From positions 5,891,001-5,955,000 of the forward strand of contig CANXME010002275.1 in assembly GCA_948144175.1 (NCBI GenBank): DNA of 64,000 bases, read 5' to 3'. Within the stretch, counting starts at the first letter, position 1, and the number at the start of each line of letters is the position of its first letter. Of this stretch, positions 1 through 64,000 are shown piece by piece. This DNA comes from Closterium sp. NIES-65 (taxonomy: Eukaryota; Streptophyta; Zygnematophyceae; Desmidiales; Closteriaceae). The notes below the pieces were generated by a model that was not told where the DNA came from, made no database searches, and saw only the letters and a list, made by a program, of their open reading frames with translations. Position numbers and translations under genes: made by a program.

Positions 1-1303
1 GCACTCGCTAGGCCCTTGTTCTTGCAATTTGCAGACGCTAGGCCCTTGTTCTTGCAGTTTTGTACACGCTAGGCCTTTGTTCTTGCAGTTTTGCACACGC
101 TAGGCACTTGTTCTTGCAGTTTTGCAAATGCTAGGCCCTTGTTCTTGCAGTTTTGCACACGCTAGGTCCTTGTTCTTGTAGCTTTGCATTCGCTAGGCCC
201 TTGTTCTTGCAGTTTTTCACACGCTAGGCCCTTGTTCTTGCAATTTTGAACACGCTAGGCCCTTGTTCTTGCAATATTGCACACGCTAGGCCCTTGTTCT
301 TGCAATATTGCACACGCTAGGCCCTTGTTCTTGCAATATTGCACACGCTAGGCCCTTGTTCTTGCAATATTGCACACGATAGGCCCTTGTTCTTGCAAAT
401 TTGCACACGCTAGGCCCTTGTTCTTGCAATTTTGCACACGCTAGGCCCTTGTTCTTGCTATTTTGCACATGCTAGGCCCTTGTTCTTGCAATTTTGCACT
501 CGCTAGGCCCTTGTTCTTGCAGTTTTGCACTCGCTAGGCCCTTGTTCTTGCAATTTTGCACACGCTAGGCCCTTGTTCTTGCAATTTTGCACATGCTAGG
601 CCCTTGTTCTTGCAATTTTGCACATGCTAGGCCCTTGTTCTTGCAGTTTTGCATTCGCTAGGCCCTTGTTCTTGCTATTTTGCACACGCTAGGCCCTTGT
701 TATTGCAATTTTGCACATGCTAGGCCCTTGTTCTTGCAATTTTGCACACGCTAGGCTCTTGTACTTGCAGTTTTGCACTCGCTAGGCCCTTGTTCTTGCA
801 ATTTTGCACACGCTAGGCCCTTGTTCTTGCAATTTTGCACACGCTAGGCTCTTGTTCTTGCAATTTTGCACTCGCTAAGCCCTTGTTCTTGCAGTTTTAC
901 ACTCGCTAGGCCCTTGTTCTTGCAATTTTGCACACACTAGGCCCTTGTTCTTGCAATTTTGCACACGCTAGGCCCGTTATTCTTGAAATTTTGCACATGC
1001 TAGGCCCTTGTTCTTGCAATTTTGCACATGCTAGGCCCATGTTCTTGTTATTTTGCACATGCTAGGCCCTTGTTCTTGCAATTTTGCACACGCTAGGCCC
1101 TTGTTTTTGCAATTTTGCACATCCTAGGCCCTTGTTCTTGCAATTTTGCACTCACTAGGCCCTTGTTCTTGCAGTTTTGCACTCGTTAGGCCCTTGTTCT
1201 TGCAATTTTGCACACGCTAGGCCCTTGTTCTTGCAATTTTGCTCACGCCAGGCCCTTGTTCTTGCAATTTTGCACACGCTAGGACCTTGTTCTTGCTATT
1301 TTG

Positions 1304-1437
1304 CACGTGCTAGGCCATTGTTCTTGCTATTTTGCACGTGCTAGGCCCTTGTTCTTGCAATATTGCACACGCTAGGCCCTTGTTCTTGCAATATTGCACA
1401 CGCTAGGCCCTTGTTCTGGCAATATTGCACATGCTAG
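1304..1437 (+). repeat. Marker module: CACGTG pair followed by AATATT palindromes
   Basis: Two adjacent monomers carry the palindrome GCACGTGC (CACGTG at 1,304-1,309 and 1,335-1,340). Three monomers follow with the 12-bp perfect palindrome TGCAATATTGCA. The same order recurs near 6,450, 10,917, 14,421, 17,260 (first CACGTG degraded to AACGTG), 18,760, 22,350, 25,950, 27,066 (three CACGTG monomers), 28,215, 30,198, 31,437, 33,421, 34,660, 37,540 and 43,180. Single-CACGTG versions occur at 47,129, 51,489, 52,575, 54,496 and 55,395. A monomer with GTCC and TGTAG usually follows in the right half of this range. It is a useful anchor for defining the higher-order unit. CACGTG is an E-box core, but no regulatory role is shown. 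Confidence 0.75.
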
Positions 1438-1729
1438 GCCTTTGTTCTTGCAGTTTTGCACACGCTAGGCCCTCGTTCTTGCAATTTTGCACACGCTAGG
1501 CCCTTGTTCTTGAATTTTTGCACACGCTAGGCACTTGTTCTTGCAATATTGCACACGCTAGGCCCTTGTTCTTGCACTTTAGCTCACGTTACGCCTTTCT
1601 TCTTGCAGTTTTGCACACGCTAGGCCCTTGTTCTTGCAGTTTTGCACACGCTAGGCACTTGTTCTTGCAGTTTTGCACAAGCTAGGCCCTTGTTATTGCA
1701 GTTTTGCACACGCTAGGCCCTTGTTCTTG

Positions 1730-3154
1730 CCGTTTTGCACTCGCTAGGCCCTTGTTCTTGCAATTTGCACACGCTAGGCCCTTGTTCTTGCAATTTTGCA
1801 CACGCTAGGCCCTTGTTCTTGCAGTTTTGCACACGCTAGGCACTTGTTCTTGCAGTTTTGTACACGCTAGGCCCTTGTTCTTGCAGTTTTGCACACGCTA
1901 GGCACTTGTTCTTGCAGTTTTGCAAATGCTAGGCCCTTGTTCTTGCAGTTTTTCACATGCTAGGTCCTCGTTCTTGTAGTTTTGCATTCGCTAGGCCCTT
2001 GTTCTTGCAGTTTTGCACACCCTAGGCCCTCGTTCTTGCAATTTTGAACACGCTAGGCCCTTGTTCTTGCAATATTGCACACGCTAGGCCCTTGTTCTTG
2101 CATTATTGCACACGCTAGGCCCTTGTTCTTGCAATATTGCACACGCTAGGCCCTTGTTCTTGCAATATTGCACACGATAGGCCCTTGTTCTTGCAATTTT
2201 GCACATGCTAGGCCCTTGTTCTTGCAATTTTGCACACGCTAGGCCCTTGTTCTTGCTATTTTGCACATGCTAGGCCCTTGTTCTTTCAATTTTGCACTCG
2301 CTAGGCCCTTGTTCTTGCAGTTTTGCACTCGCTAGGCCCTTGTTCTTGCAATTTTGCACACGCTAGGCCTTTGTTCTTGCAATTTTGCACAAGCTAGGCC
2401 CTTGTTCTTGCAATTTTGCACATGCTAGGCACTTGTTCTTGCAGTTTTGCATTCGCTAGGCCCTTGTTCTTGCAATTTTGCACATCCTAGGCCCTTGTTC
2501 TTGCAATTTTGCACTCACTAGGACCTTGTTCTTGCAGTTTTGCACTCGTTAGGCCCTTGTTCTTGCAATTTTGCACACACTAGGCCCTTGTTCTTGCAAT
2601 TTTGCTCACGCCAGGCCCTTGTTCTTGCAATTTTGCACACGCAAGGCCCTTGTTCTTGCTATTTTGAACGTGCTAGGCCCTTGTTCTTGCTATTTTGCAC
2701 TTGCTAGGCCCTTGTTCTTGCAATATTGCGCACGCTAGGCCCTTGTTCTTGCAATATTGCACACGCTAGGCCCTTGTTCTTGCAATATTGCACACGCTAG
2801 GCCCTTGTTCTTGCTATTTTGCACATGCTAGGCCCTTGTTCTTGCAATTTTGCACTCGCTAGGCCCTTGTTCTTGCAGTTTTGCATTCGCTAGGCCCTTG
2901 TTCTTGCGGTTTTGCACACGCTAGGCCCTTGTTCTTGCGATTTTGCACACTCTAGGCCCTTGTTCTTGCTATTTTGCACAAGCTAGGCCCTTTTTCTTGC
3001 TATTTTGCACATGCTAGGCCCTTGTTCGTTCAATTTTGCACACGCTAGGCCCTTGTTCTTGCTATTTTGCACACGCTAGGCCCTTGTTCTTGCAATATTG
3101 CACACGCTAGGCCCTTGTTCTTGCATTATTGCACACGCTAGGCCCTTGTTCTTG
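1730..3154 (+). repeat. 46-monomer HOR unit (1,425 bp), left block copy
   Basis: The rare monomer CCGTTTTGCACTCG occurs at 1,730 and again at 3,155, exactly 1,425 bp later. That is 46 x 31 minus 1, explained by one 30-bp monomer. The sequence after 3,155 repeats the sequence after 1,730 until the 3,466 breakpoint, so a second copy starts here but is cut off. The same unit is expanded at 14.8-19.2 kb. Confidence 0.85.
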
Positions 3155-3466
3155 CCGTTTTGCACTCGCTAGGCCCTTGTTCTTGCAATTTGCACACGCT
3201 AGGCCCTTGTTCTTGCAATTTTGCACACGCTAGGCCCTTGTTCTTGCAGTTTTGCACACGCTAGGCACTTGTTCTTGCAGTTTTGTACACGCTAGGCCCT
3301 TGTTCTTGCAGTTTTGCACACGCTAGGCACTTGTTCTTGCAGTTTTGCAAATGCTAGGCCCTTGTTCTTGCAGTTTTTCACATGCTAGGTCCTCGTTCTT
3401 GTAGTTTTGCATTCGCTAGGCCGTTGTTCTTGCAGTTTTGCACACCCTAGGCCCTCGTTCTTGCAA

Positions 3467-5253
3467 TTTTGCACACGCTCGGCCCTTCTTCTTGCAATTT
3501 TGCACACGCTAGGCCCTTGTTCTTGCAATTTTGCACACGCTAGGCCCTTGTTCTTGCACTTATGCACACGCTAGGCCCTTGTTCTTGCAGTTTTGCATAC
3601 GCTAGGCACTTGTTCTTTTAGTTTTACACAAGCTAGGCCCTTGTTCTTGCAGATTTGTACACGCTAGGCCCTTCTTCTTGCAATTTTGCACCCGCTAGGC
3701 CCTTGTTCTTGCAATTTGCACACGCTAGGCCCTTGTTCTTGCAGTTTTGTACACGCTAGGCCCTTGTTCTTGTCGTTTTGCACACGCTAGGCACTTGTTC
3801 TTGCAGTTTTGCACATGCTAGGCACTTGTTCTTGCAGATTTGCACACGCTAGGTCCTTGTTCTTGCAATTTTGCACACGCTAGGCCCTAGTTCTTGCAAT
3901 ATTGCACACGCTAGGCCCTTGTTCTTGCAATATTGCACACGCTAGGCCCTTGTTCTTCCAATATTGCACACGCTAGGCCCTTGTTCTTTCAATATTGCAC
4001 ACGCTAGGCCCTTGTTCTTGCAATTTTGCACACGCTAGGCCCTTGTTCTTGCAATTCTGCACACGCTAGGCCCTTGTTCTTGCTATTTACACATTCTAGG
4101 CCCTTGTTCTTGCAATTTTGCACTCGCTAGGCCCTTGTTCTTGCAGTTTTGCACTCGCTAGGCCCTTGTTCTTGCAATTTTGCACACGCTAGGCCCTTGT
4201 TCTTGCAATTTTGCACACGCTAGGCCCTTGTTCTTGCAATTTTGCACATGCTAGGCCCTTGTTCTTGCAGTTTCGCATTCGCTAGGCCCTTGTTCTTGCT
4301 ATTTTGCACAGACTAGGCCCTTGTTCTTGCAATTTTGCAGACGCTAGGCCCTTGTTCTTGCAATTTTGCACATGCTAGGCCCTTGTTCTTGCAATTTTAC
4401 ACTCGCTAGGCCCTTGTTCTTGCAGTTTTGCACTCGCTAGGCCCTTGTTCTTGCAATTTTGCACACGCTAGGCCCTTGTTCTTGCAATTTTGCACACGCT
4501 AGGCCCTTGTTCTTGCAATTTTGCACTCGCTAGGCCCTTGCTCTTGCAGTTTTGCACTCGCTAGGCCCTTGTTCTTGCAATTTTGCACACGCTAGGCCCT
4601 TGTTCTTGCAATTTTGCACACGCTAGGCCCTTGTTCTTGACATTTTGCACATGCTAGGCCCTTGTTCTTGCAATTTTGCACATGCTAGGCCCTTGTTCTT
4701 GCTATTTTGCACACGCTAGGCCCTTGCTCTCGCAATTTTGCACACGCTAGGCCCTTGTTCTTGCAATTTTGCACTCGCTAGGCCCTTGTTCTTGCAATTT
4801 TGCACATGCTAGGCCCTTGTTCTTGCAATTTTGCACTCGCTAGGCCCTTGTTCTTGCAATTTTGCACATGCTAGGCCCTTGTTCTTGCAATTTTGCACTC
4901 GCTAGGCCCTTGTTCTTGCAGTTTTGCACTCGTTAGGCCCTTGTTCTTGCAATTTTGCACACGCTAGGCCCTTGTTCTTGCAATTTTGCACACGCTAGGC
5001 CCTTGTTTTTGCAATTTTGCACACCCCTTGTTCTTGCTATTTTGCACAAGCTAGGCCCTTTTTCTTGCTATTTTGCACATGCTAGGCCCTTGTTCTTGCA
5101 ATATTGCACACGCTCGGTCCTTGTTCTTGCAATTTTGCACACGCTAGGCCCTTGATCTTGCAATTTTGCACACGCTAGGCCGTTGTTCCTGCAATTTTGC
5201 ACACGCTAGGCCCTTGTTCTTGCAATATTGCACACGCTAGGCCCTTGTTCTTG
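3467..5253 (+). repeat. 1.79-kb block, copy 1 (matches 7,115-8,901)
   Basis: Offset to the second copy is 3,648 bp. Shared rare variants include a TTATGCAC monomer at about 3,559 and 7,207, the 30-bp CTATTTACACATTC monomer at about 4,083 and 7,732, TTGACATTTTGCAC at about 4,637 and 8,286, and a 25-bp monomer (GCACACCCCTTG) at about 5,019 and 8,667. The few differences seen are single bases, such as CTCGCAATTTT against CTTGCAATTTT near 4,728 and 8,376. The match ends at a TATTTTGCAAACGTTAG monomer here and a CAGTTTT monomer in the other copy. Confidence 0.85.
5017..5041 (+). repeat. 25-bp truncated monomer (6-bp GCTAGG deletion)
   Basis: The run GCACACCCCTTGTTCTTG lacks the six bases GCTAGG normally found between GCACAC and CCCTTG. 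The same deletion monomer appears near 8,667, 9,157, 11,755, 12,524, 19,665, 20,455 and 24,024, always inside blocks that match by other markers. It is therefore an inherited tag of block copying and not a repeated independent deletion. Confidence 0.85.
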
Positions 5254-6660
5254 CTATTTTGCAAACGTTAGGCCCTTGTTCTTGGAATTTTGCACAGGCT
5301 AGGCCCTTGTTCTTGCAATTTTGCACACGCTAGGCCCTTCTTCTTGCAATTTTGCACACGCTAGGCCCTTGTTCTTGCAATTTTGCACACGCTAGGCCCT
5401 TGTTCTTGCAAATTTGCACACGCTAGGCCCTTGTTCTTGCAAGTTTGCACATGCTAGGCCCTTGTTCTTGCTATTTTGCACATGCTAGTCCCTTGTTCTT
5501 GCAATTTTGCACTCGCTAGGCCCTTGTTCTTGCAGTTTTGCACTCGCTAGGCCCTTGTTCTTGCAATTGTGCACACGCTAGGCCCTTGTTCTTGCAATTT
5601 TGCACACGCTAGGCCCTTGTTCTTGCAATTTTCCACATGCTAGGCCCTTGTTCTTGCAGTTTTGCATTCGCTAGGCCCTTGTTCTTGCTATTTTGCACAC
5701 GCTAGGCCCTTGTTCTTGCAATTTTGCACACGCTAGGCCCTTGTTCTTGCAATTTTGCACATGCTAGGCCCTTGTTCTTGCAATTTTGCACTCCCTAGGC
5801 CCTTGTTCTTGCAGTTTTGCACTCGCTAGGCCCTTGTTCTTGCAATTGTGCACACGCTAGGCCCTTGTTCTTGCAATTTTGCACACGCTAGGCCCTTGTT
5901 CTTGCAATTTTGCACTCGCTAGGACCTTGTTCTTGCAGTTTTGCACTCGCTAGGCCCTTGTTTTTGCAATTTTGCACACGCTAGGCCCTTTTCTTGCAAT
6001 TTTGCACACGCTAGGCCCTTGTTCTTGAATTTTTGCACATGCTAGGCCCTTGTTCTTGCAATTTTGCACATGCTAGGCCCATGTTCTTGTTATTTTACAC
6101 ACGCTAGGCCCTTGTTCTTGCAATTTTGCACTCGCTAGGCCCTTCTTCTTGCAATTTTGCACATGCTAGGCCCTTGTTCTTGCAATTTTGCACACGCTAA
6201 GCCCTTGTTCTTGCAATTTGCACATGCTAGGCCCTTGTTCTTGCAGTTTTGCACACGCAAGGCCCTTGTTCTTGCAATTTTGCACATCCTAGGCCCTTGT
6301 TCTTGCAATTTTGCACTCACTAGGCCCTTGTTCTTGCAGTTTTGTACTCGTTAGGCCCTTGTTCTTGCAATTTTGCTCACGCCAGACCCTTGTTCTTGCA
6401 ATTTTGCACAGGCAAGGCCCTTGTTCTTGCTATTTTGCACGTGCTAGGCCCTTGTTCTTGCTATTTTGCACGTGCTGGGCCCTTGTTCTTGCAATATTGC
6501 TCACGCTAGGCCCTTGTTCTTGCAATATTGCACACGCTCGGCCCTTGTTCTTGCAATATTGCACACGCTGAGCCCTTGTTCTTGCTATTTTGCACACGTT
6601 AGGCCCTTGTTCTTGCAATTTTGCACACGCTAGGCCCTTGTTCTTGCAATTTTGCACACG
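5254..6660 (+). repeat. Mosaic block related to 9,392-11,030
   Basis: The monomer series starting TATTTTGCAAACGTTAG and CTTGGAATTTTGC matches 9,392 onward at offset 4,138. After about 5,500 the offset becomes 4,510, because the right copy gained 12 monomers (372 bp). Shared markers are CAATTGTGCAC at 5,564 and 10,074, the 29-bp monomer CCCTTTTCTTGC near 5,989 and 10,497, and CATGTTCTTGTTATTTTACAC near 6,081 and 10,590. About two monomers near 6,170-6,230 are missing from the right copy. Confidence 0.75.
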
Positions 6661-7070
6661 CTAGGCCCTTCTTCTTGCAATTTTGCACACGCTAGGCCCT
6701 TGTTCTTGCAATTTTGCACACGCTAGGCCCTTCTTCTTGCAATTTTGCACACGCTCGGCCCTTCTTCTTGCAATTTTGCACACGCTAGGCCCTTCTTCTT
6801 GCTATTTTGCACAAGCTAGGCCCATTTTCTTGCTATTTTGCACATGCTAGGCCCTTGTTTTTGCAATTTTGCATACGCTAGGCCTTTGTTCTTGCAATAT
6901 TGCACACGCTCGGCCCTTGTTCTTGCAATATTGCACACGCTGAGCCCTTGTTCTTGCTATTTTGCACACGTTAGGCCCTTGTTCTTGCAATTTTGCACAC
7001 GCTAGGCCCTTGTTCTTGCAATTTTGCACACGCTAGGCCCTTCTTCTTGCAATTTTGCACATGCTAGGCC
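6516..7070 (+). repeat. 12-monomer (372-bp) local duplication
   Basis: The rare monomer pair GCTCGGCCC and GCTGAGCCC on an AATATT background occurs with its TGAGCCC at 6,569 and again at 6,941. The spacing is 372 bp, exactly 12 x 31. The flanking GTTAGGCCC monomer repeats in step too. The two copies cover roughly 6,516-6,700 and 6,888-7,070. Confidence 0.8.
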
Positions 7071-7114
7071 CTTGTTCTTGCAATTTTGCACACGCTAGGC
7101 CCTTCTTCTTGCAA

Positions 7115-8901
7115 TTTTGCACACGCTCGGCCCTTCTTCTTGCAATTTTGCACACGCTAGGCCCTTGTTCTTGCAATTTTGCACACGCTAGGCCCTTGTT
7201 CTTGCACTTATGCACACGCTAGGCCCTTGTTCTTGCAGTTTTGCATACGCTAGGCACTTGTTCTTTTAGTTTTACACAAGCTAGGCCCTTGTTCTTGCAG
7301 TTTTGTACACGCTAGGCCCTTCTTCTTGCAATTTTGCACCCGCTAGGCCCTTGTTCTTGCAATTTGCACACGCTAGGCCCTTGTTCTTGCAGTTTTGTAC
7401 ACGCTAGGCCCTTGTTCTTGTCGTTTTGCACACGCTAGGCACTTGTTCTTGCAGTTTTGCACATGCTAGGCCCTTGTTCTTGCAGATTTGCACACGCTAG
7501 GTCCTCGTTCTTGCAATTTTGCACACGCTAGGCCCTAGTTCTTGCAATATTGCACACGCTAGGCCCTTGTTCTTGCAATATTGCACACGCTAGGCCCTTG
7601 TTCTTCCAATATTGCACACGCTAGGCCCTTGTTCTTTCAATATTGCACACGCTAGGCCCTTGTTCTTGCAATTTTGCACACGCTAGGCCCTTGTTCTTGC
7701 AATTCTGCACACGCTAGGCCCTTGTTCTTGCTATTTACACATTCTAGGCCCTTGTTCTTGCAATTTTGCACTCGCTAGGCCCTTGTTCTTGCAGTTTTGC
7801 ACTCGCTAGGCCCTTGTTCTTGCAATTTTGCACACGCTAGGCCCTTGTTCTTGCAATTTTGCACACGCTAGGCCCTTGTTCTTGCAATTTTGCACATGCT
7901 AGGCCCTTGTTCTTGCAGTTTTGCATTCGCTAGGCCCTTGTTCTTGCTATTTTGCACAGACTAGGCCCTTGTTCTTGCAATTTTGCAGACGCTAGGCCCT
8001 TGTTCTTGCAATTTTGCACATGCTAGGCCCTTGTTCTTGCAATTTTACACTCGCTAGGCCCTTGTTCTTGCAGTTTTGCACTCGCTAGGCCCTTGTTCTT
8101 GCAATTTTGCACACGCTAGGCCCTTGTTCTTGCAATTTTACACACGCTAGGCCCTTGTTCTTGCAATTTTGCACTCGCTAGGCCCTTGCTCTTGCAGTTT
8201 TGCACTCGCTAGGCCCTTGTTCTTGCAATTTTGCACACGCTAGGCCCTTGTTCTTGCAATTTTGCACACGCTAGGCCCTTGTTCTTGACATTTTGCACAT
8301 GCTAGGCCCTTGTTCTTGCAATTTTGCACATGCTAGGCCCTTGTTCTTGCTATTTTGCACACGCTAGGCCCTTGCTCTTGCAATTTTGCACACGCTAGGC
8401 CCTTGTTCTTGCAATTTTGCACTCGCTAGGCCCTTGTTCTTGCAATTTTGCACATGCTAGGCCCTTGTTCTTGCAATTTTGCACTCGCTAGGCCCTTGTT
8501 CTTGCAATTTTGCACATGCTAGGCCCTTGTTCTTGCAATTTTGCACTCGCTAGGCCCTTGTTCTTGCAGTTTTGCACTCGTTAGGCCCTTGTTCTTGCAA
8601 TTTTGCACACGCTAGGCCCTTGTTCTTGCAATTTTGCACACGCTAGGCCCTTGTTTTTGCAATTTTGCACACCCCTTGTTCTTGCTATTTTGCACAAGCT
8701 AGGCCCTTTTTCTTGCTATTTTGCACATGCTAGGCCCTTGTTCTTGCAATATTGCACACGCTCGGCCCTTGTTCTTGCAATTTTGCACACGCTAGGCCCT
8801 TGATCTTGCAATTTTGCACACGCTAGGCCGTTGTTCTTGCAATTTTGCACACGCTAGGCCCTTGTTCTTGCAATATTGCACACGCTAGGCCCTTGTTCTT
8901 G
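7115..8901 (+). repeat. 1.79-kb block, copy 2 (matches 3,467-5,253)
   Basis: Same order of variants as 3,467-5,253, shifted by 3,648 bp, including the 30-bp and 25-bp length variants. Part of this copy (about 8,175-8,545) has been copied again to about 9,651-10,021 at offset 1,476, as shown by GCTCTTGCAG at 8,188 and 9,664 and by GACATTTTGC at 8,287 and 9,763. Confidence 0.85.
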
Positions 8902-9391
8902 CAGTTTTGCACACGCTAGGCCCTTGTTCTTGCAATTTTGCACATGCTAGGCCCTTGTTCTTGCAATTTTGCACTCGCTAGGCCCTTGTTCTTGCAATTT
9001 TGCACATGCTAGGCCCTTGTTCTTGCAATTTTGCACTCGCTAGGCCCTTGTTCTTGCAGTTTTGCACTCGTTAGGCCCTTGTTCTTGCAATTTTGCACAC
9101 GCTAGGCCCTTGTTCTTGCAATTTTGCACACGCTAGGCCCTTGTTTTTGCAATTTTGCACACCCCTTGTTCTTGCTATTTTGCACAAGCTAGGCCCTTTT
9201 TCTTGCTATTTTGCACATGCTAGGCCCTTGTTCTTGCAATATTGCACACGCTCGGCCCTTGTTCTTGCAATTTTGCACACGCTAGGCCCTTGATCTTGCA
9301 ATTTTGCACACGCTAGGCCGTTGTTCTTGCAATTTTGCACACGCTAGGCCCTTGTTCTTGCAATATTGCACACGCTAGGCCCTTGTTCTTG
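8424..9391 (+). repeat. 490-bp tandem duplication carrying the 25-bp monomer
   Basis: Positions 8,424-8,901 repeat at 8,914-9,391 with a period of 490 bp. This equals fifteen 31-bp monomers plus one 25-bp monomer, so the odd length is fully accounted for. No differences were noticed between the two copies, which suggests a recent event. The block at 4.5-5.25 kb has only one copy of this stretch. Confidence 0.88.
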
Positions 9392-11030
9392 CTATTTTGC
9401 AAACGTTAGGCCCTTGTTCTTGGAATTTTGCACACGCTAGGCCCTTGTTCTTGCAATTTTGCACACGCTAGGCCCTTCTTCTTGCAATTTTGCACACGCT
9501 AGGCCCTTGTTCTTGCAATTTTGCACACGGTAGGCCCTTGTTCTTGCAAATTTGCACACGCTAGGCCCTTGTTCTTGCAAGTTTGCACATGCTAGGCCCT
9601 TGTTCTTGCTATTTTGCACATGCTAGGCCCTTGTTCTTGCAATTTTGCACTCGCTAGGCCCTTGCTCTTGCAGTTTTGCACTCGCTAGGCCCTTGTTCTT
9701 GCAATTTTGCACACGCTAGGCCCTTGTTCTTGCAATTTTGCACACGCTAGGCCCTTGTTCTTGACATTTTGCACATGCTAGGCCCTTGTTCTTGCAATTT
9801 TGCACATGCTAGGCCCTTGTTCTTGCTATTTTGCACACGCTAGGCCCTTGCTCTTGCAATTTTGCACACGCTAGGCCCTTGTTCTTGCAATTTTGCACTC
9901 GCTAGGCCCTTGTTCTTGCAATTTTGCACATGCTAGGCCCTTGTTCTTGCAATTTTGCACTCGCTAGGCCCTTGTTCTTGCAATTTTGCACATGCTAGGC
10001 CCTTGTTCTTGCAATTTTGCACTCGCTAGGCCCTTGTTCTTGCAGTTTTGCACTCGCTAGGCCCTTGTTCTTGCAATTGTGCACACGCTAGGCCCTTGTT
10101 CTTGCAATTTTGCACACGCTAGGCCCTTGTTCTTGCAATTTTGCACATGCTAGGCCCTTGTTCTTGCAATTTTGCATTCGCTAGGCCCTTGTTCTTGCTA
10201 TTTTGCACACGCTAGGCCCTTGTTCTTGCAATTTTGCACACGCTAGGCCCTTGTTCTTGCAATTTTGCACATGCTAGGCCCTTGTTCTTGCAATTTTGCA
10301 CTCCCTAGGCCCTTGTTCTTGCAGTTTTGCACTCGCTAGGCCCTTGTTCTTGCAATTGTGCACACGCTAGGCCCTTGTTCTTGCAATTTTGCACACGCTA
10401 GGCCCTTGTTCTTGCAATTTTGCACTCGCTAGGACCTTGTTCTTGCAGTTTTGCACTCGCTAGGCCCTTGTTTTTGCAATTTTGCACACGCTAGGCCCTT
10501 TTCTTGCAATTTTGCACACGCTAGGCCCTTGTTCTTGAATTTTTGCACATGCTAGGCCCTTGTTCTTGCAATTTTGCACATGCTAGGCCCATGTTCTTGT
10601 TATTTTACACACGCTAGGCCCTTGTTCTTGCAATTTTGCACTCGCTAGGCCCTTCTTCTTCCAATTTGCACATGCTAGGCCCTTGTTCTTGCAGTTTTGC
10701 ACACGCAAGGCCCTTGTTCTTGCAATTTTGCACATCCTAGGCCCTTGTTCTTGCAATTTTGCACTCACTAGGCCCTTGTTCTTGCAGTTTTGCACTCGTT
10801 AGGCCCTTGTTCTTGCAATTTTGCACACGCTAGGCCCTTGTTCTTGCAATTTTGCTCACGCCAGACCCTTGTTCTTGCAATTTTGCACACGCAAGGCCCT
10901 TGTTCTTGCTATTTTGCACGTGCTAGGCCCTTGTTCTTGCTATTTTGCACGTGCTAGGCCCTTGTTCTTGCAATATTGCTCACGCTAGGCCCTTGTTCTT
11001 GCAATATTGCACACGCTAGGCCCTTGTTCT
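9392..11030 (+). repeat. Mosaic block, right copy of 5,254-6,520
   Basis: It begins with TATTTTGCAAACGTTAG as at 5,254. It then contains a 12-monomer insertion relative to that block, derived from 8,175-8,545. After about 10,040 it resumes the 5,530 series at offset 4,510. A CCAATTTGCACATG monomer near 10,670 marks the site where about two monomers are absent compared with 6,155-6,230. The end holds a CACGTG pair (10,917 and 10,948) and two AATATT monomers. Confidence 0.75.
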
Positions 11031-13116
11031 TGCTATTTTGCACATGCTAGGCCCTTGTTCTTGCAATTTTGCACTCGCTAGGCCCTTGTTCTTGCAGTTT
11101 TGCACTCGCTAGGCCCTTGTTCTTGCGGTTTTGCACACGCTAGGCCCTTGTTCTTGCGATTTTGCACACTCTAGGCCCTTGTTCTTGCTATTTTGCACAA
11201 GCTAGGCCCTTTTTCTTGCTATTTTGCACATGCTAGGCCCTTGTTCTTTCAATTTTGCACACGCTAGGCCCTTGTTCTTGCTATTTTGCACACGCTAGGC
11301 CCTTGTTCTTGCAATTTTGCTCACGCTAGGCCCTTGTTCTTGTAATGTTCCACACGCAAGGCCCTTGTTCTTGAAATTTTGCACACGCTCAGCCCTTGTT
11401 CTTGAAGTTTTCCACACGCTAGGCTCTTGTTCTTGCAATTTTGCACACGCTAGGCCCTTGTTCTTGCATTTTTGCACACGCTAGGCCCTTGTTCTTGCTA
11501 TTTTGCATACGCTTGGCCCTTGTTCTTGCTATTTTGCACACACTAGGTGCTTGTTCTTGCTATTTTGCACAGACTAGGCCCTTTTTCTTGCAATGTTCCA
11601 CTCGCTAGGCCCTTGTTCTTGCTATTTTGCACACGCTAGGCTCTTGTTTTTGCTATTTTGCACACGCTAGGACCTTGTTCTTGCTATTTTGCATACGCTA
11701 GGCCCTTGTTCTTTCTATTTTGCACACGCTAGGCCCTTGTTCTTGCAATTTTGCACACCCCTTGTTCTTGCTATTTTGCACACGCTAGGCCCTTATTCTT
11801 GAACTTTTGCACACTCTAGGCCCTTCTTCTTGCTATTTTGCAAGAGCTAGGCCCTTTTTCTCGCTATTTTGCACATGCTAGGCCCTTGTTCTTTCAATTT
11901 TGCACACGATAGGCCCTTGTTCTTGCTATTTTGCACACGCTAGACCCTTGTTCTTGCTATTTTGCACACGCTAGGCCCTTGTTCTTGCAATATTGCACAC
12001 GCTAGGCCCTTGTTCTTGCAATGTTCCACACGCAAGGCCCTTGTTCTTGAAGTTTTCCACACGCTAGGCTCTTGTTCTTGCAATTTTGCACACGCTAGGC
12101 CCTTGTTCTTGCATTTTTGCACTCGCTAGGCCCTTGTTCTTGCAATTTTCCACACGCTACGCCCTTGTTCTTGCAATTTTGCACACGCTAGGCCCTTGTT
12201 CTTGCAATTTTGCACACGCTAGGCCCTTGTTCTTGCTATTTTGCATACACTAGGCCCTTCTTCTTGCTATTTTGCACATACTAGGAGCTTGTTCTTGCTA
12301 TTTTGCACAGGCTAGGCCCTTGTTCTTGCAATTTTGCACACGCTAGGCCCTCGTTCTTGAAATTTTGCACACGCTATGCCCTTGTTCTTGCTATTTTGCA
12401 TACGCTAGGCTCTTGTTTTTGCTATTTTGCACATGCTAGGACCTTGTTGTTGCTATTTTGCATACGCTAGGCCCTTGTTCTTTCTATTTTGCACACGCTA
12501 GGCCCTTGTTCTTGCAATTTTGCACACCCCTTGTTCTTGCTATTTTGCACACGCTAGGCCCTTGTTCTTGAACTTTTGCACAAACTTTTGCACACTCTAG
12601 GCCCTTGTTCTTGCTATTTTGCACAAGCTAGGCCCTTTTTCTTGCTATTTTGCACATGCTACGCCCTTGTTCTTTCAATTTTGCACACGTTAGGCCCTTG
12701 TTCTTGCTATTTTTCACACGCTAGGCCCTTGTTCTTGCACGTTTGCACATGCTAGGCCCTTGTTCTTGCAATTTTGCACACGCTAGGCCCTTGTTCTTGC
12801 AAGATTGCACTCGCTAGGCCCTTTTTCTTGCTATTTTGCACACGTTAGGCCCTTGTTCTTGCAATGTTGCACACGCTAGGCCCTTGTTCTTGCAATTTTG
12901 CACACGTTAGGCCTTTCTTATTGCAATTTTGCACACGCTAGGCCCTTGTTCTTGCAATTTTGCACATGCTAGGCCCTTGTTCTTGCAGTTTTGCACACGC
13001 TAGGCCCTTGTTCTTGCAGTTTTGCACATGCTAGGCACTTGTTCTTGCTGTTTTGCACAAGTTAGGCCCTTGTTCTTGCAGTTTTGTACACGCTAGGCCC
13101 TTCTTCTTGCAATTTT
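11031..13116 (+). repeat. 2.1-kb block, copy 1 (matches 18,899-21,047)
   Basis: The offset is 7,869 bp at the start and 7,900-7,931 bp later, i.e. one or two extra monomers in the right copy. Shared unusual monomers include TTGTAATG with CACACGCAAGG, TTGAAGTTTTCCACACG, CTAGGTGCTTG, two 25-bp truncated monomers (about 11,755 and 12,524), and a 14-bp partial duplication (GCACAAACTTTTGCACAC near 12,578). This region has the most base-level diversity of the left half and carries several T-rich TATTTT monomers. Confidence 0.85.
12570..12602 (+). repeat. Expanded monomer with 14-bp internal duplication
   Basis: The series GAACTTTTGCACAAACTTTTGCACAC contains ACTTTTGCACA twice, giving a monomer about 14 bp longer than usual. 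Identical expanded monomers occur at about 20,501 and 24,070. They are 3,569 bp apart from each other, which helps fix the 3.57-kb block period. Confidence 0.85.
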
Positions 13117-16100
13117 GCACTCGCTAGGCCCTTGTTCTTGCAATTTGCAGACGCTAGGCCCTTGTTCTTGCAGTTTTGTACACGCTAGGCCTTTGTTCTT
13201 GCAGTTTTGCACACGCTAGGCACTTGTTCTTGCAGTTTTGCAAATGCTAGGCCCTTGTTCTTGCAGTTTTGCACACGCTAGGTCCTTGTTCTTGTAGCTT
13301 TGCATTCGCTAGGCCCTTGTTCTTGCAGTTTTTCACACGCTAGGCCCTTGTTCTTGCAATTTTGAACACGCTAGGCCCTTGTTCTTGCAATATTGCACAC
13401 GCTAGGCCCTTGTTCTTGCAATATTGCACACGCTAGGCCCTTGTTCTTGCAATATTGCACACGCTAGGCCCTTGTTCTTGCAATATTGCACACGATAGGC
13501 CCTTGTTCTTGCAAATTTGCACACGCTAGGCCCTTGTTCTTGCAATTTTGCACACGCTAGGCCCTTGTTCTTGCTATTTTGCACATGCTAGGCCCTTGTT
13601 CTTGCAATTTTGCACTCGCTAGGCCCTTGTTCTTGCAGTTTTGCACTCGCTAGGCCCTTGTTCTTGCAATTTTGCACACGCTAGGCCCTTGTTCTTGCAA
13701 TTTTGCACATGCTAGGCCCTTGTTCTTGCAATTTTGCACATGCTAGGCCCTTGTTCTTGCAGTTTTGCATTCGCTAGGCCCTTGTTCTTGCTATTTTGCA
13801 CACGCTAGGCCCTTGTTATTGCAATTTTGCACATGCTAGGCCCTTGTTCTTGCAATTTTGCACACGCTAGGCTCTTGTACTTGCAGTTTTGCACTCGCTA
13901 GGCCCTTGTTCTTGCAATTTTGCACACGCTAGGCCCTTGTTCTTGCAATTTTGCACACGCTAGGCTCTTGTTCTTGCAATTTTGCACTCGCTAAGCCCTT
14001 GTTCTTGCAGTTTTACACTCGCTAGGCCCTTGTTCTTGCAATTTTGCACACACTAGGCCCTTGTTCTTGCAATTTTGCACACGCTAGGCCCGTTATTCTT
14101 GAAATTTTGCACATGCTAGGCCCTTGTTCTTGCAATTTTGCACATGCTAGGCCCATGTTCTTGTTATTTTGCACATGCTAGGCCCTTGTTCTTGCAATTT
14201 TGCACACGCTAGGCCCTTGTTTTTGCAATTTTGCACATCCTAGGCCCTTGTTCTTGCAATTTTGCACTCACTAGGCCCTTGTTCTTGCAGTTTTGCACTC
14301 GTTAGGCCCTTGTTCTTGCAATTTTGCACACGCTAGGCCCTTGTTCTTGCAATTTTGCTCACGCCAGGCCCTTGTTCTTGCAATTTTGCACACGCTAGGA
14401 CCTTGTTCTTGCTATTTTGCACGTGCTAGGCCATTGTTCTTGCTATTTTGCACGTGCTAGGCCCTTGTTCTTGCAATATTGCACACGCTAGGCCCTTGTT
14501 CTTGCAATATTGCACACGCTAGGCCCTTGTTCTGGCAATATTGCACATGCTAGGCCTTTGTTCTTGCAGTTTTGCACACGCTAGGCCCTCGTTCTTGCAA
14601 TTTTGCACACGCTAGGCCCTTGTTCTTGAATTTTTGCACACGCTAGGCACTTGTTCTTGCAATATTGCACACGCTAGGCCCTTGTTCTTGCACTTTAGCT
14701 CACGTTACGCCTTTCTTCTTGCAGTTTTGCACACGCTAGGCCCTTGTTCTTGCAGTTTTGCACACGCTAGGCACTTGTTCTTGCAGTTTTGCACAAGCTA
14801 GGCCCTTGTTATTGCAGTTTTGCACACGCTAGGCCCTTGTTCTTGCCGTTTTGCACTCGCTAGGCCCTTCTTCTTGCAATTTGCACACGCTAGGCCCTTG
14901 TTCTTGCAATTTGCACACGCTAGGCCCTTGTTCTTGCAATTTTGCACACGCTAGGCCCTTGTTCTTGCAGTTTTGCACACGCTAGGCACTTGTTCTTGCA
15001 GTTTTGTACACGCTAGGCCCTTGTTCTTGCAGTTTTGCACACGCTAGGCACTTGTTCTTGCAGTTTTGCAAATGCTAGGCCCTTGTTCTTGCAGTTTTTC
15101 ACATGCTAGGTCCTCGTTCTTGTAGTTTTGCATTCGCTAGGCCCTTGTTCTTGCAGTTTTGCACACCCTAGGCCCTCGTTCTTGCAATTTTGAACACGCT
15201 AGGCCCTTGTTCTTGCAATATTGCACACGCTAGGCCCTTGTTCTTGCATTATTGCACACGCTAGGCCCTTGTTCTTGCAATATTGCACACGCTAGGCCCT
15301 TGTTCTTGCAATATTGCACACGATAGGCCCTTGTTCTTGCAATTTTGCACATGCTAGGCCCTTGTTCTTGCAATTTTGCACACGCTAGGCCCTTGTTCTT
15401 GCTATTTTGCACATGCTAGGCCCTTGTTCTTTCAATTTTGCACTCGCTAGGCCCTTGTTCTTGCAGTTTTGCACTCGCTAGGCCCTTGTTCTTGCAATTT
15501 TGCACACGCTAGGCCTTTGTTCTTGCAATTTTGCACAAGCTAGGCCCTTGTTCTTGCAATTTTGCACATGCTAGGCACTTGTTCTTGCAGTTTTGCATTC
15601 GCTAGGCCCTTGTTCTTGCAATTTTGCACATCCTAGGCCCTTGTTCTTGCAATTTTGCACTCACTAGGACCTTGTTCTTGCAGTTTTGCACTCGTTAGGC
15701 CCTTGTTCTTGCAATTTTGCACACACTAGGCCCTTGTTCTTGCAATTTTGCTCACGCCAGGCCCTTGTTCTTGCAATTTTGCACACGCAAGGCCCTTGTT
15801 CTTGCTATTTTGAACGTGCTAGGCCCTTGTTCTTGCTATTTTGCACTTGCTAGGCCCTTGTTCTTGCAATATTGCGCACGCTAGGCCCTTGTTCTTGCAA
15901 TATTGCACACGCTAGGCCCTTGTTCTTGCAATATTGCACACGCTAGGCCCTTGTTCTTGCTATTTTGCACATGCTAGGCCCTTGTTCTTGCAATTTTGCA
16001 CTCGCTAGGCCCTTGTTCTTGCAGTTTTGCATTCGCTAGGCCCTTGTTCTTGCGGTTTTGCACACGCTAGGCCCTTGTTCTTGCGATTTTGCACACTCTA

Positions 16101-16612
16101 GGCCCTTGTTCTTGCTATTTTGCACAAGCTAGGCCCTTTTTCTTGCTATTTTGCACATGCTAGGCCCTTGTTCGTTCAATTTTGCACACGCTAGGCCCTT
16201 GTTCTTGCTATTTTGCACACGCTAGGCCCTTGTTCTTGCAATATTGCACACGCTAGGCCCTTGTTCTTGCATTATTGCACACGCTAGGCCCTTGTTCTTG
16301 CCGTTTTGCACTCGCTAGGCCCTTGTTCTTGCAATTTGCACACGCTAGGCCCTTGTTCTTGCAATTTTGCACACGCTAGGCCCTTGTTCTTGCAGTTTTG
16401 CACACGCTAGGCACTTGTTCTTGCAGTTTTGTACACGCTAGGCCCTTGTTCTTGCAGTTTTGCACACGCTAGGCACTTGTTCTTGCAGTTTTGCAAATGC
16501 TAGGCCCTTGTTCTTGCAGTTTTTCACATGCTAGGTCCTCGTTCTTGTAGTTTTGCATTCGCTAGGCCGTTGTTCTTGCAGTTTTGCACACCCTAGGCCC
16601 TCGTTCTTGCAA
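13117..16612 (+). repeat. Segmental copy A2 of the 3.5-kb block
   Basis: This is the right copy of 1-3,466, in the same variant order with one added 30-bp monomer at about 14,871-14,900. Its first 1.7 kb also matches 21,048-22,780 at offset 7,931, with more substitutions there. It is directly preceded by the 11-13.1 kb block, so A1 at the window start probably has the same neighbour outside the window. Confidence 0.85.
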
Positions 16613-19183
16613 TTTTGAACACGCTAGGCCCTTGTTCTTGCAATATTGCACACGCTAGGCCCTTGTTCTTGCATTATTGCACACGCTAGGCCCTTGTTCT
16701 TGCAATATTGCACACGCTAGGCCCTTGTTCTTGCAATATTGCACACGATAGGCCCTTGTTCTTGCAATTTTGCACATGCTAGGCCCTTGTTCTTGCAATT
16801 TTGCACACGCTAGGCCCTTGTTCTTGCTATTTTGCACATGCTAGGCCCTTGTTCTTTCAATTTTGCACTCGCTAGGCCCTTGTTCTTGCAGTTTTGCACT
16901 CGCTAGGCCCTTGTTCTTGCAATTTTGCACACGCTAGGCCTTTGTTCTTGCAATTTTGCACAAGCTAGGCCCTTGTTCTTGCAATTTTGCACATGCTAGG
17001 CACTTGTTCTTGCAGTTTTGCATTCGCTAGGCCCTTGTTGTTGCAATTTTGCACATCCTAGGCCCTTGTTCTTGCAATTTTGCACTCACTAGGACCTTGT
17101 TCTTGCAGTTTTGCACTCGTTAGGCCCTTGTTCTTGCAATTTTGCACACACTAGGCCCTTGTTCTTGCAATTTTGCTCACGCCAGGCCCTTGTTCTTGCA
17201 ATTTTGCACACGCAAGTCCCTTGTTCTTGCTATTTTGAACGTGCTAGGCCCTTGTTCTTGCTATTTTGCACGTGCTAGGCCCTTGTTCTTGCAATATTGC
17301 GCACGCTAGGCCCTTGTTCTTGCAATATTGCACACGCTAGGCCCTTGTTCTTGCAATATTGCACACACTAGGCCCTTGTTCTTGCTATTTTGCACATGCT
17401 AGGCCCTTGTTCTTGCAATTTTGCACTCGCTAGGCCCTTGTTCTTGCAGTTTTGCATTCGCTAGGCCCTTGTTCTTGCGGTTTTGCACACGCTAGGCCCT
17501 TGTTCTTGCGATTTTGCACACTCTAGGCCCTTGTTCTTGCTATTTTGCACAAGCTAGGCCCTTTTTCTTGCTATTTTGCACATGCTAGGCCCTTGTTCGT
17601 TCAATTTTGCACACGCTAGGCCCTTGTTCTTGCTATTTTGCACACGCTAGGCCCTTGTTCTTGCAATATTGCACACGCTAGGCCCTTGTTCTTGCATTAT
17701 TGCACACGCTAGGACCTTGTTCTTGCCGTTTTGCACTCGCTAGGCCCTTGTTCTTGCAATTTGCACACGCTAGGCCCTTGTTCTTGCAATTTTGCACACG
17801 CTAGGCCCTTGTTCTTGCCGTTTTGCACTCGCTAGGCCCTTGTTCTTGCAATTTGCACACGCTAGGCCCTTGTTCTTGCAATTTTGCACACGCTAGGCCC
17901 TTGTTCTTGCAGTTTTGCACACGCTAGGCACTTGTTCTTGCAGTTTTGTACACGCTAGGCCCTTGTTCTTGCAGTTTTGCACACGCTAGGCACTTGTTCT
18001 TGCAGTTTTGCAAATGCTAGGCCCTTGTTCTTGCAGTTTTTCACATGCTAGGTCCTCGTTCTTGTAGTTTTGCATTCGCTAGGCCCTTGTTCTTGCAGTT
18101 TTGCACACCCTAGGCCCTCGTTCTTGCAATTTTGAACACGCTAGGCCCTTGTTCTTGCAATATTGCACACGCTAGGCCCTTGTTCTTGCATTATTGCACA
18201 CGCTAGGCCCTTGTTCTTGCAATATTGCACACGCTAGGCCCTTGTTCTTGCAATATTGCACACGATAGGCCCTTGTTCTTGCAATTTTGCACATGCTAGG
18301 CCCTTGTTCTTGCAATTTTGCACACGCTAGGCCCTTGTTCTTGCTATTTTGCACATGCTAGGCCCTTGTTCTTTCAATTTTGCACTCGCTAGGCCCTTGT
18401 TCTTGCAGTTTTGCACTCGCTAGGCCCTTGTTCTTGCAATTTTGCACACGCTAGGCCTTTGTTCTTGCAATTTTGCACAAGCTAGGCCCTTGTTCTTGCA
18501 ATTTTGCACATGCTAGGCACTTGTTCTTGCAGTTTTGCATTCGCTAGGCCCTTGTTCTTGCAATTTTGCACATCCTAGGCCCTTGTTCTTGCAATTTTGC
18601 ACTCACTAGGACCTTGTTCTTGCAGTTTTGCACTCGTTAGGCCCTTGTTCTTGCAATTTTGCACACACTAGGCCCTTGTTCTTGCAATTTTGCTCACGCC
18701 AGGCCCTTGTTCTTGCAATTTTGCACACGCAAGGCCCTTGTTCTTGCTATTTTGAACGTGCTAGGCCCTTGTTCTTGCTATTTTGCACGTGCTAGGCCCT
18801 TGTTCTTGCAATATTGCGCACGCTAGGCCCTTGTTCTTGCAATATTGCACACGCTAGGCCCTTGTTCTTGCAATATTGCACACGCTAGGCCCTTGTTCTT
18901 GCTATTTTGCACATGCTAGGCCCTTGTTCTTGCAATTTTGCACTCGCTAGGCCCTTGTTCTTGCAGTTTTGCATTCGCTAGGCCCTTGTTCTTGCGGTTT
19001 TGCACACGCTAGGCCCTTGTTCTTGCGATTTTGCACACTCTAGGCCCTTGTTCTTGCTATTTTGCACAAGCTAGGCCCTTTTTCTTGCTATTTTGCACAT
19101 GCTAGGCCCTTGTTCGTTCAATTTTGCACACGCTAGGCCCTTGTTCTTGCTATTTTGCACACGCTAGGCCCTTGTTCTTGCAA
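14846..19183 (+). repeat. 46-monomer HOR, three tandem copies
   Basis: The marker CCGTTTTGCACTCG lies at 14,846, 16,301, 17,726 and 17,818. 16,301 to 17,726 is 1,425 bp (46 monomers, one of them 30 bp). 14,846 to 16,301 is 1,455 bp because of one extra 30-bp monomer. 17,726 to 17,818 is a 92-bp slip duplication of three monomers. The third copy runs to about 19,183, where AATATT monomers are replaced by the TTGTAATG type. Differences between copies are sparse: GTTGTTGC near 17,038, GCAAGTCCC near 17,214, and CACTTGC against CACGTGC near 15,844 and 17,269. Confidence 0.88.
17726..17817 (+). repeat. 92-bp three-monomer slip duplication
   Basis: The group CCGTTTTGCACTCG, TTTGCACACG (30-bp form) and TTTTGCACACG is repeated immediately at 17,818. 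The length is 31 x 3 minus 1. It sits exactly at the seam between the second and third 46-monomer units and makes the spacing there 1,517 bp instead of 1,425 bp. Confidence 0.85.
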
Positions 19184-21047
19184 TTTTGCTCACGCTAGGC
19201 CCTTGTTCTTGTAATGATCCACACGCAAGGCCCTTGTTCTTGAAATTTTGCACACGCTCAGCCCTTGTTCTTGAAGTTTTCCACACGCTAGGCTCTTGTT
19301 CTTGCAATTTTGCACACGCTAGGCCCTTGTTCTTGCATTTTTGCACACGCTAGGCCCTTGTTCTTGCTATTTTGCATACGCTTGGCCCCTGTTCTTGCTA
19401 TTTTGCACACACTAGGTGCTTGTTCTTGCTATTTTGCACAGACTAGGCCCTTTTTCTTGCAATGTTCCACTCGCTAGGCCCTTGTTCGTGAAATTTTGCA
19501 CACACTATGCCCTCGTTCTTGCAGTTTTGCACACGCTAGGCTCTTGTTTTTGCTATTTTGCACACGCTAGGACCTTGTTCTTGCTATTTTGCATACGCTA
19601 GGCCCTTGTTCTTTCTATTTTGCACACGCTAGGCCCTTGTTCTTGCAATTTTGCACACCCCTTGTTCTTGCTATTTTGCACACGCTAGGCCCTTATTCTT
19701 GAACTTTTGCACACTCTAGGCCCTTCTTCTTGCTATTTTGCAAGAGCTAGGCCCTTTTTCTCGCTATTTTGCACATGCTAGGCCCTTATTCTTTCAATTT
19801 TGCACACGCTAGGCCCTTGTTCTTGCTATTTTGCACACGCTAGGCCCTTGTTCTTGCTATTTTGCACACGCTAGGCCCTTGTTCTTGCAATATTGCACAC
19901 GCTAGGGCCTTGTTCTTGCAATGTTCCACACGCAAGGCCCTTGTTCTTGAAGTTTTCCACACGCTAGGCCCTTGTTCTTGCAATTTTGCACACGCTAGGC
20001 CCTTGATCTTGCATTTTTGCACACGCTAGGCCCTTGTTCTTGCAATTTTGCACTCGCTAGGCCCTTGTTCTTGCATTTTTCCACACGCTACGCCCTTGTT
20101 CTTGCAATTTTGCACACGCTAGGCCCTTGTTCTTGCAATTTTGCACACGCTAGGCCCTTGTTCTTGCTATTTTGCATACACTAGGCCCTTGTTCTTGCTA
20201 TTTTGCACATACTAGGCGCTTGTTCTTGCTATTTTGCACAGGCTAGGCCCTTGTTCTTGCAATTTTGCACACGCTAGGCCCTCGTTCTTGAAATTTTGCA
20301 CACGCTATGCCCTTGTTCTTGCTCTTTTGCATACGCTAGGCTCTTGTTTTTGCTATTTTGCACACGCTAGGACCTTGTTGTTGCTATTTTGCATACGCTA
20401 GGCCCTTGTTCTTTCTATTTTGCACACGCTAGGCCCTTGTTCTTGCAATTTTGCACACCCCTTGTTCTTGCTATTTTGCACACGCTAGGCCCTTGTTCTT
20501 GAACTTTTGCACAAACTTTTGCACACTCTAGGCCCTTGTTCTTGCTATTTTGCACAAGCTAGGCCCTTTTTCTTGCTATTTTGCACATGCTAGGCCCTTG
20601 TTCTTTCAATTTTGCACACGTTAGGCCCTTGTTCTTGCTATTTTTCACACGCTAGGCCCTTGTTCTTGCACTTTTGCACACGCTAGGCCCTTGTTCTTGC
20701 AATTTTGCACACGCTAGGCCCTTGTTCTTGCAAGATTGCACACGCTAGGCCCTTTTTCTTGCTATTTTGCACACGTCAGGCCCTTGTTCTTGCAATTTTG
20801 CACACGCTAGGCCCTTGTTCTTGCAATTTTGCACACGTTAGGCCTTTCTTCTTGCAATTTTGCACACGCTAGGCCCTTGTTCTTGCAATTTTGCACATGC
20901 TAGGCCCTTGTTCTTGCAGTTTTGCACACGCTAGGCCCTTGTTCTTGCAGTTTTGCACATGCTAGGCACTTGTTCTTGCAGTTTTGCACAAGCTAGGCCC
21001 TTGTTCTTGCAGTTTTGTACACGCTAGGCCCTTCTTCTTGCAATTTT
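18899..21047 (+). repeat. 2.1-kb block, copy 2 (matches 11,031-13,116)
   Basis: Same rare monomers as the 11-13.1 kb block, with small changes: TTGTAATGATCC for TTGTAATGTTCC, CCCTGATC-type changes near 20,000, and additional monomers that shift the offset from 7,869 to 7,931 bp. Two 25-bp monomers (about 19,665 and 20,455) and the 14-bp expanded monomer (20,501) are preserved. Confidence 0.85.
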
Positions 21048-23549
21048 GCACTCGCTAGGCCCTTGTTCTTGCAATTTGCAGACGCTAGGCCCTTGTTCTT
21101 GCAGTTTTGTACACGCTAGGCCTTTGTTCTTGCAGTTTTGCACACGCTAGGCACTTGTTCTTGCAGTTTTGCAAATGCTAGGCCCTTGTTCTTGCAGTTT
21201 TGCACACGCTAGGTCCTTGTTCTTGTAGCTTTGCATTCGCTAGGCCCTTGTTCTTGCAGTTTTTCACACGCTAGGCCCTCGTTCTTGCAATTTTGAACAC
21301 GCTAGGCCCTTGTTCTTGCAATATTGCACACGCTAGGCCCTTGTTCTTGCAATATTGCACACGCTAGGCCCTTGTTCTTGCAATATTGCACACGCTAGGC
21401 CCTTGTTCTTGCAATATTGCACACGATAGGCCCTTGTTCTTGCAATTTTGCACACGCTAGGCCGTTGTTCTTGCAATTTTGCACACGCTAGGCCCTTGTT
21501 CTTGCTATTTTGCACATGCTAGGCGCTTGTTCTTGCAATTTTGCACATGCCTGGCCCATGTTCTTGTTGTTTTGCACTCGCTAGGCCCTTGTTCTTGCAA
21601 TTTTGCACACGCTAGGCCCTTGTTCTTGCAATTTTGCACATGCTAGGCCCTTGTTCTTGCAATTTTGCACATGCTAGGCCCTTGTTCTTGCAGCTTTGCA
21701 TTCGCTAGGACCTTGTTCTTGCTATTTTGCACACGCTAGGCCCTGGTTATTGCAATTTTGCACACGCTAGGCCCTTGTTCTTGCAATTTTGCACACGCTA
21801 GGCTCTTGTTCTTGAAGTTTTGCACTCGCTAGGCCCTTGTTCTTGCAATTTTGCACACGCTAGGCCCTTGTTCTTGCAATTTTGCACACGCTAGGCTCTT
21901 GTTCTTGCAATTTTGCACTCGCTAAGCCCTTGTTCTTGCAGTTTTACACTCGCTAGGCCCTTGTTCTTGCAATTTTGCACACACTAGGCCCTTGTTCTTG
22001 CAATTTTGCACACGCTAGGCCCTTATTCTTGAAATTTTGCACATGCTAGGCCCTTGTTCTTGCAATGTTGCACATGCTAGGCTCATGTTCTTGTTATTTT
22101 GCACACGCTAGGCCCTTGTTCTTGCAATTTTGCACACGCTAGGCCCTTGTTTTTGCAATTTTGCACATCCTAGGCCCTTGTTCTTGCAATTTTGCACTCA
22201 CTAGGCCCTTGTTCTTGCAGTTTTGCACTCGTTAGGCCCTTATTCTTGCAATTTTGCACACGCTAGGCCCTTGTTCTTGCAATTTTGCTCACGCCAGGCC
22301 CTTGTTCTTGCAATTTTGCACACGCTAGGCCCTTGTTCTTGCTATTTTGCACGTGCTAGGCCCTTGTTCTTGCTATTTTGCACGTGCTAGGCCCTTGTTC
22401 TTGCAATATTGCGCACGCTAGGCCCTTGTTCTTGCAATATTGCACACGCTAGGCCCTTGTTCTTGCAATATTGCACATGCTAGGCCTTTGTTCTTGCAGT
22501 TTTGCACACGCTAGGCCCTCATTCTTGCAATTTAGCACACGCTAGGCCCTTGTTCTTGCAATTTTGCACACGCTAGGCCCTTGTTCTTGCAATATTGCAC
22601 ACGCTAGGCCCTTGTTCTTGCACTTTAGCACACGTTAGGCCTTTCTTCTTGCAGTTTTGCACACGCTAGGCCCTTGTTCTTGCAGTTTTGCACACGCTAG
22701 GCACTTGTTCTTGCTATTTTGCACAAGCTAGGCCCTTGTTATTGCAGTTTTGCACACGCTAGGCCCTTGTTCTTGCAGTTTTGCACTCGCTAGGCCCTTG
22801 TTCTTGCAATTTGCACACGCTAGGCCCTTGTTCTTGCAATTTTGCACACGCTAGGCCCTTGTTCTTGCAGTTTTGCACACGCTAGGCACTTGTTGTTGCA
22901 GTTTTGTACACGCTAGGCCCTTGTTCTTGCAGTTTTGCACACGCTAGGCACTTGTTCTTGCAGTTTTGCAAATGCTAGGCCCTTGTTTTTGCAGTTTTGC
23001 ACACGCTAGGTCCTCGTTCTTGTAGTTTTGCATTCGCTAGGCCCTTGTTCTTGCAGTTTTGCACACCCTAGGCCCTCGTTCTTGCAATTTTGAACACGCT
23101 AGGCCCTTGTTCTTGCAATATTGCACACGCTAGGCCCTTGTTCTTGCACTATTGCACACGCTAGGCCCTTGTTCTTGCAATTTTGCACATGCTAGGCCCT
23201 TGTTCTTGCAATTTTGCACACGCTAGGCCCTTGTTCTTGCTATTTTGCACATGCTAGGCCCTTGTTCTTTCAATTTTGCACTCGCTAGGCCCTTGTTCTT
23301 GCAGTTTTGCACTCGCTAGGCCCTTGTTCTTGCAATTTTGCACACGCTAGGCCTTTGTTCTTGCAATTTTACACACGCTAGGCCCTTGTTCTTGCAATTT
23401 TGCACATGCTAGGCACTTGTTCTTGCAGTTTTGCATTCGTTAGGCCCTTGTTCTTGCTATTTTGCACACGCCAGGCCCTTGTTATTGCAATTTTGCACAC
23501 GCTAGGCCCTTGTTCTTGCAATTTTGCATATTTTAGGCCCTTGTTCTTG
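19981..23549 (+). repeat. 3.57-kb HOR unit, first copy
   Basis: CTTGATCTTGCATTTTTGC at about 20,002 recurs at about 23,571, GAACTTTTGC at 20,501 recurs at 24,070, and GCAATTTGCAGACG at 21,071 recurs at 24,640. All are 3,569 bp apart. The later offset falls to 3,538 (one monomer lost near 24,750) and then rises to 3,600 (CACTTTAGCA at 22,621 and 26,221). The unit joins a piece of the 11-13 kb type to a piece of the 13-15 kb type. Confidence 0.83.
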
Positions 23550-26500
23550 CAATTTTGCACACGCTAGGCCCTTGATCTTGCATTTTTGCACACGCTAGGC
23601 CCTTGTTCTTGCAATTTTGCACTCGCTAGGCCCTTGTTCTTGCAATTTTCCACACACTACGCCCTTGTTCTTGCAATTTTGCACACGCTAGGCCCTTGTT
23701 CTTGCAATTTTGCACACGCTAGGCCCTTGTTCTTGCTATTTTGCATACACTAGGCCCTTGTTCTTGCTATTTTGCACATACTAGGCGCTTGTTCTTGCTA
23801 TTTTGCACAGGCTAGGCCCTTGTTCTTGCAATTTTGCACACGCTAGGCCCTCGTTCTTGAAATTTTGCACACGCTATGCCCTTGTTCTTGCTCTTTTGCA
23901 TACGCTAGGCTCTTGTTTTTGCTATTTTGCACACGCTAGGACCTTGTTGTTGCTATTTTGCATACGCTAGGCCCTTGTTCTTTCTATTTTGCACACGCTA
24001 GGCCCTTGTTCTTGCAATTTTGCACACCCCTTGTTCTTGCTATTTTTCACACGCTAGGCCCTTGTTCTTGAACTTTTGCACAAACTTTTGCACACACTAG
24101 GCCCTTGTTCTTGCTATTTTGCACAAGCTAGGCTCTTTTTCTTGCTATTTTGCACATGCTAGGCCCTTGTTCTTTCAATTTTGCACACGTTAGGCCCTTG
24201 TTCTTGCTATTTTTCACACGCTAGGCCCTTGTTCTTGCACTTTTGCACACGCTAGGCCCTTGTTCTTGCAATTTTGCACACGCTAGGCCCTTGTTCTTGC
24301 AAGATTGCACACGCTAGGCCCTTTTTCTTGCTATTTTGCACACGTTAGGCCCTTGTTCTTGCAATTTTGCACACGCTAGGCCCTTGTTCTTGCAATTTTG
24401 CACACGTTAGGCCTTTCTTCTTGCAATTTTGCACACGCTAGGCCCTTGTCCTTGCAATTTTGCACATGCTAGGCCCTTGTTCTTGCAGTTTTGCACACGC
24501 TAGGCCCTTGTTCTTGCAGTTTTGCACATGCTAGGCACTTGTTCTTGCAGTTTTGCACAAGCTAGGCCCTTGTTCTTGAAGTTTTGTACACGCTAGGCCC
24601 TTCTTCTTGCAATTTTGCACTCGCTAGGCCCTTGTTCTTGCAATTTGCAGACGCTAGGCCCTTGTTCTTGCAGTTTTGTACAGGCTAGGCCTTTGTTCTT
24701 GCAGTTTTGCACACGCTAGGCACTTGTTCTTGCAGTTTTGCACACGCTAGGTCCTTGTTCTTGTAGCTTTGCATTCGCTAGGCCCTTGTTCTTGCAGTTT
24801 TTCACACGCTAGGCCCTCGTTCTTGCAATTTTGAACACGCTAGGCCCTTGTTCTTGCAATATTGCACACGCTAGGCCCTTGTTCTTGCAATATTGCACCC
24901 GCTAGGCCCTTGTTCTTGCAATATTGCACACGCTAGGCCCTTGTTCTTGCAATATTGCACACGATAGGCCCTTGTTCTTGCAATTTTGCACACGCTAGGC
25001 CCTTGTTCTTGCAATTTTGCACACGCTAGGCCCTTGTTCTTGCTATTTTGCACATGCTAGGCCCTTGTTCTTGCAATTTTGCACTCGCTAGGCCCTTGTT
25101 CTTGCAGTTTTGCACTCGCTAGGCCCTTGTTCTTGCAATTTTGCACACGCTAGGCCCTTGTTCTTGCAATATTGCACTCACTAGGCCCTTGTTCTTGCAG
25201 TTTTGCACACGCTAGGCCCTTGTTCTTGCAATTTTGCACTCGCTAGGCCCTTGTTCTTGCAGTTTTGCACATGCTAGGCCCTTGTTCTTGCAATTTTGCA
25301 CATGCTAGGCCCTTGTTCTTGCAGTTTTGCATTCGCTAGGACCTTGTTCTTGCTATTTTGCACACGCTAGGCCCTGGTTATTGCAATTTTGCACACGCTA
25401 GGCCCTTGTTCTTGCAATTTTGCACACGCTAAGCTCTTGTTCTTGCAGTTTTGCACTCGCTAGGCCCTTGTTCTTGCAATTTTGCACACGCTAGGCCCTT
25501 GTTCTTGCAATTTTGCACACGCTAGGCTCTTGTTCTTGCAATTTTGCACTCGCTAAGCCCTTGTTCTTGCAGGTTTACACTCGCTAGGCCCTTGTTCTTG
25601 CAATTTTGCACACACTAGGCCCTTGTTCTTGCAATTTTGCACACGCTAGGCCCTTATTCTTGAAATTTTGCACATGCTAGGCCCTTGTTCTTGCAATTTT
25701 GCACATGCTAGGCCCATGTTCTTGTTATTTTGCACACGCTAGGCCCTTGTTCTTGCAATTTTGCACACGCTAGGCCCTTGTTTTTGCAATTTCGCACATC
25801 CTAGGCCCTTGTTCTTGCAATTTTGCACTCACTAGGCCCTTGTTCTTTTAGTTTTGCACTCGTTAGGCCCTTATTCTTGCAATTTTGCACACGCTAGGCC
25901 CTTGTTCTTGCAATTTTGCTCACGCCAGGCCCTTGTTCTTGCTATTTTGCACGTGCTAGGCCCTTGTTCTTGCTATTTTGCACGTGCTAGGCCCTTGTTC
26001 TTGCAATATTGCGCACGCTAGGCCCTTGTTCTTGCAATATTGCACACGCTAGGCCCTTGTTCTTGCAACATTGCACATGCTAGGCCTTTGTTCTTGCAGT
26101 TTTGCACACGCTAGGCCCTCATTCTTGCAATTTAGCACACGCTAGGCCCTTGTTCTTGCAATTTTGCACACGCTAGGCCCTTGTTCTTGCAATATTGCAC
26201 ACGCTAGGCCCTTGTTCTTGCACTTTAGCACACGTTTGGCCTTTCTTCTTGCAGTTTTGCGCGCGCTAGGCCCTTGTTCTTGCAGTTTTGCACACGCTAG
26301 GCACTTGTTCTTGCTATTTTGCACAAGCTAGGCCCTTGTTATTGCAGTTTTGCACACGCTAGGCCCTTGTTCTTGCAGTTTTGCACTCGCTAGGCCCTTG
26401 TTCTTGCAATTTGCACACGCTAGGCCCTTGTTCTTGCAATTTTGCACACGCTAGGCCCTTGTTCTTGCAGTTTTGCACACGCTAGGCACTTGTTCTTGCA

Positions 26501-27130
26501 GTTTTGTACACGCTAGGCCCTTGTTCTTGCAGTTTTGCACACGCTAGGCACTTGTTCTTGCAGTTTTGCAAATGCTAGGCCCTTGTTCTTGCAGTTTTGC
26601 ACACGCTAGGTCCTCGTTCTTGTAGTTTTGCATTCGCTAGGCCCTTGTTCTTGCAGTTTTGCACACCCTAGGCCCTCGTTCTTGCAATTTTTGAACACGC
26701 TAGGCCCTTGTTCTTGCAATATTGCACACGCTAGGCCCTTGTTCTTGCACTATTGCACACGCTAGGCCCTTGTTCTTGCAATATTGCACAGGCTAGGCAC
26801 TTGTTCTTGCAATATTGCACACGATAGGCCCTTGTTCTTGCAATTTTGCACATGCTAGGCCCTTGTTCTTGCAATTTTGCACATGCTAGGCCCTTGTTCT
26901 TGCAATTTTGCACACGCTAGGCCCTTGTTCTTGCTATTTTGCACATGCTAGGCCCTTGTTCTTTCAATTTTGCACTCGCTAGGCCCTTGTTCTTGCAGTT
27001 TTGCACTCGCTAGGCCCTTGTTCTTGCAATTTCGCACACGCTAGGCCCTTGTTCTTGCTATTTTGCACGTGCTAGGCCCTTGTTCTTGCTATTTTGCACG
27101 TGCTAGGCCCTTGTTCTTGCTATTTTGCAC
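23550..27130 (+). repeat. 3.57-kb HOR unit, second copy
   Basis: It follows the 19,981-23,549 unit in marker order, with indels of single monomers. Private changes include GCGCGCTAGG near 26,262, a 1-bp expansion (CAATTTTTGAAC near 26,690), and GTTTGGCC near 26,234. It ends with three consecutive CACGTG monomers (27,066, 27,097 and 27,128), where other modules have two. Confidence 0.8.
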
Positions 27131-28448
27131 GTGCTAGGCCCTCGTTCTTGCAACTTTGAACACGCTAGGCCCTTGTTCTTGCAATATTGCACACGCTAGG
27201 CCCTTGTTCTTGCAATATTGCACACGCTAGGGCCTTGTTCTTGCAATACTGCACACGCTAGGCCCTTGTTCTTGCAATATTGCACACGATAGGCCATTGT
27301 TCTTGCAATTTTGCACACGCTAGGCCCTTGTTCTTGCAATTTTGCACACGCTAGGCCCTTGTTCTTGCTATTTTGCACATGCTAGGCCCTTGCTCTTGCA
27401 ATCTTGCACTCGCTAGGCCCTTGTTCTTGCAGTTTTGCACTCGCTAGGCCCTTGTTCTTGCAATTTTGCACACGCTAGGCCCTTGTTCTTGCAATTTTGC
27501 ACACCCTAGGCCCTTGTTCTTGCAATTTTGCACATGCTAGGCCCTTGTTCTTGCAGTTTTGCATTCGCTAGGCCCTTTTTCTTGCTATTTTGCACACGCT
27601 AGGCCCTTTTTATTGCAATTTTGCACACGCTAGGCCCTTGTTCTTGCAATTTTGCACATTTTAGGCCATTATTCTTGCAATTTTGCACTCGCTAGGCTCT
27701 TGTTCTTGCAGTTTTGCACTCGCTAGGCCCTTGTTCTTGCAATTTTGCACACGCTAGGCCCTTGTTCTTGCAATTTTGCACACGCTAGGCCCTTGTTCTT
27801 GCAATTTTGCACTCGCTAAGCCCTTGGTCTTGCAGTTTTGCACTCGCTAGGCCCTTGTTCTTGCAATTTTGCACACGCTAGGCCCTTGTTCTTGCAGTTT
27901 TGCACACGCTAGGCCCTTTTTCTTGAAATTTTGCACATGCTAGGCCCTTGTTCTTGCAATTTTGCACATGCCTGGCCCATGTTCTTGTTATTTTGCACAT
28001 GCTAGGCCCTTGTTCTTGCAATTTTGCACATCATAGGCCCTTGTTCTTGCAACTTTGCACTCACTAGGCCCTTGTTCTTGCAAGTTTGCACTCGTTAGGC
28101 CCTTGTTCTTGCAATTTTGCACACGCTAGGCCCTTGTTCTTGCAATTTTGCACACACTAGGCCCTTGTTCTTGCAATGTTGCTCACGCTAGGCCCTAGTT
28201 CTTGCTCTTTTGCACGTGCTAGGCCCTTGTTCTTGCTATTTTGCACGTGCTAGGCCCTTGTTCTTGCAATATTGCACACGCTAGGCCCTTGTTCTTGCAA
28301 TATTGCACACGCTAGGCCCTTGTTCTTGCAATATTGCACACGCTAGGTCCTTGTTCTTGTAGTTTTGCATTCGCTAGGCCCTTGTTCTTGCAGTTTTGCA
28401 CACGCTAGGCCCATTTTCTTTCAATTTTGCACACGCTAGGCCCTTGTT
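27131..28448 (+). repeat. Transition segment before the 3,223-bp duplication
   Basis: 27,131-27,400 resembles 24,820-25,080 at offset 2,325 bp (75 monomers): the GAACACG monomer, then four AATATT monomers ending in CACGATAGG. After that come ordinary monomers with GCATTCG, CATTTTAGGCC near 27,657, GCCTGGCCCATG near 27,970, a CACGTG pair near 28,215, and GTCC with TGTAG near 28,350. This is the module order that dominates further right. Confidence 0.7.
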
Positions 28449-31400
28449 CTTGCAATATTGCACACGCTAGGCCCTTGTTCTTGCAATATTGCACACGCTA
28501 GGCCCTTGTTCTTGCAATATTGCACACGCTAGGCCCTTGTTCTTGCAATTTTGCACATGCTAGGCCCTTGTTCTTGCAGTTTTGCACGTGCTAGGCCCTG
28601 GTTCTTGCAATTTTGCACTTGCTAGGCCCTTGTTCTTGCAGTTTTGCACTTGCTAGGCCCTTGTTCTTGCAATTTTGCGCATGCTAGGCCCTTGTTCTTG
28701 CAATTTTGCACACGCTAGGCCCTTGTTCTTTCAATTTTGCACATGCTAGGCCCTTGTTCTTGCAGTTTTGCATTCGCTAGGCCCTTGTTCTTGCTTTTTT
28801 GCACACGCTAGGCCCTTGTTCTTGCAATTTTGCACACGCTAGGCCCTTGTTCTTGAAATTTTGCACATGCTAGGCCCTTGTTCTTGCAATTTTGCACTCG
28901 CTAGGCCCTTGTTCTTGTAGTTTTGCACTCGCTAGGCCCTTGTTCTTGCAATTTTGCACATGCTAGGCCCTTGTTCTTGCAATTTTGCACACGCTAGGCC
29001 CTTGTTCTTGCAATTTTGCACTCGCTAGGCCCTTGTTCTTGCAGTTTTGCACTCGCTAGGCCCTTGTTCTTGCAGTTTTGTACAAGCTAGGCCTTTGTTC
29101 TTGCAGTTTTGCACACGCTAGGCACTTGTTCTTGCAGTTTTGCAAATGCTAGGCCCTTGTTATTGCAGTTTTGCACACGCTAGGTCTTTGTTCTTGTAGT
29201 TTTGCATTCGCAAGGCCCTTGTTCTTGCGGTTTTGCACACGCTAGGCCCTTGTTCTTGCAATTTTGCACACGCTATGCCCTTGTTCTTGCAATTTTGCAC
29301 AACCTAGGCCCTTGTTCTTGCAATTTTGCACTCACTAGGCCCTTGTTCTTGCAGTTTTGCACTCGTTAGGCCCTTGTTCTTGCAATTTTGCACACGCTAG
29401 GCCCTTGTTCTTGCAATTTTACACACGCTAGGCCCTTGTTCTTGCAATTTTGCACACGCTAGGCCCTTGTTCTTGCTATTTTGCACATGCTAGGCCCTTG
29501 TTCTTGCAATCTTGCACTCGCTAGGCCCTTGTTCTTAAAGTTTTGCACTCTCTAGGCCCTTGTTCTTGCAATTTTGCACACGCTAGGCCCTTGTTCTTGC
29601 AATTTTGCACACGCTAGGCCCTTGTTCTTGCAATTTTGCACATGCTAGGCCCTTGTTCTTGCAGTTTTGCATTTGCTAGGCCCTTGTTCTTGCTATTTTG
29701 CACACGCTAGGCCCTTGTTATTGCAATTTTGCACACGCTAGGCCCTTGTTCTTGCAATTTTTTACATTTTAGGCCATTGTTTTTGCAATTTTGCACTCGC
29801 TAGGCTCTTGTTCTTGCAGTTTTGCACTCGCTAGGCCCTTGTTCTTGCAATTTTGCACACGCTAGGCCCTTGTTCTTGCAATTTTGCACACGCTAGGCCC
29901 TTGTTCTTGCAATTTTGCACTCGCTAAGCCCTTGTTCTTGCAGTTTTGCACTCGCTAGGCCCTTGTTCTTGCAATTTTGCACACGCTAGGCCCTTGTTCT
30001 TGCAATTTTGCACACGCTAGGCCCTTTTTCTTGAAATTTTGCACATGCTAGGCCCTTGTTCTTGCAATTTTGCACATGCCTGGCCCATGTTCTTGTTATT
30101 TTGCACACGCTAGGCCCTTGTTCTTGCAATTTTGCACACGCTAGGCCCTTGTTGTTGCAATTTTGCACACGCTAGGCCCTTGTTCTTGCTATTTTGCACG
30201 TGCTAGGCCCTTGTTCTTGCTATTTTGCACGTGCTAGGCCCTTGTTATTGCAATATTGCACACGCTAGGCCCTTGTTCTTGCAATATTGCACACGCTAGG
30301 CCCTTGTTCTTGCAATATTGCACACGCTAGGTCCTTGTTCTTGTAGTTTTGCATTCGCTAGGCCCTTGTTCTTGCAGTTTTGCACACGCTAGGCCCTCGT
30401 TCTTGCAAGTTTGCACACGCTAGGCCCTTGTTCTTGCAATATTGCACACGCCAGGCCCTTGTTCTTGCAATATTGCACACGCTAGGCCCTTGTTCTTGCA
30501 ATATTGCACACGCTAGGCCCTTGTTCTTGCAATTTTGCACAATTTAGGCCATTGTTCTTGCAATTTTGCACTCGCTAGGGTCTTGTTCTTGCAGTTTTGC
30601 ACTCGCTAGGCCCTTGTTCTTGCAATTTTGCACACGCTAGGCCCTTGTTCTTGCAATTTTGCACACGCTTGGCCCTTGTTCTTGCAATTTTGCACTCGCT
30701 AAGCCCTTCTTCTTGCAGTTTTGCACTCGCTAGGCCCTTGTTCTTGCAATTTTGCACATGCTAGGCCATTGTTCTTGCAATTTTGCACACGCTAGGCCCT
30801 TTTTCTTGAAATTTTGCACATGCTAGCCCTTGTTCTTGCAATTTTGCACATGCCTGGCCCATGTTCTTGTTATTTTGCACACGCTAGGCCCTTGTTCTTG
30901 CAATTTTGCACACGCTAGGCCCTTGTTCTTGCAATTTTGCACAACCTAGGCCCTTGTTCTTGCAATGTTGCACTCACTAGGCCCTTGTTCTTGCAGTTTT
31001 GCACTCGTTAGGCCCTTGTTCTTGCAATTTTGCACACGCTAGGCCCTTGTTCTAGCAATTTTGCACACGCTAGGCCCTTGTTCTTGCAATTTTGCACACG
31101 CTAGGCCCTTGTTGTTGAAATTTTGCACATGCTAGGCCCTTGTTCTTGCAATTTTGCACATGCCTGGCCCATGTTCTTGTTATTTTGCACACGCTAGGCC
31201 CTTGTTCTTGCAATTTTGCACACGCTAGGCCCTAGTTCTTGCAATTTTGCACATCCTAGGCCCTTGTTCTTGCAATTTTGCACTCACTAGGCCCTTGTTC
31301 TTGCAGTTTTGCACTGGTTAGGCCCTTGTTCTTGCAATTTTGCACACGCTAGGCCCTTGTTCTTGCAATTTTGCACACGCTAGGCCCTTGTTCTTGCAAT

Positions 31401-34400
31401 TTTGCACACGCTAGGCCCTTGTTCTTGCTATTTTGCACGTGCTAGGCCCTTGTTCTTGCTATTTTGCACGTGCTAGGCCCTTGCTCTTGCAATATTGCAC
31501 ACGCTAGGCCCTTGTTCTTGCAATATTGCACACGCTAGGCTCTTGTTCTTGCAATATTGCATACGCTAGGTCATTGTTCTTGTAGTTTTGCACTCGTTAG
31601 GCCCTTGTTCTTGCAGGTTTGCACACGCTAGGCCCTCGTTCTTGCAATTTTGCACACGCTAGGCCCTTGTCCTTGCAATATTGCACACGCTAGGCCCTTG
31701 TTCTTGCAATATTGCACACGCTAGGCCCTTGTTCTTGCAATATTGCACACGCTAGGCCCTTGTTCTTGCAATTTTGCACATGCTAGGCCCTTGTTCTTGC
31801 AGTTTTGCACGTGCTAGGCCCTGGTTCTTGCAATTTTGCACTTGCTAGGCCCTTGTTCTTGCAGTTTTGCACTTGCTAGGCCCTTGTTCTTGCAATTTTG
31901 CGCATGCTAGGCCCTTGTTCTTGCAATTTTGCACACGCTAGGCCCTTGTTCTTTCAATTTTGCACATGCTAGGCCCTTGTTCTTGCAGTTTTGCATTCGC
32001 TAGGCCCTTGTTCTTGCTTTTTTGCACACGCTAGGCCCTTGTTCTTGCAATTTTGCACACGCTAGGCCCTTGTTCTTGAAATTTTGCACATGCTAGGCCC
32101 TTGTTCTTGCAATTTTGCACTCGCTAGGCCCTTGTTCTTGTAGTTTTGCACTCGCTAGGCCCTTGTTCTTGCAATTTTGCACATGCTAGGCCCTTGTTCT
32201 TGCAATTTTGCACACGCTAGGCCCTTGTTCTTGCAATTTTGCACTCGCTAGGCCCTTGTTCTTGCAGTTTTGCACTCGCTAGGCCCTTGTTCTTGCAGTT
32301 TTGTACAAGCTAGGCCTTTGTTCTTGCAGTTTTGCACACGCTAGGCACTTGTTCTTGCAGTTTTGCAAATGCTAGGCCCTTGTTATTGCAGTTTTGCACA
32401 CGCTAGGTCTTTGTTCTTGTAGTTTTGCATTCGCAAGGCCCTTGTTCTTGCGGTTTTGCACACGCTAGGCCCTTGTTCTTGCAATTTTGCACACGCTATG
32501 CCCTTGTTCTTGCAATTTTGCACAACCTAGGCCCTTGTTCTTGCAATTTTGCACTCACTAGGCCCTTGTTCTTGCAGTTTTGCACTCGTTAGGCCCTTGT
32601 TCTTGCAATTTTGCACACGCTAGGCCCTTGTTCTTGCAATTTTACACACGCTAGGCCCTTGTTCTTGCAATTTTGCACACGCTAGGCCCTTGTTCTTGCT
32701 ATTTTGCACATGCTAGGCCCTTGTTCTTGCAATCTTGCACTCGCTAGGCCCTTGTTCTTAAAGTTTTGCACTCTCTAGGCCCTTGTTCTTGCAATTTTGC
32801 ACACGCTAGGCCCTTGTTCTTGCAATTTTGCACACGCTAGGCCCTTGTTCTTGCAATTTTGCACATGCTAGGCCCTTGTTCTTGCAGTTTTGCATTTGCT
32901 AGGCCCTTGTTCTTGCTATTTTGCACACGCTAGGCCCTTGTTATTGCAATTTTGCACACGCTAGGCCCTTGTTCTTGCAATTTTTTACATTTTAGGCCAT
33001 TGTTTTTGCAATTTTGCACTCGCTAGGCTCTTGTTCTTGCAGTTTTGCACTCGCTAGGCCCTTGTTCTTGCAATTTTGCACACGCTAGGCCCTTGTTCTT
33101 GCAATTTTGCACACGCTAGGCCCTTGTTCTTGCAATTTTGCACTCGCTAAGCCCTTGTTCTTGCAGTTTTGCACTCGCTAGGCCCTTGTTCTTGCAATTT
33201 TGCACACGCTAGGCCCTTGTTCTTGCAATTTTGCACACGCTAGGCCCTTTTTCTTGAAATTTTGCACATGCTAGGCCCTTGTTCTTGCAATTTTGCACAT
33301 GCCTGGCCCATGTTCTTGTTATTTTGCACACGCTAGGCCCTTGTTCTTGCAATTTTGCACACGCTAGGCCCTTGTTGTTGCAATTTTGCACACGCTAGGC
33401 CCTTGTTCTTGCTATTTTGCACGTGCTAGGCCCTTGTTCTTGCTATTTTGCACGTGCTAGGCCCTTGTTATTGCAATATTGCACACGCTAGGCCCTTGTT
33501 CTTGCAATATTGCACACGCTAGGCCCTTGTTCTTGCAATATTGCACACGCTAGGTCCTTGTTCTTGTAGTTTTGCATTCGCTAGGCCCTTGTTCTTGCAG
33601 TTTTGCACACGCTAGGCCCTCGTTCTTGCAAGTTTGCACACGCTAGGCCCTTGTTCTTGCAATATTGCACACGCCAGGCCCTTGTTCTTGCAATATTGCA
33701 CACGCTAGGCCCTTGTTCTTGCAATATTGCACACGCTAGGCCCTTGTTCTTGCAATTTTGCACAATTTAGGCCATTGTTCTTGCAATTTTGCACTCGCTA
33801 GGGTCTTGTTCTTGCAGTTTTGCACTCGCTAGGCCCTTGTTCTTGCAATTTTGCACACGCTAGGCCCTTGTTCTTGCAATTTTGCACACGCTTGGCCCTT
33901 GTTCTTGCAATTTTGCACTCGCTAAGCCCTTCTTCTTGCAGTTTTGCACTCGCTAGGCCCTTGTTCTTGCAATTTTGCACATGCTAGGCCATTGTTCTTG
34001 CAATTTTGCACACGCTAGGCCCTTTTTCTTGAAATTTTGCACATGCTAGCCCTTGTTCTTGCAATTTTGCACATGCCTGGCCCATGTTCTTGTTATTTTG
34101 CACACGCTAGGCCCTTGTTCTTGCAATTTTGCACACGCTAGGCCCTTGTTCTTGCAATTTTGCACAACCTAGGCCCTTGTTCTTGCAATGTTGCACTCAC
34201 TAGGCCCTTGTTCTTGCAGTTTTGCACTCGTTAGGCCCTTGTTCTTGCAATTTTGCACACGCTAGGCCCTTGTTCTAGCAATTTTGCACACGCTAGGCCC
34301 TTGTTCTTGCAATTTTGCACACGCTAGGCCCTTGTTGTTGAAATTTTGCACATGCTAGGCCCTTGTTCTTGCAATTTTGCACATGCCTGGCCCATGTTCT

Positions 34401-34970
34401 TGTTATTTTGCACACGCTAGGCCCTTGTTCTTGCAATTTTGCACACGCTAGGCCCTAGTTCTTGCAATTTTGCACATCCTAGGCCCTTGTTCTTGCAATT
34501 TTGCACTCACTAGGCCCTTGTTCTTGCAGTTTTGCACTGGTTAGGCCCTTGTTCTTGCAATTTTGCACACGCTAGGCCCTTGTTCTTGCAATTTTGCACA
34601 CGCTAGGCCCTTGTTCTTGCAATTTTGCACACGCTAGGCCCTTGTTCTTGCTATTTTGCACGTGCTAGGCCCTTGTTCTTGCTATTTTGCACGTGCTAGG
34701 CCCTTGCTCTTGCAATATTGCACACGCTAGGCCCTTGTTCTTGCAATATTGCACACGCTAGGCTCTTGTTCTTGCAATATTGCATACGCTAGGTCATTGT
34801 TCTTGTAGTTTTGCACTCGTTAGGCCCTTGTTCTTGCAGGTTTGCACACGCTAGGCCCTCGTTCTTGCAATTTTGCACACGCTAGGCCCTTGTCCTTGCA
34901 ATATTGCACACGCTAGGCCCTTGTTCTTGCAATATTGCACACGCTAGGCCCTTGTTCTTGCAATATTGCA
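28449..34970 (+). repeat. 3,223-bp (104-monomer) tandem duplication
   Basis: The sequence repeats with a period of 3,223 bp from about 28,449 to 34,970, a little over two full copies. 3,223 is 104 x 31 minus 1. The missing base is in CATGCTAGCCCTTG, present in both copies near 30,823 and 34,046. All places I compared were identical, including rare forms such as CTAGCAATTTT (31,052 and 34,275), GCAGGTTTGC and TTATTGCAATATT. Identity ends at CACACG (31,748) against CATACG (34,971). This is either a very recent duplication or an assembly duplication. Confidence 0.9.
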
Positions 34971-35111
34971 TACGCTAGGCCCTTGTTCTTGCAAATTTGC
35001 ACACGCTAGGCCCTTGTTCTTGCAATTTTGCACGCGCTAGGCACTTGTTCTTGCTATTTTGCACGTGCTAGGCCCTGGTTCTTGCAATTTTGCACATGCT
35101 AGGCCCTTGTT

Positions 35112-38100
35112 CTTGCTATTTTGCACTCGCTAGGCCCTTGTTCTTGCAGGTTTGCACTCGCTAGGCCCTTGTTCTTGCAATTTTGCACACACTAGGCCCT
35201 TGTTCTTGCAATTTTGCACACGCTAGGCCCTTGTTCTTGCAATTTTGCACTCGCTAGGCCCTTGTTCTTGCAGTTTTGCACTCGCTTGGCCCTTGTTCTT
35301 GCGGTTTTGCACACGCTAGGCCCTTCTTCTTGCAATTTTGCACTCGCTAGGCCCTTGTTCTTGCAATTTTGCACACGCTAGGCCCTTGTTCTTGCAAATT
35401 TGCACTCGCTAGGCCCATGTTATTGCTATTTTGCACACGCTAGGCCCTTGTTCTTGCAATTTTGCACTCGCTAGGCCCTTATTCTTGCTATTTTGCACAC
35501 GCTAGGCCCTTGTTCTTGAAATTGTGCACACGCTAGGCCCTTGTTCTTGCAATTTTGCACACGCTAAGCCCTTGTTCTAGCTATTTTGCACACGCTAGGC
35601 CCTTGTTCTTGCAATTTCGCACTCGCTAGGACCATGTTCTTGCTATTTTGCACCGCTAGGCCCTTGTTCTTGCTATTTTGCACTCGCTAGGCCCTTATTC
35701 TTGCTTGTTTGCACACGCTAGGCCCTTGTTCTTGCAATTTTGCACACCCTAGGCCCTTGTTCTTCCAATTTTGCACTCGCTAGTCCCTTGTTCTTGCAAT
35801 TTTGCACACGCTAGGCCCTTGTTCTTGCTATTTTGCACACGCTAGGCCCTTGTTCTTGCTATTTTGCACACGCTAGGCCCTTGTTGTTAAAATTTTACAC
35901 ATGCTAGGCCCGTGTTCTTGCTATTTTGCACACGCTAGGCCCTTGTTCTTCCAATTGTGCACACGATAGGCCCTTGTTCTTGAAATTCCGCACTCGCTAG
36001 GCCCTTGTTCTTGAAAATTTACACAGGCTAGGCCCTTGTTCTTGCAATTTTGCACTCGCTTGGCCCTTGTTCTTGCGGTTTTGCACACGCTAGGCCCTTG
36101 TTCTTGCAATTTTGCACACACTAGGCCCTTGTTCTTGCAATTTTGCACACGCTAGGCCCTTGTTCTTGCAATTTTGCACTCGCTAGGCCCTTGTTCTTGC
36201 AGTTTTGCACTCGCTTGGCCCTTGTTCTTGCGGTTTTGCACACGCTAGGCCCTTCTTCTTGCAATTTTGCACTCGCTAGGCCCTTGTTCTTGCAATTTTG
36301 CACATGCCTGGCCCATGTTCTTGTTATTTTGCACACGCTAGGCCCTTGTTCTTGCAATTTTGCACACGCTAGGCCCTTGTTCTTGCAATTTTGCACATCC
36401 TAGGCCCTTGTTCTTGCAATTTTGCACACGCTAGGCCCTTGTTCTTGCAATTTTGCACATGCTAGGCCCTTGTTCTTGCAGTTTTGCATTCGCTAGGCCC
36501 TTGTTCTTGCTATTTTGCACACGCTAGGCCCTTGTTGTTAAAATTTTACACATGCTAGGCCCGTGTTCTTGCTATTTTGCACACGCTAGGCCCTTGTTCT
36601 TCCAATTGTGCACACGATAGGCCCTTGTTCTTGAAATTCCGCACTCGCTAGGCCCTTGTTCTTGAAAATTTACACAGGCTAGGCCCTTGTTCTTGCAATT
36701 TTGCACACGCTAGGCCCTTGTTCTTGCAATTTTGCACTCGCTAGGCCCTTGTTCTTGCAATTTTGCACACGCTAGGCCCTTGTTCTTGCAATTGTGCACA
36801 CGCTAGGCCCTTGTTCTTGCAATTTTGCACACGCTAAGCCCTTGTTCTAGCTATTTTGCACACGCTAGGCCCTTGTTCTTGCAATTTTGCACTCGCTAGG
36901 CCCATGTTCTTGCAATTTTGCACACGCTAGGCCCTTGTTCTTGCTATTTTGCACATGCTAGGCCTTTGTTCTTGCAATTTTGCACTCGCTAGGCCCTTGT
37001 TCTTGCAGTTTTGCACTCGCTAGGCTCTTGTTCTTGCAATTTTGCACACGCTAGGCCCTTGTTCTTGCAATTTTGCACACGCTAGGCCCTTGTTCTTGCA
37101 ATTTTGCACATGCTAGGCCCTTGTTCTTGCAGTTTTGCATTCGCTAGGCCCTTGTTCTTGCTATTTTGCACACGCTAGGCCCTTGTTATTGCAATTTTGC
37201 ACACGCTAGGCCCTTGTTCTTGAAATTTTGCACATGCTAGGCCCTTGTTCTTGCAATTTTGCACATGCCTGGCCCATGTTCTTGTTATTTTGCACACGCT
37301 AGGCCCTTGTTCTTGCAATTTTGCACACGCTAGGCCCTTGTTCTTGCAATTTTGCACATCCTAGGCCCTTGTTCTTGCAATTTTGCACTCACTAGGCCCT
37401 TGTTCTTGCAGTTTTGCACTCGTTAGGCCCTTGTTCTTGCAATTTTGCACACGCTAGGCCCTTGTTCTTGCAATTTTGCACACGCTAGGCCCTTGTTCTT
37501 GCAATTTTGCACACGCTAGGCCCTTGTTCTTGCTATTTTGCACGTGCAAGGCCCTTGTTCTTGCTATTTTGCACGTGCTAGGCCCTTGTTCTTGCAATAT
37601 TGCACACGCTAGGCCCTTGTTCTTGCAATATTGCACACGCTAGGTCCTTGTTCTTGTAGTTTTGCACTCGTTAGGCCCTTGTTCTTGCAGGTTTGCACAC
37701 GCTAGGCCCTCGTTCTTGCAATTTTGCACACGCTAGGCCCTTGTCCTTGCAATATTGCACACGCTAGGCCCTTGTTCTTGCAATATTGCACACGCTAGGC
37801 CCTTGTTCTTGCAATATTGCATACGCTAGGCCCTTGTTCTTGCAATTTTGCACACGCTAGGCCCTTGTTCTTGCAATTTTGCACGCGCTAGGCACTTGTT
37901 CTTGCTATTTTGCACGTGCTAGGCCCTGGTTCTTGCAATTTTGCACATGCTAGGCCCTTGTTCTCGCAATTTTGCACTCGCTAGGCCCTTGTTCTTGCAG
38001 GTTTGCACTCGCTAGGCCCTTGTTCTTGCAATTTTGCACACGCTAGGCCCTTGTTCTTGCAATTTTGCACACGCTAGGCCCTTGTTCTTGCAATTTTGCA

Positions 38101-40814
38101 CTCGCTAGGCCCTTGTTCTTGCAGTTTTGCACTCGCTTGGCCCTTGTTCTTGCGGTTTTGCACACGCTAGGCCCTTCTTCTTGCAATTTTGCACTCGCTA
38201 GGCCCTTGTTCATGCAATTTTGCACACGCTAGGCCCTTGTTCTTGCAATTGTGCACACGCGAGGCCCTTGTTCTTGCAATTTTGCACACGCTAAGCCCTT
38301 GTTCTAGCTATTTTGCACACGCTAGGCCCTTGTTCTTGCAATTTTGCACACGCTAGGCCCTTGTTCTTGCTATTTTGCACACGCTAGGCCCTTGTTCTTG
38401 CAATTTTGCACTCGCTAGGCCTTTGTTCTTGCAGTTTTGCACTTGCTTGGCCCTTGTTCTTGCAGTTTTGCACACGCTAGGCCCTTCTTCTTGCAATTTT
38501 GCACATGCTAGGCCCTTGTTCTTGCAATTTTGCACACGCTAGGCCCTTGTTCTTGCAATTTTGCACATGCTAGGCCCTTGTTCTTGCAGTTTTGCATTCG
38601 CTAGGCCCTTGTTCTTGCTATTTTGCACACGCTAGGCCCTTGTTATTGCAATTTTGCACACGCTAGGCCCTTGTTCTTGCAATTTTGCACATTTTAGGCC
38701 ATAGTTCTTGCAATATTGCATACGCTAGGCCCTTGTTCTTGCAATTTTGCACACGCTAGGCCCTTGTTCTTGCAATTTTGCACGCGCTAGGCACTTGTTC
38801 TTGCTATTTTGCACGTGCTAGGCCCTTGTTCTTGCTATTTTGCACACGCTAGGCCCTTGTTCTTGCAATTTTGCACTCGCTAGGCCTTTGTTCTTGCAGT
38901 TTTGCACTTGCTTGGCCCTTGTTCTTGCAGTTTTGCACACGCTAGGCCCTTCTTCTTGCAATTTTGCACATGCTAGGCCCTGGTTCTTGCAATTTTGCAC
39001 ATGCTAGGCCCTTGTTCTTGCAATTTTGCACTCGCTAGGCCCTTGTTCTTGCAGTTTTGCACTCGCTAGGCCCTTGTTCTTGCAATTTTGCACACGCTAG
39101 GCCCTTGTTCTTGCAATTTTGCACACGCTAGGCCCTTGATCTTGCAATTTTGCACTCGCTAGGCCCTTGTTCTTGCAGTTTTGCACTCGCTTGGCCCTTG
39201 TTCTTGCGGTTTTGCACACGCTAGGCCCTTCTTCTTGCAATTTTGCACATGCTAGGCCCTTGTTCTTGCAATTTTGCACACGCTAGGCCCTTGTTCTTGC
39301 AATTTTGCACATGCTAGGCACTTGTTCTTGCTATTTTGCACGTGCTAGGCCCTTGTTCTTGCTATTTTGCACACGCTAGGCCCTTGTTATTGCAATTTTG
39401 CACACGCTAGGCCCTTGTTCTTGCAATTTTGCACATTTTAGGCCATAGTTCTTGCAATATTGCATACGCTAGGCCCTTGTTCTTGCAATTTTGCACACGC
39501 TAGGCCCTTGTTCTTGCAATTTTGCACGTGCTAGGCACTTGTTCTTGCTATTTTGCACGTGCTAGGCCCTTGTTCTTGCTATTTTGCACACGCTAGGCCC
39601 TTGTTCTTGCAATTTTGCACTCGCTAGGCCTTTGTTCTTGCAGTTTTGCACTTGCTTGGCCCTTGTTCTTGCAGTTTTGCACACGCTAGGCCCTTCTTCT
39701 TGCAATTTTGCACATGCTAGGCCCTGGTTCTTGCAATTTTGCACATGCTAGGCCCTTGTTCTTGCAATTTTGCACTCGCTAGGCCCTTGTTCTTGCAGTT
39801 TTGCACTCGCTAGGCCCTTGTTCTTGCAATTTTGCACACGCTAGGCCCTTGTTCTTGCAATTTTGCACACGCTAGGCCCTTGATCTTGCAATTTTGCACT
39901 CGCTAGGCCCTTGTTCTTGCAGTTTTGCACTCGCTTGGCCCTTGTTCTTGCGGTTTTGCACACGCTAGGCCCTTCTTCTTGCAATTTTGCACATGCTAGG
40001 CCCTTGTTCTTGCAATTTTGCACACGCTAGGCCCTTGTTCTTGCAATTTTGCACATGCTAGGCCCTTGTTCTTGCAGTTTTGCATTCGCTAGGCCCTTGT
40101 TCTTGCTATTTTGCACACGCTAGGCCCTTGTTATTGCAATTTTGCACACGCTAGGCCCTTGTTCTTGCAATTTTGCACATTTTAGGCCATAGTTCTTGCA
40201 ATATTGCATACGCTAGGCCCTTGTTCTTGCAATTTTGCACACGCTAGGCCCTTGTTCTTGCAATTTTGCACGCGCTAGGCACTTGTTCTTGCTATTTTGC
40301 ACGTGCTAGGCCCTTGTTCTTGCTATTTTGCACACGCTAGGCCCTTGTTCTTGCAATTTTGCTCTCGCTAGGCCTTTGTTCTTGCAGTTTTGCACTTGCT
40401 TGGCCCTTGTTCTTGCAGTTTTGCACGCGCTAGGCCCTTCTTCTTGCAATTTTGCACATGCTAGGCCCTGGTTCTTGCAATTTTGCACATGCTAGGCCCT
40501 TGTTCTTGCAATTTTGCACTCGCTAGGCCCTTGTTCTTGCAGTTTTGCACTCGCTAGGCCCTTGTTCTTGCAATTTTGCACACGCTAGGCCCTTGTTCTT
40601 GCAATTTTGCACACGCTAGGCCCTTGATCTTGCAATTTTGCACTCGCTAGGCCCTTGTTCTTGCAGTTTTGCACTCGCTTGGCCCTTGTTCTTGCGGTTT
40701 TGCACACGCTAGGCCCTTCTTCTTGCAATTTTGCACTCGCTAGGCCCTTGTTCTTGCAATTTTGCACATGCTAGGCCCTTGTTCTTGCAATTTTGCACTC
40801 GCTAGGCCCATGCT
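35112..40814 (+). repeat. 5.7-kb HOR block, copy 1 (184 monomers)
   Basis: It matches 40,815-46,438 at offset 5,703 bp up to about 36,390 and at 5,641 bp afterwards, because this copy has two extra monomers (62 bp) at about 36,390-36,450. 5,703 is 184 x 31 minus 1; the missing base is in GCACCGCTAGG near 35,651. Differences seen are few: TTCATGCAATTTT near 38,211 and CACGTGCTAGGCAC near 39,529. Its own internal history is visible: about 34,780-35,390 resembles 37,630-38,240 at offset 2,851 bp, and 35,880-36,050 resembles 36,530-36,690. Confidence 0.9.
38468..40731 (+). repeat. 24-monomer HOR, three copies of 744 bp
   Basis: CATTTTAGGCCATAG occurs with ATTTTAGGCC at 38,691, 39,435 and 40,179, exactly 744 bp (24 x 31) apart, and all flanking variants repeat in step. 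The middle unit differs at one place: near 39,320-39,350 it has CAC and CACGTG monomers where units 1 and 3 have CAGTTTTGCATTCG. The third unit has private GCTCTCG (40,362) and GCACGCG (40,424) changes. A related single unit lies at about 48.2-48.8 kb. Confidence 0.92.
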
Positions 40815-43800
40815 CTTGCTATTTTGCACTCGCTAGGCCCTTGTTCTTGCAGGTTTGCACTCGCTAGGCCCTTGTTCTTGCAATTTTGCACACACTAGGC
40901 CCTTGTTCTTGCAATTTTGCACACGCTAGGCCCTTGTTCTTGCAATTTTGCACTCGCTAGGCCCTTGTTCTTGCAGTTTTGCACTCGCTTGGCCCTTGTT
41001 CTTGCGGTTTTGCACACGCTAGGCCCTTCTTCTTGCAATTTTGCACTCGCTAGGCCCTTGTTCTTGCAATTTTGCACACGCTAGGCCCTTGTTCTTGCAA
41101 ATTTGCACTCGCTAGGCCCATGTTATTGCTATTTTGCACACGCTAGGCCCTTGTTCTTGCAATTTTGCACTCGCTAGGCCCTTATTCTTGCTATTTTGCA
41201 CACGCTAGGCCCTTGTTCTTGAAATTGTGCACACGCTAGGCCCTTGTTCTTGCAATTTTGCACACGCTAAGCCCTTGTTCTAGCTATTTTGCACACGCTA
41301 GGCCCTTGTTCTTGCAATTTCGCACTCGCTAGGACCATGTTCTTGCTATTTTGCACCGCTAGGCCCTTGTTCTTGCTATTTTGCACTCGCTAGGCCCTTA
41401 TTCTTGCTTGTTTGCACACGCTAGGCCCTTGTTCTTGCAATTTTGCACACCCTAGGCCCTTGTTCTTCCAATTTTGCACTCGCTAGTCCCTTGTTCTTGC
41501 AATTTTGCACACGCTAGGCCCTTGTTCTTGCTATTTTGCACACGCTAGGCCCTTGTTCTTGCTATTTTGCACACGCTAGGCCCTTGTTGTTAAAATTTTA
41601 CACATGCTAGGCCCGTGTTCTTGCTATTTTGCACACGCTAGGCCCTTGTTCTTCCAATTGTGCACACGATAGGCCCTTGTTCTTGAAATTCCGCACTCGC
41701 TAGGCCCTTGTTCTTGAAAATTTACACAGGCTAGGCCCTTGTTCTTGCAATTTTGCACTCGCTTGGCCCTTGTTCTTGCGGTTTTGCACACGCTAGGCCC
41801 TTGTTCTTGCAATTTTGCACACACTAGGCCCTTGTTCTTGCAATTTTGCACACGCTAGGCCCTTGTTCTTGCAATTTTGCACTCGCTAGGCCCTTGTTCT
41901 TGCAGTTTTGCACTCGCTTGGCCCTTGTTCTTGCGGTTTTGCACACGCTAGGCCCTTCTTCTTGCAATTTTGCACTCGCTAGGCCCTTGTTCTTGCAATT
42001 TTGCACATGCCTGGCCCATGTTCTTGTTATTTTGCACACGCTAGGCCCTTGTTCTTGCAATTTTGCACACGCTAGGCCCTTGTTCTTGCAATTTTGCACA
42101 TGCTAGGCCCTTGTTCTTGCAGTTTTGCATTCGCTAGGCCCTTGTTCTTGCTATTTTGCACACGCTAGGCCCTTGTTGTTAAAATTTTACACATGCTAGG
42201 CCCGTGTTCTTGCTATTTTGCACACGCTAGGCCCTTGTTCTTCCAATTGTGCACACGATAGGCCCTTGTTCTTGAAATTCCGCACTCGCTAGGCCCTTGT
42301 TCTTGAAAATTTACACAGGCTAGGCCCTTGTTCTTGCAATTTTGCACACGCTAGGCCCTTGTTCTTGCAATTTTGCACTCGCTAGGCCCTTGTTCTTGCA
42401 ATTTTGCACACGCTAGGCCCTTGTTCTTGCAATTGTGCACACGCTAGGCCCTTGTTCTTGCAATTTTGCACACGCTAAGCCCTTGTTCTAGCTATTTTGC
42501 ACACGCTAGGCCCTTGTTCTTGCAATTTTGCACTCGCTAGGCCCATGTTCTTGCAATTTTGCACACGCTAGGCCCTTGTTCTTGCTATTTTGCACATGCT
42601 AGGCCTTTGTTCTTGCAATTTTGCACTCGCTAGGCCCTTGTTCTTGCAGTTTTGCACTCGCTAGGCTCTTGTTCTTGCAATTTTGCACACGCTAGGCCCT
42701 TGTTCTTGCAATTTTGCACACGCTAGGCCCTTGTTCTTGCAATTTTGCACATGCTAGGCCCTTGTTCTTGCAGTTTTGCATTCGCTAGGCCCTTGTTCTT
42801 GCTATTTTGCACACGCTAGGCCCTTGTTATTGCAATTTTGCACACGCTAGGCCCTTGTTCTTGAAATTTTGCACATGCTAGGCCCTTGTTCTTGCAATTT
42901 TGCACATGCCTGGCCCATGTTCTTGTTATTTTGCACACGCTAGGCCCTTGTTCTTGCAATTTTGCACACGCTAGGCCCTTGTTCTTGCAATTTTGCACAT
43001 CCTAGGCCCTTGTTCTTGCAATTTTGCACTCACTAGGCCCTTGTTCTTGCAGTTTTGCACTCGTTAGGCCCTTGTTCTTGCAATTTTGCACACGCTAGGC
43101 CCTTGTTCTTGCAATTTTGCACACGCTAGGCCCTTGTTCTTGCAATTTTGCACACGCTAGGCCCTTGTTCTTGCTATTTTGCACGTGCAAGGCCCTTGTT
43201 CTTGCTATTTTGCACGTGCTAGGCCCTTGTTCTTGCAATATTGCACACGCTAGGCCCTTGTTCTTGCAATATTGCACACGCTAGGTCCTTGTTCTTGTAG
43301 TTTTGCACTCGTTAGGCCCTTGTTCTTGCAGGTTTGCACACGCTAGGCCCTCGTTCTTGCAATTTTGCACACGCTAGGCCCTTGTCCTTGCAATATTGCA
43401 CACGCTAGGCCCTTGTTCTTGCAATATTGCACACGCTAGGCCCTTGTTCTTGCAATATTGCATACGCTAGGCCCTTGTTCTTGCAATTTTGCACACGCTA
43501 GGCCCTTGTTCTTGCAATTTTGCACGCGCTAGGCACTTGTTCTTGCTATTTTGCACGTGCTAGGCCCTGGTTCTTGCAATTTTGCACATGCTAGGCCCTT
43601 GTTCTCGCAATTTTGCACTCGCTAGGCCCTTGTTCTTGCAGGTTTGCACTCGCTAGGCCCTTGTTCTTGCAATTTTGCACACGCTAGGCCCTTGTTCTTG
43701 CAATTTTGCACACGCTAGGCCCTTGTTCTTGCAATTTTGCACTCGCTAGGCCCTTGTTCTTGCAGTTTTGCACTCGCTTGGCCCTTGTTCTTGCGGTTTT

Positions 43801-46438
43801 GCACACGCTAGGCCCTTCTTCTTGCAATTTTGCACTCGCTAGGCCCTTGTTCTTGCAATTTTGCACACGCTAGGCCCTTGTTCTTGCAATTGTGCACACG
43901 CGAGGCCCTTGTTCTTGCAATTTTGCACACGCTAAGCCCTTGTTCTAGCTATTTTGCACACGCTAGGCCCTTGTTCTTGCAATTTTGCACACGCTAGGCC
44001 CTTGTTCTTGCTATTTTGCACACGCTAGGCCCTTGTTCTTGCAATTTTGCACTCGCTAGGCCTTTGTTCTTGCAGTTTTGCACTTGCTTGGCCCTTGTTC
44101 TTGCAGTTTTGCACACGCTAGGCCCTTCTTCTTGCAATTTTGCACATGCTAGGCCCTTGTTCTTGCAATTTTGCACACGCTAGGCCCTTGTTCTTGCAAT
44201 TTTGCACATGCTAGGCCCTTGTTCTTGCAGTTTTGCATTCGCTAGGCCCTTGTTCTTGCTATTTTGCACACGCTAGGCCCTTGTTATTGCAATTTTGCAC
44301 ACGCTAGGCCCTTGTTCTTGCAATTTTGCACATTTTAGGCCATAGTTCTTGCAATATTGCATACGCTAGGCCCTTGTTCTTGCAATTTTGCACACGCTAG
44401 GCCCTTGTTCTTGCAATTTTGCACGCGCTAGGCACTTGTTCTTGCTATTTTGCACGTGCTAGGCCCTTGTTCTTGCTATTTTGCACACGCTAGGCCCTTG
44501 TTCTTGCAATTTTGCACTCGCTAGGCCTTTGTTCTTGCAGTTTTGCACTTGCTTGGCCCTTGTTCTTGCAGTTTTGCACACGCTAGGCCCTTCTTCTTGC
44601 AATTTTGCACATGCTAGGCCCTGGTTCTTGCAATTTTGCACATGCTAGGCCCTTGTTCTTGCAATTTTGCACTCGCTAGGCCCTTGTTCTTGCAGTTTTG
44701 CACTCGCTAGGCCCTTGTTCTTGCAATTTTGCACACGCTAGGCCCTTGTTCTTGCAATTTTGCACACGCTAGGCCCTTGATCTTGCAATTTTGCACTCGC
44801 TAGGCCCTTGTTCTTGCAGTTTTGCACTCGCTTGGCCCTTGTTCTTGCGGTTTTGCACACGCTAGGCCCTTCTTCTTGCAATTTTGCACATGCTAGGCCC
44901 TTGTTCTTGCAATTTTGCACACGCTAGGCCCTTGTTCTTGCAATTTTGCACATGCTAGGCACTTGTTCTTGCTATTTTGCACGTGCTAGGCCCTTGTTCT
45001 TGCTATTTTGCACACGCTAGGCCCTTGTTATTGCAATTTTGCACACGCTAGGCCCTTGTTCTTGCAATTTTGCACATTTTAGGCCATAGTTCTTGCAATA
45101 TTGCATACGCTAGGCCCTTGTTCTTGCAATTTTGCACACGCTAGGCCCTTGTTCTTGCAATTTTGCACGCGCTAGGCACTTGTTCTTGCTATTTTGCACG
45201 TGCTAGGCCCTTGTTCTTGCTATTTTGCACACGCTAGGCCCTTGTTCTTGCAATTTTGCACTCGCTAGGCCTTTGTTCTTGCAGTTTTGCACTTGCTTGG
45301 CCCTTGTTCTTGCAGTTTTGCACACGCTAGGCCCTTCTTCTTGCAATTTTGCACATGCTAGGCCCTGGTTCTTGCAATTTTGCACATGCTAGGCCCTTGT
45401 TCTTGCAATTTTGCACTCGCTAGGCCCTTGTTCTTGCAGTTTTGCACTCGCTAGGCCCTTGTTCTTGCAATTTTGCACACGCTAGGCCCTTGTTCTTGCA
45501 ATTTTGCACACGCTAGGCCCTTGATCTTGCAATTTTGCACTCGCTAGGCCCTTGTTCTTGCAGTTTTGCACTCGCTTGGCCCTTGTTCTTGCGGTTTTGC
45601 ACACGCTAGGCCCTTCTTCTTGCAATTTTGCACATGCTAGGCCCTTGTTCTTGCAATTTTGCACACGCTAGGCCCTTGTTCTTGCAATTTTGCACATGCT
45701 AGGCCCTTGTTCTTGCAGTTTTGCATTCGCTAGGCCCTTGTTCTTGCTATTTTGCACACGCTAGGCCCTTGTTATTGCAATTTTGCACACGCTAGGCCCT
45801 TGTTCTTGCAATTTTGCACATTTTAGGCCATAGTTCTTGCAATATTGCATACGCTAGGCCCTTGTTCTTGCAATTTTGCACACGCTAGGCCCTTGTTCTT
45901 GCAATTTTGCACGCGCTAGGCACTTGTTCTTGCTATTTTGCACGTGCTAGGCCCTTGTTCTTGCTATTTTGCACACGCTAGGCCCTTGTTCTTGCAATTT
46001 TGCTCTCGCTAGGCCTTTGTTCTTGCAGTTTTGCACTTGCTTGGCCCTTGTTCTTGCAGTTTTGCACGCGCTAGGCCCTTCTTCTTGCAATTTTGCACAT
46101 GCTAGGCCCTGGTTCTTGCAATTTTGCACATGCTAGGCCCTTGTTCTTGCAATTTTGCACTCGCTAGGCCCTTGTTCTTGCAGTTTTGCACTCGCTAGGC
46201 CCTTGTTCTTGCAATTTTGCACACGCTAGGCCCTTGTTCTTGCAATTTTGCACACGCTAGGCCCTTGATCTTGCAATTTTGCACTCGCTAGGCCCTTGTT
46301 CTTGCAGTTTTGCACTCGCTTGGCCCTTGTTCTTGCGGTTTTGCACACGCTAGGCCCTTCTTCTTGCAATTTTGCACTCGCTAGGCCCTTGTTCTTGCAA
46401 TTTTGCACATGCTAGGCCCTTGTTCTTGCAATTTTGCA
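40815..46438 (+). repeat. 5.7-kb HOR block, copy 2 (182 monomers)
   Basis: This is the near-identical second copy of 35,112-40,814. It lacks two monomers found near 36,390-36,450 of the first copy. It keeps the GCACCGCTAGG deletion (41,354), the CCGCACTCG monomers, the GCGAGGCCC monomer (about 43,899) and all three 24-monomer units. Similarity continues for one or two monomers past 46,438 to the CATGCTCTTGC monomer near 46,482, after a one-monomer insertion. Confidence 0.9.
44109..46372 (+). repeat. 24-monomer HOR, three copies in the second 5.7-kb block
   Basis: Same three 744-bp units as 38,468-40,731, shifted by 5,641 bp, including the odd middle unit (near 44,960-44,990) and the private changes of unit 3. 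The shared private changes show that the triplication was complete and had diverged before the 5.7-kb block was duplicated. Confidence 0.9.
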
Positions 46439-48649
46439 CACGCTAGGCCCTTGTTCTTGCAATTTTGCACTCGCTAGGCCCATGCTCTTGCTATTTTGCA
46501 CACGCTAGGCCCTTGTTCTTGCTATTTTGCACTCGCTAGGCCCTTACTCTTGCTATTTTGCACACGCTAGGCCCTTGTTCTTGCAATTGTGCACACGCTA
46601 GGCCCTTGTTCTTGCAATTTTGCACACGCTAAGCCCTTGTTCTAGCTATTTTGCACACACTAGGCCCTTGTTCTTGCAATTTTGCACTCGCTAGGCCCAT
46701 GTTCTTGCTATTTTGCACACGCTAGGCCCTTGTTCTTGCTATTTTGCACTCGCTAGGCCCTTGTTCTTGCTATTTTGCACACGCTAGGGCCTTGTTTTTG
46801 CTATTTTGCACACGCTAGGCCCTTGTTCTTGCTATTTTGCACTCGCTAGGCCCTTACTCTTGCTATTTTGCACACGCTAGGCCCTTGTTCTTGCAATTTT
46901 GCACACGCTAAGCTCTTGTTCTAGCTATTTTGCACACGCTAGGCCCTTGTACTTGCAATTTTGCACTCACTAGGCCCTTGTTCTTGCAATTTTGCACACG
47001 CTAGGCCCTTGTTCTTGCTATTTTGCACACGCTAATCCCTTGTTCTTGCTATTTTGCACACGCTAGGCCCTTGTTCTTAAAAGTTTGCACATGCTAGGCC
47101 CTTGTTCTTGCTATTTTGCACGTGCTAGGCCCTTGTTCTTGCAATATTGCACACACTAGGCCCTTGTTCTTGCAATATTGCACACGCTAGGCCCTTGTTC
47201 TTGCAATATTGCACACGCTAGGTCCTTGTTCTTGTAGTTTTGCACTCGTTAGGCCCTTGTTCTTGCAGGTTTGCACACGCTAGGCCCTCGTTCTTGCAAT
47301 TTTGCACACGCTAGGCCCTTGTCCTTGCAATATTGCACACGCTAGGCCCTTGTTCTTGCAATATTGCACACGCTAGGCCTTTGTTCTTGCAATATTGCAT
47401 ACGCTAGGCCCTTGTTCTTGCAATTTTGCACACGCTAGGCCCTTGTTCTTGCAATTTTGAACGCGCTAGGCACTTGTTCTTGCTATTTTGCACGTGCTAG
47501 GCCCTGGTTCTTGCAATTTTGCACATGCTAGGCCCTTGTTCTTGCAATTTTGCACTCGCTAGGCCCTTGTTCTTGCAGGTTTGCACTCGCTAGGCCCTTG
47601 TTCTTGCAATTTTGCACAGGCTAGGCCCTTGTTCTTGCAATTTTGCACACGCTAGGCCCTTGTTCTTGCAATTTTGCACTCGCTAGGCCCTTGTTCTTGC
47701 AGTTTTGCACTCGCTTGGCCCTTGTTCTTGCGGTTTTGCACACGCTAGGCCCTTCTTCTTGCAATTTTGCACTCGCTAGGCCCTTGTTCTTGCAATTTTG
47801 CACACGCTAGGCCCTTGTTCTTGCAAATTTGCACTCGCTAGGCCCATGTTCTTGCTATTTTGCACACGCTAGGCCCTTGTTCTTGCTATTTTGCACTCGC
47901 TAGGCCCTTATTCTTGCTATTTTGCACACGCTAGGCCCTTGTTCTTGAAATTGTGCACACGCTAGGCCCTTGTTCTTGCAATTTTGCACACGCTAAGCCC
48001 TTGTTCTAGCTATTTTGAACACGCTAGGCCCTTGTTCTTGCAATTTTGCACTCGCTAGGTCCATGTTCTTGCTATTTTGCACACGCTAGGCCCTTGTTCT
48101 TTTTATTTTGCACATGCTAGGCCTTTGTTCTTGCAATTTTGCACTTGCTAGGCCCTTGTTCTTGCAGTTTTGCACTCGCTAGGCCCTTGTTCTTGCAATT
48201 TTGCACATGCTAGGCCCTTGTTCTTGCAATTTTGCACACGCTAGGCCCTTGTTCTTGCAATTTTGCACATGCTAGGCCCTTGTTCTTGCAGTTTTGAATT
48301 CGCTAGGCCCTTGTTCTTGCTATTTTGCACACGCTAGGCCCTTGTTATTGCAATTTTGTACACGCTAGGCCCTTGTTCTTGCAATTTTGCACATTTTAGG
48401 CCATAGTTCTTGCAATATTGCATACGCTAGGCCCTTGTTGTTGCAATTTTGCACACGCTAGGCCCTTGTTCTTGCAATTTGCACGCGCTAGGCACTTGTT
48501 CTTGCTATTTTGCACGTGCTAGGCCCTGGTTCTTGCAATTTTGCACATGCTAGGCCCTTGTTCTTGCAATTTTGCACTCGCTAGGCCCTTGTTCTTGCAG
48601 TTTTGCACTCGCTAGGCCCTTGTTCTTGCAATTTTGCACACGCTAGGCC
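46439..48649 (+). repeat. Mosaic segment with modules from the 5.7-kb block
   Basis: A 10-monomer (310-bp) echo is marked by CCCTTACTCT at 46,541 and 46,851. About 47,130-47,830 then matches 43,190-43,890 at offset 3,937 bp (127 monomers), including the GTCC and TGTAG marker near 47,222. About 48,200-48,640 resembles the 24-monomer unit, including CATTTTAGGCCATAG near 48,390. Private changes (GAACGCG near 47,460, CTTTTTATTTTGC near 48,099, a 30-bp monomer near 48,475) show older divergence than between the two 5.7-kb blocks. Confidence 0.75.
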
Positions 48650-50977
48650 CTTGTTCTTGCAATTTTGCACACGCTAGGCCCTTGATCTTGCAATTTTGCA
48701 CTCGCTAGGCCCTTGTTCTTGCAGTTTTGCACTCGCTTGGCCCTTGTTCTTGCGGTTTTGCACACGCTAGGCCCTTCTTCTTGCAATTTTGCACTCGCTA
48801 GGCCCTTGTTCTTGCAATTTTGCACATGCTAGGCCCTTGTTCTTGCTATTTTGCACACGCTAGGCCCTTGTTCTTGCTATTTTGCACTCGCTAGGCCCAT
48901 GTTCTTGCTATTTTGCACACGCTAGGCCCTTGTTCTTGCTATTTTGCACTCGCTAGGCCCTTACTCTTGCTATTTTGCACACGCTAGGCCCTTGTTCTTG
49001 CAATTGTGCACACGCTAGGCCCTTGTTCTTGCAATTTTGCACACGCTAAGCCCTTGTTCTTGCTATTTTGCACACGCTAGGCCCTTGTTCTTGCAATTTT
49101 GCACTCGCTAGGCCCTTGTTCTTGCTATTTTGCAGACGCTAGGCCCTTGTTCTTGCAATTTTGCACACGATTAGCTCTTGTTCTAGCTATTTTGCACACG
49201 CTAGGCCCTTGTACTTGCAATTTTGCACTCACTAGGCCCTTGTTCTTGCAATTTTGCACACGCTAGGCCCTTGTTCTTGCTATTTTGCACACGCTAATCC
49301 CTTGTTCTTGCTATTTTGCACATGCTAGGCCCTTGTTCTTAAAATTTTGCACATGCTAGGCCCGTGTTCTTGCTATTTTGCACACGCTAGGCCCTTGTTC
49401 CTGCAATTTTGCACATGCTAGGCCTTTGTTCTTGCAATTTTGCACTCGCTAGGCCCTTGTTCTTGCAGTTTTGCACTCGCTAGGCCCTTGTTCTTGCGGT
49501 TTTGCATACGCTAGGCCCTTGTTCTTCCAATTGTGCACACGCTAGGCCCTTGTTCTTGCAATTTTGCACACGCTAGGCCCTTGTTCTTGCAATTTTGCAC
49601 ATGCTAGGCCCTTAATCTTGCAGTTTTGCATTCGCTAGGCCCTTGTTCTTGCTATTTTGCACACGATAGGCCCTTGTTATTGCAATTTTGCACACGCTAG
49701 GCCCTTGTTCTTGCAATTTTGCACATTTTAGGCCATTGTTCTTGCAATTTTGCACTCGCTAGGCTCTTGCTCTTGCAATTTTGCACTCGCTAGGCCCTTG
49801 TTCTTGCAATTTTGCACACGCTAGGCCCTTGATCTTGCAATTTTGCACTCGCTAGGCCCTTGTTCTTGCAGTTTTGCACTCGCTTGGCCTTGTTCTTGCG
49901 GTTTTGCACACGCTAGGCCCTTCTTCTTGCAATTTTGCACTCGCTAGGCCCTTGTTCTTGCAATTTTGCACATGCTAGGCCCTTGTTCTTGCTATTTTGC
50001 ACACGCTAGGCCCTTGTTCTTGCTATTTTGCACTCGCTAGGCCCATGTTCTTGCTATTTTGCACACGCTAGGCCCTTGTTCTTGCTATTTTGCACTCGCT
50101 AGGCCCTTACTCTTGCTATTTTGCACACGCTAGGCCCTTGTTCTTGCAATTGTGCACACGCTAGGCCCTTGTTCTTGCAATTTTGCACACGCTAAGCCCT
50201 TGTTCTTGCTATTTTGCACACGCTAGGCCCTTGTTCTTGCAATTTTGCACTCGCTAGGCCCTTGTTCTTGCTATTTTGCAGACGCTAGGCCCTTGTTCTT
50301 GCAATTTTGCACACGCTTAGCTCTTGTTCTAGCTATTTTGCACACGCTAGGCCCTTGTACTTGCAATTTTGCACTCACTAGGCCCTTGTTCTTGCAATTT
50401 TGCACACGCTAGGCCCTTGTTCTTGCTATTTTGCACACGCTAATCCCTTGTTCTTGCTATTTTGCACATGCTAGGCCCTTGTTCTTAAAATTTTGCACAT
50501 GCTAGGCCCGTGTTCTTGCTATTTTGCACACGCTAGGCCCTTGTTCCTGCAATTTTGCACATGCTAGGCCTTTGTTCTTGCAATTTTGCACTCGCTAGGC
50601 CCTTGTTCTTGCAGTTTTGCACTCGCTAGGCCCTTGTTCTTGTGGTTTTGCATACGCTAGGCCCTTGTTCTTCCAATTGTGCACACGCTAGGCCCTTGTT
50701 CTTGCAATTTTGCACACGCTAGGCCCTTGTTCTTGCAATTTTGCACATGCTAGGCCCTTAATCTTGCAGTTTTGCATTCGCTAGGCCCTTGTTCTTGCTA
50801 TTTTGCACACGATAGGCCCTTGTTATTGCAATTTTGCACACGCTAGGCCCTTGTTCTTGCAATTTTGCACATTTTAGGCCATTGTTCTTGCAATTTTGCA
50901 CTCGCTAGGCTCTTGCTCTTGCAATTTTGCACTCGCTAGGCCCTTGTTCTTGCAATTTTGCACACGCTAGGCCCTTG
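48650..50977 (+). repeat. 37-monomer HOR, tandem pair (1,147/1,146 bp)
   Basis: CTTGATCTTG at 48,681 recurs at 49,828 (1,147 bp, 37 x 31), and TTAGCTCTTG at 49,171 recurs at 50,317 (1,146 bp). The single-base change in period comes from GCTTGGCCTTG near 49,885, which lost one C. Shared rare forms include TGCAGACG, TTGTACTTGC, GCTAATCCC, TTGTTCCTGC and CTTAATCTTGC. Differences are few (CACGATTAG against CACGCTTAG, TTGCGG against TTGTGG). Confidence 0.88.
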
Positions 50978-53900
50978 TTCTTGCAATTTTGCACACGCTA
51001 GGCCTTTGTTCTTGCGATTTTGCACTCGCTAAGCCCTTGTTCTTGCAGTTTTGCACTCGCTAGGCCCTTGTTCTTGCAATTTTGCACACGCTAGGCCCTT
51101 GTTCTTGCAATTTTGCACACGCTAGGCCCTTGTTCTTGAAATTTTGCACTTGCTAGGCCCTTGTTCTTGCAATTTTGCACATGCCTAGCCCATGTTCTTG
51201 TTATTTTGCACACGCTAGGCCCTTGTTCTTGCAATTTTGCACACGCTAGGCCCTTGTTCTTGCAATTTTGCACATCCTAGGCAATTGTTCTTGCAATTTT
51301 GCACTCACTAGGCCCTTGTTCTTGCAGTTTTGCACTCGTTAGGCCCTTGTTGTTGCAATTTGGCACACGCTAGGCCCTTGTTCTTGCAATTTTGCACACG
51401 CTAGGCCCTTGTTCTTGCAATTTTGCACACGCTAGGCCCTTTTTCTTGCTATTTTGTACATGCTAGGCCCTTGTTCTTGCTATTTTGCACGTGCTAGGCC
51501 CTTGTTCTTGCAATATTGCACACGCTAGGCCCTTGTTCTTGCAATATTGCACACGCTAGGTCCTTGTTCTTGTAGTTTTGCATTCGTTAGGCCCTTGTTC
51601 TTGCAGTTTTGCACACGCTAGGCCCTCGTTCTTGCAATTTTGCACACGCTAGGCTCTTTTTCTTGCTATTTTGCACACGCTAGGCCCTTGTTATTGCAAT
51701 ATTGCACACGCTAGGCCCTTGTTCTTGCAATATTGCATACGCTAGGCCCTTGTTCTTGCAATTTTGCACGTGTTAGGCCCTTGTTCTTGCAGTTTTGCAC
51801 ACGCTAGGCCCTTGTTCTTGCAATTTTGCACTCGCTAGGCCCTTGTTCTTGCAGTTTTGCAATCACTAGGCCCTTGTTCTTGCAATTTTGCACACGCTAG
51901 GCCCTTGTTCTTGCAATTTTGCACACGCTAGGCCCTTGATCTTGCAATTTTGCACTCGCTAGGCCCTTGTTCTTGCTGTTTTGCACGTGCTAGGCCCTGG
52001 TTCTTGCAATTTTGCACTCGCTAGGCCCTTCTTCTTGCAGTTTTGCAATCACTAGGCCCTTGTTCTTGCAATTTTGCACACGCTAGGCCCTTGTTCTTGC
52101 AATTTTGCACACGCTAGGCCCATGGATCTTGCAATTTTGCACTCGCTAGGCCCTTGTTCTTGCAGTTTTGCACTCGCTTGGCCCTTGTTCTTGCGATTGT
52201 GCACACGCTAGGCCCTTGTTCTTGCAATTTTGCACTCGCTAGGCCCTTGTTCTTGCATTTTTGTACACGCTAGGCCCTTGTTCTTGCAATTTTGCACTCG
52301 CTAGGCCCATGTTTTTGCTATTTTGCACACGCTAGGCCCTTGTTCTTGCTATTTTGCACTCGCTAGGCCCTTGTTCTTGCAATTGTGCACACGCTAGGCC
52401 CTTGTTCTTGCAATTTTGCACACGCTAAGCCCTTTTTCTAGCTATTTTGCACACGCTAGGCCCTTGTTCTTGCAATTTTGCACATGCTAGGCCCTTGTTC
52501 TTGCAATTTTGCACACGCTAGGCCCTTTTTCTTGCTATTTTGCACATGCTAGGCCCTTGTTCTTGCTATTTTGCACGTGCTAGGCCCTTGTTCTTGCAAT
52601 ATTGCACACGCTAGGCCCTTGTTCTTGCAATATTGCACACGCTAGGTCCTTGTTCTTGTAGTTTTGCATTCGTTAGGCCCTTGTTCTTGCAGTTTTGCAC
52701 ACGCTAGGCCCTCGTTCTTGCAATTTTGCACACGCTAGGCCCTTGTTCTTGCAATATTGCACACGCTAGGCCCTTGTTCTTGCAATATTGCACACGCTAG
52801 GCCCTTGTTCTTGCAATATTGCATACGCTAGGCCCTTGTTCTTGCAATTTTGCACACGCTCGGCCCTTGTTCTTGCAATTTTGCACGCGCTAGGCACTTG
52901 TTCTTGCTATTTTGCACGTGCTAGGCCCTGGTTCTTGCAATTTTGCACATGCTAGGCCCTTGTTCTTGCAATTTTGCACTCGCTAGGCCCTTGTTCTTGC
53001 AGTTTTGCACACGCTAGGCCCTTGTTCTTGCAATTTTGCACACGCTAGGCCCTTGTTCTTGCAATTTTGCACACGCTAGGCCCTTGATCTTGCAATTTTG
53101 CACTCGCTAGGCCCTTGTTCTTGCAGTTTTGCACTCGCTTGGCCCTTGTTCTTGCGGTTTTGCACACGCTAGGCCCTTCTTCTTGCAATTTTGCACTCGC
53201 TAGGCCCTTGTTCTTGCAATTTTGCACACGCTAGGCCCTTGTTCTTGCAATTTTGCACTCGCTAGGCCCATGTTCTTGCTATTTTGCACACGCTAGGCCC
53301 TTGTTCTTGCAATTTTGCACTCGCTAGGCCCTTATTCTTGCTATTTTGCACACGCTAGGCCCTTGTTCTTGCAATTGTGCACACGTTAGGCCCTTGTTCT
53401 TGCAATTTTGCACACGCTAGGCCCTTGTTCTAGCAATTTTGCACTCGCTAGGCCCTTGTTCTTGCAATTTTGCACTCGCTAGGCCCTTGTTCTTGCAATT
53501 TTGCACACGCTAGGCCCTTGTTCTTGCAATTTTGCACTCGCTAGGCCCATGTTTTTGCTATTTTGCACACGCTAGGCCCTTGTTCTTGCTATTTTGCACT
53601 CGCTAGGCCCTCATTCTTGCTATTTTGCATACGCTAGGCCCTTGTTCCTGCAATTGTGCACACGCTAGGCCCTTGTTCTTGCAATTTTGCACACGCTAAG
53701 CCCTTGTTCTAGCTATTTTGCACACACTAGGCCCTTGTTCTTGCAATTTTGCACTCGCTAGGCCCATGTTCTTGCTATTTTGCACACGCTAGGCCCTTGT
53801 TCTTGCTATTTTGCACTCGCTAGACCCTTATTCTTCCAATTTTGCACTTGCTAGGCCCTTGTTCTTCCAATTTTGCACACGCTAGGCCCTTGTTCTTGCT

Positions 53901-56442
53901 ATTTTGCACACGCTAGGCCCTTGTTCTTAAAAGTTTGCACATGCTAGGCCCGTGTTCTTGCTATTTTGCACACGCTAGGCCCTTGTTCTTCCAATTTTGC
54001 ACACGCTAGGCCCTTGTTCTTGAAATTGCGCACTCGCTAGGCCCTTGTTCTTGAAATTTTGCACACGCTATGCTCTTGTTCTTGCAATTTTGCACACGCT
54101 AGGCCCTTGTTCTTGCAATTTTGTACTCGCTAGGCCCTTGTTCTTGCAATTTTGCACATGCTAGGCCCTTGTTCTTGCAATTTTGCACATGCCTGGCCCA
54201 TGTTTTTGTTATTTTGCACACGCTTGGCCCTTGTTCTTGCAATTTTGCACACGCTAGGCCCTTGTTCTTGCAATTTTGCACATCCTAGGCAATTGTTCTT
54301 GCAATTTTGCACTCACTAGGCCCTTGTTCTTGCAGTTTTGCACTCGTTAGGCCCTTGTTCTTGCAATTTTGCACACGCTAGGCCCTTGTTCTTGCAACTT
54401 TGCACACGCTAGGCCCTTGTTCTTGCAATTTTGCACACGCTAGGCCCTTTTTCTTGCTATTTTGCACATGCTAGGCCCTTGTTCTTGCTATTTTGCACGT
54501 GCTAGGCCCTTGTTCTTGCAATATTGCACATGCTAGGCCCTTGTTCTTGCAATATTGCACACGCTAGGTCCTTGTTCTTGTAGTTTTGCATTCTTAGGCC
54601 CTTGTTCTTGCAGTTTTGCACACGCTAGGCCCTCGTTCTTGCAACTTTGCACACGCTAGGCCCTTGTTCTTGCAATATTGCACACGCTAGGCCCTTGTTC
54701 TTGCAATATTGCACACGCTAGGCCCTTGTTCTTGCAATATTGCATACGCTAGGCCCTTGTTCTTGCAATTTTGCACACACTAGGCCCTTGTTCTTGCAAT
54801 TGTGCACACGCTAGGCACTTGTTCTTGCTATTTTGCACGTGCTAGGCCCTGGTTCTTGCAATTTTGCACACGCTAGGCCCTTGTTCTTGCAATTTTGCAC
54901 ACGCTAGGCCCTTGATCTTGCAATTTTGCACTCGCTAGGCCCTTGTTCTTGCAGTTTTGCACTTGCTTGGCCCTTGTTCTTGCAGTTTTGCACACGCTAG
55001 GCCCTTCTTCTTGCAATTTTGCACTCGCTAGGCCCTTGTTCTTGCAATTTTGCACACGCTAGGCCCTTGTTCTTGCAATTTTGCACTCGCTAGGCCCATG
55101 TTCTTGCTATTTTGCACACGCTAGGCCCTTGTTCTTGCTATTTTGCACTCGCTAGGCCCTTATTCTTGCTATTTTGCACACGCTAGGCCCTTGTTCTTGC
55201 AATTGTGCACACGCTAGGCCCTTGTTCTTGCAATTTTGCACACGCTAAGCCCTTGTTCTAGCTATTTTGCACACGCTAGGCCCTTGTTCTTGCAATTTTG
55301 CACATGCTAGGCCCTTGTTCTTGCAATTTTGCACACGCTAGGACCCTTTTCTTGCTATTTTGCACATGCTAGGCCCTTGTTCTTGCTATTTTGCACGTGC
55401 TAGGCCCTTGTTCTTGCAATATTGCACACGCTAGGCCCTTGTTCTTGCAATATTGCACACGCTAGGTCCTTGTTCTTGTAGTTTTGCATTCGTTAGGCCC
55501 TTGTTCTTGCAGTTTTGCACACGCTAGGCCCTCTTTCTCGCAATTTTGCACATGCTAGGCCCTTGTTCTTGCAATATTGCACACGCTAGGCCCTTGTTCT
55601 TGCAATATTGCACACGCTAGGCCCTTGTTCTTGCAATATTGCATACGCTAGGCCCTTGTTCTTGCAATTTTGCACACGCTAGGCCCTTGTTCTTGCAATT
55701 TTGCACGCGCTAGGCACTTGTTCTTGCTATTTTGCACGTGCTAGGCCCTGGTTCTTGCAATTTTGCACATGCTAGGCCCTTGTTCTTGCAATTTTGCACT
55801 CGCTAGGCCCTTGTTCTTGCAGTTTTGCACTCACTAGGCCCTTGTTCTTGCAATTTTGCACACGCTAGGCCCTTGTTCTTGCAATTTTGCACACGCTAGG
55901 CCATTGATCTTGCAATTTTGCACTCGCTAGGCCCTTGTTCTTGCAGTTTTGCACTCGCTTGGCCCTTGTACTTGCGGTTTTGCACACGCTAGGCCCTTCT
56001 GCTTGCGATTTTGCACTCGCTAGGCCCTTGTTCTTGCAATTTTGCACACGCTAGGCCCTTGTTCTTGCAATTTTGCACTCGCTAGGCCCATGTTCTTGCT
56101 ATTTTGCACACGCTAGGCCCTTGTTCTTGCAATTTTGCACTCGCTAGGCCCTTATTCTTGCTATTTTGCACACGCTAGGCCCTTGTTCTTGCAATTGTGC
56201 ACACGCTAGGCCCTTGTTCTTGCAATTTTGCACACGCTAAGCTCTTGTTCTAGCTATTTTGCACACGCTAGGCCCTTGTTCTTGCAATTTTGCACTCGCT
56301 AGGCCCATGTTCTTGCTATTTTGCACACGCTAGGCCCTTGTCCTTGCTATTTTGCACTCGCTAGGCCCTTATTCTTGCTTGTTTGCACACGCTAGGCCCT
56401 TGTTCTTGCAATTTTGCACACGCTAGGCCCTTGTTCTTCCAA
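50978..56442 (+). repeat. Module series spaced 35, 62 and 29 monomers
   Basis: The marker AGGTCCTTGTTCTTGTAG lies at 51,558, 52,644, 54,566 and 55,464. The spacings are 1,086 bp (35 monomers plus 1, from CCATGGATC near 52,121), 1,922 bp (62 monomers) and 898 bp (29 monomers minus 1, from GCATTCTTAGG near 54,590). Each marker follows one CACGTG monomer and two AATATT monomers and precedes a CTCG-type monomer and AATATT monomers ending in CATACG. Substitutions between modules are more frequent than in the 28-46 kb duplications. This is the last stretch with AATATT, CACGTG and TGTAG monomers. Confidence 0.82.
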
Positions 56443-57926
56443 TTTTGCACTCGCTAGGCCCATGTTCTTGCTATTTTGCACACGCTAGGCCCTTGTTCTT
56501 GCAATTTTGCACTCGCTAGGCCCTTATTCTTGCTATTTTGCACACGCTAGGCCCTTGTTCTTGCAATTGTGCACACGCTAGGCCCTTGTTCTTGCAATTT
56601 TGCACACGCTAAGCCCTTGTTCTAGCTATTTTGCACACGCTAGGCCCTTGTTCTTGCAATTTTGCACTCGCTAGGCCCATGTTCTTGCTATTTTGCACAC
56701 GCTAGGCCCTTGTTCTTGCTTTTTTGCACTCGCTAGGCCCATATTCTTGCTTGTTTGCACACGCTAGGCCCTTGTTCTTGCAATTTTGCACACGCTAGGC
56801 CCTTGTTCTTCCAATTTTGCACTCACTAGGCCCTTGTTCTTGCAATTTTGCACACGCTAGGCCCTTGTTCTTGCTATTTTGCACACGCTAATCTCTATTC
56901 TTGCTATTTTGCACACACTAGGCCCTTGTTCTTAAAATTTGCACATGCTAGGCCCGTGTTCTTGCTGTTTTGCACACGCTAGGCCCTTGTTCTTCCAATT
57001 TTGCACACGAAAGGCCCTTGTTCTTGAAATTCCGCACTCGCTAGGCCCTTGTTCTTGAAATTTTACACACGCTAGGCCCTTGTTCTTGCAATTTTGCAAA
57101 CGCTAGGCCCTTGTTCTTGCAATTTTGCACTCGCTAGGCCCTTGTTCATGCAATTTTGCACACGCTAGGCCCTTGTTCTTGCAATTTTGCACTCGCTAGG
57201 CCCATGTTCTTGCTATTTTGCACACGCTAGGCCCTTGTTCTTGCAATTTTGCACTCGCTAGGCCCTTATTCTTGCTATTTTGCACACGCTAGGCCCTTGT
57301 TCTTGCAATTGTGCACACGCTAGGCCCTTGTTCTTGCTATTTTGCACACGCTAAGCCCTTGTTCTAGCTATTTTGCACACGCTAGGCCCTTGTTCTTGCA
57401 ATTTTGCACTCGCTAGGCCCATGTTCTTGCTATTTTGCACACGCTAGGCCCTTGTTCTTGCTTTTTTGCACTCGCTAGGCCCATATTCTTGCTTGTTTGC
57501 ACACGCTAGGCCCTTGTTCTTGCAATTTTGCACACGCTAGGCCCTTGTTCTTCCAATTTTGCACTCACTAGGCCCTTGTTCTTGCAATTTTGCACACGCT
57601 AGGCCCTTGTTCTTGCTATTTTGCACACGCTAATCTCTATTCTTGCTATTTTGCACACACTAGGCCCTTGTTCTTAAAATTTGCACATGCTAGGCCCGTG
57701 TTCTTGCTGTTTTGCACACGCTAGGCCCTTGTTCTTCCAATTTTGCACACGAAAGGCCCTTGTTCTTGAAATTCCGCACTCGCTAGGCCCTTGTTCTTGA
57801 AATTTTACACACGCTAGGCCCTTGTTCTTGCAATTTTGCAAACGCTAGGCCCTTGTTCTTGCAATTTTGCACTCGCTAGGCCCTTGTTCTTGCAATTTTG
57901 CACACGCTAGGCCCTTGTTCTTGCAA
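56443..57926 (+). repeat. 742-bp (24-monomer) tandem pair
   Basis: TAATCTCTAT lies at 56,889 and 57,631, 742 bp apart. That is 24 x 31 minus 2, with one base lost in TAATCTCTATTC and one in CTTAAAATTTGC. The pair shares CTTGCTTTTTTGC, CATATTCTTGCTTG, GAAAGGCCC and AATTCCGCACTCG monomers. A diverged third version follows at about 57,927-58,480, with CGATAGGCCC and TAATCCCTTG and a 2-bp shorter GCACACTAGGCCC near 58,270. This 24-monomer unit has different variants from the 744-bp unit. Confidence 0.88.
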
Positions 57927-58379
57927 TTGTGCACACGCTAGGCCCTTGTTCTTGCAAGTTTGCACACGCTAAGCCCTTGTTCTAGCTATTTTGCACACGC
58001 TAGGCCCTTGTTGTGTCAATTTTGCACTCGCTAGGCCCATGTTCTTGCTATTTTGCACACGCTAGGCCCTTACTCTTGCTATTTTGCACTCGCTGGGCCC
58101 TTTTTCTTGCTTGTTTGCACACGCTAGGCCCTTGTTCTTGCAATTTTGCACACGCTAGGCCCTTGTTCTTCCAATTTTGCACTCGCTAGGCCCTTGTTCT
58201 TGCAATTTTGCACACGCTAGGCCCTTGTTCTTGCTATTTTGCACACGCTAATCCCTTGTTCTTGCTATTTTGCACACTAGGCCCTTGTTCTTAAACTTTT
58301 GCACATGCTAGGCCCGTGTTCTTCCTATTTTGCACACGCTAGGCCCTTGTTCTTCCAATTTTGCACACGATAGGCCCTT

Positions 58380-58875
58380 GTTCTTGAAATTCCGCACTCG
58401 CTAGGCCCTTGTTCTTGAAATTTTACACACGCTAGGCCCTTGTTCTTGCAATTTTACACACGCTAGGCCCTTGTTCTTGCAATTTTGCACTCGCTAGGCC
58501 CTTATTCTTGCTATTTTGCATACGCTAGGCCCTTGTTCTTGCAATTGTGCACACGCTAGGCCCTTGTTCTTGCAATTTTGCACACGCTAAGCCCTTGTTC
58601 TAGCTATTTTGCACACGCTAGGCCCTTGTTCTTGAAATTCCGCACTCGCTAGGCCCTTGTTCTTGAAATTTTACACACGCTAGGCCCTTGTTCTTGCAAT
58701 TTTGCACACGCTAGGCCCTTGTTCTTGCAATTTTGCACTCGCTAGGCCCTTATTCTTGCTATTTTGCATACGCTAGGCCCTTGTTCTTGCAATTGTGCAC
58801 ACGCTAGGCCCTTGTTCTTGCAATTTTGCACACGCTAAGCCCTTGTTCTAGCTATTTTGCACACGCTAGGCCCTT
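58380..58875 (+). repeat. 8-monomer (248-bp) tandem duplication
   Basis: CTTATTCTTG at 58,501 recurs at 58,749, exactly 248 bp (8 x 31) later. The AATTCCGCACTCG and AATTTTACACACG monomers before it repeat in step. The copies run roughly 58,380-58,627 and 58,628-58,875. Confidence 0.82.
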
Positions 58876-61800
58876 GTTCTTGCAATTTTGCACTCGCTAG
58901 GCCCTTGTTCTTGCAATTTTGCACACGCTAGGCCCTTGTTCTTGCAATTTTGCACTCGCTAGGCCCATGTTTTTGCTATTTTGCACACGCTAGGCCCTTG
59001 TTCTTGCTATTTTGCACTCGCTAGGCCCTTATTCTTGCTATTTTGCATACGCTAGGCCCTTGTTCTTGCAATTGTGCACACGCTAGGCCCTTGTTCTTGC
59101 AATTTTGCACACGCTAAGCCCTTGTTCTAGCTATTTTGCACACGCTAGGCCCTTGTTCTTGCAATTTTGCACTCGCTAGGCCCATGTTCTTGCTATTTTG
59201 CACACGCTAGGCCCTTGTTCTTGCTATTTTGCACTCGCTAGACCCTTGTTCTTCCAATTTTGCACTTGCTAGGCCCTTGTTCTTCCAATTTTGCACACGC
59301 TAGGCCCTTGTTCTTGCTATTTTGCACACGCTAGGCCCTTGTTCTTAAAAGTTTGCACATGCTAGGCCCGTGTTCTTGCTATTTTGCACACGCTAGGCCC
59401 TTGTTCTTCCAATTTTGCACACGCTAGGCCCTTGTTCTTGAAATTGCGCACTCGTTAGGCTCTTGTTCTTGAAATTTTGCACACGCTATGCTCTTGTTCT
59501 TGCAATTTTGCACACGCTAGGCCCTTGTTCTTGCAATTTTGTACTCGCTAGGCCCTTGTTCTTGCAATTTTGCACACGCTAGGCCCTTGTTCTTGCAATT
59601 TTGCAAACGCTAGGCCCTTGTTCTTGCAATTTTGCACTCGCTAGGCCCTTGTTCTTGCAATTTTGCACTTGCTAGGCCCTTGTTCTTGGAATTTTGCACA
59701 CGCTAGGCCCTTGTTCTTGAAATGTTGCACACGCTAGGCCCTTCTTCTCCCTTTTTTGCACATGCTAGGCCCTTGTTCTAGCTATTTTGCACACGCTAGG
59801 CCCTTGTTCTTCCAATTTTACACACGATAGGCCCTTGTTCTTGAAATTCCGCACTCGCTAGGCCCATGTTCTTGAAATTTTACACACGCTAGGCCCTTGT
59901 TCTTGCAATTTTGCAGACGCTAGGCCCTTGTTCTTGCAATTGTGCACACGCTAGGCCCTTGTTCTTGCAATTTTGCACACGCTAAGCCCTTGTTCTAGCA
60001 ATTTTGCACACGCTAGGCTCTTGTTCTTGCAATTTTGCACTCGCTAGGCCCATGTTCTTGCTATTTTGCACACGCTAGGCCCTTGTTCTTGCTATTTTGC
60101 ACACGCTAGGCCCTTGTTCTTCCAATTTTTCACTCGCTAGGCCCTTGTTCTTGCAATTTTGCACACGCTAGGCCCTTGTTCTTGCTATTTTGCACACGCG
60201 AATCCCTTGTTCTTGCTATTTTGCACACGCTAGGCCCTTGTTCTTAAAATTTTGCACATGCTAGGCCCGTGTTCTTGCTATTTTGCACACGCTAGGCCCT
60301 TGTTCTTCCAATTTTGCACACTATAGGCCCTTGTTCTTGAAATTCCGCACTCACTAGGCCCTTGTTCTTGAAATTTTACACACGCTAGGCCCTTGTTCTT
60401 GCAATTTTGCACACGCTAGGCCCTTGTTCTTGCAATTTTGCACTCGCTAGGCCCTTGTTCTTGCAATTTTGCACACGGTAGGCCCTTGTTCTTGCAATTT
60501 TGCACACGCTAGGCCCTTGTTCTTGCAATTTTGCACACGCTAGGCCCTTGTTCTTGCAATTTTGCACTCGCTAGGCCCTTATTCTTGCTATTTTGCATAC
60601 GCTAGGCCCTTGTTCTTGCAATTGTGCACACGCTAGGCCCTTGTTCTTGCAATTTTGCACACGCTAAGCCCTTGTTCTAGCTATTTTGCACACGCTAGGC
60701 CCTTGTTCTTGCAATTTTGCACTCGCTAGGCCCTTGTTCTTGCAATTTTGCACACGCTAGGCCCTTGTTCTTTCAATTTTGCACTCGCTAGGCCCATGTT
60801 TTTGCTATTTTGCACACGCTAGGCCCTTGTTCTTGCTATTTTGCACTCGCTAGGCCCTTATTGTTGCTATTTTGCATACGCTAGGCCCTTGTTCTTGCAA
60901 TTGTGCACACGCTAGGCCCTTGTTCTTGCAATTTTGCACACGCTAAGCCCTTGTTCTAGCTATTTTGCACACGCTAGGCCCTTGTTCTTGCAATTTTGCA
61001 CTCGCTAGGCCCATGTTCTTGCTATTTTGCACACGCTAGGCCCTTGTTCTTGCTATTTTGCACTCGCTAGACCCTTGTTCTTCCAATTTTGCACTTGCTA
61101 GGCCCTTGTTCTTCCAATTTTGCACACGCCAGGACCTTGTTCTTGCTATTTTGCACACGCTAGGCCCTTGTTCTTAAAAGTTTGCACATGCTAGGCCCGT
61201 GTTCTTGCTATTTTGCACACGCTAGGCCCTTGTTCTTCCAATTTTGCACACGCTAGGCCCTTGTTCTTGAAATTGCGCACTCGTTAGGCTCTTATTCTTG
61301 AAATTTTGCACACGCTATGCTCTTGTTCTTGCAATTTTGCACACGCTAGGCCCTTGTTCTTGCAATTTTGTACTCGCTAGGCCCTTGTTCTTGCAATTTT
61401 GCACACGCTAGGCCCTTGTTCTTGCAATTTTGCAAACGCTAGGCCCTTGTTCTTGCAATTTTGCACTCGCTAGGCCCTTGTTCTTGCAATTTTGCACTTG
61501 CTAGGCCCTTGTTCTTGGAATTTTGCACACGCTCGGCCCTTGTTCTTGAAATGTTGCACACGCTAGGCCCTTGTTCTCCCTTTTTTGCACATGCTAGGCC
61601 CTTGTTCTAGCTATTTTGCACACGCTAGGCCCTTGTTCTTCCAATTTTACACACGATAGGCCCTTGTTCTTGAAATTCCGCACTCGCTAGGCCCTTGTTC
61701 TTGAAATTTTACACACGCTAGGCCCTTGTTCTTGCAATTTTGCAGACGCTAGGCCCTTGTTCTTGCAATTGTGCACACGCTAGGCCCTTGTTCTTGCAAT

Positions 61801-62362
61801 TTTGCACACGCTAAGCCCTTGTTCTAGCAATTTTGCACACGCTAGGCTCTTGTTCTTGCAATTTTGCACTCGCTAGGCCCATGTTCTTGCTATTTTGCAC
61901 ACGCTAGGCCCTTGTTCTTGCTATTTTGCACACGCTAGGCCCTTGTTCTTCCAACTTTTCACTCGCTAGGCCCTTGTTCTTGCAATTTTGCACACGCTAG
62001 GCCCTTGTTCTTGCTATTTTGCACACGCGAATCCCTTGTTCTTGCTATTTTGCACACGCTAGGCCCTTGTTCTTAAAATTTTGCACATGCTAGGCCCGTG
62101 TTCTTGCTATTTTGCACACGCTAGGCCCTTGTTCTTCCAATTTTGCACACTATAGGCCCTTGTTCTTGAAATTCCGCACTCACTAGGCCCTTGTTCTTGA
62201 AATTTTACACACGCTAGGCCCTTGTTCTTGCAATTTTGCACACGCTAGGCCCTTGTTCTTGCAATTTTGCACTCGCTAGGCCCTTGTTCTTGCAATTTTG
62301 CACACGGTAGGCCCTTGTTCTTGCAATTTTGCACACGCTAGGCCCTTGTTCTTGCAATTTTG
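58685..62362 (+). repeat. 1,829-bp (59-monomer) tandem pair
   Basis: GACCCTTGTTCTTCC starts at 59,241 and 61,070, 1,829 bp apart (59 x 31 exactly). The CTTCTCCC or GTTCTCCC pyrimidine-rich monomer (about 59,750 and 61,573), GCGAATCCC, CACTATAGG and CACGGTAGG repeat in step. Single-base differences are visible: CTTTCAATTTT at 60,769, TTATTGTTGC near 60,860, GCCAGGACC near 61,128, and CAACTTTTC near 61,952. Similarity ends near 62,362. The internal order of CCGCACTCG, TTTACACACG and CAATTGTGCAC monomers relates it to the 742-bp unit. Confidence 0.9.
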
Positions 62363-64000
62363 CACTCACTAGGCCCTTGTTCTTGCAATTTTGCACTCGC
62401 TAGGCCCTTGTTCTTGCAATTTTGCACACGCTAGGCCCTTGTTCTTGCAATTTTGCACTCGCTAGGCCCATGTTCTTGCTATTTTGCACACGCTAGGTTC
62501 TTGTTCTTGCTATTTTGCACACGCTAAGCTCTTGTTCTTAAAATTGTGCACATGCTAGGCCCGTGTTCTTGCTATTTTGCACACGCTAGGCCCTTGTTCT
62601 TCCAATTTTGCACACGCTAGGCCCTTGTTCTTGAAACTGCGCACTCGCTAGGCCCTTGTTTTTGAAATTTTGCAAACGCTATGCTTTTGTTCTTGCAATT
62701 TTGCACACGCTAGGCCCTTGTTCTTGCAATTTTAAACTCGCTAGGCCCTTGTTCTTGCAATTTTGCACACGCTAGGCCCTTGTTCTTGCAATTTTGCACA
62801 CGCTAGGCTCTTGTTCTTGCAATTTTGCACTCGCTAGGCCCTTGTTCTTGGAATTTTGCACACGCTAGGCCCTTGTTCTTGAAATGTTGCACACGCTAGG
62901 CCCTTCTTCTCCCTTTTTTGCACACGCTAGGCCCTTGTTCTTGCAATTTTGCACACGCTAGGCCCTTGTTCTTGCTATTTTGCACATGCTAGGCCCTTGT
63001 TCTTGCAATTTTGCACTCGCTAGGCCCATGTTCTTGCTAGTTTGCACACGCTAGGCCCTTGTTCTTGCTATTTTGCACTCGCTAGGCCCTTATTCTTGCT
63101 ATTTTGCACACACTAGGCCCTTTTTCTTGCAATTTTGCACTCGCTAGGCCCTTGTTCTTCCTATTTTGCACTCGCTAGGCCCTTGTTCTTGCAATTTTGC
63201 ACACACTAGGCCCTTGTTCTTGCTATTTTGCACACGCTAGGCCCTTGTTCTTAAAAATTTGCACATGCTAGGCCCATGTTCTTGCTATTTTGCACACGCT
63301 AGGCCCTTGTTCTTCCAATTTTGCACACGCTAGGCCCTTGTTCTTGAACTTGCGCACTCACTAGGCCCTTGTTCATGAAATTTTGCGCACGCTTTGCTCT
63401 TGTTCTTGCAATTTTGCACACGCTAGGCCCTTGTTCTTGCAATTTTGCACTCGCTAGGCCCTTGTTCTTGCAATTTTGCACACGCTAGGCACTTGTTCTT
63501 CCAATTTTGCACTCGCTAGGCCCTTGTTCTTGCAACTTTGCACACGATAGGCCCTTGTTCTCGCTATTTTGCACACACTAGGCCCTTGTTCTTGCTATTT
63601 TGCACATGATAGGCCCTTGTTCTTCCAGTTTTGCACACACTAGGCCCTTGTTCTTGAAATTTTGCACACGCTAGGCCCTTGTTCTTGCACTTTTGAACAC
63701 GCTAGGCACTTGTTTTTCCAATTTTGCAGTCGCCAGGCCCTTGTTCTTGCAATTTTGAACACACTAGGCCCTTGTTCTTCTAATTTTGCACATGCTAGAC
63801 CCTTGTTCTTGCTATTGTGCACACGTTGGGCCCTTGTTCCTCCAATTCTGCACTCGCTAGGCCCTTGTTCTTGAAATGTTGCACACGCTAGGCCCTTGTT
63901 CTTGCAATTTTGCGCACGCTAGGCCCTTGTTCTTCCAATTTTGCACATGTAGGCCCTTGTTCCTGAAATTTTGCACATGCTTGGCCCTTGTTCTTGAAAT
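62343..64000 (+). repeat. Degenerate monomers at the right end of the window
   Basis: The first part still follows the 59-monomer unit loosely (GCGCACTCG, CTATGC, CTCCCTTTTTTGC near 62,905). From about 63,300 the monomers vary more than elsewhere: GAACTTGCGC, GCTTTGCTC, TTTTTCCAATTTTGCAGTCG, CTTCTAATTTTGC, GTTGGGCCC, CCTCCAATTCTGC and a 30-bp GCACATGTAGG. No larger repeat period is obvious here. Higher divergence is typical of satellite edges, but the boundary is not in the window. Confidence 0.7.

Follow-up and report, generated by a model that had tools for sequence, protein, structure and literature searches.

A 31-bp satellite array with duplicated blocks of many sizes

The array and its monomer

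The window, the whole 64,000-nt stretch of DNA analysed here, is filled from end to end by a 31-bp satellite repeated head-to-tail (TRF: 2,065.9 copies, 89% matches). Parsing against the consensus CACACGCTAGGCCCTTGTTCTTGCAATTTTG yielded 2,067 pieces in 457 distinct strings with a mean identity of 0.937; the first parsed piece is a single base and the last is cut by the window end. The pieces were exactly 31 bp long in 2,016 cases, and lengths of 30 bp (n = 33), 25 bp (n = 8), 32 bp (n = 4) and 43 bp (n = 3) also occurred. The commonest monomer was present 309 times. Pairs of monomers across the array were separated by 3.41 differences on average, and neighbouring monomers by 3.13. No 12-mer of the consensus was found in reverse orientation in the window, nor did the monomer parse of the window find an insertion longer than 12 bp.

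A coding reading was rejected: the 76 closed ORFs of at least 60 aa, 60 of which lie on the minus strand and measure exactly 60 aa, were read as by-products of the repeat, and none is gene-like (the longest listed is 91 aa). The window yielded no tRNA genes and no Rfam match reaching the gathering score. Being long, head-to-tail, built from one short monomer and non-coding, the stretch is a satellite DNA array, and by its look probably one of eukaryote type. The exact 31-mer had no match in viral contigs and a 20-mer of the monomer had no exact match in prokaryote genome contigs, both collections being without eukaryote genomes. With 36000–38000 as the query, two plasmid records (best E ~2) and five phage records (E ~7) were returned, which we judged to be chance matches. 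Our literature search with the monomer letter strings and for 31-bp repeats found no description of this monomer.

At 12523–12590, 20454–20521 and 24023–24090, a 43-bp monomer (12-bp insertion) directly follows a 25-bp monomer (6-bp deletion), a combination that marks the older layer of copies listed below. A dyad, TGCAA-NN-TTGCA, lies across the monomer junction and is intact at 978 of 2,065 junctions; because about one-fifth of the monomers vary at columns 25 and 26 of the dyad, which are among the most variable columns, we claim no conserved role for it. The 4-kb blocks in 16001–20000 and 56001–64000 stand at a slightly greater distance from the remaining array than most blocks do.

Duplicated blocks and their spacings

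Different segments of the array have duplicated blocks of differing size, some nested within others, as the first-pass annotation had proposed and as chained alignments and lag segments confirmed. The blocks are named below by their length in monomers.

1..64000 (+): 31-bp satellite array, consensus CACACGCTAGGCCCTTGTTCTTGCAATTTTG
1..3471 (+): left copy of the pair at 424/425-monomer spacing (13,116/13,146 bp), truncated at the window start; 112 monomer pairs aligned with 1 difference and a single gap
3458..8902 (+): separated copies at 118-monomer (3,648 bp) spacing; 8 mismatches in 1,797 bp
8424..9392 (+): 16-monomer (490 bp) duplication; 479 bp identical
10731..27003 (+): older layer, lags of 253, 115–119 and 371–372 monomers; 1.1–1.8% differences, 105–154 monomer pairs
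13118..16617 (+): right copy of the pair at 13.1-kb spacing, overlapping the 46/49-mer units; chained monomer alignment
14888..19184 (+): 46/49-monomer units of 1,425 and 1,517 bp, about three in succession; lags 46, 49 and 95
28422..34970 (+): 104-monomer (3,223 bp) tandem duplication, 2.03 copies; 1 mismatch in 3,326 bp, 103-bp overlap
35111..46439 (+): two tandem copies of a 184-monomer block (5,703 bp); 181 monomer pairs aligned with 2 differences and a single gap
38471..40733 (+): first 24-monomer unit, 744 bp long, present about three times inside 184-mer copy 1; 49 monomers at lag 24, 0.84 identical
40511..41078 (+): weak partial 10-monomer (310 bp) copy of 258 bp, spanning the 184-mer duplication junction; 3 mismatches
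44112..46374 (+): the three units of the first 24-mer in 184-mer copy 2; 0–1 positions from their copy-1 counterparts, 2–9 among themselves
48641..50977 (+): 37-monomer (1,146/1,147 bp) tandem duplication, two copies; base-level match
56018..56824 (+): 12-monomer unit of 372 bp in 2.17 tandem copies, which overlap the second 24-mer; the 435-bp match has 5 mismatches
56407..57928 (+): second 24-monomer unit, 742 bp long, in 2.05 tandem copies; the 780-bp match has 3 mismatches
58371..58882 (+): 8-monomer unit of 248 bp in 2.06 tandem copies; the 264-bp match has 1 mismatch
58674..62365 (+): 59-monomer (1,829 bp) tandem duplication, 2.02 copies; 9 mismatches in 1,863 bp

The 16-mer and the 118-monomer spacing are new relative to the first-pass annotation. 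Over the 104-mer, 106 whole-monomer pairs showed zero differences. The 184-mer has a lag of 184 monomers at 35111–36398 that becomes 182 for 36400–40798; this is one duplication with a two-monomer indel, in that two monomers of copy 1 near 36394 have no counterpart in copy 2, through either a gain or a loss. In the 37-mer the offset is 1,147 bp for 48641–48742 (0 mismatches) and 1,146 bp for 48742–49831 (2 mismatches). In addition to the indels of 1–6 bp, by which period lengths had been reconciled with whole monomers, the 12-bp insertion of the 43-bp monomers shifts the lengths. The second 24-mer is no close copy of the first, and the nearest 24-mer elsewhere (at 35403) differs from it at 33 positions. 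The spacings of 13,116/13,146 and 7,900 bp are those of separated copies within the window.

We compared the window with itself base by base (match +1, mismatch –24; offsets 31–14,999) and with five shuffles of monomer order, whose largest values were 126–159. All 11 groups of offsets predicted to give diagonals exceeded the five shuffles, most by a wide margin. At short offsets the scores were 239 (248 bp), 310 (372 bp), 705 (742 bp) and 1,198 (744 bp), while 743 bp taken alone scored 70, below the shuffle maxima. Middle offsets scored 1,040 (1,146 bp), 1,356 (1,425 bp), 1,638 (1,829 bp), 3,301 (3,223 bp) and 984 (3,569 bp), and long ones 4,349 (5,641 bp), 1,288 (5,703 bp), 356 (7,900 bp), 1,771 (13,116 bp) and 1,730 (13,146 bp). 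Margins were smallest at 248, 372 and 7,900 bp. Strong diagonals that had not been listed before appeared at 3,648, 14,571, 16,088, 2,942, 1,517 and 7,931 bp. The shuffles are a slightly easy control, because shuffling removes the likeness of neighbouring monomers (3.13 vs 3.41 differences).

Typing by whole monomers gave 64 segments scoring at least 40, at 57 lags that include 24, 37, 46, 59, 104, 115, 182, 184, 255, 256, 424 and 425; in 20 shuffles scored in the same way no lag reached 40 (largest 25.2). Among the short lags, lag 12 scored 47.5, lag 8 scored 31.0, and lag 10 scored 22.7, within the shuffle range. The predicted units of 8 to 184 monomers held up as duplicated blocks, several of them nested, except that the 10-mer is weak: it covers 258 bp of a 310-bp unit, with a base-level score of 183 vs a shuffle maximum of 159. 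When lags were summed over the whole array, 20 shuffles reached identical fractions of up to 0.054 and scores of up to 0.22; lag 37 did not rise above them (fraction 0.042, score 0.21) and lags 8, 10 and 12 were absent from the top lists. Lags 8, 10, 12 and 37 are local units. The lag-12 segment found with whole monomers lies at 6531–7150, not at the 56-kb site found base by base; this second 12-monomer (372 bp) spacing is 8 monomers long with one difference. A lag of 266 in 46.5–56 kb was put aside as an assumed small-sample effect. Self-BLAST of the window returned a single non-self alignment (1,829-bp offset, 97.9%), and a chained alignment at monomer level was used in its place.

Copy number and order of copying

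By strict base scoring, the units of 8, 12, 16, 37, 46, 49, 59 and 104 monomers and the second 24-mer were present in 1.9–2.2 copies and the 10-mer in 1.8, and the pairs at 115, 118, 255 and 424/425 monomers were separated or incomplete. Above two copies were the first 24-mer, with about three units per 184-mer copy (3.04 by lag segments, 1.87 by strict base scoring), and the 46/49-mer, with about three. As described for TRASH, a higher-order repeat is two blocks that have the same number of monomers and similar monomers, a definition applied there to Arabidopsis CEN178 (PMC10199239). Judged by that definition, the blocks here are pairwise higher-order repeats. They do not form a classical multi-copy higher-order array, in which one unit recurs many times: the maximum within the window was about three copies. 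The ‘higher-order repeats’ of many sizes proposed by the first-pass annotation are an overstatement; they stand as pairwise blocks, mostly two-copy duplications.

The chained alignment contained 36 block pairs with up to 2% difference, together covering 80% of the window. Eight of the 36 differed by no more than 0.1% and covered 43% of the window, including the 184-mer, the 104-mer and the 424/425 pair. A middle group at 0.3–0.5% comprised the 46/49, 59 and 118 pairs. At lag 24, divergence was 0.73% for the first 24-mer and 0.15% for the second. The older layer, at 1.1–1.8%, sits beside younger copies at 0–0.5%. Units of the first 24-mer differ at 2–9 positions within one 184-mer copy and at 0–1 between counterparts across copies, which indicates that the 24-mer was tripled before the 184-mer was doubled; order read from divergence presumes even mutation rates and rare gene conversion. 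Compared across 40 monomers, the left copy at the 13.1-kb spacing differed from the first, second and third 46-mer units at 0, 5 and 1 positions, respectively. The history of copying, earlier described as readable, can thus be read in places, and with it part of the order of events.

Origin of the blocks and known systems

The array is very probably best accounted for by in-register copying of blocks between misaligned repeats, together with mutation and deletion. Blocks of ~8 to 184 monomers, perhaps more, would have been copied beside themselves when misaligned repeats exchanged in register, by unequal exchange or homology-using repair, and point mutations, small indels and deletions would have accrued alongside. 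Duplicated blocks, their shared register, their nesting and their differing divergences are all observed directly. With 2,016 of 2,067 pieces at exactly 31 bp, the copying kept register. Block copies come in many sizes, and the young ones are mostly adjacent. Five common variant sites were weakly linked, with a mean r2 of 0.02–0.04 up to 35 bp, 0.012 at 36–62 bp, ~0.006 at 63–248 bp and 0.0012 far apart; weak and fading linkage of this kind would follow from exchange anywhere along the monomer. Variant 26G showed positive linkage to 4T both within its own monomer and in the one that follows (r 0.30 each), as did 28A to 28A of the next monomer (r 0.54).

Of nine duplications, seven had junction overlaps of 103, 81, 63, 44, 38, 34 and 16 bp, and the other two were set to zero. 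This sample is a selected one: the 16- and 184-mers, without overlap (about –11 and –15), were those counted as zero, the 44 bp of the 37-mer was derived by hand across an indel, and the 10-mer, the first 24-mer, the 49-mer (–52, –95 and –124) and all separated pairs were omitted. Compared with random in-register breakpoints, in a null of 29,111 runs from which the 151 exceeding 300 bp were omitted, the mean overlap was 42 bp (P = 0.054) and the median 38 bp (P = 0.014; n = 9), which weakly supports homologous exchange. A first null based on exact runs (P 0.002–0.005, two longest) was dropped, as its scoring was unlike that of the data. Misaligned homologous exchange or repair probably made the blocks, and we regard it as the favoured rather than proven mechanism; unit size was probably not under selection. 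It is rather doubtful that the array goes further, holding large local duplications (up to 184, perhaps 425 monomers) that preferred sites at which misaligned repeats share matches several tens of bases long, in a 31-bp satellite undescribed before. If such a preference of overlap were true, the array would record the homology need of the exchange that made it.

Ordinary turnover produced similar arrays in simulations that combined random duplications and deletions, kept in register, with mutation, at freely chosen settings. The first 10 used different settings and diverged too far (pair distance 6.7–18.6) to match the real 3.41, and a second set was picked to come closer to the real array. 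Across 21 simulated arrays we counted 24–121 lags scoring at least 40 (real array 57), 319–825 distinct monomers (456), 128–586 occurrences of the commonest monomer (309) and mean pair distances of 2.3–4.8 (3.41). Nothing unusual is therefore required; with settings free, this indicates that ordinary turnover is able to produce the pattern, and does not show it to be the actual cause.

Alpha-satellite monomers of primates are 171 bp long, and in true higher-order arrays of the alpha-satellite kind every unit would be expanding toward many copies. The first 24-mer and the 46/49-mer, each at about three units, are what this would predict, but the remaining units are at about two copies or separated and no unit dominates the window, and we consider such expansion very unlikely. 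It is just as improbable that the youngest near-identical copies are products of the assembler from repeated reads. The 104-, 184- and 424/425-monomer pairs do resemble false duplications, differing at 0–0.06% over 3.3–5.7 kb; however, the two 184-mer copies differ by 2 substitutions as well as the two-monomer indel, those at the 13.1-kb spacing differ by a single substitution and a gap, and the remaining pairs show graded divergence up to 1.8%.

Placement of blocks without long homology, by excision and reinsertion of circles or by end joining at short matches, is also unlikely. Several close pairs lie 1.9 to 14.7 kb apart, the 16-mer and 184-mer junctions lack overlap, and the overlap test is weak; duplications in maize CentC are ascribed to alternative end joining (PMC4806543). 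Set against this, copies kept the 31-bp register and young ones are mostly adjacent, separated pairs can be adjacent blocks split by later deletion, and the 13.1-kb pair can be a unit extending beyond the window. Misaligned in-register copying remains our preferred account. The array is an ordinary satellite whose pattern of block duplication is real, partly readable and within ordinary repeat turnover: a clean example of satellite turnover, no exception. Long sequenced arrays of short monomers, in which single duplications can be read with relative ages and breakpoints, allow tests of such turnover.

Higher-order repeats of CentC in maize centromere 10 are described as segmental-duplication pairs, some adjacent, with differing ages from divergence (PMC4806543), and the array here likewise holds block duplications of differing age inside a satellite. 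CentC as described there has a longer monomer and retrotransposon insertions, whereas here the monomer is 31 bp and the blocks reach 184 monomers or more. Arabidopsis CEN178, from known centromeres, differs in its 178-bp monomer (PMC10199239). Likened by description, Chio1 and Chio2 of Chionographis japonica (23 and 28 bp) share with this array very short monomers, long arrays, dyad symmetry and a higher-order cluster; the Chio arrays, on which centromeric histone was demonstrated, mix orientations (PMC10264360), and the array here showed no reverse copy. Satellite I of cervids and bovids also has a 31-bp base unit, a likeness of length alone, and in the account of deer its 31-bp units are grouped into monomers of ~0.8–1 kb, whereas here the 31-bp unit is the monomer (PMC7288315). 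Finally, as in the cascading higher-order repeats described for alpha satellite (PMC11157248, PMC11050224), several related higher-order sizes occur here in one array.
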